64,000 bases of DNA, taken from assembly GCA_014871385.1 (NCBI GenBank), contig CM026426.1, forward strand, positions 110,394,457 through 110,458,456. Reading direction: 5' to 3'. The notes under the pieces are model-generated. The model made no database searches and was not told the DNA's origin. It worked only from the letters and a program-made list of their open reading frames with translations. A program made the translations under genes and the position numbers. Origin of the DNA: Ceratodon purpureus (lineage: Eukaryota; Streptophyta; Bryopsida; Pseudoditrichales; Ditrichaceae). Shown here in pieces: positions 1-64,000 of the stretch; within the stretch, counting starts at the first letter, position 1, and the number at the start of each line of letters is the position of its first letter.

Positions 1-834
1 CCGGATCTCCATCATCCTGCGACGCCGTGTCTTCTTGCTCTGCTGAAGCCGCGGCTAAACCTGGGGTTTGCTTCATTTCTACGTCCTCGGATGCGGACTC
101 CTGGCGAGGCTGCCCGGACTGCGGCAGCTGTGATGGCAATGACAATAGAGAAATGTCAAACCCTAAACGAAAGCACAATAGAAGTGGTCGACTGAATTGC
201 TGCAACCGAATAGAAGGTAGAGAAAAAAGAAATGCAAAACCTAGAGAGGGATGGTTGTAAAGTGCTGATCACTGACTGAGCTAGAATGGGGGTTGAGGAA
301 TGCGGGCTCGTTCTGCTTATACCATGGAACGGATTGATCAAACTACTTCAGTACTAGGTACAGAGTTGGCCTGAAGTATTGCTCCAATATAAATCCATGA
401 CTGTGCCCTAAGAATGATGTTAGTACTAACCCAAGAGTATTGATGACCCTCATTCATTGCCTTTAAATTAGAACTCGTTATTTCTCCAGAAACATTGGAG
501 TAATATATGCCAGTAAAAACATGTTTGATTTACTACGATCAAAGAATGAACTAACCTCTCCGTCGTTGGTGTCACTGGATTCAGACAGCACCTGTTGGCA
601 ACTATTCTTCTCTGTCTTCCCTATCTTCTGCCGTCTACCGTAGCGTAAGGTTTGATCGTCACAAACCTCGAGTTCCTCTTCCAACGCTTCAGTAAACAAT
701 ACCTTTGTAATCCCCTCTTTCTCAAATCGCTCAGTCTGTTTAAGCTTCTTTGCCATCCTACTCCTTGCTAATTGCTTTGCCGAACTATAATGCGTCCCCT
801 GCTTTCTCCTCCTCTTTCTAGTTGACTCCTGCAT
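1..834 (-). CDS. Partial two-exon gene of unknown function, running off the left edge
   Basis: I do not recognise this gene. Exon 1 (834-556) starts at an ATG and carries a basic, NLS-like stretch (RKRRRK) within the first dozen residues, then a mixed-charge helical region. It ends at a good donor (GAGAG|gttagt in minus sense). Exon 2 (127-1) follows an acceptor (catcacag) and stays open to the window edge in the phase-0 frame that exon 1 predicts; the other two frames are closed. Exon 2 is rich in Gln, Glu, Ala and Ser and probably disordered. The open frame upstream of 834 (to 900) encodes a hydrophobic run that may be intron or UTR. The gene lies head-to-head with the MULE transposase gene, about 590 bp apart. 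A nuclear, basic protein is only an inference from composition. The last exon is incomplete in this window. Confidence 0.4.
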
Positions 835-992
835 GTCACTCACAAGCCATCTAACAAGCACCACAAAACAAAAGACAAACCACAGAAGATTGGTGCTCAA
901 AGAAACGTATCAGTACTGATACTCAAAAAGACAGAGCACACCTCAGTCCAGCAAACTATAATGAAAACAATGGAACCCTAACACAGAAAAAA

Positions 993-1078
993 ATATAGAA
1001 TTTGAATTAATCATATGCATGCATTACTTCTATATATATATAACTAATGCATGAATATGATTAATTCAAATTCTATAT
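993..1078. repeat. 34-bp inverted repeat with 18-bp spacer (MITE-like hairpin)
   Basis: The left arm (993-1026) and right arm (1045-1078) are reverse complements with one mismatch. The spacer between them is a TA-rich run. The pair would fold into a long hairpin and lies between two divergent genes. It may be a small palindromic MITE; no clear target-site duplication was seen. Confidence 0.65.
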
Positions 1079-1320
1079 ATGTATCGTTTTAAATGTAGAA
1101 GGAAAAGACGGCTCATTCTAATCTAATCACACCTCATAAAAAATAGAATCTGCTCCACGATTTAAAGACTTAAAGTAATATTCTAAAAATCTTACCTCAT
1201 ATTTATGGGCCTGCAAAAAGCACCGTCTTAATTAATTAACGCCGTCATTCTTTACTCATTCAATCCTTACCTAACAGAATGAATTACTTTAGAAGTGGCC
1301 AGATAGACATTCAGACCCTC

Positions 1321-1328
1321 ATAAAAAG
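1321..1328 (+). promoter_or_regulatory. TATA-like box of the MULE transposase gene
   Basis: The string ATAAAAAG lies about 100 bp upstream of the ATG at 1427, which leaves room for a short 5' UTR. It is a plausible plant TATA box; no transcript evidence was available. Confidence 0.35.
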
Positions 1329-1426
1329 GTCACAATCGATCCATCATCCCTCTCATTTTGCTCTCGCAATACCGCTTTGCTAGTATACTCACTCTTCTCC
1401 TCTTCCCGATTCAGTTGCCTGCGAAC

Positions 1427-4400
1427 ATGGGGATGGTTTGTCTGAATGCCCAAGGCATGGGAATCCCTCTTAGGTTTCGCGTAGATGACGATGGTCTAAC
1501 TACAGTTTCCTCTCTTCGCCTGAGTCTCGGATGCCATTTCCGTGAGGATTCCATCACTATAGAGGAGGAGATATTTGATGGCGTTACTGACGAGGTTACC
1601 CACACCCTCGGGCAACCTTCAGTGCGAGATGAGAACAATATGTTGCAGTGGAGACTCTTCCCTGGATCCTATAGAGTCTATGGTCTTACTGATTCTCTAA
1701 TGGCTGCATCCACGGAGATCCTCACCCCCCGTCGCTCTTCTACTTGCACAATTCAGACTCACTTACCTCCAAATGTCAAGGTCAAAGTCGAGCCTGGTAC
1801 CGAGACTGCAAATGTAGAGAAACCTCCTCCAACCGTCATATCTCTCTCTTCTGATGACAAAGTCAGTCCCGTCAAATTGGTGCCCAAGGTCCACGCTGAT
1901 GCTCCTCCTTCCAGTGTCTCTCCTCCATTGTCTCAAATCACAGTTACTATCGTTACGCTTCTTAAAGAGATTGCTAACACGCGTGGGTCAAAAAACATTT
2001 TGAAGAAGTTTGACTATTCCACTATTAGACACGAGAGAGTAGAGTACTTGCCTGCGAAGTTTGATGGTCCGGTTCTTTTTGAGTTGCCCCCAGCTGCTGC
2101 AGGATCCTCTAAGCTCGCCGCCAAGTCAATGCAGGGAATGGACAAACGATACGACGGACACTTGTGGACCAAGACCATCACAACAAACATCAAAAACGAC
2201 TTCGGACTATCTTTTCGAAGTTCCATATGCGTCGGATGGTTGCGTTGCACGAACAGGGAGTGTGACTTCCTGAAGCGTGTTCCCAAGATCTTCGAGGTTA
2301 ACAAGATTGAGTTCGAAGGTTGTACCCTGCAAGCTTTTCTCATGGATCAACCTCCTCCATCTGACTCGACGCTAGTGTGCAAGGTATGTAAAGAACCTCC
2401 ATCATGTGTAGCTACATGCGAGGCTAAGATTTATTACGTAGTGGGCAAAGCGAATCAGACTAGAGCTTGTATTCACATAGGAACACATGATCATCCAGTG
2501 AAAGTTGGGGACTACAGAGACTCTAAAGCAGAGATTAGCAGCTTAATAGAAGAGCAGGTAGAGATGAACAACAAAGCAACAAAGAGCGCCGTTGTCTTGG
2601 AGGCGAGCAAAGTCCTTATCGGAAGCTACCTGCTACAGCCTGAGGATGCACCACCGAGGAAGCTGACGATGGAGGAGCTGGTTCCTGTTCTGGATCGATG
2701 CAAAGACATGGCCTCACCAAACATCCGCAAGAAAGTCGCGACCTTCAAAAAATACAGAAGGTACGGAATCATGGACGGTATCACCAAGCTCCGTGGTAAC
2801 AGTCTCTGGGCGTATGTCCAGGAGAATAGGTTTCCTGGTGAGGGATCTATGCGTGATAAAGTCTTCGTCTTCAAGATGTCGGAGGTCGGGCCGGGAAGTG
2901 GTGTCGATTTGGTCAGCCGAATGCAAGCTGGTGGAGACTTGGAGAACGCATGGATCATGTTTGACCATGTAAAACGCGTCAAAGACTGGTCGACGATGGC
3001 GTGCCATGTGTACGATGCCACCTACTGCCGCGTGATGACAATCGCCACTTGCGACATGCAGTCCGAGGACACGGACGCCCAGCTCGTCTTCTGGAAAAAC
3101 CTGAACCTGGTCATGGAGATCAATGGCGTTGCAGCGTCGAACTTCAAGGAGTTCATGGCGGATAACGCACAAGCGAATTGGAATGCAGTGCGAATCCTTT
3201 ACGGCAATGGCAACAAAGAGGACCCAATGGAGGACCGGGAGAGGTCGTGCTTGTTCCACTGGACTCAGAACATGGTGGCGTATACGCATAAGCACTTCCC
3301 CGAAGAACTCTGGGAACAGCACAAGAAGATGTGCACTCAATACAAGAATGCGACCAGCATGGCAGAGGCGGAAACTTTGTACCACGCGTTGCGAGCATGG
3401 TGGGCATCCACCGGGGTCGTTGGCGAGAGCGGGCTCATCAAACTCGATCAGTGGCTGTCATTCTGGCACCACCGCTTCCGCCAGTGGGGGGGATTCATGA
3501 CCGAGGTATTATCTCTGCACTCTGTTTTCATGTTTTTGATATTGGTTTCCTAGCCCTAACCTACAAAACTCTAATCGGTGAATCTAACGGCATCTACTGT
3601 CAAATCTGCAGAAATTCACGAAAGAAGAACTCACAGAGGTGCCCACCTGTAACCTTGCCGAAACAGTTCACAACAAGTGGCTCCAAGCTTCAGAAAACAA
3701 CGGGAACGACCTGCACGTTGCTACCGTGGACGATTTCGTTCGGGCATTTCTACAGGTTGTCAACTACTACCAGTTCCTCAAAGGTGACGTCGGCGGTACA
3801 GGACCGTCCAAGAAGGAACTTAGGCTCCGGATGGCGGAACGCAACGCGAAGAAATGGGGAAATCCTACACTGCTCGACAAGCCCATGCTCGATATGCTAG
3901 GCAAGGATGAGTTCTGCACCCGTCAGCCTATCATGCCTGGAGCGGAAGTGTTTGGTTCACAGAAGCAAAAAGCCGACGTCCCCATCGGAGCTGACGAGGA
4001 GTCTCATCGCCCGGACAAGACAAATTTCTCACGCCCAAGAGGCCTAAGACGTGCCGTTAGGGCTCGCCCTATGCAGATGCCCGTCATTGTGGAAGACGAC
4101 TCCGAACACGACACCGGGGTACAAGGTACCCAATCTCCTGCCCGGAAGTTCATTCCCCTTTACCTTCACTAGTGAACAAGGGCGGCATTCGCCATGTCAA
4201 CGCGGTTGAAGAAACCAAGGTCGACGTAAAGGAGTGGCACATCTCGAGACTTCACAAACTTTCTGCAAAGTGCTGCTGGGCCCAAAGAGCTGAAACGAAA
4301 AAGAAGTGCACTGAGAGAATTGTCAGGGGGCCCCATTGCACAGCTGCCCCGACCTACACTGGGCTTGGGACTAACTACCGCAGGAACACAGTTGAGAAGA

Positions 4401-5104
4401 CAGAGTTCTTCTTCTGCTCCGACGATATAGAGCGCTGCGTGAAAGGCTCTAAGGGGAAGTGGGTAGCACACTACTCAAAGGACCAGGAATTCCCCTCCAT
4501 TCCAGAGGTCTGGCCAGTGAAACTAGGTTCTAACCTCAAACTCACTGAGATTCTTGCCCTCGAAGCTGCAGGTTTTCAACTTCCGCCGAAGAAGCCGGTC
4601 TCCCCAAGACGCCTCTTCTCCTCTACCCCGCCCCTTGCAAATCTCAGCTCGATGCCAGTCCCTGCAGACGCTGATCGCTACCCAAGCAAGAGAGACGGCA
4701 AGATGGTGAAGCGCACTGCCACTCGTCCCAATCAAGCGCAGCGACTGTCCATGGGCTCCTCCGAGTCCCTCAAAGCGCGCCTCTGTTCCGTCACCATGAT
4801 TCCTCAGTCGGGCCACGGTTGCATCATTGGGCTGAATTCGGGCGTCGCTCCACACATCACACGGTACCAGATTACCATCAGTTCTTACCCTGGTTGCACT
4901 TGCCCAGCATTCAAGAAGACGATGACTACGTTCCGAGGCAGGACTCAGTTCACGTATTGTAAGCACCTATACTACATACTCTTGAAGGTCTGCAACCGTG
5001 ATCCCGAAGCCGAGCTTTTCATCCATGCGCCTACCTTCAGCTTCAAAGAGGTCAAGCTACTCTTAGAGAGTGGAATCTTGCGTCACCCCTTGGCAAAGAA
5101 GTAG
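1427..5104 (+). CDS. MULE/FAR1-type transposase with C-terminal SWIM zinc finger
   Basis: The predicted protein has 1174 residues from exons 1427-3505, 3612-4125 and 4173-5104. Intron 1 (106 bp) joins phase 0 to phase 0. Intron 2 is only 47 bp but restores frame. Near residue 137 is a SUMO-interaction-like motif (VISLSSDD). A Cys-rich stretch follows, including CKVCKEPPSC. The catalytic region has the MULE order: Asp in VYDATYCRV (about residue 530), Asp in FMADNAQ (about 578), then CLFHW (about 608), matching the usual C..H after the second Asp. The SWIM finger is complete: C1106-x-C1108-x18-C1127-x-H1129. MULE transposases cut and paste Mutator-like elements, and SWIM/FAR1 proteins can be domesticated as transcription factors. 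No terminal inverted repeats were found nearby, so domestication is possible. The start is the first ATG in frame; a frame open from 1358 has no earlier ATG. Confidence 0.8.
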
Positions 5105-5355
5105 GTAGCACTCCTTCTTTAGAACTGCCATTCCCATATTGGCCATTGATCATGTAGTGAATGATTTTAATAATATCCCATGTACTAAGTCCGCAATACG
5201 GAAGCTATATTGACTTATTCATTATAAAGGCTTTGTCGCTGACATTGATTGCAATCTATTTCAAAACATTCTATCTTGAACAAGTGCACTATATACCTCG
5301 TATCTCCTGACATGTACCCTTTATTAGAGCAAACATATACTTGTTATTAGATGTC

Positions 5356-5808
5356 CTACTCTTTGAACCTAACACGTGTAGGGTTGCCCACTACACTATC
5401 AACAGGACTGCCAGCCACTGACTGTTCTACAGGACAAACTACATTCGCATTTACGTTCGTTCCCACACTTGGCAAGTGTCCTTGATATGAACGTTTCAGC
5501 AATGGCCCACCTCCCCGCCTCCGATTCACTGATTCCCTCGAATAGGTTCCTCTTGGGATCTTTCCAACCTTGGAGTATGCATGAGGTTGCAAAGGCATAT
5601 CTGCGTCCCCCTCCAGCACTCTGATATCATCCGAATTTCCTGAACGTGGAAGGTCAGCTCTTACATCCGGTTGCACGTCAACATCCGTTGTCAAAGGACG
5701 CCCTTCGTTGTTGGCCATCACCTCTTCTTCGTCCTCCACCTCAACATATGGTTGAAATGGACAAACATCGTCAGCAAGTGATACAACAATATCTCTGACG
5801 TCTTCCAT
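5356..5808 (-). CDS. Single-exon ORF, 150 aa, unknown
   Basis: The ORF is intact from ATG (5808) to stop and converges on the MULE gene with a 251-bp gap. The N-terminal third is acidic (includes EVEDEEE). The middle carries a short Arg/Gly-rich patch (NRRRGGG). No fold or family is recognised. It could be a small accessory gene of the adjacent MULE or a chance ORF. The lack of introns and the moderately plant-like composition give weak support. Confidence 0.35.
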   Translation of the reverse strand: MEDVRDIVVSLADDVCPFQPYVEVEDEEEVMANNEGRPLTTDVDVQPDVRADLPRSGNSDDIRVLEGDADMPLQPHAYSKVGKIPRGTYSRESVNRRRGGGPLLKRSYQGHLPSVGTNVNANVVCPVEQSVAGSPVDSVVGNPTRVRFKE

Positions 5809-6906
5809 AACTGCTGTCCCGCACTACGGAAAAGAGCTTCACAAAACACCAACACAAAAGAGGAAGAGACATTCCATAATCCTTTCTTAAATATCCCTGA
5901 AGAAAATGCTTGGCGCCCTTGAAAATCGGCTTTTCATTCATTTGAAAGTTGTCATCCTCCTAAATTGAATGGAAAAGGATGAGGGTTGAGCAGAAGTCAT
6001 TTAGCATTTAAAATTATAAAAATAAAAAAATGAAATGAAATTATAAAAGCAAAAAAAAAAAAAAAAAAAAAAAAAACATTTATAAAAAATGAAATTATAA
6101 AAATAAAAGTAAACAAAAGCAAAAATAAATATTAAGGTTGAAAATAATATGAAGGCGATTGAGAAAATGAAAGAGAAAATAAAATGAAAGAGAATTAAAG
6201 AAAAGGACTCTTTTGACCCCTTTAACAAGATAGATAGAATATTGGAAGTTAATATAAAAAAATAAATTAAAAAAAAAAAGTTGAAAGGCATGTAGACTAT
6301 GGCGGATGAATTATAGCAATGTTAAGAAAATGTTACGATATTAAATGTTTCCTGATCTCTCTTAAGAGCTTCAATACCATTACATTTTAAGTAGTAATTT
6401 GCATATAAATAAGAGGAGATAAGGGGAATTATTGTATGCCTAAACTAGTTAGAAGGAGCTGGAGCATAGTAATTGGTGCGCGTAAAAATTTAATTACCAA
6501 GAAAAGAGAAAATGAACTACAAATTCAATGAAAATACTGTAATTAGTCCACGGTTATAGGGTCAATAAAATTACTAAAATTAGTAACTTTCCAAAAATAT
6601 ACTGAGAATATTCAAATCTTCTAATTTTATATTTTATTTTTAGTAAAAAAAGTGTTATTTTTAGGTTCTGTCCCCCATTCTGTGCTCTCCGCTCTCCGCT
6701 CTGCGCTCTTCGCTCACGTACAAGCTACGTCCCCTTCTATACATTTCTTGTACTTTCTTATACTTACAAATTTTTTGTGTTATAATTTTGACCCTTCATT
6801 ATTTTAATGAAATTTTATTACTTTTTTATACTTATAAACCTTTTCTTGTTATACTTTTATTATCATACTATTTTTAATGTTATTTTTTATTTTTATGGGA
6901 CCCTAA
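5809..6906. other. AT-rich intergenic DNA with poly(A) tract and CTC-rich microsatellite
   Basis: No gene is visible. From 6000 to 6290 the plus strand is strongly A-rich, including an uninterrupted A tract at about 6050-6076, so minus-strand ORFs here are only Phe-rich artefacts. At 6665-6715 is a pyrimidine-rich repeat of CTCTCCG/CTCTGCG units. A close relative of that repeat lies at 20,195-20,252, which suggests both belong to one dispersed repeat family. Confidence 0.6.
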
Positions 6907-7050
6907 GGAAACGCCTACGCTCCCAACATTGGGAACGTAGGCGTTTCCAAAGATCCCAATGAGATCCCATCAAAAGTGGGATGTGAGCGCTAGAGCTCTC
7001 CATTACGGACCCAAAGACCGAGGTTTGATTCTCTCAGCCCGCGTGCGTTA
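6907..7050 (+). repeat. Hairpin plus tRNA-like B box (possible SINE fragment)
   Basis: Positions 6907-6926 and 6929-6948 are 20-bp arms of an inverted repeat with one mismatch and a 2-bp loop. Downstream, 7022-7032 reads GGTTTGATTCT, close to the RNA polymerase III B-box consensus GGTTCGANTCC, preceded by a tRNA-like stretch. No complete cloverleaf can be drawn, so this is more likely a SINE remnant than a tRNA gene. Confidence 0.3.
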
Positions 7051-10000
7051 CATTTCCCTGATCAAGAAGATCTAATGTCGACCTGGTCCAAGTCTCAGGT
7101 GGAGTTTGGTGCATTATTGTTTAGTCTTGCACATTGATCAGGTTGATATAACATAGTTGCTTGCACTTTGATCAGGTTGATTTAACTTAATTGCAAGGTG
7201 TGGAAGTCAAGTGTCAGGATGCAGATTGGGATTGAGTTCTAAGAGGTAGCTTGTCAATGAGCAATGGCATGTGCACAACTTGGAAAGATGAAGGATTGAA
7301 TTATAACGGGATTTTCAAAAATGAAAAGAAATAGTTCAACTTCAAGTTTTGAATTTGGTAATGAGTTAAGATGAGATGATGGGAAAGCCTTCTCAGAAGA
7401 AAATTAAGTGAAGAAACAAAAGAATTAATGTCAAATTGGAGAACAATTCTTTTGGACTATGTATGCAATGCATGGTCCTCAACAAATTCCGTATAATTTT
7501 AGACTCTTCTATGTCCATCTAAAAGCCCATTACAATATTGTGTTTGGATTTATTCAAGATGATGAAAAAAATCTATTATTTTATCAAATATTAATAATTA
7601 AAGTAACGGGATTTAATTTAGAGTGAATATTAATGTTCAAAAACATGTCTTTAAAAGTAAAAACGAATCTAAGAATATAAAAAATTCATGTATGATCTAT
7701 AAATTAGTGTTCCTTTGTTTGACGTAGACTTCCACCTTGAAGTCCATATGTCATTGTATCATTTATTGCTGTAGAACAAGCTCTCTAGCTTAGTCCATAA
7801 CTTTTATATTATTCTATAATTAGGTCCTTAACCTCTACATTCATTTCTAATTATGAGAATTATGAGAATTGCTATTTTTACTTAGAATTGGTATATTCAG
7901 CTTTAATTGGAAACTGTGTTAGTGCAGGAAGGGTTGTGAGTTATGTAACATGGATCTTTTAAATTTATACATAACATGATTATCTTTTGGTCTTTTACTG
8001 TTGGGAAGCAAATTTAGCAATGTACCTCCAAAACTTGGACTTGGAGGTAGGAACTTGGAGGTAGGAACCTGGAGGTAGGGACTTGGAGGCACGGACTTGG
8101 AGGTAGGGACTTAAAGGCATGGACTTAGGCTGCTACTTAGAGACAAGGACTTGGGTTGCGACCTGGAGGCATGAGGCTCTAAATTGTACATGTTGGCTGG
8201 TTTTATTTATTACTTATTTTGTGTTTTCATTTTCCATCAAAGCATGGCTGCAAGGTCACTAGGTAGTCTATTTGAGATTTGAAATATGCTCTTTTTCCCT
8301 CTAAGTTTTGCTATTGTTAATTATTTTAGGTGTGCATTGTCATGTCTATGTTTTGGAATGTTGCTGTTTAACCTCAACTTTACTAAGAAACTAGGGAGGT
8401 TTAAAGAGATCTATGTTTTTGTTTGGAAAAAACTGTGTAACACTATTGCTTAAATTTGTAATTTCTCAGGTTGAGACTAGGTGGTCTTTAGCAATTGAGT
8501 TTAATCAACCCAATTGAATTAAAACAATCCAATCGAGAATTTTCATCCTTTTTATAATGTTTTTTTTTTTAATTGTGGAGCGAACATAAGCTAAATATTA
8601 TTAGGTGAATGAAAAATCATTATTCATCAGTGAACATTTAAACCTGAATCAATAAATAATAATCATTTCATTTCAATTATTGATTAGTGTGTAATTTATA
8701 TAATCGAAATATTTAGTTTTTAATTAATTGGATAATTTACTTAGAGATGATATTCAAATAAAGAAAAAAATTGAAATTGATTGATATTCTTTGCATCCCA
8801 ACTAAAGTCTTGGGTAGATGTATCTTCATTGAAAAAAAATTTAAAAAAATTAGATGCAAAATTGGCATCATCGGCACCTATCTAAATTATCAAATGTCTT
8901 CTACATTAAATATAATACGTTCACTTCATTGGTCAAATGGTTTTATTAGAAAAGAAATTTTATAAAACACAATTCCAAAATGTACATTAATTTTTGGAAG
9001 TTTAAATGTTGCAACTTCTAAGGTTAATCTAGAAATTATTTACTAACTAGAAATTCACTATCAAGTGCACAAGGCATAGTGGAAGGTTAAATTACTATTC
9101 TTGGTTTTCAAGTTAGATTAGAAATCCAAACAAAAACCTGATGAAATATTCCAAATGTGTTTTGATTATTGAATTTCAACCTTATTAATTAGTTGTACAA
9201 TTGATTGTACAATAACCTTGAATATTTAAAAAATGCCAAACCAATGGATACAAATATTATGATTTTCATCAAGTGAGAGATTGCAAAATTTAGTTATCAA
9301 CACGGGAAGTAACAACTTTGGGATGCAATTTCTTATAGTACGAATGTTGAAATGTAAATTTTTTTGAATAGGACAATATGTAAGTAAAGAAGATGCCCAA
9401 CAAATTTAAGACTGAATAGAAAAATACTGTAAAAGATATGCATTGTTCAATGACAAGGGATTGCAACAAAAATTGGGCACATTGAAATTTTTTGTTGCCC
9501 ACCGGTCTCCCTTGCATTAAGATTTTTCTCCTATGCAGTTTGTCATAGTGAAACAAGTGGTAATTTTTTTATTGGATTTGTTGATTGGCTAAGAGAAAAG
9601 ATTGATTGTTTTTTTTACTATGGTAATGAGCCCAAATTTGAATACAATTGATAAACTTAAATTCATTACACTACTTCAGCTTCAATTGGAAAGAGATCAA
9701 TTTTATGGTTAAAATAAATACTCAAATGACTTCAACTCGATTTGATGACTTATTATCAAAATTATTTAACTGTGACAAAATTGTTAAAATGCATACTACT
9801 TTAAATCCACAACTAAACAAATTATATTGGTAAGGTATCACAACATACATTGATGGTGAAATATGTATTTATATTGCAAAATTGTCACAAAATTTTGGAA
9901 CCATGAAACCCTGGAAATGCAAAGCCTGAAGTTGTTGGCTTGATGCAATTCTTTTTCTACTTGTATATGCTCATACTCCTACCTTGAACCCTATACTTTA

Positions 10001-10381
10001 GTTTCAACTTTCTCCAAGTTTTGTATTTGTAGGTGAACCTTGAGGTCCCCCGCGTCTTGTTTATTTTTAAAGAGTAATTAAGAAATAAAATATATAGGAA
10101 AAGTATAAAGTGAAATATACTATCGAAATGTAAAGTGAAAGTATAAAGTCAAGTCATAAAGTATGAACATTTTTATATTTTTATTGGATTTTTTGTAATC
10201 TTCTACATCTTAGCACACACAATTTAATACTGATGATGGAGCTAAAATATTTGTTTATAGTAAATATTATACTCATGGAACATTAGAGTTTGAAGAAAAA
10301 TCATTGCAATTTAATGTTTACAAAATAGGGATAGTAATAGTTAAGGAGCTATAGTTTAATACAAGAATTAGAAATCAATTA
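7051..10381. other. AT-rich DNA without recognisable genes
   Basis: Short ORFs here are low-complexity or shadows; none shows a known motif or splice-bounded coding pattern. The only structured element seen is the minisatellite listed separately at about 8033-8175. Confidence 0.55.
8033..8175 (+). repeat. Minisatellite of 15-bp ACTTGGAGGTAGGGA units
   Basis: About eight imperfect copies of a 15-bp unit follow one another, decaying at the 3' end into units with AAGGCATGG and GACAAGG variants. No coding role is evident. Confidence 0.7.
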
Positions 10382-10538
10382 TCCCCTCCGTCTCACTAAA
10401 AGAGCATGGTCTGCTAATAATAGCAGATTTAAAGACAATTCTAAATTTAGAAATAAGTTGGCCAAATTTAGAAACCACTCTCTTATTTTGAAACAGATTA
10501 TTTTACCAAACCATGCTCTTTTAGTGAGACGGAGGGAG
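10382..10538. mobile_element. Stowaway-like MITE (Tc1/mariner superfamily)
   Basis: The element is 157 bp long and bounded by terminal inverted repeats of about 28 bp. The right end reads GACGGAGGGAG, the hallmark Stowaway terminus; the left end is TCCCCTCCGTC. A TA dinucleotide flanks each side (10380-10381 and 10539-10540), the expected target duplication. The interior is AT-rich and non-coding. Mobilisation in trans by a mariner-like transposase is known for the family. Confidence 0.85.
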
Positions 10539-10540
10539 TA

Positions 10541-11694
10541 TAAAAGAGGGCTTCAATAACGTGGAATAAATAATCATCTACATACAAAATTGGACGATGG
10601 TAGTGAGTAAATATTGTAAACAAATAAATAAATAATCAATGCCCATTGCCCCAAACAAATACCTTTTCGTCCCTATAAATTGGAGTAATGCGAGCTTTTA
10701 TTCTACTATTCTTGTGCAACTACAAGTAAAAGGCTTGTGAAAATTAAAGATTTCTTTACCTCACTTTATTTTTAATATAGTTTTGATCTAAGCTTTAGGT
10801 TAAGGTTTAGAGTTTTAGGGTACGTAAGAATTAACTAGGTTTACTATTATTATAAATTTTAAACCCTAAACATAAACCCTAAGTTTATATTGTTGTTGCT
10901 CCTACTATTTTAAGTAAATATTTTTGAGTTGGTGTGGTTTTTTCTGCTTAGTACTTATAAGCACACACTCAGTCATTTTGTTCAACAAGGTTCATTTTTC
11001 AGATTAGAAGACTGTCAACTTGTATGGACGGCTATCTTTACCACTCCAACAAGCACACCTGAGGATGATTGAAGGTTTTTTCATGCACATATAATCTACA
11101 CCACCTTGTCAAAGGTTAACTTTTTTTGGATCTTCTAGAACATATCTAAGTTCTTATAGATTGGATTTGCATTGACCTTTGTGAGCTCTTAAAGTATATT
11201 TGTATAATATCCTTAGTGACTCTTAGAACTTTGTAAGGCTAGGTTGATTGTCAACGATCCTTATCACTTCCCCAAGCTTCTAAAGCCTATCTTGTAGATT
11301 AATTATATTATATTTTAATAGAAACCATAGTAGTATATAATGAAGGCAAGGTGAGGGAAACCTCAATCTTGCCAACATAAGTCTTGGAGCATTTTAGCTA
11401 CGTGTATCTTGTACTTCAATTGTTATAAAGCTTTAGCATTCCTTTTCAGCTTGTGAGATTTGTTTATCCATTTTGTGTATCACTTTTTGGCTAGTGCAGC
11501 ACATTATAGTGCAGCATGTATTGCATAGTTTCTGCCCATTAGGCTCTATTCTTCGTGCGGCACATTTGTAGTGTGGCACGTATCCGACAGTATCTATTTG
11601 ATAGAAGGTTTTTGTGTCCCTAACAGTTTGGCACAATTTCAGTTTTGTTTCATCTCTCTTGTGTGTTATCTACTTTCTAGTTACTACGAACGTT
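10541..11694. other. Non-coding DNA with telomere-like words
   Basis: No gene is visible. Short AAACCCTAAAC-type words at 10,861-10,885 face reverse-complement words at 10,795-10,820. The final 250 bp could be leader sequence of the retroelement that follows, but no LTR boundary or tRNA primer site was recognised. Confidence 0.5.
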
Positions 11695-13830
11695 ATGGAG
11701 GTAGACCAAGGTAGTGGAGGTGGTCACAGAATTTTTGGAGATAATCAAGCTGTTAATTTTGCTGCCTTCATCGAGTCCTTGAGGGCTATAGATGAGAGTA
11801 TTGGTCAGAAGCTTGCCCCTTCCAGACAATTTATGGCATCTTTGGCAACATCAGAAGTACGACATCTGAAGCAAGTAGTGGCGATGAGCAACTTAACAAT
11901 GTGTCCCAAGTTGAAGAAATATCTGGTGGAGGTCATGTTGGAGTCCAAGGCAATGGTCAAGTAGCATCGGTTGCTATTGGGAGAGCTTCTACTGGTAGTA
12001 TGAAGGAACGAAAGTTCATTATGCCAAAGAAGTTTGATGGAAACAAATCCAAGTTTCGAGGATTCTTGCAACAAGTTGGTTTGTTTCTACGCCTTCATCC
12101 TTCTTGTTCTCCAGATGATGCCACTCAAATCGCTTTTATTGGTACACTATTGTCAGGCAGTGCCATCTCCTGGTTTGCACCATTGTTAGAGAAGGATTCC
12201 CTGTTGCTACGCAATATGACACAATTCTTGGCTCATTTCAATGCTGCATTTGGAGATAGTGACAGAGACAAAGATACAAAACTTGCGTCAAGGGTCGCGC
12301 TCTAGGGCAATCTATGTAGTAAAGTTCCAACACATTACATGTGATTTTGATTGGAATGATAAGGCCTTTATCAACCATTTTCGGTATGGGTTGAAGGATG
12401 ATGTCAAGGACTTATTAATCACCATGCCAAGAGTTGAGACTTTGCAAGGGTTCATTACTCAAGCTATTATCTGTGATAATCGACTATTTGAGAGGCGTCA
12501 GGAGAAGCACTTGGGTTGGAGAAGCACAAATTATGATACAGTTTCATCTCCTTTACGGGCTTTAAAGAACCATGCATTAGGTCTTGAACCCATGCAAATT
12601 GATGCAGTACGGTACAAAGGACCCTTAACACAGGAAGAGGGGCACAGACGTCGCCGAGATGGTTTATGCTACTATTGTGCTAGTTCGAAGCATAGACTAC
12701 TGGATTGTCCAATCAAGCCAAAGGGTTTAGAGGCTAGAAGTGCAACCTCAATAGAAGTTGGAAGGACGGAAAACGGAGATGTCCGGTCAAAGTAGGGACC
12801 ATGCGACTGAACACTTCCAATTCCAAACCAATTGAGAAAGGTCTTTTTCTATCTCCAGATCCTACACCTTGTTTCACCTTTCATATACATATCAAGGCAT
12901 CAGAGTGTGAGTTTTTAGTGAAGCTCTTTTAGACACCGGAGCTTCTACATGTTTTATGGATAAAGATTTCACAATAAAATATGGTTTTGTACTTCTAGAG
13001 AAGATTCATCCTGCACCTGTAGAAGTCATTGATGGAAGACCATTTCCTATCATCAAGAAATGTGGTTGAGGAAACAAAACCATTACAAGTGAATCTAGGA
13101 GATCAAGCATCATATATTGTTTTCTTTATTGTTTTCAATGTCCTGCAAACCCAATTGTCCTGGGCCTTCTATGGTTTGAGCTATATAATCCGGATATTGA
13201 TTGCCTCCACGAAGAATCTCCTTTAAGTGCAAGGGTCGTAAGATGAAAGAACATTCAGCCTATATTTCTTGGAGCTAGAGCATTTATACGTGCAGCAAAG
13301 AAGAATGTAACATTTGCGGTCTACGCTATATCAATGGGTACATTACAAGAGAAGGGAACACAAGAGATTCCTATCCAATATTAAGATTTCAAGGACGTTT
13401 TTTAGAAGAAGAATGCTGACATATTATCAGAGCATCGGCCATATGATTGTACTATTGAGCTACACGAAGGAGCACCACCTCCATTTGGGCCTATTTACAA
13501 CCTTTCTCAAACAGAATTAGCAGCACTAGGTGAGTATATATATGAAATTCTATCTAAAAACTTCATTTGGCATTCTAAATCACGTGCCAGAACACCTATT
13601 TTGTTTGTGAAGAAGAAGGATGGGTCATTACGAATGTGTGTGGATTATAGTGTGCTCAAGAAAGTCACAAAGAAGAACTGATATCCCTTACCATTCATTT
13701 CAGGGCTCTTGGAACAATTTGGGAGCGCCAAGGTCTTTACCAAAATTAATTTGAGAGGCGCTTATAACCTTCTTCGCATTAAAGAAGGAGATGAATGGAA
13801 GACAACTTTTTGTACAAGGTATGGCCACTG
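11695..13830 (+). mobile_element. Degenerate Ty3/gypsy retrotransposon fragment (gag-protease-RT)
   Basis: The gag ORF begins at ATG 11695 and shifts frame near 11,901-11,964 and again near 12,241-12,305. Its core carries the retrotransposon gag pattern (KKFDGNKSKFRGFL, then SGSAISWFAPLL). A CX2CX4HX4C zinc knuckle (CYYCASSKHRLLDC) lies at about 12,666-12,710. A protease active site, DTGAS, is at about 12,935-12,952. Reverse transcriptase is recognisable from FVKKKDGSLRMCVDY (about 13,600) through [12 protein letters not shown] (about 13,745-13,790), with an in-frame stop before YPLPF. Homology ends at about 13,830, before the YxDD box, so RNase H and integrase are missing. No LTRs were recognised. 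It is an old, inactive plant fragment. Confidence 0.85.
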
Positions 13831-14656
13831 TGCTTCATGTGCTGACTTTGCTTAATGGTGTGATTTCTCTATACCTTGGCAACTCCAAACTCCTAGGCTT
13901 CCATACTGTTCCACAAACCAACAGAAGTGCCTCTCAAGTACATGTTGTCACCAAGAAGAACAAAGTTAAAACCCACTGGCGGAGGTGAAGTAAGCGACCC
14001 TTGAAGAATGACCGGAAGCATCAACAAACAGATTAGAGAACATCATCAGGAATTTGAGATTTCAGTATGTTTGTCGTTAAACACTAATTCCACACATTAC
14101 ACGTGTATTTAGAAGTGTCATTATGGTACGGAAGTGACATTCATTAATACGATGTTAATGTAGTGTATTTACAATGGTTATGAAAAAAACAGGTTACATG
14201 CTCCTCTACTAAAATCCTAAACCCTAAACCCTCTGAACCAACAATATGGACCCTTGAAATTAAGCCTATGGACCCAACATTAAACCTACGGCCAGAACCC
14301 CAATCTACGGGAAAATAACTAAACATATGGACACAAACATACGACATGTCGATAAGGAACCAAGCATTTATACAAAATCATGTACGCTGTGGACTAAAAA
14401 CTGAACTTGTGGACCAGAAAGCAGCCAAAGGACAGAAAACAAAAGCTCTGGAAGAAAACTCGAAATTCATGGACAAGAACATGCACATTTTTATCAAAGA
14501 AGAACCTGCTGCTTGACTCCACGGCTTCGGGACAGGAGGTCGACTCCTTGTAACTGCAGGTACTACATCAGTCCCTAGTTTCATCAAGCCAACTGCACTC
14601 CACCACTTCTCATGCATTTCTTCCTTGCAGTCCACCTCACAAGACATACTCCAATT
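13831..14656. other. Non-coding DNA, no gene recognised
   Basis: A telomere-like stretch CCTAAACCCTAAACCCT is at about 14,215-14,232. From 14,230 to 14,480 the word TATGGAC or its variants recurs irregularly. Short ORFs have no recognisable features. Confidence 0.5.
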
Positions 14657-15945
14657 CTAGAAGTGCGCCCTGGAGCAGAGTTCATGGTAAGCATGCTTGC
14701 AAGAAGCAAGCTTCACAGCCCAAATTGGTCCAAACCCTAACCCACAGAAACTGCACTTTTCTAAGGGTACCCATTCTGTTGAGTCAGGGACTTCCCAAGC
14801 TAAGTAAGGATCAGGTGCTATAGATCGAAACAAAGGCGATCCAAACTCTAATCGGCCCAACAGCAACTTGATGGTTTCCTCGTTACGGACACATTTTGCT
14901 AGATCGGCCTCGACCTTCGCCACTTTCGCACAAACTCTTGATTTGCTTTCTCTCACTCTACGGTGTTCTACCTCTGCATCTGCCGCTAAACCCTGGAATA
15001 TTTCGACACGACTTTGTGCCAACTGTATCACCTTCCTCACAAAAACTAACACCGGGTCATCCTCTGAGATGGGAGACAAACTATCACTGCTAGATGCTAG
15101 GTTATACTCATGCGTAAACAGATCAAGCTTCTCCTTAGCATCTTCTAATTTCTGAAAACAAAACTCCATCTGCGACCTTGCACGACACTCAACTATGACA
15201 TAATCGTCTCGCGCTTTTGTATGTAGGAGCAACAGATTCGCCAGCTTTCCACGCTCCTTGCCAGCGTACAATTAGTACGCCTTCCATTGCTCCAAAACCT
15301 CAGCCGCGGGAGGAGCTCCTCCAAGAACTTCTAAACCTTGGCGGTCACAGATACTACCTAGCCCTTGCCATTGCTGAACTTTGATTGAGTGGATCCGCCA
15401 TCTTCTAGCGGCAAATCATCCATTTCTTCACCGCAATCTTCACTTGCACGCCCTTGTTTCCTCAACTTCATGCGCCGCCTACGCTGCTTTCAACTGGTCC
15501 ACTCAGCATAAGCCGCCCAATTCACTTTCTTGTGCTTCTTCTTCTCCAAGTAAAAACCTTGAGCCATCCCCTTCGTGATCAACCCTTTGGACAAGAAGCC
15601 GCTCTTCTGGTGCACCACCATCCACATGCGCTCAATTTGCTTGATCAGCTCCTCATCATTCACGCACATGTAACGGTGCCCATTCTTGTTAATCGTGGGT
15701 CCCTGAAAACCCTCCAACTCCGCCTCGCTAACATCCCCTATAGTGAGCAACTTCAAGTTTGGACCTTCAGTGCTCAAGCCATACTTCGAGGCAAAATCGC
15801 TCCGGCTGTAGGACCTTGTGCTCGAAAGTGGAAACAACTTTGGAGCCTCAGAGTACACTGGAGTACTGAAGCCTGTTCTACCACGGAGCGCCTGCGATGC
15901 TTCTACCTTCACCTTGCACTGCCTTGCCATTGCTAATGCCGCCAT
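14657..15945 (-). pseudogene. Broken gene for a protein with a RING/PHD-like C-terminal Cys-His tail
   Basis: Two minus-strand ORFs, 15945-15490 and 15271-14657, are separated by in-frame stops (TGA at 15490, TAG within the linker, TAA just before 15271). Reading across the first stop continues a basic, coding-looking segment, so they are probably one decayed gene. The upstream part has the segments CVNDEELIKQIERMW and GMAQGFYLEKKKHKK. The downstream part has long helical, coiled-coil-like stretches and ends in CSFCGLGFGPIW...CKHAYHELC, a CxxC...CxHxxxxxC arrangement that resembles half of a RING or PHD finger. No precise family is recognised. It is arranged head-to-head with the methyltransferase-like pseudogene, about 330 bp apart. 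Confidence 0.5.
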
Positions 15946-16275
15946 GATCAGCTACCTTCTCCAAAAATTCTTTCAGCATCAACGGTCCGTTAGGAACACA
16001 ATCATTCCGCAGGACTACAACGCGTTGAAATCGAACAAGACAAAGCTCCAGCCAAACCCGTGACGCGCCACCAAACCCTAAATCCCACACAGAAACCCTA
16101 ACCTCTAAGTCGTCCGATGGGAGTGAGATCAACGGCCAGCACTGAGTTCGATGAGATCTGCCACGTCACCAGACCATGAATAGTGGACTTTGTACAGTGT
16201 ACAGTTTGCCACTTTTGGTCCACCGTAGTGTGCATTCTCCCCTTTTTGGACCATAACAATGTAGTTTCATTTTGC

Positions 16276-18731
16276 AGCTAGAGGAGGCCTTCTCTCGCGA
16301 GTTTGATGACATCTATAAGACTGAGAACCTTGTCATCAAGTGGAAGTCTTTCCCGCGTGCCTTGCGGCCCGACGCATATGTGGAGAGTTGACGTATTCTC
16401 TTGTAGGAGAAGGCATTCCCTACATTCCTCGGTTCTTGCGCAGATAAGGCTTTCGATAAGAAGGCTGATTTTTCCAAATTTCCAGGAGCTGCAGATGCTG
16501 TCAAGCGTGTGACATACCGGTATGATAATTATAATACCTGTCATTGCAATTCACTTACTTTTTTGATCAATTGATTTACCGAGTGTTTTTCTAATTTTTT
16601 GCACTTGAACTTGATTAGGTATTTCAAGAGAGAGCTCCTTCCAAAAGGTGCAATCGACCTTGAGAAGCTCCCAAAGTACTTTCTTGCGTGAATTCAGAAA
16701 GGCTCTGACCAGTGTGTCTATCCTCCTCAGTAGTTGAAGTGGTTCAAATTTCAGCACCTTGAAGCTGGTTGTTGGTATCTGGATTGCATTCGTGGTTACG
16801 TTATTGAGTCAGAAGCGGAGCTGAAATTTGAACTTGATGGAGGATCGGCGGCTATCAAGGATTCCGGGGACGGTTCAAATGAGGCTGGAGGCCTACAAGA
16901 TCAATCATTCACACCTCCACCAAAGAGAGGGAGAGGGCAGCGTCTGCGATCTCTGGGTTCGAAGTCCCAGGCCTCACAAGATACTCGTGCGGAGTCTTCC
17001 GCACTAGGGAAGGAGACACCCAACGCGTCTCCAACTACGGACGTCCCACAGCCATCTTCGACCACTACGTATGCGCCTTCATCCATTAGTGCTTCCGAGA
17101 TCACCAGAAGTCTCATTGAGCATAGGAAGGCCAAACACTTTCCTCAAACCACTTCTTCCGCTGGAGCTTCGATTTCCACACATGTTTCCGTCTTCAACTC
17201 ATCTGTGGATTCGTTGTTGCGGCGAAATAGGAGACTCTCTACAAGGGTGGCGACCCAGAATGGATCAAAGTTCAAGACTTCATTCGCAAGGTATGTTTCG
17301 TTCTTTGGACATTTCTTGGATACTTTCACTTCTATTAATTTTATGCTGTCTAACTTTGCTTTCTTGTTTCCTCAAGTTTGGAGCAGGCCGCCAAAACGAA
17401 GTTCCGGACCGATGCAAAGAAGAGAAACATTTGGGAGTCGACTTAATCATTGTCGACATCCCTGAGAATCTTCTCGTCCCTTTCGCTTCCGATCCCTCCA
17501 CTAGTATTCCACCTTGGAACTCTCGTGATAAGGATTATGTGTACGACATCTTCCATTTTGCAAATCGTTACTTGCAGAATGATGGTGCTCTCTGCATCAT
17601 CTACAACAATGATCAATAACTGGCTACGAAGATTCTCGAAGAAGCTAAGGCTAGTGACTTCGTGCTTTACAAGGATTGGTGGAGCTTCAATATACTCGGC
17701 CTGACTTCTCCTACAAACCTCGACAACTTCGTAATTTCATCGTAACCATTCCTTCTCTTTACTTAGTGATATCCCTTCTGCTTATTTACACTCACTTGTT
17801 TTGCTTGACTACAGACTAATCGATTCTGGATTTGCGTCTTTATTCGTGGTGGCGAGCCGCCATCTAATTTCTCCTTCCAAACGAAGAAATTCCAGATGAT
17901 ACATGGCGACGTCAACATTACCGAGAGTGATGCCATTTTCAACTTCACTAATGTGAATTCGCAGCTTAAAAATGGAGAGGTTCCGTGGAGAGGGCCAAGG
18001 GAGAAAGCCCCTAAGATTATGCAGAGTATAATTGGGGAGCTGTCCAAGCTCGGCGACATAGTCCTCGACTGGAAGGCAGGAACAGGTAACCATTCATTAC
18101 ATGATTCTGCATTTCCATTCCTCTCATTTTTTCCACAGTTTCTCACTTCTTCGCTACGCTTTGAGTTTCAGGGGCCTTCATCAAGGCTTGCTAGGCTATT
18201 GGTCGTCATATTATAGCTTTTGAGGATGACGAAGCCATATTCAACGCCATTCTCAAACCGTATATGGCTACAGCATACGCCATCGGCCCTCCTAAACATT
18301 CTAGACCGGCAGTAGGAGAGGAAGCACCACTGAAGAAAGCAAGACTCTCCAAGTGATGTAAGTCTTACTCTAGATTTTCTATCTTTTGTGCAATTTATCT
18401 TAGCATTGCTTCTATTTGCAACTCTACCTACTCGATCTAACCACTATCGATTTTCTATTGCAGAGTAGTTGCGACAACACCGCCACGTAGGCCAAGAGCC
18501 GTGTCCACTCCATCGTGGCGTCTGAATTCCAGTCCGATTCAGCCTTATATACTTCCAGACTATGCAGAGGACTTAGCACAAGCGCTTCAATCTGCTGCCC
18601 TTAGATATGTTCCTAGTCGACCAACTAGTTTTGATCCTAGGGCCCTTGTATTCGTTGATGTAGAGGCTGTAGAAGGAGATTCAGAGTCATCGAGCTCTGA
18701 GAGTGGAGGTAGCGATTGTAGCATGTCTTGA
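16276..18731 (+). pseudogene. Beta-class amino-methyltransferase-like pseudogene
   Basis: Fragments follow in order: LEEAFSREFDD (16,279 on), YFKRELLPKGAIDL (16,620 on), KWFKFQHLEAGCWYL (16,737 on), a disordered Ser/Thr-rich part, then the methyltransferase-like core. DLIIVDIPE (17,440-17,466) sits where motif IV (DPPY) belongs, followed by NDGALCIIYNND. The next exon (17,815-18,085) contains PWRGPREK and ends GDIVLDWKAGTG, matching motif I (DPFxGxG), continued across an intron (18,086-18,171) into GRHIIAFEDDEAIF. Motif IV before motif I is the permuted order of beta-class DNA N4/N6 methyltransferases. The final exon (about 18,465-18,731) is acidic and Ser-rich. At least five in-frame stops (near 16,389, 16,689, 16,732, 17,617 and 18,193) and DPPY replaced by DIPE argue that it is inactive. 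Biological target unknown. Confidence 0.6.
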
Positions 18732-20739
18732 GTTTGAAGGAGGCTTCAGTCCATCATTGTTGTCATCTGATTTGATTTGATTTCATTGGAGTTGATTACA
18801 CAATCCTTTGTCTATTCTATTGCAAACCACTTACAATATTCCTGATTCTCATTTCCATTTTATATTCGTGTATGTAAAGGACTAGAGCAGCAAGACCTTT
18901 TGGCTCTCAATTCTCATGTGTTTGAAGGGAAAACCACTTCAGTTTTGAAGTTGTTTCTTTTCTATTATTTTAACCAGAACACTAGAAAACACTAACATGA
19001 ACAATGAAATGTTACAACTGAAATACTCAAAATATATAGAATACTCTAATTACTCTCTTTATCAATCAACAACATTTCTCATTACCATAGACATGTTATC
19101 TATTCTTGGGAGAGATACAGATACCATCTCTTGGAGAAATTTTCTCTCCTTCCGGCACATCTAAGACCTGATTTCCATTGGCCCTTAGCAATGACCTCAA
19201 GTGATCTAACTCAAGGCAACTAAGTTCTCCAAGGGACGTTGTCTCCAACCTCTTGTTGTTAATTGGATTTGCAAGTGACTAAGAAGTCCTAAAAACATTC
19301 CAGTTGATGTTGAATTGATTTGCTTCATATTCGTCCTTTGGAATCCAATGGCGACCCCTGTGCGAAACGTAATCCCACCTTGCTAGCCGAAGGCATGCGT
19401 ATTCAGGACTGTTGTCAATGTCACGCTTCTAAAGCTTCGACACAACATGAGCGTTCTCGATGTCTTCAAACGTGACTACCGTCGGAGGAGTCCAAGCCTG
19501 CGTTGTACAGTACTACTACCTATATGATCCCAGGGGTCAGGCCCATCCGCCATCCGCTTAAGCAAATCCTGTAAAATCGTTTCACAAGCAACGACCTCAA
19601 GTGAATCGCCCATACCTTCAAATAACTGCCTAGCAAGTACAAGGTTAAGTCCTAACCAAATCATTGAGCTAATACAACGTCAAGCACGTGTGCTAAGGTT
19701 TATATAGATCGTTGCTTGACGCTTAAGCTAGCATTGCTCTTTATCTAAAGACCAAAAAAATTACAATGAATACAAGCACTCTGACATGGTATACATCTAG
19801 GTTTCCGCAGCTCGATTATTGTACACGAACTTTGAAATATTCCACAAAGTTTTCAGACCATTAACTTTAGCTTTTGTGAAATTTGTTTTTCCTACAATTA
19901 TCTATATAATCCTATGCAGTACTTACTGTTGTGATCTAAAAACATGATGCTGGAATACTCATATCCAGATCCAATGAGGGATTAAATCTTAAGGATTGTA
20001 TGCATGACATCATCATGACGTGAGCCCTAATTTGTGCCTCCAAAAACAAACGCAAGAAGTTTTTTCTAGAGATAACCTAGAATTCCAAAAAATTACACTC
20101 CTTTACTAAAAAAAGTAAGAAAATAATCACTTTTTAAAGTATCTTTCTACGGTCCTAGGGTCTACTTTAATTTTGAAAATTTGGCTACATGTTAATTCTC
20201 TGCTCTCCATTCTCTGCTCTCTGCTCTCCGCTCTCTGCTCTCCGCTCACATGCTAACTTTCCCCGTCTGGATGAGTAAGATGAAATTTGGTTTTAAACTT
20301 GGGTATCTTAGACATCCACCCTAGAACGTAAGACTTGTCCATCGTGAGTGCAATGTTGACACTAGATCATCACACATGTGCGAATGGAGCTCACGGTAAA
20401 ACCCTCCCAACCGAACCCACAACGGCCCAAGCAACGCATGGCACACACCTCTTTCAAAACTAAGATTCAGGAACCCCCCGCCAAAGTGAGGTGCGAAACG
20501 ACGACCTGCGCTCACCGGTCACCCCTAGGATTTACCTGCGGTCACCGGTTCCCTGCGTTAACAGCTGATGCAGCAACTGGTGACCACCGGTTACCATTCG
20601 AAATGACACTTATCTCAAGAACTGAAATGAATAACTCGCTAATGCTCCACTTATAAAATATATATGAAATCTACATGCAGAGCTATTCTCATTTAAAAAA
20701 CTAGGCAAATACATAGATGAAGTGGACAGCTCCGATTAA
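18732..20739. other. Non-coding DNA with a CTC-rich microsatellite
   Basis: No gene is seen. At 20,195-20,252 CTCTGCTCTCC-type units form a microsatellite like that at 6665-6715. Around 20,510-20,600 the word CACCGGTTACC/TCACCGGT occurs three times. Confidence 0.5.
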
Positions 20740-20951
20740 AGTTTATAAAAATTAAAAAATTAAAAATATAAGTATAACAAGAAAATAAATAAAAAAGTGG
20801 ATATTGCACAAGGTGCAAAAATATAAGTATAAAACAAAAAATATAAAAGAAGTGGATAATGCACAAGGTGCACAAAGAAGACAAAATAAAATATAATGAA
20901 TGGATGTAGAAGAGAGAGATGAAAATTGAATCAATTGATATGAACTTTAAG

Positions 20952-20999
<48 letters not shown>

Positions 21000-21880
21000 A
21001 TGTATAAACATAATAAATAAAGATAAAAGGAAAATAAAAAAAGTAGAAGATAGATTTAAGAAGATGGTATTGGATGTCTAGAGAAAGATTGAGCAAAAAA
21101 GGACAAATAAATAAATAGATAAATAAAGATAAGACCTAAAAAATATGAATGAATGGAAGAATAAAAAACTAAATGAAAATTGAATCAATAGATTAGAACT
21201 TGGGAAAAAAGAAGAAGAAAAAAAAAAAAAAAAAAAGGAAAAAAAAAAAAAAAAAAAAAAAAACAATGAAATGGGAAACTCACAAGGTGAGTAAATGGTA
21301 GATTCAGGAAGATGGTATAGGATGTCTAGAAAAACATTGAACAGTAAAGAGCAAATAATTAAATAGATAAATAAAGATAGGATCCAAAAAAAAATTAATG
21401 AATGAATGGATGAAGAAAATAGAAAATGAAAATTAAATCGATAGATTAGAAGAAGTGGGAAAAAAGAAAAAAAGAAAATAATGAAATGGAGAACTTACAA
21501 GGTGAGTAAATGGTAGATTTAGTAAGATGGTATAGGATGTGACGAAAAAGATTGAACAATAAAGGACAAATAAAAAAATAGATAAATAAAGGTAGGACCA
21601 CAAAAAGAAAAATGAATAAATGAATGAATGATTAGAACTTGGAAAGAAAACAAAAAAAACAAACAAACAAATTGAGGACGAAAAATATGGAAATGAAATA
21701 GAGAACTTACAAGGTGAGTAAAAGATAGATGTACGAAGATGGTGTAGGATGTCTAGAGAAGGATTGAACAATGAAGATCAATTAAATGAATAAATAAAGA
21801 TAGGACTCCAAAATAACATTGAAGGAATGGATGAAGAAGACAAAAATGAAAATTGACTAAGTACATTAGAACTTAAAAAA
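20740..21880 (+). repeat. A-rich tandem array of about 220-250-bp units
   Basis: Four to five imperfect units share the words GATGGTATAGGATGTCTAGA, GATTGAACAATAAAGGAC, AAATAGATAAATAAAGATAGGA and AATTGAATCAATAGATTAGA, in that order. They are separated by poly(A) tracts, the longest at about 20,950-20,997. Unit starts recur near 21,060, 21,307, 21,523 and 21,735. Phe-rich minus-strand ORFs here are artefacts of the A tracts. Confidence 0.75.
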
Positions 21881-24376
21881 AAAAATTAGTTGCGAGATGT
21901 TTGTTGACTTTGAAACACTTTTGATAATTTAATGTAATTGAATTCATATATCTATCTTTTGTAAAATGTCAGGGAGTGCACGATCAAGCCTACAAGAAAC
22001 CCCTCATGCATACCATGACCAATATACCTAGGTTTAATGTACCCAATACCATGTCTTCTATCACAAATGAACCCTTTTAAAATTCAATGATCAAGTAAGA
22101 CCCTAAACCCTACACTCAATTTACAAGTTCAATATGGACACCAAAATTCTAATTACATAGAAATTTTCATCACATTAGCACACCATATACCTCTTTCTCA
22201 TGTAATATTCATCCAAAATAAACATAAATTCTACTTAACCATAGCTCTGGGCACATAAAAAATTAAAGATACCAAGTTCTACATCTCAATCCTTGGTCGC
22301 AAGGAAGATCCACATCACAATGTTGTTCACATTGGATGCTGCAGCCTAATTATAAACAGCCAGCTTGACACCATCCACTTTGTCCAAGGAATCCCGTACA
22401 CAATGCTTGCAGCCAATCTGTCCACGTGACGCAGACGTCGTCCCATTGGCGGAGCCAGATTCGACAATGCTCGTGACCCTAAACCTATCCCTTCGTTCGA
22501 CGGCCAATGTTGACGTGGGATTAGTAGTCCCGACAGAATAAAATACTTTGGGGTACAATTGGTACAACAAGTTTTTGCCAAAAGTGACATGGGTCTAGCG
22601 TACTTTCACCCCTCCCTTATTCTATGGCATGAAGAATATGATGCAGAATATACTTCCATCGATCACCGACAAGGATTTGTCTGATTTTTAGCCAACCCCT
22701 CCTTGTTGCAGTCAGCCATTAGTAGTCGTACCGGTCAAAACTCGTGGCAGGAAGAAGGGGAATGCAATATCGTTATGCACGAAAGCTCCACCAGAACCCA
22801 TAGTGCATAGGGGCGAAGGCTCTGATCCCATATCGCTAGGAAACCTAGTGTGGATCCTTCAGGACAAGTTTCTCCTCGTCATTGTTGCACAAGGAAATGC
22901 GGATGTGGCACAAAGAACTAAGTCTATCAAACCCGGTGCACAATGCGCTAAAGGCCACCAATGGAAACATGTACAATGGATCTTTCAAAACTTTGTGCGG
23001 TTAATGTTACCGGAGCTAGAGGTGGACTGCTCCTTTGTCCAGAGTGCATTGCCCACCGCACAAGGACGCCATAAGTTCTTAATGTGGTCCTCTCTGCACC
23101 TAGTGACATTCAAGCCATGATCATATTTCCCTAATCCGTACCTTCTACAAAAGTCGTTGGCTTTGTTGCATTTAGTTTTTGATCAATTCAAGAATCTGTG
23201 TATCTGATTTTATCTCCAGCTAGGGTTACATGTGGTCTACATTTGTAACTCTTTCAATTAATTATATTTGCATCCATGACGCTTGCGGCACTTCTTTGCT
23301 ACCAATCTGTCGGCGAGGTGAATCATGAGATTTTATATGATGTTGTTCAATGTTAGAAGCATATAAACATCCAACCGCTCCCCCACGATGCATTCCTAAA
23401 ATGTAATCTCCATGCAAAATTGCAATTCATCTCATTCTGATCCGTATGATGCCAAGCTTTATTTTCAAAATTTCTACCAACGCTTCAATCCAAATGAAAA
23501 TGTAACCCAACTATTCGACTGTGCAGGGTCCTAAATTAGCTATTTTAACAGCATCAAACTCAGCTCATTCCGACATTTCACTAGTAGAAATCATGTCCTT
23601 TGAGGCATGCATAAAAATGACGTACTGTTCAGAAGGTGTCTTTTATGACATAAGAGCCCCCTGAATGTCATTAGAGCTTTTTCTGGAAAGCACTGTAGCG
23701 ACGTATTGCTATCTAGTGTACTAAGTGGATTACCGAGTAGAAATGGCATGGAGGGCTGTGAATTGGGTATCTTCTTCCCATCTTTGAATCTTTTCAATAA
23801 GTAGAGCAAGTTTAAATCTTAAATTTCAATCCAATCATGTACATTGTTGCTTTGAAGATTTGTGGTTAACTCTACAAAATTCAAAGTGTCTCTAACGTTC
23901 CTGAGGTAAGTCACTCGTGATTAATAATGGCTTAAACTTAGGTCTCTTTGTACTCTGCTCAACAACTCTAACAAGCTTGGTTTGTGTGGGTAATAGGCAG
24001 ACTGCAGGAGATTTAATGTCTACATTATAGGCTTTAATTGAAGAGCAGAGCGATTCGTTGATTGCTGGACGACAAGAACAAGAAGTACAAAATTTGAACT
24101 GCCGTCTGCGGGAATAACAAGATGAGACCTACAGGATAGGACTTGAAGCTGATCAAGTTTACTTTATTTACTTATCTTCATCTTTCAATCGAAATTTTAT
24201 CTTTTCTTCCTATCAAACTTTTAATTCTTATCTACTTGTATTTGAGAGCTCTATGATGCTTCAAGGTGCTTCAGTAATTTGCCAAATATCTCCGGTGCTT
24301 TCTTGAATGTGATATATGTTTGGGCTCTAGTGCATGGCACTGATTGCGTTAATTGTGTGTAAATTTTTAATGTGGT
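21881..24376. other. Mostly non-coding DNA, possible decayed exons
   Basis: A 105-codon plus ORF at 22,803-23,120 and a Gln/Glu-rich stretch near 24,030-24,115 (ALIEEQSDSLIAGRQEQE, then a stop) look partly coding but match nothing I can name. The rest shows nothing. Confidence 0.35.
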
Positions 24377-25075
24377 GCTATAGAAAATGTTCCAAAAGGC
24401 GATGTGTGGGAGTTTTTCTTCAAAGGTGGTCCCTTTCAATTCGACCAAATGATTATGTGCCTGAAAGGCATCACCAAATCATTTCCAACTGCAACACATT
24501 TGATCAATAGCTCTAAGGAGCTCGAACAAGAGGCATTCCGAGCCCTAATAGAACCGGTTTCATTCAGAGGCGAGGTACAGTGACAAAAGAACCATCATCT
24601 CTAATTACGTCTCTAGCCTCCATTACTCAACTTTGCTTATTATTGCTTCAAAAAATGCATAATTCTAAACATAAATTTTCTTTTTTGAATCCGAGGTTGA
24701 ATTGATTCCAACGTGAATGCATCCACCAAGTGGCGAACGTGGTATCCATTGGGCCTTTAGAGCAGTCCTTGCGTTCAAAGGAGGGGACACAGCTTCGTTT
24801 GAGCTAAGCGAGGCTTAGTCGAAGTGCAAGTCGAAGCTGTCGAATGAAGTGGAAGAGTGGTTGGACTCCCAAACCGATGCTTTAGTGATGTACATTTTGT
24901 TGGGCACTATCTTCTCACTCCAGTCATAACAGATTTTGGAGCTGACTCATCGTATGGAGGCCAGTGGACAACGGTTGCTGTGGATCATTCGGCCACCTAA
25001 TGTTCCTCACATCATGTTGTCAAAGAAACCATCAAAGGAAGAGATCTCTGCCATACTTCCTCCATCTTCATTCTG
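24377..25075 (+). pseudogene. Family-1 UDP-glycosyltransferase pseudogene (middle part)
   Basis: Exon a (24,377-24,574, 66 codons, ending at donor GAG|gtacag) has the plant UGT order GDVWEFFFKGGPF ... THLINSSKELEQEAFRAL. After an intron, exon b begins near 24,729 with VANVVSIGPLEQSL, the usual AIGPL segment. A frameshift or stop near 24,810 is followed by EVEEWLDSQTDALVMYILLG, then one stop, then LELTHRMEASGQRLLWIIRP, the segment that precedes the sugar-nucleotide PSPG box in intact enzymes. The PSPG box itself is absent; the sequence runs into a minisatellite at 25,075. Intact members transfer sugars from UDP-sugars to small molecules. This copy is truncated at both ends and carries stops. 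Confidence 0.75.
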
Positions 25076-25375
25076 TAAATGCTATGTTTGCGAACATTGT
25101 AAATGCTATGTTTGCGAACATTACAAATGTTTCGAGAAATCCATGTGTAATGGAGTATACCTCTTTGGAGTTGAAGACTCTCTCATGTTCACAAAGAGTA
25201 CATTTTTGAACATGTTCATTGGGGTACATTTTTTAACATGTTTATAGGAAGTACATCTTCAATTTTTTTACACGTAGTACATTTTTAACATGTTTACAAG
25301 AAGTATATTTATGAACATGTTCACAAGATGTACATATAGGAACATGTTTACAGTGTTGATATTCTCAAACATGTA
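25075..25375 (+). repeat. 24-bp tandem duplication and ACATGTTC-rich degenerate minisatellite
   Basis: At 25,075-25,128 a 24-bp unit (GTAAATGCTATGTTTGCGAACATT) is present twice. From 25,195 to 25,370 about five imperfect 36-bp units carry GTACATTTTTGAACATGTT and variants. Array growth appears to have replaced the 3' part of the UGT pseudogene. Confidence 0.7.
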
Positions 25376-27939
25376 GTGCATCCAAAAGATATAATTTACC
25401 TTTCAGGTCAAAAGTGCCCAGAATGACACGAACAAAATAAAGACGTGTCCGTATTGACATGAAAAGTCAATGTCATTCTTTGGAAACGGTCCGAAGTGAC
25501 TCTTTTGCAAGTCATTTAATGTATCCTTAAAAACCAGATTTCTACTAGTACTGGTTAGACCGTAATCTTCAACATCTGGACCCTGGAAAAGCAACGATTG
25601 GAGCTGAATACATGGATTACCATAATCGCTTTTTGATAGGAGCGGTTACACATCTGATATCTGGTAATCAGAATATCAACCGAGATTATATACCCGCCGT
25701 CTTGAGACTTGGTCATCCCATATACCCATCATTTTTAGTTGATACCCTATATTCGCATAAAGCCAAATCCGGTCATCACTTTATAACATGAATCGGATTC
25801 TACAGCCCGTGTAATCGGAATTGAAGAAATTAGTTGAGATGATATACCCCTTGACCTAAAGCGGTCATCCAGGGGGGAAGCATGGTAAAGTGGACCACAA
25901 AAGTGCTTAGCTCAATGTCAATTTCAGCCCCGCTTGCGAGTAGTTAAAAAAGTGGGGAGTAAATTGTTTGTATGTTGAGAAGAAGCTTGGAAATAGGAAA
26001 TAGACTTGGTTGTCTAAAGTGTGACAAAATTTTGAGCGAAATCGCAACTTCTATGATGTCGTATGAGGAACTTAAAGTCGGACAAAGTGAACTCCGTCAT
26101 TTGGAAAAGTGACTCAAATGATTAATCAACTTGTCGGAAGTCACTTTTGATTTCGCGGGGAACTCCGTTTTTGAACCCATGTTGTAGAAATGATCATGAG
26201 TACTTCAAGTGCGTTTTAGGGTTGTCGAAAAGTATCCAGAACACGTTTTTGAAACGCGATTTTACGGGAAACTCTTAGGGGCCTTCATGGAAAATATTGT
26301 GACATTGGAATATGTTTTTACGAACATTTTCATGATACCGAGTTCCCAAAAAAAAAAAAAGTGGAAAAAATATAATTATAAACATTGATCTGCACTTGAG
26401 AATCACTGTGGAGAAAGTGACAGTGGGTCTCAAGTGGCTTAGTTGAGTGCCACGTCCCATCTGGTGGTTGAGCTGTTCCATGGGAACTCTTTGGATTACC
26501 ATGTACGCGAGTAACGTCGTTCGTGCCGGGAATGTCAGGGGACGCAGGAACTACAATCAAACCGGCTGCGGATTGTGGGATTGTTTTGATTATGTATACT
26601 TTTAACCAATCTTGGCTAGGGTCTGTGGGATCGGAGGGGGGGGGGCTCGGCAGCATTAGGGGGAGTAAATGTGGGTTAGGGTGATGACGGAATCCACATC
26701 TCGGTGACAATGGAGCTGCGAATACCACCGGTGTGGGTTTGTCAAGTGAGGCAAATCCAGTCCGGGGGGATTAGGGTTTCTGCGGGACCGGAGCACGGCC
26801 ACGGGGAATCCCAGTCGAGTAAGATTTGCGCCATCGTCTCCCCCAGGTCTATGTTGAGAGGAAGTTGCTGCACGAAATTGAGACCGAGCGAGTAAACATG
26901 AGAACCAGCAACGTCAGTGTGGAACACATGAGAGAAAAGCTGCATGGAGGTGCGAAATAAGCCACTTGGTGAGGAAGGACCGTTCGGATCATGTGCGGGG
27001 CAAGGAGAATTACACGCTCATGCAGACCTAGAGCTTCATCGGGGACGAGTTGACAAGTACGAACGTCAGTTTTTAGAGGTTTGTTTGCAAATTCAGACCC
27101 CCCTCCCCCTCCCCCCCCTCCCCCAACCGAATCTTTGTTATTCCGAGCTCTATTCTGTACAGGGGAGATGACGGGGTGCTCTTGTAGGAGATTGATCAAG
27201 AACTTGCAATGTGGACTACTGTTCTCAGACTCTTAACAATGCTGGATCGGACCTGAGAAGCATGGGACATTTCCGTGACTGATTCAGTGACGATTTTTTA
27301 GTTCGTTTTTCTTTCTAAGTGGCAACACTGCGAATAGTAGTATGCTAGAATCAGTTGCAGCATGTTGTAGCTCAGTTGAAGTTCTAATACTTGAACAATG
27401 ATGATCAATACCCTAGAATCGTAAACCCTAAAACCGGTGCTGAATCAAATTGTGGCTGGACAAGTTCAATGGAAGCCCTGAAGGGGAGCATTCATTGCGG
27501 TCACAATTTAAGCTGCATTAATGGTTTTTTTCTCTATAATTGGTTAAAAAACAAATGCGAATTTGGCTCTGCAATTTGCTGGAAGCTGAGTTCGGTGAAG
27601 TTGATATTTTGATCACACATCCTTTTGTTGATATTTTGATCACACATCCTTTTGTTGATATATTGATGTTTAGGGTGGGTAGTTCCTGCTTTGCCAAAGA
27701 AGAAACTCCTGGAGGTTCCCGCAGCCGTGTGGGAAACGACGGACGTCACAACTGAGATCTGACTCACAACCAGAGGAAGGTGTTGCCAACTGAGCTCCGA
27801 CTGTGTTCAACATATGAATGCCATATTTAACTATTTCTGGACTGTCCAGAGTCCAGAATTAAGTAATCACCCGATAATTGGTCCTCAAATTTAGAGCATA
27901 AATGTAACAATGTATGGGAAGAACCGTCGTGGACGGGAA
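25376..27939. other. Non-coding DNA, no gene recognised
   Basis: Short ORFs exist on both strands at 26,330-27,200 but lack recognisable domains. There are homopolymer runs of G (26,635-26,644) and C (about 27,100-27,120). At 27,598-27,665 a 27-bp unit (TTGATATTTTGATCACACA followed by TCCTTTTG) is duplicated in tandem. Confidence 0.45.
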
Positions 27940-28235
27940 GTATTCATCACGGGATCTCTCGACACCGAACTTGACCAAGATATAAGTAAATTGCGAGCGA
28001 GATATTAAAGAGCAGAGGACATTTGGGCTCCAGAGTATGTGTCACGAGATCCCCCGATAGCAAACCTGACCCAGATAATTATACGTACATTGCGAGCAAG
28101 GAACGGAAAACAGAAGAGATTTCGGCTCTACAATATTCATCACGGGATCCCCAGCACCCAACTTGACCGAGATATACATACATTGGGATTACGGTAATAC
28201 AAATGAATAGACCAGATGGGGGCACATAGGATCTC
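27940..28235. repeat. Decayed palindrome-bearing tandem repeat, about 95-bp units
   Basis: Three units start with a worn copy of the 18-bp palindrome (ATCACGGGATCTCTCGAC at 27,946; then near 28,041 and 28,139). Each is followed by a conserved tail, AACTTGACCNAGATATA and ATTGCGAGC. Spacing is 95 and 98 bp. This is the left, degraded edge of the palindrome domain. Confidence 0.65.
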
Positions 28236-28275
28236 CGATCAGAAGGAAGAGAATTATCTCAGGAAGAGAATTAAC

Positions 28276-28503
28276 TCAGACGGACTCGTCGTGGGATCTC
28301 CCGATGTCGTACCTAAACAGCACGTAGGGTCTCCGATCAGAAACATTGTCTCCCAATACATTTGCTAACGCAGATTCCATGGCTATCTTGGGAATGGTTC
28401 TACACGTCGGATCCATGATCCACGACGAAGTTGCATACACCACTGCATCAACAGTGACCAACGGAAGAGAGGAAGAGATGTGGGCTCCGAAGTACTCTAC
28501 CAT
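28276..28503 (-). pseudogene. 3'-end fragment related to the DUF7869-like gene
   Basis: The 75-codon ORF contains DPTCRTIPKIAMESALANVL. That aligns with DPSTRTIPKRSMEAALANLE at the end of the intact minus-strand gene at 32,236. It then continues into the shared 3' cassette (RRPYVLFRYDIGRS), in which a palindrome is read as DIGRS. Upstream homology is lost, so this is a truncated copy. Confidence 0.55.
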
Positions 28504-29164
28504 TCATCGGGGGATCCCGCGATGTCAGAGTAGAACCATGGATATCACATGGCAAACATACAATCAGGTACAAGGCTTGCGGCCTCAGAAGTATTTTTCA
28601 CGCAATACCCCAATATCAAACATGACCGACATATTATAATGTGAAGCAGTTTTGAAACTATTCTAGATTTGCTGCTACTAAATTTATTCCAAACCATGGA
28701 AATCTTAGAATACGAAATATACAAATATGAAAGCATCAAATGAAACTCTGTTTATTATTCAAAGCAACTCTGTTTTGAAGGCATTCCATTCAAAAACTAG
28801 TTCACAACCCACACGGGGGACACCTTCGACAAGAGATACAAAAAGATGAAAGTGATCTGTTTTTACATCTATGGTTACCAAACATCGTAGGATATAACGG
28901 TCTTGCTAACTACTTGCTAAAGTCCCCTTCCGATATCTGAGCTGATTAGCAGGAAGAAGTTAAACATGTGGAAAATGCCTGCAAGTTCAGAAGCAAAGAG
29001 GAAAACAGGATCAGATGGTATGAAGTTCAGGGATTAAACCGAGAAGTGCAGGTCTAAAGCACGGACTCATCCTCTTGACAATCACCACGAACTGAGCATC
29101 AGGCAATGGAATTCTGCGCAAGACATACAGCGAACGTAATCTATTACTATGAGAACATGAGGAG

Positions 29165-29280
29165 GGCGTTCTTTAATAGAGAATGAGGAAGTCAGGTGAC
29201 TCAGACGTAATCATCGAGGGATCTCCCGATGTCGTACCTGAACAGCATATACGATCTCCGATCAAAAAACTGTAAACATC
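29165..29280 (-). repeat. Shared 3' cassette, copy 2
   Basis: The segment contains CTTTAATAGAGAATGAGGAAG, an 18-bp palindrome (29,214-29,231), then a conserved tail ending GATCTCCGATCAAAAAACTG. Near-identical sequence recurs at 30,105-30,190, and a diverged copy is at 32,145-32,260. Each lies just downstream (minus sense) of a minus-strand ORF. Confidence 0.7.
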
Positions 29281-29281
29281 T

Positions 29282-29336
29282 GACGGGAAGGACCCATAGA
29301 CGGGAAGGACCCACAGACGGGAAGGACCCACAGACG
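29282..29336 (-). repeat. 17-bp tandem repeat, three copies
   Basis: The unit GACGGGAAGGACCCACA occurs at 29,282, 29,299 and 29,316. One more copy lies at about 35,648, inside the N-terminal coding part of the large minus-strand cluster, where it encodes SVGPSRHD. Confidence 0.8.
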
Positions 29337-29337
29337 A

Positions 29338-29868
29338 TCAGTCCTGAGCAGTAGACTTGGCTCGGACAACACTACACCCAGTATGGACGGATGGATGCAC
29401 GGATCCAAACGACGAATACGTGGACTGCGGGCTTGCGTTCCCTCCGCACCACTGATCTTGGCCAGAGCACCGACTTCCAGCACCCTCCGAGATGTCGTAA
29501 GCTTCGTCAACAAGGCGGAGCCACCCTGAAGTTGACATGGTTTGCGTTGACATTTCCCCTGTGTGGCTGAAGTGCACACTGCCAACACTCCCGGACTCCT
29601 CGGACTCCTCGGACTCCTCGGACTCCTCGAACGTCAGTGGGAAGGCGATGCCGGACGCGTCAGAGATCTCCAACAACTCAATGGTGTGAGCAATACTCCA
29701 AAACCACCGCGCACCTGGCTGCAGAAGGCGTGTGATGTATCTGAACTCTAGAATGGCGGTGTTGCGAGAACGGGCGACCACCGCCCTATACCATGGCCGG
29801 AGCTCCTCGAGGTCAGCCGGTGACTCCTGATAACCCAGTGGTCTCACATTGCTACCCCGCCTCACCAT
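29338..29868 (-). CDS. ORF of 176 aa, unknown, with EES repeat
   Basis: The ORF is intact from ATG to stop. Residues near 80-92 form EESEESEESEES, encoded by four 9-bp GGACTCCTC units at 29,592-29,628. A helical segment (DLEELRPWYRAVVARSRN) precedes it. No family is recognised. It is followed directly by the 17-bp tandem repeat and then by a shared 3' cassette, the same arrangement as the other minus-strand ORFs here. It may be a non-autonomous gene of the same repeat family or a chance ORF. Confidence 0.35.
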   Translation of the reverse strand: MVRRGSNVRPLGYQESPADLEELRPWYRAVVARSRNTAILEFRYITRLLQPGARWFWSIAHTIELLEISDASGIAFPLTFEESEESEESEESGSVGSVHFSHTGEMSTQTMSTSGWLRLVDEAYDISEGAGSRCSGQDQWCGGNASPQSTYSSFGSVHPSVHTGCSVVRAKSTAQD

Positions 29869-30104
29869 AACGACAAAATTGAATTCAATATGCGACTAAC
29901 TTCTACAGTATGCGACCTTCTTCTACAGTGGACAGCCGACGAGTTCGTCTAGTAAACTGGTAAACGTTCTAGTAATCCACTTCTCTAGGGTTTTCTGGAC
30001 GACTAATTGCCAACGTCGACCTAGTCTAGTAGCCCCTACTCCCCTACTGGGCTGGTAGCCGACTAGGACTAGCTTACTCATCATTTGCATCATTAGGACT
30101 AGGA

Positions 30105-30190
30105 CTTATTTACTCAGACGTAATCATCGAGGGATCTCCCGATGTCGTACCTAAACAGCATATAGGATCTCCGATCAAAAAACTGTAAAC
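30105..30190 (-). repeat. Shared 3' cassette, copy 3
   Basis: It carries the palindrome at 30,126-30,143 and is nearly identical to the copy at 29,204-29,276. It lies downstream of the 30,633-31,244 ORF. Confidence 0.7.
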
Positions 30191-30632
30191 AGTCTTGGTT
30201 TAGGGCGTTATTTTCTGTGCGATGTTGGTTTGTGTTTTCTGAGGAATTCATTTATTTTAATTTTGCAATCGGTCAATTACGTCCTGCCGATCCAGTGCAT
30301 TGCGATATTCACACATTCAAACCTATTTAACAAATAGGTGTAACCGTGCTCATACAACCACCATTACAGATTGAGAATTTACAATTACGAGTACTTCATG
30401 TCATCTAGTCAAAATTCTAAACCGGGCTCAATGGCAACTAAAGTCTGTGAGAATGGACTTAAACAGAATTGTCCAGAGAACGAGAACAGTAGGAATGTTT
30501 TTACACAAAATCTCCTACGTGTCCGCTGAAACATAGAACTACAAAACCTGCCTCAATGGCACCTGAAGTCTCTGACTACAACATATCCGCTACATCAGAA
30601 GTAAAATCCTCCTCGTAAGGCATCCACCACAC

Positions 30633-31244
30633 TTACAAATCCTTGCGGTTTTCTTCCATTTTCTTGAGGTTTTCTTCCATTTTGTTGATGGCGGCTTGAT
30701 ATTTGGCGAAAGAATATCCAGTCGCTTTCGGAGTTGCCATTGTCGGGGCTGGCACTGTTGGAGCTGGAGCTGCCTCTGTCTCCATTGTCCCTTCTATCTC
30801 CTTTGTCTCTTCCAGGTGCTTCATGATGGAAAGGACCTGATTCCTCATGTAGTCGGGTTGGTTCTTCTTGTTCCTTGGAGGGTGCATCACCCCAGTTGCA
30901 TTTGCAACGGCCACAAATTGCCTCAAAGCAATCGAGCTCCAAGTTCCATCCCATCCTTCACAATTCATCGCAGAAACTTTGTCATAATCAGGAACTTCAT
31001 ACTTTGTTGTCTCTTGAAATGTCTTCAGATCCTTCAGCCAATGTCGTAGGCATGGCAGGTTGAGAGGTGCATCTTTCATGAATTGAAACTCTCCACCTCT
31101 CCTTGCTGCTGAATCTCTCCAGACTGGAAGTTCTGGTTTCTCGCAATCTCCATTGAAGACCATATTCTGGACTTCCCTCTGGGAGGTTGAACCATCCTCA
31201 ATCATCATCATCTTCCCCTTCGTGACAGTCGGATCCTGTTCCAT
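30633..31244 (-). CDS. Acidic/helical protein of 203 aa, unknown
   Basis: The ORF runs from an ATG at 31,244 to a stop at 30,633. A splice acceptor (tttttttccacag in minus sense, about 31,258) lies just upstream, so this may be the second exon and the true start could be further right. Readable segments are CLRHWLKDLKTFQETTKYEVPD and RQFVAVANATGVMHPPRNKK. A Pro/Ala/Thr-rich linker follows, then a C-terminal coiled coil (KMEENLKKMEENRKDL). No catalytic domain is recognised. It sits between a DUF7869-like gene and a shared 3' cassette on the same strand. Confidence 0.5.
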   Translation of the reverse strand: MEQDPTVTKGKMMMIEDGSTSQREVQNMVFNGDCEKPELPVWRDSAARRGGEFQFMKDAPLNLPCLRHWLKDLKTFQETTKYEVPDYDKVSAMNCEGWDGTWSSIALRQFVAVANATGVMHPPRNKKNQPDYMRNQVLSIMKHLEETKEIEGTMETEAAPAPTVPAPTMATPKATGYSFAKYQAAINKMEENLKKMEENRKDL

Positions 31245-32144
31245 ACCTGGGAACTGTGGAAAAAAAAATTCAAGAGAAAAAGATTAGAAAATTCTAGACC
31301 CACATGAAGTTCATAAAACCAGATCCGAAAGAACCAATAACCACAACACACTTCAAAGAAACTAAAAAACTGATGACAAGATATGTTATCTCGAACCCTT
31401 CATCTCAAACCCTTCAACTGAAACACATGATGTATATGAATGTAAATCCACCTCCAGAGCCCTAAACCCTGAACCCTAAACAGCAAATCCTTTTTTCTAC
31501 AAGTTCATCGCAGCACTTAGCCAAATTTCCACCTCAACAAAAGTACTCGATCGACAAATGCAACAACATATAGTGGGATCAGGCTGTCCACATTGTATGT
31601 CCATATGTATTAGGAAAACGACGACTCCAGTGGACCAAAACCTAATTACATGCCCCCCGTATCTGCTCAAACTAATACACCAGCTAATCTCAATGACTCG
31701 TGTTGCTAATTGCTCAAGAACCCAACAGAGTCGATACGCAACACAACCAAAAACGCAAAGAAGAGAATTTCAAGTAAAAACTAAAGTCGATTGGCCATGG
31801 CCCCTGCATGTGTGCATTGCTCTCACCTGCTCGGGAACTTGCGTTGCTTTCTACTGCAGCTGCCAAAGTCGCTCCTGAACAGAACGCCCGGAGTTCAAGT
31901 TTATCGACACCAAATGAACTGGGCGTATGAATCTGCAGTTTCTCTCCTTCCCCCCTTGTTCTGAAAGCTTCTACTTCCTTCCTCCAGTTTCCCACTACTC
32001 CATCTGCTTCCACTACCAGTCTCCACGTTGCGCAGTCATGATCGTCATGGTTCTTAAAGTGTCACAAATCTCAGAAACAAACATCATTGAGACGAGGAAG
32101 GATGATATTGCACGGGGATGAGAAACGGTCAAGCAGTGATGACT
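31245..32144. other. Intergenic/upstream DNA of the minus-strand ORF
   Basis: No clear gene is seen. A telomere-like word cluster (CCCTAAACCCTGAACCCTAAAC) is at about 31,460-31,482. Minus ORF 31,714-32,013 lacks supporting features and may overlap the promoter or 5' UTR of the 203-aa ORF. Confidence 0.4.
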
Positions 32145-32260
32145 CTTATTTCTTTAATAGAGAATGAGGAAGACAGGTGACTCAGATGTAATCATCGAGG
32201 GATGACCGTCTGTCGTGCCTAAGTGGCATAGAGGATCATGGATCAACTACGTTAGCTCTC
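32145..32260 (-). repeat. Shared 3' cassette, diverged copy
   Basis: It shares CTTTAATAGAGAATGAGGAAG and CAGGTGACTCAGA with the copy at 29,170. The palindrome is partly lost (ATCGAGGGATGACCGTCT). It overlaps the 3' end of the DUF7869-like CDS. Confidence 0.55.
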
Positions 32261-35024
32261 TCTAAGTTTGCTAAAGCAGCCTCCATAGATCTCTTAGGAA
32301 TGGTTCTAGTAGACGGGTCCTTGATTTTTGACCAATTTTGAAACAGAGCTGCACCAACAGAGACCCACTCCGGAGCACGCGTCTCTACTACCCACTTAGC
32401 AGACCAACAGTTACGGTATTTCAATGCAAGGTCTCTTTCCGCGCTACGAGGTTCCCAAAACTGAATTAAAAATTTCCCATGGTTTACATGGCCTTCCTCT
32501 CTGCATACAGCAGTCGCTGCTCTTCCCTGCCATACAGGACAAATGAGTGGATCTTCAGGTCTCAAAAGAACCCAGCTGCCAGGCCGAATATCACGCCACG
32601 GATTGAAAGGACTCTCCGGAGCTTGGTTTGCTGGGCCACAATACGCTTCTGGTTCCTCATCCTCAGGAGTCACATCCTCCAGTAGAAATTGTAAAAATCT
32701 ATGGCGCGGTACTCCGTTGGATACGTCCCTCCAGTCATGGCGGGGCCAGAAACCCTCTAACAATTCAGGATTTGTCACTAGCAAAGGCTTATCAAGCTCA
32801 GACAACAAACGAGTCCAGTAGTCAACATAAGGCCCAAACGCTGCTGCAAATCCCTCGCATTTTGCCATTCCATTTTTCCAGTACTCAATGTACTTTTGGA
32901 GTCCGCACTTCATGAATTTCTTGTTCTCAGTAGCTTTGGCTGCGGTCTCTCTCGCCTTCACCTGATTCCCAGTAGATTTAGGAACCTCACTTCCCCACAT
33001 AGGTTTGAACGGAACCGGCTTCGGTGAGCCGTGAGGAAGTTTTGGGCCGCCATCCATGTTTTCATTCCACAATCGAATAGGGGGTCTGTTGAGGGGTAGC
33101 CATTGTGGGTCGACGGCTGACTTCTTGTACCTCATAACCGGCCAACCATCATCGTCCACATAGAACTTGAAAAGGTGCATCTCTCCAAGTCCAATCAGGC
33201 GGGCTGCACCACTACTTTGATAGCCTTTGATGAAAGACTTGAAGTCTGCAACCTCTTGAATGAACTCCGGCATGAATGACAACTCCTGGGACTGCATGAA
33301 GGCCTTCATTAGATCCGCTAGAACGAACGTATTCTTGCTTTTTAATGCCTTCGACAAATGGCTAAAATAAGCGTCAATATCTTCGTGCGTATGACCCACT
33401 AGTAGAAATCCAGCCTGAATTTCCTTGAAAACACCCCGTGCAGTCAGCAGGGAGAGAAACGCCATGAGATATTGGTTCTTGTTATCTTTGGCGGAGTTAT
33501 CCACTTGAAGGTATAACTTCCTCGGTAAAGGTTTCGACCCTGGGACATCGGGGGATCCCTCGATACGCGGTAAAATGTCGAGGCACCTAGACTTCCCCCT
33601 CAACAATGTCTCGAACAGTGAGTTTTGCGGGGGGTACTCAAATAGTTTCCCAGACTCCCGAAATGAGGGGCCTTCCAGTCGACGGAACAGCCTCGCCAAC
33701 GACGATATTGTGGCGTTAGAATCTCCTGGCCAACATTGAGGACAGTAATGTGCATAGGCGCCATCCCCGTGCCCATGAGAAACCATACCAGTGACGTTCA
33801 TGGGAAGTTGGCCCAAACCTTGAGTAGCCTTTGTTGTAACACGCATCCGGGGAAGGGCGGTTTTTGCAGTATCCATCTTGTCATGAATGATGCACAGAAT
33901 CTCGCTGGGATTGCGCTTTGATTCTTCGCGCCATGCACCATACAGACGACGACAAGAGGCTTGGTGAGCAAGATGCTCCTCCCGTTGCTTCACGAAGTCA
34001 ACATATTCTGGACTTCCGTTGGCTGACTTCAGAATGAATTCTTGAAGTTGGTCACATGTTGAGCATTTCGCAAAAGAACTTCCAACCGGTTTGATTGCGA
34101 TATTGTTGAAGAGTGAACTTCTAATTCTACTAATTGTAGACTGGCTCACTGTAGGCAGACCTAATGAAACATTTGTCTGCAAAGCACCGGTACGTTCAAA
34201 TGGCTGGTGAGGAAAAGAAAGCGACGCACGCAAGCAAACAAGCTCGAAGTATTAGACGACAAATTCAGACAAATCACCTAAGACGAGAAAAAGAGTTCTA
34301 TATTTCATGACGTAGGTAGAGTGCAACGATTCTATAAGACAGAGAACTGACTGTCAATACAAAAGTAACCTCTATCGGGAGATCTCCCGATGCAATGACA
34401 CTGCAAGAAACGCGAAGCAAGGACTCATACCTCATTGGCGTCAGCCATCACCCGCTTCCAGTTGTTGCCTGCTGGAAGATATTTCAGAGTGTCCACTCGT
34501 CCATTTCCGATTCCTCGCATTTGATGGGGCATCTGATCTGCATTCTCGTCTACAATAGCAGCAATAGTACCCATGACTTGAACTGTTCCGATCCTCGGTC
34601 GCTTGTAGCCCTTGTTTCCATGCGCTGTTGATAGAACCCCTTCGTTGTATCGTTGGACATAGCTATGAAAAGTTGACTTGGGAACTCCGTGAATAAGATA
34701 CCACGCAGTTGCGCAAACTTCCGAACCATGCAGCGTCAAGTACTTCCTCCTACGGTTACCGTCGACTGAATGCATCTGTCCACCCGCCGCAATCCCGTAT
34801 TCCCGTCTTCCCTGAAAGGATTTCGAATAGAATTTCTTACGCACTATTAGCGTGAGCTCCTGGGGAAATGTCTGACAGCAATGCTTCGAGCAGCATCGTT
34901 CGGAGCTAACCTTCCTCACTTCCGCATCCGCTGTCTTCGTATTGTACAGCAAACGTTTTTCATGCGTTTTAGGTTTCCGCACTATAAACCGGTAAGGTGC
35001 CTTCCGTCTGCCTCCAAGGTGCTC
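32236..35024 (-). CDS. DUF7869-like, DDE-type transposase-derived protein (two exons)
   Basis: Exons are 35024-34431 and 34176-32236, joined phase 0 to phase 0 across a 254-bp intron. Exon 1 has a Cys-rich N-terminus (CCSKHCCQ) and the helical segment GSEVCATAWYLIHGV. Exon 2 begins at TNVSLGLPT, then KCSTCDQL. It carries the family's conserved acidic sites: IHDKMDTAKTALP (about 33,880), LQVDNSAKDNKNQ (about 33,490) and VGHTHEDIDAYF (about 33,380), consistent with an RNase H-like D-D-D/E active site. The C-terminal half includes a small domain (RPGSWVLLRPEDP). Such genes in plants and animals are thought to derive from transposases; function unknown. The open frame begins right after an in-frame TAG (35,027-35,025). 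Upstream of that stop the same frame is open to 35,705, so the gene may be nonsense-mutated, or this may be a separate gene with an undetected start. The intron carries a perfect copy of the 18-bp palindrome. Confidence 0.65.
34374..34391. repeat. Perfect 18-bp palindrome in intron
   Basis: ATCGGGAGATCTCCCGAT is a perfect palindrome, the centre of the dispersed family. It lies inside the intron of the DUF7869-like gene. Confidence 0.9.
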
Positions 35025-35705
35025 CTATGGATCTACCTCCATTGGGATTCGGGAGAAGTGCTCTACTGTTGACCGAAGAGAAGGGCCGTTCGGGAATTTG
35101 CATTCAGATATCAACCAACGCTCATTACTCATTATGGCATCAGTGTCCCCGACAAAGACGTCGAGGATTGTCACTCCAATGTATCCCTCGCCCAATCTTC
35201 CGTCTCGGAAATACTCCTCCGGTTCTGAGCAGAACACTCTACCGGAGGCTATAACCGCACCCGCAAGGTCCACTTTCTGAACTTCCAAACCAATCCAGGA
35301 TTGTTGACGAACGTATTCAACATCGTTCGTGGGAGGATCCTGCAACAATGCAGTCGCATCACCAGCTCTCCAGAGGACTGTTCGATTCAAAGCATCCCTC
35401 AAAACGATGCAGCCTCTCTGGCGTGGTTCGAGGAAGAGGTCCTCTGCGTCCGACACGATGCTTGATGGTCGCACAAGAATAAATTCTGAAGAGCCAGGTG
35501 GAATGCAAACCCCAAGCCACTGCCCAGAAGGATTAACGTCGACAACAGATCCGATTCCAACATCTCCGAAACGGGGAACGACAAGCTTCACAGACTGCCC
35601 GGGTCGAAGCTCATCTGAGCGAGCAGTTGATTCCTGAGAGAAGTCGTGACGGGAAGGACCCACAGACGGCATCTGGGGACCGTCACTGTTACTCTCAGAG
35701 TCCAT
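35025..35705 (-). CDS. ORF of 226 aa, in frame with the DUF7869-like gene
   Basis: The ORF runs from ATG 35,705 to TAG 35,025. It contains beta-rich segments (LRPGQSVKLVVPRFGDVGIG, GCIVLRDALNRTVLWRAGD, EGYIGVTILDVFVGD) that look like small SH3- or Tudor-like folds, with no exact family. Its reading frame continues after the TAG straight into the DUF7869-like exon (GGRRKAPYRFIVRKPK), so it is probably the N-terminal part of the same protein interrupted by one nonsense codon. A donor-like GAG|gtagat lies just before the stop, but no acceptor in the right phase was found nearby. The ATG lies 22 bp from the palindrome array. Confidence 0.5.
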   Translation of the reverse strand: MDSESNSDGPQMPSVGPSRHDFSQESTARSDELRPGQSVKLVVPRFGDVGIGSVVDVNPSGQWLGVCIPPGSSEFILVRPSSIVSDAEDLFLEPRQRGCIVLRDALNRTVLWRAGDATALLQDPPTNDVEYVRQQSWIGLEVQKVDLAGAVIASGRVFCSEPEEYFRDGRLGEGYIGVTILDVFVGDTDAIMSNERWLISECKFPNGPSLRSTVEHFSRIPMEVDP

Positions 35706-35726
35706 TTTCACGAGAGCCAAAGAAGT

Positions 35727-36120
35727 ATCGGGGGATCTCTCGATGCGGGTCTAAATTCTATTGGATCGAGGGATCTCCCGATGAGGGTCTAAATTCGATA
35801 GGATCGGGGGATCTCCCGATGAGGATCTCCAATGAAGTATCGAGGGATCTCTCGATTATGGTCTACATCCTTTAGGATCGGGGGATCTCCCGATGGGGGT
35901 CTCTCGATGAGGATCTCCAAAGAAGTATCGGGGGATCTCTCGATGAGGGTCTAACTTCTATAGGATCGGGGGATCTCCCGATGGGGGTCTCTCGATGAGG
36001 ATCTCAAAAGAAGTATCGGGGGATCTCCCGATGAGGGTCTAACTTCTATAGGATCGGGGGATCTCCCGATGAGTGTCTCTCGATTATGATCTCCAAAGCA
36101 GCATCGAGGGATCTCCCGAT
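35727..36120. repeat. Array of eleven-site type: 18-bp palindromes at 38/50-bp spacing
   Basis: Copies start at 35727, 35765, 35803, 35839, 35877, 35927, 35965, 36015, 36053 and 36103, with further half-sites (GGGTCTCTCGATGAGG) in the 50-bp intervals. Intervals are 38, 38, 36, 38, 50, 38, 50, 38 and 50 bp. Linkers repeat too (AGGGTCTAACTTCTATAGG, AGGATCTCCAAAGAAGT), so this is a tandem array with an 88-bp higher-order unit, not a CRISPR. Confidence 0.9.
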
Positions 36121-36475
36121 GAGTGTAGTTGGGTCCACGAAGAAGCAGCCTCCACCTCGCCACCCCCTGTCCGTACAGTGAGATTCCTGTCCGTACAGAA
36201 TAATTTCTACAACAACACGGAAATCACATAAGTGCAGTTCATTCCACCAATATGCAACATGCAAGGGTTGATCTTAACTAGAAATTCCCCGATACCTTTG
36301 CAAATTCTACATAATCCGCGGAGAACTACATGAACAATTCTACTTACAATAGGGGATTCCGCGATGGATCACATGATCAGCACATGTAACGTGTACAGGA
36401 GATAGAACACACCATTCAAGAGCAATGAAATAAACCCGATTGACAAAAGATTTTCCAAGGAAAGACCGAGATCAT

Positions 36476-36934
36476 ACCTGCGCTCCCTGCGAATGTAATC
36501 GGCCGCTCTAAACACCCGAGCAGATGCTCCCTCCGCCTCCTCGAATGATTCTCCGGCACCTCAATCCCATCCTCAGTCCCCCGCAACCCTCTAATCTCAG
36601 GTTCTACCACCAGTCCAAGGTTCTACAACCCGTCTACGACATGCTATGTTGCAAGAAACTGGTACTCTGAAACGCGCTAATGAAACAACTCTGAGGAGAC
36701 TGCTCTGAACTGATGTGAATGAATCAGGAGATGGCGGTCCAGCAGAGAAATCAAACGGAGAATCCCCGCCAATTCAGAAGGGGGAAACAAGATCGAGCCC
36801 TTCAGGTTTGAATTTGAAGGGAACATACATGTCATGATGCATAAACCATCCAGCAGTACTTTCGTGAGGGTGGTTTCCATTTCATGATGCAGCGAATCTC
36901 GATCTGTCCCCCCTACTTCTGTAGGAGTGTCCAT
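36476..36934 (-). CDS. Possible 5' exons of a minus-strand gene, unknown
   Basis: An ATG at 36,934 opens an 85-codon frame ending 36,677 (contains SELAGILRLISLLDRHLL). A second open segment, from about 36,622 to 36,476, follows an acceptor-like GGGTTGTAG and ends at a strong donor (GCGCAG|gtatga). It contains an Arg-rich run (HSRRRREHLLGC). The junction between the two could not be set with confidence, nor could the join to the ORF at 35,705. A TATA box at 36,997-36,990 supports transcription start just upstream of 36,934. Confidence 0.35.
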
Positions 36935-36989
36935 ATCATCACCTGGTCCACTACTGTACTATAGTCGCTCTCTACGAAGGACCAAGATG

Positions 36990-36997
36990 TATTTATA
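36990..36997 (-). promoter_or_regulatory. TATA box for the minus-strand gene
   Basis: The minus strand reads TATAAATA 56 bp upstream of ATG 36,934. Telomere-type AAACCCTA words, which act as telo-boxes in some plant promoters, lie 140-240 bp further upstream. Confidence 0.4.
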
Positions 36998-37130
36998 TGT
37001 CTAGATCTGTTACGTAGATAGCCACACCAGGGCATGATTTATTAGAGTCACGTACCACGACCTTTAAGCCACGTTTCTGTTCCCACACTTTTCATGGGAG
37101 TGCTGGCGTAATAGGCCATTTCTGAGTTCA

Positions 37131-37230
37131 AGCTTGAGGGTTCAGGGTTCAGGGTTTCAGGGTTCAGGGTTTCAGGGTTCAGGGTTTCAGGGATCAGGGT
37201 TTAAGGGTTACGGTTTAGGGTTTAGGGTTT
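37131..37230 (+). repeat. Degenerate telomere-like tract
   Basis: GGGTTCAGGGTTTCAGGG alternates here in tandem and drifts into GGTTTAGGGTTTAGGGTTT at 37,209-37,231, the plant telomere repeat. It directly borders the satellite array. Confidence 0.8.
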
Positions 37231-37254
37231 CTCTATTTTAGAGTTTTCGAGGTC

Positions 37255-39365
37255 ACATAAAACTTTGGAGGGACTATCTAATTTACACACCATTCACATA
37301 TTTTTTTTTCTGTAATCACATAAGTCTCGTAAGGGTCAATTTAATTTATGGTGTCTTGAAGTAAATGACAAGCATCACCAAAATTTGCCCCCATATCTAA
37401 TTTACACACCATTCACATATTTTTATTTTTATTTTTCTGAAATCACATAAGTCTCGTAAGGGTCAATTTAATTTATGGTGTCTTGAAGTAAATGACAAGC
37501 ATCACCAAAATTTGCCCCCATTTTGCATTTACACACCATTCAAATGTTTTTTTTTTTTTTTTTGTTTTTTTTAACATAAATCTCGTAAGGGTCAATTTAA
37601 TTTATGGTGTCTTGAAGTAACTGACAAGCATCACCTAAATTTGCCCCCATTTTGCATTTACACACCATTCAAATGTTTTTTTTTTTTTTTTTTTGTTTTT
37701 TTTAACATAAATCTCGTAAGGGTCAATTTAATTTATGGTGTCTTGAAGTAACTGACAAGCATCACCTAAATTTGCCCCCATTTTGCATTTACACACCATT
37801 CAAATGTTTTTTTTTTTTTTTTTTTTAAGTCACATAAATCTCGTAAGGGTCAATTTAATTTATGGTGTCTTGAAGTAAATGACAAGCATCGCCAAAATTT
37901 GCCCCCATTTTGCATTTACACACCATTCAAATGTTTTTTTTTTTTTTTTTTTTTAAGTCACATAAATCTCGTAAGGGTCAATTTAATTTATGGTGTCTTG
38001 AAGTAAATGACAAGCATCGCCAAAATTTGCCCCCATTTTGCATTTACACACCATTCAAATGTTTTTTTTTTTTTTTTTTTTTTTTAAGTCACATAAATCT
38101 CGTAAGGGTCAATTTAATTGATGGTGTCTTGAAGTAAATGACAAGCATCACCAAAATTTGCCCCCATTTTGCATTTACACACCATTCAAATGTTTTTTTT
38201 TTTTTTTTTTTTTAAGTCACATAAATCTCGTAAGGGTCAATTTAATATATGGTGTCTTGAAGTAAATGACAAGCATCGCCAAAATTTGCCCCCATTTTGC
38301 ATTTACACACCATTCAAATGTTTTTTTTTTTTTTTTTTTTTTTAAGTCACATAAATCTCGTAAGGGTCAATTTAATTGATGGTGTCTTGAAGTAAATGAC
38401 AAGCATCACCAAAATTTGCCCCCATTTTGCATTTACACACCATTCAAATGTTTTTTTTTTTTTTTTTTTTAAGTCACATAAATCTCGTAAGGGTCAATTT
38501 AATATATGGTGTCTTGAAGTAAATGACAAGCATCGCCAAAATTTGCCCCCATTTTGCATTTACACACCATTCAAATGTTTTTTTTTTTTTTTTTTTTTAA
38601 GTCACATAAATCTCGTAAGGGTCAATTTAATTTATGGTGTCTTGAAGTAACTGACAAGCATCACCTAAATTTGCCCCCATTTTGCATTTACACACCATTC
38701 AAATGTTTTTTTTTTTTTTTTTTTTAAGTCACATAAATCTCGTAAGGGTCAATTTAATTTATGGTGTCTTGAAGTAAATGACAAGCATCGCCAAAATTTG
38801 CCCCCATTTTGCATTTACACACCATTCAAATGTTTTTTTTTTTTTTTTTTTTTTTTTTAAGTCACATAAATCTCGTAAGGGTCAATTTAATTGATGGTGT
38901 CTTGAAGTAAATGACAAGCATCACCAAAATTTGCCCCCATTTTGCATTTACACACCATTCAAATGTTTTTTTTTTTTTTTTTTTTTAAGTCACATAAATC
39001 TCGTAAGGGTCAATTTAATTGATGGTGTCTTGAAGTAAATGACAAGCATCGCCAAAATTTGCCCCCATTTTGCATTTACACACCATTCAAATGTTTTTTT
39101 TTTTTTTTTTTTTTTTAAGTCACATAAATCTCGTAAGGGTCAATTTAATTTATGGTGTCTTGAAGTAAATGACAAGCATCGCCAAAATTTGCCCCCATTT
39201 TGCATTTACACACCATTCGAATGTTTTTTTTTTTTTTTTTTTTTAAGTCACATAAATCTCGTAAGGGTCAATTTAATTTATGGTGTCTTGAAGTAAATGA
39301 CAAGCATCACCAAAATTTGCCCCCATTTTGCATTTACACACCATTCAAATGTTTTTTTTATTTTT
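37255..39365 (+). repeat. Satellite array, 16 units of about 120-140 bp with poly-T linkers
   Basis: Each unit reads CTCGTAAGGGTCAATTTAAT, GGTGTCTTGAAGTAAATGAC, AAGCATCACCAAAATTTGCC and CATTTACACACCATTCAAATG in order. A run of about 9-27 T then leads to the next unit. Sixteen copies of CTCGTAAGGGTC were counted, with average spacing near 129 bp. Copies are very similar, the main differences being T-run length and a few positions (TTTATGG, TTGATGG or TATATGG; CATCACC or CATCGCC). Phe-rich ORFs across it are artefacts. The last unit ends in TTTATTTTTTTTATT. Confidence 0.95.
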
Positions 39366-40790
39366 TTTATTTTTTTTATATTCATTACTTTTTTATATTC
39401 ATTCCTGTGACCTTTCACGTTTCTGAAAATGAGTGACTCTTCAAAACGTGACTCTTCAAAACGTGAATTTTTAATCGTGACTCTTTCAAGTAATTTTCTA
39501 GGGATTTAGTGTGTTGGTATTTTAAATACGGTGCATCACAAAGTAAAAATTGAATTCAATCTCAAATATGATGTGAATGGTTTATGTAATTAAGTCACAC
39601 ATGTAAGTATTTTCTTTAAAAAGCGTCGAAGTAACGTTGTATAAAAATGCTATATTGTAATTAAGGTATCTTTATATCACCTAACCTTTGTTATCATTGA
39701 TTTTAATTTTTAACGGGTCATTTTCTGATAACATGGTACTCTTATTTATGACTGGAAATTTTAAGAAGATAATATAAGGGTAAAATGAATGACTTAACAG
39801 TTCGCGTGAAAGTAATTTCAAAGAAAAATGACTTGCACCATTTTCTTTTCAAAAATAATGATTTCATAATGACTGTTGTTGGATAGACTACTATGAGTCT
39901 CATTTATCAAGTATGAAAACGTGAGGATGATTTATATCTTGCAATAAATCAGTAGTGGTTGCCACTATTTAAGGTATTCAAATGAAAATTATATATATAA
40001 AAAAAGTTAATGGTGGTTTTTTGAGAATGTTAGAGTTATAATCCATGCGCGGTACCATGTGGATGACGGTAGGGCAATCTATAAGGGAAACTCCATATAG
40101 GTTCTTCGAGCTCCAGGTTTATTTATCTGGGAGTATCTATTATTGCATCTTCTAGTATGTGACATAAATCTCTTGAGGATCTACCTAATTCATGAAATCT
40201 CGAAAGGCGTACTCCATATTAGTTGTTTTTAATTTCATTTTTCTTTTTAAGTTAATTGCCGTCTCTTTTAACATGGCATTCTCTATTCCACCATTTGCAT
40301 TCGCTTCTCTTTTATCTTTCATTTATTTATCTTTTATTTTTCAATGTGCGTTTAATTTTATGCCCGTGATATCATTATTTCCTATTATGAGTTTTCTTTT
40401 AATTCTTATTGAATGTAATTCCTTCTCGTTTATATTTCATTCGGTTCTCTTTTATATTTGGTTTCTTATTTTTTATTTTTAGTTTTTTTAATTTTTTTTA
40501 ATTTTTAATTCTCAATTACTTTTAAAAGTTATCCCATTAAACTCTTTTATTCACTTCATTCTATTTTATATTTTTTTTTTGTCGTTATTCTGAATATCCA
40601 ATTTAATTTTCTATTTTCTTTGTTCATTTCCCATCGTTCATTAATTTCCAATTAATATCAAGGGGTCACTTCAATTCACTGCATGCACTCATGAGCCAGA
40701 GATTGGTGCAAACGTCGTTCTCCTCCAAGAACGTGCTAGCCCATATTCTTTTTTAATATGGTACTGAGTTCTCCACTGTACAGTGCAAAA
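39366..40790. other. AT-rich DNA, no gene seen
   Basis: Only low-complexity, T-rich ORFs are present. AAAACGTGACTCTTC is duplicated near 39,440-39,465. Confidence 0.5.
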
Positions 40791-41551
40791 ACGGCGTCGC
40801 TCGAGTGTTTTTCCGCTCTACCTCGCTTTGGCGCCACCTTCCTGTAGGTCGCTCCTCTCCCGCGAGTGTCTGCTTCGCTTTCCACAACATTTCCTGTAGG
40901 TCGTCGTGATTGCGTCGGTGTCGAGTTGCGAGGGAGGTTTAGGGCAATTGAGAGGTGCTTCGCAGCTTCAGGGTGCTTAATTCGTGGTCGGGAGGTTTAG
41001 GGCGAGATTCGAGGTGTTTGGTAGGCGAGTGAGAGGTTTCTTTTAGGTCGCATTTGAGAGGTCTGAGTTTGGGAGGTGCACTAAGCGAGATCGAGGGAGA
41101 GCTTTTGGATCGGGGGGCGGACGAGTGGTTTTTCAGATCGTCGGAGCGTGCGTTGAGAAAGAAGACGAAGCAGCGGACGAGTGGTTTTTCACCTGCGAGT
41201 GCATTCACAGGTACTTTTTTTTCTACATTCTTAATCGAATCGGGTCTGTTTCCCGTGCAATGTGGCAATTTTTTACCTTCATTGGTTCTGTTGCTGCAAA
41301 ATGTTGTAGATAGTATGTTCCGCCCAGTGGATTCTATTCCGCCGGATGAGGGCGACGGGTCTGTAGACGTCGTTCAAGTGCATGAAACTCTCGTCAATTT
41401 AAATTCTATAGTAGCCTCTGTCCTCCATGACTTCAGTATTGTGCATGCTTCGACATTGCTCGACCAAGGGCTTATTTGTCATTCTCAATCTTAATCGAAA
41501 ATTTGTCATCCCGTGCATCGTGCCATCGCCGTGCAGAGTTTGCAGGCAGCT
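40791..41551 (+). promoter_or_regulatory. GC-rich promoter and 5' UTR of the ParB/NIF gene
   Basis: Base composition changes sharply from AT-rich to GC/CpG-rich at about 40,790. The words GAGGTTTAGGGC (40,934; 40,992) resemble telo-boxes. A possible 5' UTR intron has donor CACAG|gtactt at about 41,210 and an acceptor GCCGTGCAG near 41,535, just ahead of the ATG at 41,552. The exact transcription start is not visible. Confidence 0.4.
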
Positions 41552-44500
41552 ATGGCAGGGAGTTCATCTAGAGGGCCCGGGACCGCAAGAATCTGGGAGG
41601 ACCCGTAAGTTTTTTTCTTAATCTCAAATTCTGTGCTTAGTGACATTTTTCCTTTATCACATCTCGAAATGCCTACGTCCCAGTCCGGCTTAAAAATCAG
41701 CTCCACCTCTTATATACTGTAAACACTAAGGTTTGAACATAAACTGTACGGAACTGAAAACATCTTCCAACAAAATAAACTGTACGGACACTGTAAATAA
41801 CTTCAGTGATATCCGTTGATGCGATAATAATGTCTTTGGTCCATCGGGGGATCTCTCGATGCGTCAGTATCCCTTTCCACTCTTCCGGAACGGCTTGCCA
41901 TCGGGGGATCTCCCGATGACCACTCTGCACATAACCTTGGTCCATCGGGGGATCTCTCGATGCGTCAGTATCCCTTTCCACTCTCTCGGAACGGCATGCC
42001 ATCGGGGGATCTCCCGATGACCAATTTCACTTGAAATTACCATTGATGCATCACTATCCCCTTACCAGTCTGTGGGGACGGCAAGCCATCGGGGGATCTC
42101 CCGATGACCACTCTGCACATGTCCTTGGTCCATCGGGGGATCTCCCGATGTCTTCGAATCCCCTTCCCATCCTGTGGGTATGGCAGAACATCGGGGGATC
42201 TCTCGATGACCCACTCAGTACAAACCATATTAATAAAACATAAACTTATAACCAGGTAAGCTCACCGAGGACAATGAACTGTATGGACAGCGCTATTTTG
42301 ATTAGGTGTCATAACGTTGGTCCATCGGGGGATCCCTCGATGTGTTGGTATCCCAGCCTGACCCCGTAGGTATGGCAGAACATCGGGGGATCTCCCGATG
42401 ACCTTAGTGCCCTTTCGTGCCTCTGATATTCTCAATGGTACTGTGAGATAATTGTTTCTACAAATGTTAACTGATTTGGAGCAGGGATTTGACCAACAGT
42501 GATGTATGTCTGTTCTGCAGGAATGAACAGATAATGGAGCCACCATTGGACTTCAAGCCCGTTAAGCTGTACCCCTTTGTCGATCAGTGGATCCATAGCT
42601 ACAATCACGTCGGAGAATCAAATCCGTGCGCAGTTTACCGCTGCGATAAGAACGTCACTGAATGGGCCATGTCGTGGAAGGATACGGCAGGAGGCATGGC
42701 CGTCATTGTCCCCCATCTCACCTGTGACGGGCGGATCCATTCCCCGATTGGATTGAACGTTCTCGAACTGAAGGGCCTTGATGTGGGGACAGCTATCATG
42801 GTGGTGGAGGAGAAGATGCCGAAGTCCGATCGGACTGTAACTTATGGACTGATCCTCGACCTCGGCAAGCTCAGCCTGAATCAGTGTGCATCCCTCACTG
42901 CCAAGGGCTTGATGTACCTGCCGGAGGATAAGGCGAAGTGGACTCCGGCACAAATTGAAAACCAGTGGAACCTAATTGACGAGGCGCGAAGTGAGGTTGA
43001 AGCTGCTGCTCCTGTTCCATCGAAGACTCCGACTGCGACTACTCCTACGAAGACGCGGGGCACAAAAAGGAAATCTTCCTTGATCAATGACGGGGAAACT
43101 GCGGTGCCGGACACAGGGAAGGGCAAGAAGGGAAAGGGTGATGACAAGCTCACTCTACAGCAGTGTGTGACAATGTCAGCTTCGGATATTGAGAAGCTGG
43201 ACAAGACCAAGCAGACGGAGATGAAGAACCTGTACAGCGAGGCGTTTGAACCACTGTACAAGTGGGGCCACGAGAGGCTCAAGGATGAGAATGATGCGCC
43301 AATAACTGTGCACTTCTCAAAGCTGCACAGGGCCCCTCCAGGTTCAATCGTCTACCGAGGACTTGTTCCGGACAGGCTAAAAGCCTTGACGAACCAGGAG
43401 CGCATCGCTCCGAGGTACAGTGGAACAGATAGAGAAATCACTGTACTTCCACTGAAGAAGGGACCTTATGGACCGGATAAAAAAGTAGAGTTTTTCAGTA
43501 AACCTCCGGAGAAGAATCAGATCAACAGCTCCACTCCATTCTTCATCATTGGGGGCCAGCATACGGTTCAGTGTTACCGAGATCTCGTTGAGAGTGGGGA
43601 AATTGCTGGGGCTGACAAAGACAAGGCGTCTAAGTTCTCAATCATCCCAGTGTGGGCACCCAAGCCTGAGCACATCAAGCTCATGCTCCTCTCACGGGTC
43701 TTGAACCAGGATATGGCCGGGCCACAGAAGGAGCACACATTCATGATGCAGGTGCTCCACGCCAGAATCAAGTGGAAAGAGTTGAAGTGCCCGATGCCAG
43801 CCTTACAGGGACGGCAGCACCCTATAGAGTTTCTGGTAAGTCTGTATTCCCCTCCTCATCGAGAGATCCCCCGATGATCTTAGTTGTATATCTGTATATA
43901 TGTATCAAAGTCATCGAGATATCCCCCGATGATCCGAGTTGTAGAAATGTCCGTGGCCCCTTAGAGTATTCCTCGTACTTCCCATCATCGGGCGATCCCC
44001 CGATGACAACTTCCTGTGTCGGAGAGCTCTACTAACCCTCCCCCGACGTGTGGTACGCAGCAATTCACTCAAGCTCTGGCATCGATCTTCACAAACGTGA
44101 AGGAATCAGAGCTAAGGGACTGCAAGATACCGCTACTGTTTCTTGAAGACGATACGGCGGTTGACCGGTGGGTGGAGATTGAGAAACAGTACATGAAGGG
44201 GAAGCTCCCAGATGCGCAAGGGAATGTGCAGACGAACTATGACCTCAAGCGGAAGCCATTTGTCCAGAACGATTTGAAACCACTATACGGCCTGCGCTCA
44301 GAGGATATCCATCACCTTGCTGACCTCGTGGAGAAGAAAGAAATATCTGTGAAGGGATCGAAGGCCACCAAAGGTGATAAAGTGGCGAGATTACCGTCCC
44401 TTCAAACAGCAGGGAATAGGGAAAGACTGATCAGATGTATGAAGAACGAGTTGATGAACACCTATATGGGTTGGGAGCTTCCAAGCCGTAAGAGCACATA

Positions 44501-47500
44501 CGTAATGTATCCTGCACATGAATGGGACGAGTTTGCCGACCTGAAGAACATCACTCGCGCGGAGCTGGAGAGCTGGCTCGATAAGGCGTATGCAACGGCT
44601 TCGGGGAAGAAGTGGCTGGACGACCGAAACAGGAACCTCAACAAGACCTGTGATCCTGCGGACGTGCCTGACTTCGTTAAGGTGATGTGGGACGCTCACA
44701 ACATGGTACAAGAGCAAGCAAGTCACTTATCGCACATCCAGAAGGGGTTCGATCAGAAGTACAAGTGCGTGCTTACGGACCGGAGTAGGCCCGAGATTTC
44801 TGTTATTTTGCGAAGTGAAGAAGTGTATAGTTGGAGAGGAGGGGCAAAACCACACATATTCATGTACTTCGGGTTTGATGCGATCGCTGACATGCCAGTG
44901 AAAGCTCAGGTGCTACAGGAGAACGTCCTGTCTCGGATATTCGATCCTCTATTGGGGCAGGAACTTAACAGCACGCAGGTCTTTGTTCGCTCAGGAGCAG
45001 TTGTCTTCACAGATGCGGCGGGATTCCATGCGACACTACTGCACATCGATACGCGCACGAGGACAGCGAAGAGGAGGTTGTGGAACTGGCATGTCGTCCA
45101 CTACGTCCCTTCCCGCGAGGACGGATTTCCCGAACCGGAGCTGGGTTCTTCATACGTTGTCTACATGATTTTCTGCTTCGCTTATTCGCCAACGCAGTCT
45201 CCGAAGGAATGCTTCGGGGATTTCTTTGCGGGCAAGAGGCCATTCGACGCAGTGTACCTGGCCAAAGACATTACGGAAACCATCCAGCAATGGAGACGAC
45301 CTGGTCGACCAACGATTAAGGTGGCCGCCCTTTCTACTATCTTTCAGCAGCACATTAAAGATAACATGGTGCTCGTAAACGTCAACGGCGGGGCTCACTT
45401 CACCCTCCTTGGACTTGTAAGTACTCTGTCTGCACCCTCCGAATGTTGAAGTCATATTAGATATTTCTCTTTCACTCACTCGAATGCTTCCACTTTAGTT
45501 CATACTTGTGCGAATACACTGTTGTTCTTGAGGCTTATTATGCAGATGTCCTCCACTTATAGTACTCACGATATATGCACTCGTTCACTCACGTATATAG
45601 AATCTAAGTCAGAAGTCCTTCTCTGTTCTCAGCCTCAGTGTTTTCGGATATGTCCTCACGGATACAAGATTTATCGGGGGATCCCTCGATGGACGGATAA
45701 CGTCTTAAAAGTCTAGGCTTAAGGGGTTCTCAAATCATCGAGGGATCCCCCGATAAATCATGCACTTCTGTCCACATTTCCCGGCACCTCTGATCCCTTA
45801 CGCAATGAAATTGAAAGTGACATTTGGTTACAGTCTGCTGTTCGCATTTTATACATGTTCTTATCGCCTGCATGTCTACAGGAAAACGAAGCCATGGTCC
45901 TCGAAGTTGTCTTCTGTGACGATGATGAGAAACACGCGAAGAAGACGTCGAAGCAGATATGGGACATACTTTACAAGGAGGGAGTTGACCCAGATGAATT
46001 GGTAAACGATGATGCTGGTGACGATGGTGATGATGAGGCAGGCGGCGGAGAGGGTGATAATGAAGATGGTGTGCCTGCTGATGAAGATGCCCGCGAGCAA
46101 TCGCCGCCTGGTGATTCCGAATCCAACTCTGACGAGGAGGAGACGGCTTGCACCTCGGTAGGTTCTTGAGCTTAGGCAGGCTTCCCTAATTTGGGTTTCC
46201 ATGTTGTTTTATCAAGTGGCGAAATCTAGCATGATTACTACCCTCGTGTAGGGGTTCTGTAAGAAACTGTACCATTCTGTAAGCATCATAAATTGCATAC
46301 CATTATGGAAAATGAGGAATTTATATTTCTGGAAAACGCTATTCCTCATCCGACCAATTATTTCATTCCATGTAACATCCCCCTCACGACTAAATTCCCT
46401 ACTCTTGTGAGCAAGGCACCTCTCTTTTGTTTGCTTAGCACTGCACCTCGGGTTAACTTCCAAGGCATTGTAGTATTCCTGTACCATATACTCGAACCCA
46501 ATTTCTACTCCACTGCAGCTTTTCTTACCGCTAATGGTGACCTGCGCTCATATTGCAGGGACTGCTGAACTCCGCGCGCGTTTATGGTGGAGCTGCGTCG
46601 AGGGATCACACCGTTGACGATTCTCACGTGGGGGAGTCCTTGACGCCACGAAGCGATGTTGCCACCGTGTCGGGAAACACGAAGGACGTAGCTCGGTCGC
46701 TGCTGGATATGAGGATATTACCTGTGGATCACCAGACTCAGACTACGGAACCTGAAGGTGGCGCAGAAGACGTGGGAGAGGGTGCTTACGGGCTGGATGA
46801 CTTGGACTTTAATGTCCAGAACTTCGCTGCGGTTCCGCGAATGAATGAATCCGCACCAGCAGGAGAGGAGGACGCGGGAGTTCACAGGGATTCGGAGGGG
46901 ACGGATAGGGATGCTGTGGACCCGGGAAGGATTTCTCCTCCTCAAGAGCAGGAGACGGAGGGAGGAGTAGCTGATAGTCAGCATGAACCGTGCATCCCAC
47001 CATCGGGAGATATCCCGATGACAGAAGGCAGTGCACCAATTCCAAACCAACACCCCCCCGTACCTGAGGAGTGCGGTCCTCAGAGTTCGCTGTCCGTCAC
47101 TCCTTATGTGATCCCTTGCAGCCCCCCGCCTCCTCTCCCATCCAGCCCCCCGCCTCCTCTCCCACGGATTACATCTCCCGGGGAGACTCATCAGTCTCCC
47201 CCCGTGGCTCCTGACATGAACGAAGATGTTGTTGACGACACTCTGAAGGATTTAGACGCGTTCAGCCCGGAGAAGACGTCGTGCGACGCGGAAGCCCCGG
47301 TGTTCGACGATGTGAAGGCATGTGACGAGGTCAAAGACAACGACGCGGAAGTGGAGGAGCTAAACTCGGATTTATATGAAGGGCTCCCAGACAACGCACC
47401 TACGGAGGTATCCACTGAGGTAGATCTAGTCGAGGTGGAGAAATCTAAGGACACAGATCGTGAATGTCGCTCACTTGTGCTGGAGAAGCGTTTGCAACGA

Positions 47501-48899
47501 TCCCTTCCGCCGGAACTTCCGTCGGGAACAACATCCGGTCCCCCGGCCACACGAGGAAAGGGTAAGTCTGGGCCTAGCACCGGAACGGGGGTCAAGGGGA
47601 AGGGAAAAGGTTCCGGTGCTGAGAGAGAGCCTAAGGGAAAAAGCACTCCAGCAGGAGCTCGTGCTAGTCTGGACGAACAGGTAAGGGATCACATATCCCA
47701 GCGAGGGAATTACACCCCACCCTCTGGCAAGGCTAAGCATCTTGAAGCAGTTAGACAGGCTCACGAGTTCGTTTACAAGGACTATAATGATAAAATCCCA
47801 TTTACTAATGACTTTGAAAAAAAACCTTTACCAGATTCCGACGTCTAAAACGGTTGGCATTTCATCGGAAGCCGAAGATCCGAATTTGGACGACAGTGCG
47901 AAAGGTATCTAGTCGGACTCTAATTGTAGGACTGATAGTTCTAATGTCCTCAGATTGGGCATTTGTAGAACGTGTAGTGTCTCCTGTAGATGCTTGAGGA
48001 ATTCAGTAAACATGTGCATCGAGGGATCTCCCGATGCTTGGATCTACTATGACATTTTTTCAGTGGACATCTATATCGAGGGATCTCCCGATGCTGAATG
48101 TTGATCACACCTGTTCACAGTAGACATCTATATCGAGGGATCTCCCGATGCTCAATGTTGATCACACTTCTTTACAGTGGACATCTTTATCGAGGGATCT
48201 CCCGATGCTAAATTCTGATGAGATTTTTTTTGGTTGCATTTTCCAGGGCCCCCTCTCCCATCCTCCGTTCCAGCAAAGGTGATCGGAAAGGTACCCGGTC
48301 GAAGGTATTCGGTTGTACTAGACTTAAACGGGGTTCTCGTTCACCGTGGGATTTTTGTCAAGGGAAAAAAGCGCCCTATAATGCTCAGACCTGGATGCCA
48401 GGAATTCCTGAACTGGCTTCATACTCAGGCAACGGTAGCCTTTTGGACCAGCATCGCGCCTAGGAATATACCTGAAACTCTTCCTGTTGTTCTTCAGGGC
48501 ACCTCCTTACAGCTGCCAGATGTGCAGGTTCTTAGCCAGAACGAATGCACACGTTCGTCATACGTGGAGTCGTCAAAACCAGACAAGCCGTTCTTTCTAA
48601 AGGATCTCCGTGTCTTACCTAAGTTCCTGGTATTGGAGTCCGTTGAGAAAGTCCTACTAGTGGATGATAGTCCACAGAAGAACCTTCTCAACGACCCTCA
48701 TAACGCTGTCCACCCCCCAACCTGGTCCGGGGATGGTGCTGATAGGTTTCTTACGATGACACTGAAACCGTGGCTGGAGGGTCTATTCAGCTCAGGGGAA
48801 GCTGTCCCAGAGTATGTGAAACGGGCCCCGCTTCCGTTCGGTCAGTTCCCCATGGACCGGTCGTCGGACTTGGCACTGAAGATATTGAGGGCGGTGTAG
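41552..48899 (+). CDS. ParB-like and FCP1/NIF-phosphatase fusion protein (7 exons, 1614 aa)
   Basis: Exons are 41552-41604, 42521-43835, 44061-45416, 45882-46157, 46559-47680, 47835-47904 and 48247-48899. Every junction has GT-AG ends and matching phase, and the frame is open throughout. Residues of about 325-440 resemble a ParB/sulfiredoxin-like fold, with FFIIGGQHT (G362-T366) followed by LLSRVLNQD, like the GxRR and ExN boxes of ParB. Exon 3 is a large unassigned domain ending GGAHFTLLGL. Exon 4 is Asp/Glu-rich. Exon 5 is disordered with Pro- and Lys/Gly-rich runs. Exon 7 is an FCP1/NIF domain: D1423-L-N-G-V, where plant relatives also show Asn at the second acidic site, and VDDSPQKN at D1537-D1538. 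The predicted nucleophile is kept. FCP1/NIF proteins dephosphorylate Ser in nuclear proteins; the N-terminal role is unknown. Four of six introns and one exon carry the 18-bp palindrome. I know of no standard gene with this fusion. Confidence 0.75.
41843..42399. repeat. Nine 18-bp palindromes in intron 1 of the ParB/NIF gene
   Basis: Starts are 41843, 41900, 41944, 42001, 42088, 42132, 42190, 42324 and 42382. Intervals of 57 and 44 bp alternate, giving a 101-bp composite unit. Linkers repeat (GCGTCAGTATCCCTTTCC; GGAACGGCTTGCC). Confidence 0.9.
43858..44004. repeat. Three palindromes in intron 2
   Basis: Copies are at 43858-43875, 43913-43930 and 43987-44004. They are in the ATCGAGAGATCCCCCGAT orientation, reverse to those of intron 1. 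Confidence 0.85.
45673..45754. repeat. Two palindromes in intron 3
   Basis: Copies are at 45673-45690 (ATCGGGGGATCCCTCGAT) and 45737-45754 (ATCGAGGGATCCCCCGAT). Both centre on GGATCC. Confidence 0.85.
47002..47019 (+). repeat. Palindrome within coding exon 5
   Basis: ATCGGGAGATATCCCGAT lies in frame and is read as part of PSGDIPM. The centre differs from other copies (GATATC) but both arms are intact. Confidence 0.8.
48018..48206. repeat. Four palindromes at exact 57-bp period in intron 6
   Basis: Identical ATCGAGGGATCTCCCGAT copies start at 48018, 48075, 48132 and 48189. The linkers (AATGTTGATCACAC and CAGTGGACATCTATAT) repeat as well, so this is a recent 57-bp tandem array. Confidence 0.95.
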
Positions 48900-48900
48900 C

Positions 48901-49102
48901 TTAGTACAAATGACTCTGGATTTTGGAACACTCATTTTATTCACAGTTCTTTATTGTCAATACATACATTCTCTCACATGACCATGTAATGAAGCGAAGA
49001 TTGTAGTTTAGTGCAAATGACTTTGGATTATGGAACACTCATTTTATTCAGAGTTCTTCATTGTCAACACATACATTCTCTCACATGACCATGTAATGAA
49101 GC
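48901..49102 (+). repeat. Tandem duplication in the 3' UTR, 107-bp period
   Basis: The segment starting TTAGTACAAATGACT at 48,901 recurs at 49,008 as TTAGTGCAAATGACT. Both end in TCACATGACCATGTAATGAA, with about ten differences. It starts two bases after the stop codon of the ParB/NIF gene. Confidence 0.9.
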
Positions 49103-49301
49103 TGTAGCTCCCTCATGTTTGATAGCAGAATGAAACTAACCGAGTTCCTGAAAATTTGCATTTGTCTTACTGAACGCAATGGAGTTCTGGAACTTTGAAT
49201 GGATCTTTGAATTTGTTTTGTTTTAAATTCGCTTTGCTGTGGTAATACTCTTTCAAGACATGGTCTGACCACCTCTGTGTGCCATGGCGTTGGGAGGCGC
49301 C

Positions 49302-49369
49302 ATCGAGATATCCCCCGATGAACTATGTTAGCGAATTCGTCATTTACAAACATCGGGAGATCCCTCGAT
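49302..49369. repeat. Two palindromes upstream of the second phosphatase exon
   Basis: Copies are at 49302-49319 (ATCGAGATATCCCCCGAT) and 49352-49369 (ATCGGGAGATCCCTCGAT), within sequence that would be intron if the next exon is spliced. Confidence 0.85.
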
Positions 49370-49420
49370 GTTTAGTCTCAGATGTAGAAATGTCCTGATG
49401 TTTTTATTTCAACTGTGCAG

Positions 49421-50023
49421 AAGGCGATAGTTCTCTCGGTTAATGGCGTCCTGTGCTTCGAGGATTATAAAGGATTCAGCCCGCCGTTGCTGGACTTAGG
49501 GAATGTCATTTGCCGTCCTGGAATTCGACCGTTCTTTCGAAAGCTTCTTGAAGACTTCCATGTCGGAATATGGTCATGTATGCCCCCATCCCGCTTGGAC
49601 CTTGTCTTAGCGCATCTGCTTCCACTGGAGCTTAGATCGCAGTTAATTTTTGTGTATGGTCAAGACAAGTGTGTTCGACAGAAGCCTTATCCATTCTTCC
49701 AGAAGTTCCTGCAACGACTTCGTATGGATAAAAAAACTCGCAGGTTTTGCAAACCGGGTAAAGTTCTCATGGTAGATGACTGTGAATGGAAGAATGTAAT
49801 GAATGGAAATCATTCCTGCTATTTCCCGACTCCTTGGAAGGGTGAAATGCACCTACCTAATCCGCGAAACGTCATACCAGACGTCGGCACAGCCTTACTT
49901 CCATTCATTATGGATTTGGTTCATTATGACTCCGTTACTGAGTTCCTTCAGAAAACTCCCATGGATGGGGAATTCTGTAGGAGATCACTTAGGCAATGGT
50001 ACACCAGTAGAGTAGAACAATAG
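49421..50023 (+). CDS. Second FCP1/NIF-like phosphatase exon, nucleophile missing
   Basis: A splice acceptor (aactgtgcag) precedes an open frame with no ATG of its own, ending at TAG 50,021-50,023. It encodes about 200 residues with the NIF fold order: VLSVNGVLCFED, CRPGIRPFF, FHVGIWSCM, then VLMVDDCEWKNVMN. The first catalytic Asp of DxD is replaced by Ser (S-V-N), so it is predicted to be inactive as a phosphatase. It resembles exon 7 of the upstream gene, including the VDD box. The phase-0 acceptor would fit the phase-0 donor of exon 5 (47,680), so an alternative terminal exon is possible. A separate gene or an exon-duplication relic is equally open. Its frame is uninterrupted. Confidence 0.55.
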   Translation, partial: KAIVLSVNGVLCFEDYKGFSPPLLDLGNVICRPGIRPFFRKLLEDFHVGIWSCMPPSRLDLVLAHLLPLELRSQLIFVYGQDKCVRQKPYPFFQKFLQRLRMDKKTRRFCKPGKVLMVDDCEWKNVMNGNHSCYFPTPWKGEMHLPNPRNVIPDVGTALLPFIMDLVHYDSVTEFLQKTPMDGEFCRRSLRQWYTSRVEQ

Positions 50024-50219
50024 ACTGTACATGCAGTGAGTTGGTTACAATCCAGTGGCCTTGTGTACCACGATGTATTAGTGGTAATAATATGGCACCG
50101 TCCATTCGAATGACTTTCATGACAATACCTCATATTCATGTAACTTGTTTTTGTAATGTAAATGACTATTTCACCATCATCGATCTATGTGTATTATTTG
50201 TAATGTTATATTACTTAGT

Positions 50220-50515
50220 TTGTCCATACCATTTCACTCGTGCAATTGTGAGATGGCTGTTGTTCTTCCGGAAGACACCTATAACGGGAAATCTCCTCAT
50301 CCATGGTTTTGCAAAACACACATTATTCATTACATTACTTTGTCCATACATTTGTTGCCACCGGAACAGCACTATATCGGAAGATCTCCTGATCCATGGA
50401 CTTGCAAATCATACAATGTTCTATACATTACTTAGTCCACACATTTCCCTCGTCTTGGAACAACTCTATATCGGAAGATCTCTTGATCCAATCATTCAAA
50501 TAATTCACTATTCAT
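50220..50515. repeat. Decayed palindrome-bearing tandem repeat, 92-95-bp units
   Basis: Worn palindromes (ATAACGGGAAATCTCCTCAT at 50,281; ATATCGGAAGATCTCCTGAT near 50,373; ATATCGGAAGATCTCTTGAT near 50,468) recur with shared linkers (TCCATGG, CATTACTTNGTCCA). This is the right, degraded edge of the palindrome domain. Confidence 0.7.
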
Positions 50516-50737
50516 AACAGTAGGGCATGGTTTTACTAAGCCCCTTTCATTTTCCTTTGCTTTTTCTGGACGATCCATAGTCCATAATTCAATGAATAGT
50601 CCAGAAATAGTTAAATATGGCATATGAGGTGAGATACCACGAAAAGCAATGTATCATATTGTCTCAGAAAGATCTATTGCATTTTCCATACGGTTTATTT
50701 AGGTAGAGGGAGTGAAATCATGGTTCTGCATTCGACC

Positions 50738-51137
50738 CATTAGGAGAAAAATGAGCTCAAAATAAGGCCGTGTAAGCCTGCCCTTTCTAGGTGAACTCCC
50801 TACTTTGGGCACCTCTGCCGCTGGCAGCGGATGCCAGAGTTGCTGCCCGCACAGAACTGCGTGGTGCACTCACAACAAAGGTCCTCGGAATATTAGGTGA
50901 GACATGAATGCCTCGGCTCGGGCTTTGGTCCCAAGTGGGCAGGTTGTGTCAGCCCGACACTGTAGATGTGCCCTCCACACGCCTCCCTCGGAGGTCATTG
51001 GTTCGAGCCCCCGTGGCGGTTGCTGGCACCACGGTGGCACCTCACATGCCATGTCAAAAAGTACGCGGGCAGCGCCCGTTTTTTTCTCTCACGTGCCGCT
51101 TACACGGCCTTTTTGTGACCTGATTTTTCTCCTAATG
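50738..51137. mobile_element. 400-bp non-autonomous element with 40-bp TIRs and internal B box
   Basis: Arms 50738-50777 and 51098-51137 are inverted repeats: CATTAGGAGAAAAAT and AGGCCGTGTAAGC are identical in both, with a 12-bp divergent middle. The interior is GC-rich and contains GGTTCGAGCCCC near 51,000, a good RNA polymerase III B box. No clear target-site duplication was identified. It could be a MITE that took up a tRNA-derived SINE, or an unusual SINE-MITE hybrid. Confidence 0.7.
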
Positions 51138-51306
51138 CTGTTCAGGGTGGGAAGGAGCGAGTACTCTTAATTTTCTAACTAATGAACATCCTGATTACAG
51201 CACGTGTTCTACTGTAATTTTTTTAAATGTGGCAAGTTAAATCTTTCCTGCATGTTTTAACCTAGACGGTTTACAATGATGATGTTTGATTTGTTCAATG
51301 ACGCAG

Positions 51307-51506
51307 GTATTGACGGTATCACGGAACAAGATTGCAGAGTGGCCACGTGCAGTTGTAGGATCCGTTCTAAGCCTCGGACAGATGCATCTTGCTTACAATC
51401 CTATTCTTGAGGTTGAGGGTGCCAAATCCCCCGTACTTCAGATCCTGTTAAGCGAGCTTCAAAGCTTGTCTGCAACACCCACGGCCTTGGCGAGTTCTGA
51501 AAAGAG
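51307..51506 (+). pseudogene. Isolated LRR-protein exon
   Basis: A splice-bounded exon (acceptor tgacgcag, donor AAGAG|gtcaaa) encodes VLTVSRNKIAEWPRAVVG, then LSLGQMHLAYNPILEV. This is the LxxLxxSxNKIxxxP leucine-rich repeat pattern, nearest to plant LRRC40-like or PIRL proteins. Only about two repeats are present and no neighbouring exon of the same gene was found, so it is probably a captured or left-over fragment. The frame is intact. Confidence 0.6.
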
Positions 51507-52488
51507 GTCAAAACTGTTGCAATTTTTTAAGCTACTGTCATCGTCTTTCTTCATGAAGTCCGTAGTCCTCTGTTTGATACATCTTTGCATTGTTAACCAT
51601 CTTTAATCATTGCGGATATTTTATGTAAACTGTTGTGGTTCATCTAGGTGCTTCTCCTAAGTCGACTCCATCACAGGGGACGCGTGCGCTTGGAGGGCTT
51701 TTGTGTGCGACCTTGGCTGCAGGTTCTAACAGCTCTGCTTCGAATTATCCGCAGACAATACCGTACTTCCAATATTTCTTGCATTTTTAATAATCATTCA
51801 TACTTCCATTTCGGACTACTGACACTACTCTTTACAGGTTGCATTGTAGATCTAGCACGTATGACATGGTTGAAACAAGGGAACCTTGGTGCTCATCTTC
51901 TCAGTAAGTCTCAAAATCTCGATCATTCGTTTGGTTAGAGTAGGTTTGGTGATGTCGTTGAACCATTCATTAGCGCAAAAAGTGTCGCACTTTCCGACAG
52001 TTGTATTTGAGCAATGACAGTGTGACTGCCTTTGGATCACTCATGTCCTGATTAGGCATAATGTAGAGGTGCAGTTCCCACCCTGGAGTGCGATGGAATG
52101 GTAAAATGGCAGTGACGAAGTTCCGGTTCACGGAAGGTTGATTGACATCACCTGAGGTGGGATTCGGAAGGCGGATTACGACACAACTCCGGGAATCCAA
52201 ACAGGATCCAGCCTGTAAGGATCTGAAGTCATCGGAGTCCAGGACAAGAACTGCTACAGGGGTCCACGTAGCAGCGCCAGGTATGGAGTCTACTGCTTTA
52301 TAACTCAATGGTTGGTATGTTCAACACAGGAGCAACAACGTCATGTGGGAGACTTAGAGCATGTCGTTCGGGTATCAAGAAATTGAGAGGGGCTGGATAA
52401 TAGTGCCGGTCTTGGAAACATGGTAGAGATCCAAGAAATTGTAAGCGGAATCTGACGCGCTCTTGGTACAGTTTGCAGTGTTCAGGGG
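51507..52488. other. Upstream DNA of the DDE-like gene, possible unknown exon
   Basis: After an acceptor near 51,648, an open stretch (RALGGLLCATLAAG) looks coding but is unassigned. A minus ORF at 51,970-52,308 has no recognisable features. The last 150 bp probably contain the promoter of the gene at 52,489; no TATA box stood out. Confidence 0.35.
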
Positions 52489-55400
52489 ATGGGTAATTCG
52501 AAGAAAGCGCTTCAGAGGGCGACTGTCCCCCAACGGCGGGAGCTGAGATTGGAGTACAGCCAACGTCGGGAGCTGGAAATCTTGGAACATGCCGAGCAGG
52601 AGCGGGTGCGTGAACTCATGTATGCCTATTGTACATGTATAGTCGGAGAGCTTCAGGTCTAGCGAGAGCTGTGGGATTGTGGGTTAAAGCGCTGTATTTC
52701 ACCAGGAGTGGCGAGAACTTTTATGGGAAGGAAGCGAGGGAAGGGATGTTCATTGAACCACCTATGTACTAACCTGAGGATAACCACTTCCCATCGCAGG
52801 GCTGCTCAGAAGCGGGAACATCACCGGACATGGCGCACACGGAGAGCGTCAACTGAGGTACAGGGTGGTGTTGGCGGCGGCAGTGGAGAGGGTCCTTCCG
52901 GGGCAGAAGCCGAGGAATACCCGCCAGTGGGAGAGCAGGGACATGAGAATGCTGAGGTGCCGCATACGTTGGAGGAGAATGATGGCGCACCGTCCACCGG
53001 GGAAGACTCCTTGGAGGAACCTGTGATTGGCACTCAGAGTACAGAGTCAGAAGGAGCTGATGGCGACGAAATACAGGGCGCCATAGTGACCCCCCATAAC
53101 CGAAAGTGCTCATGGGCAGCTTCCAAGGTCATGAATGACCTCATGCGAACCCTGGATGCAGGGCTCTCCGAAGAGGAGAAGAGAATAGTGTTGCGCAAGT
53201 GCTTGGCTGATGAACGGATTCGCGCCCTTGACCCCGAATTGACTACAGCTGTCCAGAAGGTGCGCGCTGGGGTGCCCATGCTCGGACAGAGTTTGAGAGG
53301 GGCATTGCAGACCATACGGTCCACATGCATACAGGGGAAATCAAAGGTGAGGAACATTGTGCTGACGGCTGCTGTCTCGAAGGGCGATTCCCAGAGGATG
53401 ATTTGCAAGGCTTTAGGAGCGTCTCGGTATCTTGTACGAAAAGCTTTCCATCGGCGTGCTGAAGTTGACGAGACTGGGCAAAATTTATGGGCCGGGGGGG
53501 ACAGAAAACGGCGTAGGGACGCGCTCAGTGTGGAGGACCAGTCTGCCGTCTGTGGCTGGTGGGAGACGGAGACAACGGTCTCCCCGAACTCAAAAGATGT
53601 GAAGAGGCGTCGGATAGGACCGAAGGAGCACGAGGAACATGCGACTCATTACTTACAGGTTTCACAGGTACAGTGATACCCGGACCTGGAGGGACTGTGA
53701 CAATACTCCCCTGTAATGACAACTGACCTCCCCATTTCAGCACCTCCTCAGTTAGACACAATTCATTAATCACCTGTTTGCTTGGAAATCTTGTGTGCAT
53801 GTGTGAGTGAGTGAGTGAGGTAGGGAGGAAATGCGCTTCATTTAAGCCCGTCGACAGGGATATGGCAAGCGTTATCCCACTAGCTTTCTGTGCCTTTAAG
53901 TGCCCATTCACCGTGTCGACACAATTTTTACATGGGAGTAGGTACTCGGTTGCCAAAGTTGCCATCGGAATTTCGGTGTCAATTTTGCTGGTGGGTGTGA
54001 CGTCTTCTGGAGCAAACATTTCAGTCGCTGCGTTCGGTAATCCACTTCGACTGACCTGGTTGTTGAAGTTCTATACACTTTGGGTAAGCATCCTTGCTTC
54101 CGGCCGAGACTTTACGTGCGTAGTTGGATTGTGATGGATACTGTTGCATATTGATCCGTTTATCCTGTCATAGAATAACCCGTGAGCAGGTTCTAGAACT
54201 GCTGTTGAGTTATCTCTTCAAAACAAATCAGTGCTATTCTAGTGGGTCCCCCTGAAATTAGATTCGCAGTAATTAGAGTTTGCCCTGGAAGTCAGTCACT
54301 GAGGTTTCACACATGTGGGGTACTGGCAGTTTCGACACTGCTGCTATGCAGAGGTTCTGTTAAGCGACGAAGGTTGGGACACAAACATATAGGTGGAAGT
54401 GGTTGTTTAGAATTTCTGTTAGGAATGAATGTAAGAAATGGTTCTGATGATTCGTTCTTCGTATTTCTAGGTGCAGCATTGGGATAATTATGTTTCCTCG
54501 TCATGGTGGCCAAGGAGACGCGTTGCGGACCTCTCGTTGCGTGGATGCCAGTGATACCATGGAGCTTGCAAGAGAGCCGAGACTGGATCTGTGATGGAAA
54601 TGAGGAGTTCCGCAGTGGTTGGAAAAGAGCCTGTGGCTGCCGAGGTTTCTGATAGGCAGTACTTAGCTTTCGACCAACGCAGATGAGATCAGAGTCTGCG
54701 GGACTCTCGGGCAACAGTGGATTGGCCTTGCAACAATCTGAGCGTCGCAGCTCCTGTCGACCAGTGCGGGGACGGTTGACAGTTGGAATTGAGAAAGATG
54801 CCCCACTGATCTCCATGTTGTGTCTGAAAGTAATTCTCTCTGTAATGGCAGGTTCAGATTACACGGCGTGAGCATGTGGCGGCATGGGATGGTAGTACAG
54901 TGGCACCAAAGTTACTACCTACAACATACTCTCATTCAGTTTGTGTGCATGTGTGTCTGCTCGCAGTTAGAATTTCACACGCGGTTCAGGGAAGCCAATG
55001 AGGAAAGCAGCGTGGGGCTCAAAGCGTTCGAGTTACTGAAGCCTTTCTACGTGAGGAGGCTGAAAGAGCGAAATACGTGCGCGTGTAAATACCATTGTGA
55101 AGTTGCGGAGCTCAGAGTCGGTTGGAATAACATGCGGACAACGACAAAAGGAATTCATGGGCGCCACTGTGAATGCACGTGCGACGTATGCGCAGCTCCG
55201 GGACATGGACAGTCAGCAGGGGAGGGGCAACCGAGCACGTGCCGTGCGGACCTGGCTCACTTTACCGGACTCACTGATATGTGGCATAGTGTCTTGTGCC
55301 CGGTGGAAGAGGACGGATGGCATGCGCAAAAATGCGTCAAGGGCTTGTGCGACCTCTGTGGGGTTGAAATGCTACAGTTGTGTCCTAGAGAGGAGGACGG

Positions 55401-57410
55401 GAATATTCCTCTCGCAGTGCAGTGGCATAATTTCGAGATGGTGCCGCATGGGAGGACCAAGGCCGGGAAGGAGAACAAGGTGCTGAGGATGATGTACAAA
55501 ACGACGGGAGCGCCAACCTTTCTGGAGTACTTGAAGCCGAAATTGAGTGCCTTCATAGTCCACAACTACATTGCCAAGTGGCAAGCAGAGCAGTTTAAGG
55601 TATCCATAGACACTTTTCCTCTTGATTCGATTTTGTCCGCCGTTGATTTTGCAGAAAACTACACCTTCCAGTCGTACCAGGAACCGCAGTCCATGCACTG
55701 GCTGCAACACCAAATCACCATACTTGTGCATATTTGCTATCGATGGAATCCCGCCTACCTTGCAGACCGGCAATCGAGTGTCCCAAAGCTTTTGACTGAG
55801 TACCATTATTATATTAGTGACGGCATGGAGCACGACACTCTCTTCGTTCAACACTGTTTTGCCCTGCATTGGACCCACATCACCAACAGAGGAATTGTGC
55901 CGAATGAGCACATAGTGTGGTCCGATGGCTGCGCTGCACAGTTCAAGTCTCGGAGGTGCTGGTATCACGTCTCACGGTATGCCCAAACTACCGAGTGCGT
56001 TATTTCTGTCTGTGTTTTTTGTGAAGAGTTCATATGAAGATTACATGCCCAGCATTTAGTCCACAGGGTATTTTGAACCATCCTACACTGCAGGTATCCA
56101 TCCACAACTGTTATGCCCGGCTTGCCTAATGGATGCCGGATGGTCTGGTCCTACTTCGGGAGTGGGCACGGGAAGGGTCTCCATGATGGAGCAGGGGCGA
56201 TGCTAAAATGTGCAATACGGAGTGAAGAGATGAACTTCGAGTCAAGGACGAAGCTGCAAACTGCCGCTGATGTGGTGAGGTTCTGCAACCGAAAGAAGCA
56301 AGAGGAACATCGAGCCTATGGAAAAGCGAGGAGGAGTCTCATACGATATTTCCATTTGATTGAGCCCAGCTCCGTTGATAGGAGTCGAGACCTGGATTGC
56401 CGACCGGTTGAAGGGACGAGATCGGTTCACTCCGTGTCTTCTGTGTCTCCAACGCATGTTACATATTTGCATATACGGCAGCTTGCATGTTTTTGTGCAG
56501 AATGCATGGATGACAATCCCATGCTCTGTGCAAAGCAAGGACACGTGCGTCATTGGGCACTGAAAGTGCTACAGCCACTAACTCCAATTCCGGTGAGAGA
56601 CTTCTCATTCTTGAACTGCTGTCTTTGCTTTAATGGCGGGATTCTCACGTAGGACTGTTTGAGGAGAGGGAGTGCAGCCGTTGTCGCAATAATGGGGGTT
56701 TGTTTCATGCGTGAGGCTGTAAGTCGATTCTTTGGAAAAATTGGAGGTCACTCATGCTTACTGTCGGCATGCTGTGCATGTGCTTCCATGTGGAGGTTGC
56801 CTGCACGATGAGACGTGGTGAAGGAGCGAGTGAACCAACGGGGGAGTCATCGGGTTCGCGTGAAACCCAGAATGGCAGAGTCGAAGATGCGGGCAGAGAT
56901 TCAGGCGAGCTTTTTGTACCAGAGGTCGCTCCGGATGCGGAAAACGACGGTTCAGAGTTTGAAGATGATCTGATTGACGAGGGCGAGGATGATATAGAGT
57001 TGGATTCGGAGGCCGAGCGAGTGGAAACTGGAGACACGTATGTCGTGTATACTGATCGACCAGAGAATGGCGACCGTTTTTTTCTGGTGCTCTGTGACAT
57101 GCCAGTGCACAACAACAAGGCGACATTCACAGACGGGTGGGGCTGTACGTGGCTGACTGACACCATGTTGATAAGCGGTACATACTATCGGCGTCTCCCG
57201 AGTGTGGGTCGTGACAAGGATTCGTTCAGGTATGAACTCCTCGAAGATGAGCCGAAAGCCTGGAATTACTCTCATCTCGTGGTTCAGTCAAAGGTAGAGT
57301 TGCTGCAATACAAGAGCAACAAGAGGAACCCACGGTTCAAGATGTCGGCAGAGACGAGAGAGGAGATCCTGTCCAATGTGGAGGAAAGACAATCGTATAA
57401 CGCACACTGA
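52489..57410 (+). CDS. DDE-like transposase-type protein (5 exons, 1040 aa)
   Basis: Exons are 52489-52619, 52800-53667, 54967-55976, 56094-56592 and 56796-57410; all phases match. The exon 2 donor could instead be 53,658. The N-terminus is helical and basic (RRELRLEYSQRRELEIL), then acidic and Gly-rich. The middle has THYLQ, LEFHTRFRE, LKPFYVRRLKERNTC and Cys-rich metal-binding stretches (CACKYHCE; CECTCDVC). Catalytic-looking motifs follow in the order VDFAENY (D560), VWSDGCAAQFKS (D653) and GSGHGKGLHDGAGA (D701), the D-D-D pattern of a transposase-like family found in plants and animals. The C-terminal exon begins acidic (EFEDDLIDEGEDD) and then has a small domain (GWGCTWLTDTML). With no stops it may be active or domesticated; TIRs were not found. 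Function in this host is unknown. It is a different family from the DUF7869-like gene. Confidence 0.75.
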
Positions 57411-58759
57411 TATTCGATGGCCATGGGCGGTGTGTGTGTACTGGCCATATGAGGGGCACTCGTCTGCGGTTCGTGCTGCGAGTGCGAAGTTGTTAAGGGA
57501 GGAGACGCAGGGTATTTGAGGTGTGAACGGCTTATTGCTCTTTTTTCTTCTGGTCAGACCCTGCGTAGTTCATGAGGACCTACTGCATGGGGTTTAAAAT
57601 GTGAAAGACTTAATTCAGTTCAGCGCGAGACAAGCAACTTGAAGCACAGCCTGGCCGAACAATGAAAGCAGTCTTTCGAGAACAGGGTTAATGGTGTCTT
57701 TAATAAGGCTCGTGATGAAGCCGGAGCAAGTGCACAATGAAGTCTTTCTGAGAGTAACAATCTGAAGGCTGTGGTCACAGCTGGCACTGAGCGTACATTC
57801 ATTAATATCTCCCAGGTGACTGCTTCTGTGGGGCAGGAAAATGTCGAGGGAAAGCGACACCTATATGGTTTTCTGGACCGTAGGCTACCACATTTCACGC
57901 AGGCAGACCTCGCGAACATAAAGAAGTCATAGTTCTGTATGATTGATCGATGTTGCACACTCTGGAGAAGAGATTGTGAGTCATTCGAAAATCTTGAACC
58001 ATTGCTTCTCTTTGTCTGAAACTCATAATGTTATAAGTTCCATACCTGTTTTGGATAGAAGTCTGGGTGGATTTCCTTGTCCACTTCTGTCATGCAAATC
58101 AGCGTAGGGATTACTTATTTACTTCGTCCTGCTGGCTCTCATGCAGGTAATTCCCGTCGTATATGTTGGCGAGAATTTTGGGTGACATTGAAGACGGGAT
58201 TTCTATGCTCTCTATGCTAACTGCTGTCCTTGCCTGCCTGAGTAGAAGTTGTGTACGGTTACGGAATATGTGACAAATACTCGTGTGTATGGTTTAGTAG
58301 CCACGGTGAAATCATGCTTGCAATTGGATATTCTCTGAAGGAAATACATTTCTGTGACACCAAGTGCTATGGACTCTGAACGAAAGTCTCAACTGCTTGT
58401 GTGTGAACTTAGTGAGTTATGAATTTCTCTGCTTGAAGTCCGCCTGATGTTAGAAATTCCACGCTGTGTGAACCATGAAATTGCAATAAGCAATGACGTG
58501 AGAGAATAGATAAAGCAACAGTACTTCGAGAGAACATTGAGGAGCTTTTCCGAATGCCTCTGCCTAATGCCATCTCATGGTTTACATAGCGTGGAGTACG
58601 CCAGACGAGTGTGCTACTTGTAGGCCGTAAGTATTTCACATGTCCCTTTTGGTGAAATTAAGGACAGGTGATCACAATTGCCTTCGGATAATGATAATTT
58701 GGTTAAGAAGGACCTGTTAGTTGTGTGTTACATGACTGACGTTTGAACATGGGCTCAAG
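57411..58759. other. Non-coding DNA, no gene recognised
   Basis: Minus ORFs at 57,615-57,958 and 58,409-58,639 show no motif or splice pattern that can be trusted. Confidence 0.4.
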
Positions 58760-58990
58760 GTGTGTGATCATCGAACTGGTGATTTGCTGCACACACTCGC
58801 GCTTGCAAATGGTTCCGTACCTCAGATATCAGGAAGACCAGAAGATCCACATTTGTTTTATAGTTTCACAAGCTCTCTGACCCCGGGAATCATTTTTCGG
58901 TGTGATATGAGTACCGGAACCCCTGAAGTATCAATGCTAAGGGAGACGACGCTCGCGATTCTGGATAGGTCATTGTGCGAGACTTGTCAG
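58760..58990 (+). pseudogene. Isolated prolyl oligopeptidase exon
   Basis: A 77-codon exon with intact frame is bounded by an acceptor (gggctcaag) and a donor (TGTCAG|gtacag). It encodes SGRPEDPHLFYSFTS, LTPGIIFRCDMSTGTPEV and RETTLAILDRSL. This matches the end of the beta-propeller of prolyl oligopeptidase (S9A), where the family has FTSFLTPGxIYxCD followed by FREI. The enzyme cleaves peptides after Pro, but its catalytic Ser-Asp-His domain would lie in later exons that were not found here. It is therefore a gene fragment. Confidence 0.75.
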
Positions 58991-61375
58991 GTACAGATTT
59001 TGTTCCACTAATGTAGATTTCTTGCTCACCAAATTTGTGAGAGTTCTTAATTTGTTGTTCAGTCGTTCTTCCATTGCTGAGCTACATCGTTCTTTTCAAT
59101 GTTTTACGACCCTTCAACTCTGTTCTGCTTTTACGTTCGTGTTCGTCAAAATTTACTGAGGGAGCTATTCGAAGTGGAATTCTCACTAACTCATAACCAG
59201 CCATGGACCATAGTTTCTGACCTTATGCTAAATACAGGAATTCGTGCCACGAGGTCACGAGGTCACAGCACTCTTGAGAGGACAATTTCACCGCTTGAGA
59301 GGACTTACTGCGTTCCTTGGTTGCTTTCTTCGCAAACATTTATGGTGTGACTGCACTCTCTGAAGCTGGGGCGATGATTCTGGATGTTCTGTTCTTGCGC
59401 TGATTTGAACTTCAGCCATCAGATTTATGGCTCAGTTTGAAGACTTTGTGTAAGGATTGTCCTGAATATAATGCGTGAAAGCGTTTCTGGACTAATGACT
59501 ACTGCACCGACTTCCGACGAGGGGCGCGGTTTGAATACGAAGTTGTGAAGCTGATCGGGGAGCGGGTTATCCAGGTACAATACGATGTGAAAACGGGAGC
59601 TAAAATGTGATGCTGTGATGCATGATTTTGAAACGCTGGGGATGTACTGCAGAACGTGCAGAGGTGGTACTGCTGCCTTCGAGACCCATGTTTGCTATGC
59701 TTGGAGGATTTTAGGGTTATGTTGTCAGAAGAAGCTAGAGATGCAGCATGCTCGGTACCTGCTTGGTTACGTTTCTCTAAAACTGATGCTAGGCTAAGCA
59801 GCTTTGAAATTCAGGCAAACACGGTAAATTATCTTGTGTCTCTGCGGGATAGAATGCATGCTTCCTCATTACTTCTTAGGACACAATTAGGGTTCAGTTG
59901 AAGAAAGGGTGCCCACTGAATTCTTCTACCATCTCCGTTACATGACCGAGATTGTGAACTGCTGGATTGATGTCGATCATGTTAAAACTATTGTAGATGC
60001 TTGGCTAGCCCAAGACGAAACAGGATACCCAGCGGATGCCGGTACGTTTCTCTTGTTCCAGTATGAAGTTTTGTGCTTCAGATGTAGTCGTTCGTGGTGA
60101 CATGAATCATGAGGTCTATAGAGATTTAGTGACGTTGTTGTTAAATTACCCTTCCGAACCCAGGCGGGTGGAAACCACTTCGCATTGCTAGGCCTTGTGG
60201 TTGTTTGTTAACGATTACTGTTGCAATGGACATTTCGATCTGTTGGTTAAAGAAGAGTTGCAGCATGCTTGAAATGTCTGGCGTATTCTCGGCGAGGAGA
60301 GGGCGGTGTCTGGTGTATGTACGCTTGTTCAATACTTGGCATGTTGACATGGATTTTGATAAAGGTACAATGTTTCAATTGTTCTTTATTTGTGTTCATT
60401 GTTTATCTATCTCATGAGTCATAGGAGTAACATTGTTTTGGAATCATATGGGACGAAAGCAGCATGCCTGCCCATTGCAGTTACTGTTCGCGGTTTCTGC
60501 AACGACTAAAGTTCACCTGTGTCAAAGATTCAATATTAAATGTAAAATATGAAAAATACCGAATTCCAACCAGGGAACTGGCCGGGTAATAATTATTATT
60601 GAGAGCTCGAAGTTCTGCTATCCTAGGGCCGCATGTCGTAAGCACTTCATTGTCTCCTTCGCAGTGCTCATGAGTCGTGACTCCAGATCTGCTCCAGTGC
60701 TGTAGCGTCATCACTCACCTTGCTGATAGTGGCAGAGTGGACTAATTGGGTGTACTTCCGTTTTGAATGGGTCAGTGTTATTGCTTGGATTTTGGCAGTC
60801 ACTGGTAAGCATGTGGCATGAGTCGTCTGAAAGCGACTTCTTCGTTCTCTTCTGGTGGACGTACTACAGAGCTTTCCCTCCGATCTGATATACGGTTGTA
60901 GAGTCCTGTGAAGCTCAAGGTATGTTCCAACTTATCAAATGTGGCGCTGCCCCTCTATCCGCTGCATCTTCGTTGTTGTTTTGGATGGTTGTAAATGTCT
61001 GATATTGGATGACCAGTTTAGATCTGAAGCCCAATTTCGGGCATTCGCTTGCAACAATTCTTACTTTACAACTTGTTTTTTTATATAGGTGGCTGCAGGG
61101 CCCGTGCTAGAATCAACCATGTTTCATGTTTGCGGTCCTTTTGCTTTGGCTCATGGTGAGATGTTGATGGACTCTTCGCATCGACCCTGTTGGTTTTCTT
61201 ATTCAGGCTTGAGAAAGATATCGTCTCAGAAAGTTGCCAGGCGTTCTCGATGATCCTCTCGAATTTGTGGAAAGTATGGCTTACTTCGAAACTTGCAACA
61301 CCCGGAGCCAGCCACGAAGAATAATTTTCAAAATATATTATGTACATATTATTCGGATTGTGCTTTTTATACCAG
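58991..61375. other. DNA with unassigned splice-bounded coding segments
   Basis: Three candidate exons stand out. First, about 59,480-59,573 (DYCTDFRRGARFEYEVVKLI, donor ATCCAG|gtacaa). Second, 59,653-59,823 (57 codons, phase 0, contains RWYCCLRDPCLLCLEDFRVM; donor ACACG|gtaaat). Third, about 59,900-60,041 (EFFYHLRYMTEIVNCWIDVD, donor GCCG|gtacgt). Near 60,163-60,200, AGGNHFALLGLVV resembles NGGAHFTLLGL of the ParB/NIF gene. No families are recognised for the others. All are fragments without a consistent gene model. Confidence 0.4.
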
Positions 61376-61773
61376 GTGTTCAGTTCCGCACAGATAATGA
61401 GCCCTCGAAGGTAATAGATCATTCTAACACCGTTCACCTGAAGCCTCTTGCATGTTTCATCAGATAATGTATTGAGTGAAGGATGTTTAATTTCGTGAGC
61501 TGCTAATTACAACTGATAAATAATTATTTAAGTTCTTGGAACTCAGATGCTGAAGTTTTGAATTCAATCTCCGGCATCAGCTTCTGATGGAACTTGTCGT
61601 CTCACCTGTGGCTGGGTGAAGTTTTTCAAATGTCTAAGTTCAACGGCATGGGGTCCACCACTTCACGGGTTGCCTTGTAGTTAGAGACTCGGAGATTCGT
61701 CGAGCATCTGGTCAAGAAGTTCAAGAAGGAAAAGCTTTTAGCACAGCAAGGAGGTCCAATCATCCTAGCCCAG
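61376..61773 (+). pseudogene. Beta-galactosidase (GH35) two-exon fragment
   Basis: The first exon (61,376-61,410) follows ttataccag and encodes VQFRTDNEPSK, then a donor (AAG|gtaata). The second exon (61,685-61,773) encodes RRFVEHLVKKFKKEKLLA and QQGGPIILAQ, then a donor (CAG|gtaaat). Both the sequences and their order match plant GH35 beta-galactosidases, where PGIxFRTDNxPFK is followed by KxEKLFxxQGGPIILxQ. The next expected segment, IENEYG with the acid-base Glu, was not found after the donor; only IEGPAL at 62,161 is reminiscent. It is a truncated remnant of a cell-wall hydrolase gene. Confidence 0.75.
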
Positions 61774-64000
61774 GTAAATTCGTCTCCATCGTATTCAGTC
61801 GCCAATTGGTACGAGAGGAGAATAAGTTTTGCACCGTTTTGAAAATGTCATATCTGAGAAGCATCCTCAGAATTTGTTGGGTACTCTCTTCCCAATTGCT
61901 TATTAATTCTGGGTGACTTGGTGTGTTCTCTAGACTGGTGTGGACAGCGCCAGGTGGAACGCATACACCTCCATCAATTCGTTGGCCATTTGCATTCCCC
62001 CTGCAACCACCGTGAGTTCATCAGCCTATTCAGATCGTGATTACAGAATTTGTTATAGAGTATGAGGTATTTTCTTAGACGCAAAGTTTTTCTACCTCTT
62101 CTATTCTTTTACCAGAAGACATCTTGCTTGAAGGCTGCCTTGACATGTGATGTTTATGCAGATTGAAGGCCCCGCACTGATGAGCGGCGGATTCAGTGCT
62201 GTCGTCGCCAAGGTACACTTCTGTACAGGTGCGGTGGTTATTGAAGTCTTTTTTCATAAGTTTCGCAATGTTGTAGGTTACATTAAATTCCAGGAATTTG
62301 TCGTGCGCTTAATCTACGAATTGCTTCAGTGAACATGCCATTGAAAGCACGAATTGCTGAATTGTAAAGGATGATCGCCTAGCTACTTCCCGGACACCGC
62401 TGTACACTGTGCCCGCTGATGAACAATTTGCGTAGTGCCCAATAGTTTCGATCTTCACTGACTGGTTACTTCTCTGGCGGTTTTTGGAATCAGCGGAGTG
62501 ACTGGTACAATGCGCACCTCTTACAAACACGTAACTTCTGGTGAAGTGGTGCGCAGGCACGTATTATTCAGTTTTGGAACGCTGTGGCGCTGTGCGGTCA
62601 ATGGATTGACGTTTTGGACCTAGTTTACTTGCTTTGAAAGGGCAAGATAAGCGAAAGAACAAGTACGCCACTTCAGGGGGTGACGCCTGCGACATCTGAT
62701 TTCTGGATTTCCAGTTCTGCACACTTGTGAGTTGACTTCCTCAGTTGCAGTTTACTTAGTACTGTCCACTGGCATTCGTATGTCTCTGCGATGTCACGTG
62801 GAGTGTGCTTAGCATTCTCCAGTGCCTATGCTGTACTTTCCACTGGTAGAGCACTTCGTTCCCCTTTTTTGTGGCTAATCACCGAGGCTGGCGGGATAAG
62901 TTTATCACACGAGGTTGGCAGTGCTGTAGTCGTAGATTGCCTCTGCAAAGTTCAGCACGGAAAGGAAAGTGACGAAGTGCTCGAGTACGGGCCCAGTCCC
63001 CGAGCAAGTGAGTGGAAGTGGAAATGCATCGCTCAAACAGTGTTTCTGCGGTACGGAAGGGACATTCCCGTAAGAAGTGAAGTAATAAGCTGAAGAGTTC
63101 CATTTCGAGAAGTGCGAAGTGAATTCCATGGTATGTATCAAAACATTGACTGTACCGTTTTAGGGGGTACTTATTTGCCTACAGGATATTTTATTGAGCT
63201 GCATTGAGATTTAATGGTTGGTTGTTATCAGTTCTAGTTTTCTCTGGGTTAAACATGAAGCACATGCGATGATTAACTACCATTAGTTCATGTGGCCCTA
63301 AGAGCTTTGTGTACTTCAGGCGGTTTCTGTAGCAGTTCGCATCCTCAACAATCTGCAATACAGAAGACTCTTTACCCGAGCAGGAGAACACTAGATGCAG
63401 GTGCAGTTCCCCTTATCGCTGATGACTTCTAGTAGTACAAGTGTGCTATATTTTGTGTTGCAGTTTTAGAGAAATATAGGCGGGCACTTTTAGTAAACCA
63501 TAATTCTAACGGGTAGTGAACCTCAGGTTCACTTCAAGTGTAGACTTAACTGGAGATTTCAGTGTGTGGTACTTGTTCAGGGACTGTTTCACTTGGTACT
63601 TGGCATGGCACTGTGAAAGCACTTTCTTGGCGATTGATCGGCATTTCTGACACTGAAAAGACACTTCGCTTTCAGTGCCCAGCGCAGGTTCACTTCCTCT
63701 GTCCTGTCACTTTTGTTCTGTCACTTGTTGTCCCCGTATGATGCCATTCCCGCTGTGTTCCTGGGTTTCTATGTTGTTCATGCACATCTGACAAACGTTC
63801 TGATGGTGTCCGAACGTGCTATGGTTTCGAATCGGATGCGTAAGTATCTATTGAGCATTCTGCAATGGTCTCCCCTGCAGATAGTGTCCTGCAAGACTTT
63901 ACACGATTTTGTGAGGAAAGTACAATGTTGGGGATCCGCGGATGCAGAGCTTGCCCAGCATTGTGTGCGCACTAAATGGCCTCCATCTGCTGGCGAATAA
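61774..64000. other. DNA with unassigned possible exons
   Basis: Candidate splice-bounded segments are 61,935-62,010 (ARWNAYTSINSLAICIPPAT), 62,161-62,211 (IEGPALMSGGFSAVVAK, donor AAG|gtacac) and 63,882-64,000 (acceptor CCCCTGCAG, then IVSCKTLHDFVRK, ending in a stop at the edge). None is assigned to a family. A plus ORF at 62,791-63,093 has no supporting signals. Confidence 0.3.

Follow-up and report, generated by a model that had tools for sequence, protein, structure and literature searches.

Candidate lineage-specific binding palindromes in a giant DNA transposon of the moss Ceratodon purpureus

The window analysed here is a stretch of 64,000 nucleotides from the Ceratodon purpureus genome, and it contains a DNA transposon of 22.8 kb bounded by terminal inverted repeats (TIRs) and a 4-bp target-site duplication (TSD; Table 1). 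Genome-wide, a 25-mer of the element ends (≤2 mismatches) was found 200 times (99 forward and 101 reverse), against 0 for the control. Perfect 4-bp TSDs flank eight of the nine testable paired ends (ATGA, TAGA, TCTT, AGTA, TATC, TGAT, ATGT and AGTG) and the ninth carries CATC/CCTC, with one mismatch; a tenth pair, with N on one side, was left out of this tally. The fixed-length TSD, the TIRs and an RNase H-like core with an acidic triad place the element among the TIR transposons with a DDE transposase. Literature searches found no published description of this giant transposon.

The two main genes of the element lie on opposite strands. The minus-strand gene encodes a transposase in which DUF7869 is the sole Pfam family found; its acidic residues D124/D127, D251 and E290/D291 (numbered in the translation of 32236..34251) are supported by conservation, and its structure matches Mos1, Metnase, retroviral integrases, IstA and TnsB. 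The plus-strand gene model has GT-AG borders and one open frame, from which a protein of 1,551 amino acids is predicted that includes a domain of the ParB/sulfiredoxin fold. The corresponding motif is of the GERR type in ParB and reads GGCHR in sulfiredoxin. The CTP-binding GERR-type motif is absent from the ParB-like part of the moss protein, which reads IIGGQHT here and IIGGQHC in a second family of elements (see below), and this GGQH is closer to the sulfiredoxin GGCHR than to the GERR-type motif. A sequence profile search recognised no DNA-binding family in exon 3. Among 90 matches to exon 3 in the genome, 23 are open and 98–100% identical and therefore young; the transposon family was apparently active recently, and it is concentrated on a chromosome that is probably a sex chromosome of the moss.

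Table 1. Positions of the transposon, its genes and its 18-mer sites in the window.
Feature	Position	Strand	Remarks
Left TSD, ATGA	27814..27817	.	
Left TIR, 26 bp	27818..27843	+	matches right end perfectly
Giant DNA transposon, family 1, 22,806 bp	27818..50623	.	TIRs, TSD, multicopy
Left subterminal sites	27946..28523	.	degenerate at 27946, 28041, 28288 (2–3 mismatches); near copy at 28506
18-mer in ~80-bp repeat	29213..29230	.	repeat common to 30112-30191; degenerate at 32150-32246
18-mer in second copy of ~80-bp repeat	30126..30143	.	
ORF with DUF7869 exon, DDE-type transposase	32236..34251	-	Pfam PF25273, E 4e-44
Exact 18-mer in transposase coding sequence	33547..33564	.	DUF7869 exon
Perfect 18-mer	34374..34391	.	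predicted intron of transposase gene
N-terminal transposase exon	35025..35705	-	ATG at 35705; join to 34425-35024 provisional
Array of 10 exact 18-mers	35727..36120	.	directly upstream of transposase ATG
Six-exon gene model	41552..48899	+	exons 41552-41604, 42521-43835, 44061-45416, 45882-46157, 46559-47561, 48247-48899
Array of 9 exact 18-mers	41843..42399	.	intron 1 of plus-strand gene
ParB/sulfiredoxin-like domain	43269..43721	+	motif IIGGQHT
3 sites, intron 2	43858..44004	.	one exact, two with 1 mismatch
2 exact sites, intron 3	45673..45754	.	
One-mismatch site, coding exon 5	47002..47019	.	plus-strand gene
4 exact sites, intron 5	48018..48206	.	
Exon 6, NIF/HAD phosphatase-like domain	48247..48899	+	PF03031, E 8e-17
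2 sites	49302..49369	.	before second NIF-like ORF
Second NIF-like ORF	49388-50023		
Right subterminal degenerate sites (2–4 mismatches)	50283..50487	.	begin at 50283, 50376, 50470; three copies in 93-bp tandem repeat
Right TIR, 26 bp, perfect	50598..50623	-	
Right TSD, ATGA	50624..50627	.	

The first-pass annotation had described a new dispersed family of 18-bp palindromes, in an interval that is nearly the interior of this one transposon. The 18-mer ATCGRGRGATCYCYCGAT occurs in the window 31 times exactly, 36 times with at most one mismatch (28,506–49,369, the very span for which about 37 good copies had been reported) and 43 times with at most four mismatches, and all 43 sites fall within 27,946–50,487; the perfect form lies at 34,374, as had been claimed. 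In 100 dinucleotide shuffles the mean count was 0.00 and the maximum 0. In the 362-Mb genome, 2,173 exact 18-mers were found versus 0 for the reversed pattern, where we estimate a chance expectation of <0.1 for the exact 18-mer. The palindromes are confirmed as a real signal, not chance. They are also confined within the window as reported, with none outside about 27–51 kb: the frame ATCGnnnGATCnnnCGAT (≤2 mismatches) is present 43 times inside the element and 0 times in the 41.2 kb outside it.

What did not hold was the status of an independent repeat family. Exclusivity to the element was sampled at the window sites and at four other places in the genome among the 2,173 exact sites, and each of these falls within a copy of one giant transposon or next to one. 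An independent dispersed repeat or MITE was rejected because the boundaries, TIRs and TSDs belong to the 22.8-kb element, and the alignments of introns and exons that were made showed no clean insertion of a bare 18-mer. The annotation had named as one refutation an 18-mer that is always contained in some known longer transposon and is no better conserved than the rest of it. This applies by half: as sampled, the 18-mer does lie inside a longer transposon, but the literature searches turned up no description of that transposon and its linkers are less conserved.

Our strongest finding concerns a second family of elements in the same genome, which encodes a ParB-like protein that is 26–31% identical to that of family 1 and carries, between matching exons, its own palindrome, ATCGTAGGATCCTACGAT. 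Both palindromes fit ATCG-nnn-GATC-n'n'n'-CGAT and differ symmetrically, on both sides, so that the half-sites are ATCGRGRGA in family 1 and ATCGTAGGA in family 2. The inner triplet is GGG, GGA, AGG or AGA in 150 of the 158 family-1 half-sites (window, L055, L064 and L065), with the flanking pair C/G at 58%/91%, and TAG in 32 of the 34 family-2 half-sites (L073 and L074), with the flanking pair G/C at 92%/100%. L073 has 17 TAG-type sites, none of them within either of the two matched exons; another seven copies of family 2, 46–89% identical over matched stretches, have 6–14 each. The exact family-1 18-mer is absent from L073–L080, and the TAG palindrome (≤2 mismatches) is absent from the window and L054–L065. 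The family-1 motif is unchanged across lineages down to ~70% protein identity, and thus a single comparison, between two families, carries the case for a changed specificity. Such a variant in the matching place of a distant relative suggests that each element may mark its own DNA for recognition by a protein.

The annotation had suggested that the 18-mer is kept more than its linkers, and the window bore this out when compared with an open lineage of 85% protein identity: in introns 2, 3 and 5, invariant motif positions were identical in 110/112 cases versus 923/1,052 for linkers (Fisher P 0.0002; linker alignment is uncertain in array introns). Core identity exceeded linker identity in all 12 compared copies, which are not independent; in several of them the core was no better conserved than coding sequence (0.868 versus 0.891 in L055), and the four R/Y motif positions varied about as much as linkers. 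CpG transitions make up 31 of 52 family-1 motif mismatches in copies with stops and 0 of 10 in open copies, and 70 of 116 family-2 mismatches in seven copies with stops versus 1 of 7 in the open L073, although the intact CpGs of open copies may reflect age only, open copies being younger. It is unlikely, in our judgement, that the palindromes are a non-functional by-product of slippage and unequal exchange in a young transposon, with decay still to come. The youth of those 23 exon-3 matches agrees with such an origin, as does the way in which site arrays differ between copies, namely as motif-plus-linker units, of which intron 2 has two or three depending on the copy; however, in the divergent lineage with open frames the core is better preserved than the linkers, unrelated linkers surround the same 18-mer at different loci, and a symmetric variant lies between the same exons of the diverged family.

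Most sites within the element are found in predicted introns and 5′ regions. Two of the 36 with at most one mismatch are in coding exons, a number that the annotation had also given, at 33,547 and 47,002, where ~43% of the element is coding by an ORF-based estimate; this gives a per-site P of 7e-7, which becomes marginal (P = 0.058) once the 36 sites are grouped into 12 clusters. By the gene models, the other 34 are intronic, in 5′ regions or in spacers, and each of the two largest arrays is at a gene's 5′ end, one for the transposase and one for the ParB-like protein. The mismatched form at 47,002 recurs in L054 and L055, where it is on the other strand, and the 33,547 site, the one coding site followed, is present in 5/5 usable diverged copies in the genome (two exact, three with 1–2 mismatches; L071 and L072, cut on the wrong side, were left out). 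At the latter site the protein P0002, which is 84% identical, has TEGIDMEGRK where the window reads IEGSPDVPGSK, and a plain 6-residue insertion therefore fails as its explanation.

This distribution bears on whether the palindromes are binding sites of the DUF7869 transposase that serve transposition, as TNPA repeats do in En/Spm. The array of 10 adjoins the transposase gene, both ends of the element have some degenerate subterminal copies, and the gene contains a possible HTH segment (a match to Psq at E 0.098, below its cut-off). Against this, the 18-mers are spread over all 22.8 kb, with clusters in introns, the terminal-most copies are degenerate (2–4 mismatches), and the outermost 128 bp on the left and 136 bp on the right of the element contain no site (≤4 mismatches), so that we regard such a role as improbable. 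A family-2 transposase was looked for and not found. Use of the sites by a host DNA-binding factor, for example as an enhancer or silencing tag, would suit their noncoding placement and the arrays near gene starts; we give it little credence, since a single factor gives no reason to expect that two element families of one genome would differ in their palindromes, and the window's 41 kb outside the element hold 0 sites. RNA hairpins, such as splicing or small-RNA structures, are very improbable: the commonest form does pair fully, as the annotation stated, and can make a 7-bp stem with a GATC loop, but this applies to that form only; a full stem is available at 12/33 sites in sense and 15/33 in antisense, A·C mismatches are common and the two main genes are read in opposite directions. 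With A·C at pair 5/14 in 25 of 74 family-1 sites, the half-sites vary without covariation, which fits two separately read half-sites, unlike a hairpin.

From the sequence patterns we lean towards the palindromes being candidate binding sites, specific to each lineage, of a dimeric protein which the element encodes and which would control the element's own chromatin or transcription, in the manner of VANC in Arabidopsis VANDAL elements. A DNA-binding protein with two-fold symmetry would read each half-site, and family-specific binding would hold the noncoding DNA of its element open, or control the element's transcription in some other way, while leaving the rest of the genome untouched. Our best candidate for the reader, a guess from association, is the ParB/sulfiredoxin-like, NIF-containing protein of 1,551 amino acids, because it is the element protein whose divergence could be set beside the change of motif, and because palindromic sites are also what its fold relatives ParB, Noc and KorB act on. 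A fuller version, which we think more likely wrong than right, is a ParB/KorB-like system of a eukaryotic transposon in which a NIF-fused dimer would load on the dispersed palindromes of its own element, spread over the 22.8 kb and set up a chromatin or transcription state of its own, with co-evolution of reader and palindrome from family to family.

To our knowledge, how transposons recognise themselves by sequence is understood in detail for one group in plants, the VANDALs; these are MULE elements, and MULE TSDs are longer than 4 bp. Their VANC protein has an anti-silencing role, in which it binds its motif and removes methylation. As set out in two reports on Arabidopsis, VANC proteins of VANDALs have a short motif, often in tandem, that is concentrated in noncoding DNA of a single family (introns, intergenic and terminal parts), and the motif differs by family (YAGTATTAY for VANC21, AGTTGTCC/AGTTGTAC for VANC6) (PMC5735166, PMC10398659). 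The moss motif is similarly enriched in the noncoding parts of one family (with the marginal P by clusters given above), is also found in tandem repeats and differs between related families (RGR versus TAG palindromes). However, it is an 18-bp palindrome with the frame ATCG..GATC..CGAT common to both families, its candidate reader is a ParB/sulfiredoxin-fold protein, and the 4-bp TSD and DUF7869 transposase are not those of a MULE. The moss element is thus not a VANDAL member and only works like one. En/Spm is likewise a DNA transposon with a short site present many times over, the TNPA repeats, but they are subterminal, whereas the moss arrays lie deep inside (35727-36120, 41843-42399) and run through introns. 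ParB/parS and Noc/NBS pair ParB-fold proteins with their sites. A report on KorB/OB of plasmid RK2 describes KorB as binding CTP, having its own DNA-binding domain and acting on promoters from distal OB sites (PMC11790492). As in these three systems, one mobile element carries both the gene of a ParB-fold protein and several sites in the moss; unlike KorB, the moss protein has GGQH at the NTP site and no recognised DNA-binding domain, and its host is a plant. A 4-bp TSD and TIRs are described for Sola2 in a further report (PMC3627910); the moss element shares both features with Sola-type transposons but differs in length and gene content.

If the proposed recognition of the palindromes by an element-encoded protein is true, it would be an independent case of self-recognition, in a moss, with another class of transposase, another candidate reader and a palindromic code. 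Since both the protein and the site can be compared between families, the way in which the specificity of such systems changes would be directly testable. The code is unusually clean, with a fixed ATCG..GATC..CGAT frame and a three-base family-specific core, which would make swaps of protein and site simple to design.

The palindrome ATCGRGRGATCYCYCGAT occurs 31 times exactly in the window; allowing one mismatch brings the count to 36 and allowing four to 43, all within 27,946–50,487, in agreement with the approximately 37 well-preserved, mid-window copies described from the sequence alone. The first-pass annotation had suggested counting the 18-mer across the assembly against controls; this count (362,488,568 bases, 151 contigs) returned 2,173 exact copies with fewer than 0.1 expected by chance, against 0 exact matches for the reversed pattern; shuffled versions of the window contained zero copies. 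The copies had been taken for a dispersed repeat family in its own right; instead, every site in the window lies inside one giant transposon, which starts at 27,818 with the 26-bp ATGCCATATTTAACTATTTCTGGACT and ends at 50,623 with its perfect reverse complement, ATGA flanking both outer ends. Among the matches listed, the only other inverted repeats of at least 20 bases were A-rich runs, a short local one near position 1 kb and the palindromes themselves.

Allowing up to two mismatches, the 26-bp end was detected 99 times in forward and 101 times in reverse orientation in the genome (control, 0). Spacing was determined for 30 forward–reverse neighbours chosen from 100 ends listed, a sample that omits at least three farther neighbour pairs and one 68 kb pair; 20 of the 30 were spaced 18–27 kb, and the median over all 30 was 22.7 kb. 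The 4-bp duplication was perfect in eight of the nine end pairs with both flanks readable, and the flanking DNA was different at every copy of this family (family 1). The exon-3 ORF of the ParB-like gene gave 90 genome matches, of which 23, counting the window copy, were 98–100% identical and open over at least 466 residues, the remainder reaching down to 70% identity and many containing stops; the transposase domain DUF7869 gave 66 matches at 84–100% identity. Thus, family 1 has probably been active recently. The window lies at 110.39–110.46 Mb of contig C6 (110.5 Mb), which from chromosome sizes we take to be probably the V sex chromosome of Ceratodon purpureus. The assignment to this moss agrees with a 99% match, spanning residues 1–349, to P0026, a protein annotated in that species. 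C6 makes up 30% of the assembly and carries 71 of the 90 exon-3 matches; off C6, 10 of the 19 matches are 98–100% identical.

Palindromic sites and other features in the window
Feature	Position	Context
Array of 10 exact 18-mers	35,727-36,120	directly upstream of transposase ATG (35,705)
9 exact 18-mers		intron 1 of ParB-like gene
Other 18-mers		introns 2, 3, 5 of ParB-like gene; transposase intron; spacers
128-bp tandem satellite, ~16 copies	37301-39374	inside transposon
Degenerate AGGGTTTCAGGGTTC repeat	37137-37231	adjoins 128-bp satellite
Two NIF/HAD-like domains	48247-48899; 49388-50023	read DLNGV and SVNGV
Several ORFs, 190-414 aa	52663-57410	right of transposon
Large ORFs matching no Pfam family; Ty3-type capsid ORF (DUF4939)	1325-5104; 11796-12305	left of transposon; probably other mobile elements

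The placement originally described, in introns, tandem arrays and two coding exons, was recovered (see table), with zero sites in intron 4 of the ParB-like gene. Coding sequence holds 2 of 36 sites, compared with the ~43% of the element that is coding by an ORF-based estimate; counted as 12 clusters, the noncoding placement is only marginal (P 0.058). A looser frame with up to two mismatches gave no site in the 41.2 kb of the window beyond the element. Genome-wide restriction of the 18-mer to element copies was sampled at three clusters on contig C1 among the places listed and one rare-variant place on C6, all of which lay in or beside element copies. Active NIF/HAD phosphatases have DxDxT at the position of DLNGV and SVNGV, and the two domains are possibly inactive phosphatases retained by the element. 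Four of the ORFs right of the transposon were scanned and matched no Pfam family above the cut-off; these ORFs are possibly another mobile gene.

Conservation was assessed between the window and L055, an open family-1 copy (85% protein identity). Within introns 2, 3 and 5 the invariant positions of the site were identical at 110/112, against 923/1,052 for the linkers between sites (Fisher P 0.0002); agreement at the four R/Y positions was 30/32. For intron 1, where the arrays make the alignment uncertain, the values were 105/125 (invariant), 506/728 (linkers) and 20/36 (R/Y), and for the five introns together 215/237, 1,585/1,951 and 50/68. Core identity exceeded linker identity in 12 of 12 copies compared. 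These comparisons support the earlier proposal that the 18-mer is kept beyond its linkers. Against it, the compared copies are non-independent, R/Y positions were about as variable as linkers, and coding identity often equalled or exceeded core identity. Arrays of different copies varied as units of motif plus linker.

A second family came to light at C3:4.62 Mb and C6:49.97 Mb through the protein P0155, a distant exon-2 relative. Its ParB-like protein is 26–28% identical to that of the window by tblastn and 29–31% in the genome search, which located family 2 at 44 distinct places, 8 of the 44 being full-length and open. The open copy L073 contains 17 ATCGTAGGATCCTACGAT-type sites (11 perfect), distributed as six ahead of exon 2, four in the gap between exons 2 and 3 and seven past exon 3, with none in the matched exons themselves; here the palindrome extends outward (G-ATCG...CGAT-CT), generating three GATC words in 20 bp. 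Seven more copies with stops (L074, 89%; L075–L080, 46–77%, matched stretches) each hold 6–14 TAG-type sites. A separate large DUF7869 family, similar in sequence to the annotated Ceratodon protein P0026, occupies dozens of places with long open frames on C1–C12 and C101; all eight open family-2 places lie away from those listed for it.

The exact family-1 18-mer is absent from L073–L080, and the TAG palindrome, with up to two mismatches, from the window and the family-1 copies L054–L065. Family 1 has GGG, GGA, AGG or AGA as the inner triplet in 150 of 158 half-sites and C/G (58%/91%) as the flanking pair; family 2 has TAG in 32 of 34 and G/C (92%/100%). Thus, the frame ATCG-nnn-GATC-n'n'n'-CGAT is common to both families, and the differences are two-sided, keeping the symmetry. 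For this single pair of families, the chance that at least 7/9 half-site positions match in a fixed register is 0.004, so that a common origin or common recognition of the two palindromes appears likely.

CpG transitions account for 31 of 52 site mismatches in eight family-1 copies with stops and 0 of 10 in three open copies; for family 2 they make up 70 of 116 in seven stop-containing copies, compared with 1 of 7 in L073. Because the open copies are also younger, this pattern shows the mode of decay in dead copies rather than proof of selection.

Paired positions of family 1 do not covary: among 74 unique exact sites, 25 have A.C at pair 5/14 and 42 have G.T at pair 7/12. Reading the palindrome as an RNA stem is disfavoured by this missing covariation and by full pairing at only 12/33 sites in sense and 15/33 in antisense. 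The absence of covariation would suit a dimer reading the two half-sites separately.

The candidate reader, the ParB-like protein, carries a GGQH motif in place of the GERR motif of ParB, and searching exon 3 by sequence profile revealed no DNA-binding domain. Because of its ParB-like fold, KorB of plasmid RK2 may serve as a second model (PMC11790492). The first is provided by VANC proteins and VANDAL elements, which (PMC5735166, PMC10398659) have a family-specific short motif that is tandem, noncoding and changes with the element protein, features that families 1 and 2 share. The moss element is not a VANC/VANDAL member, since it has a different transposase and candidate reader, a TSD of another length and a motif of another form, but by analogy the moss system would work like VANC.
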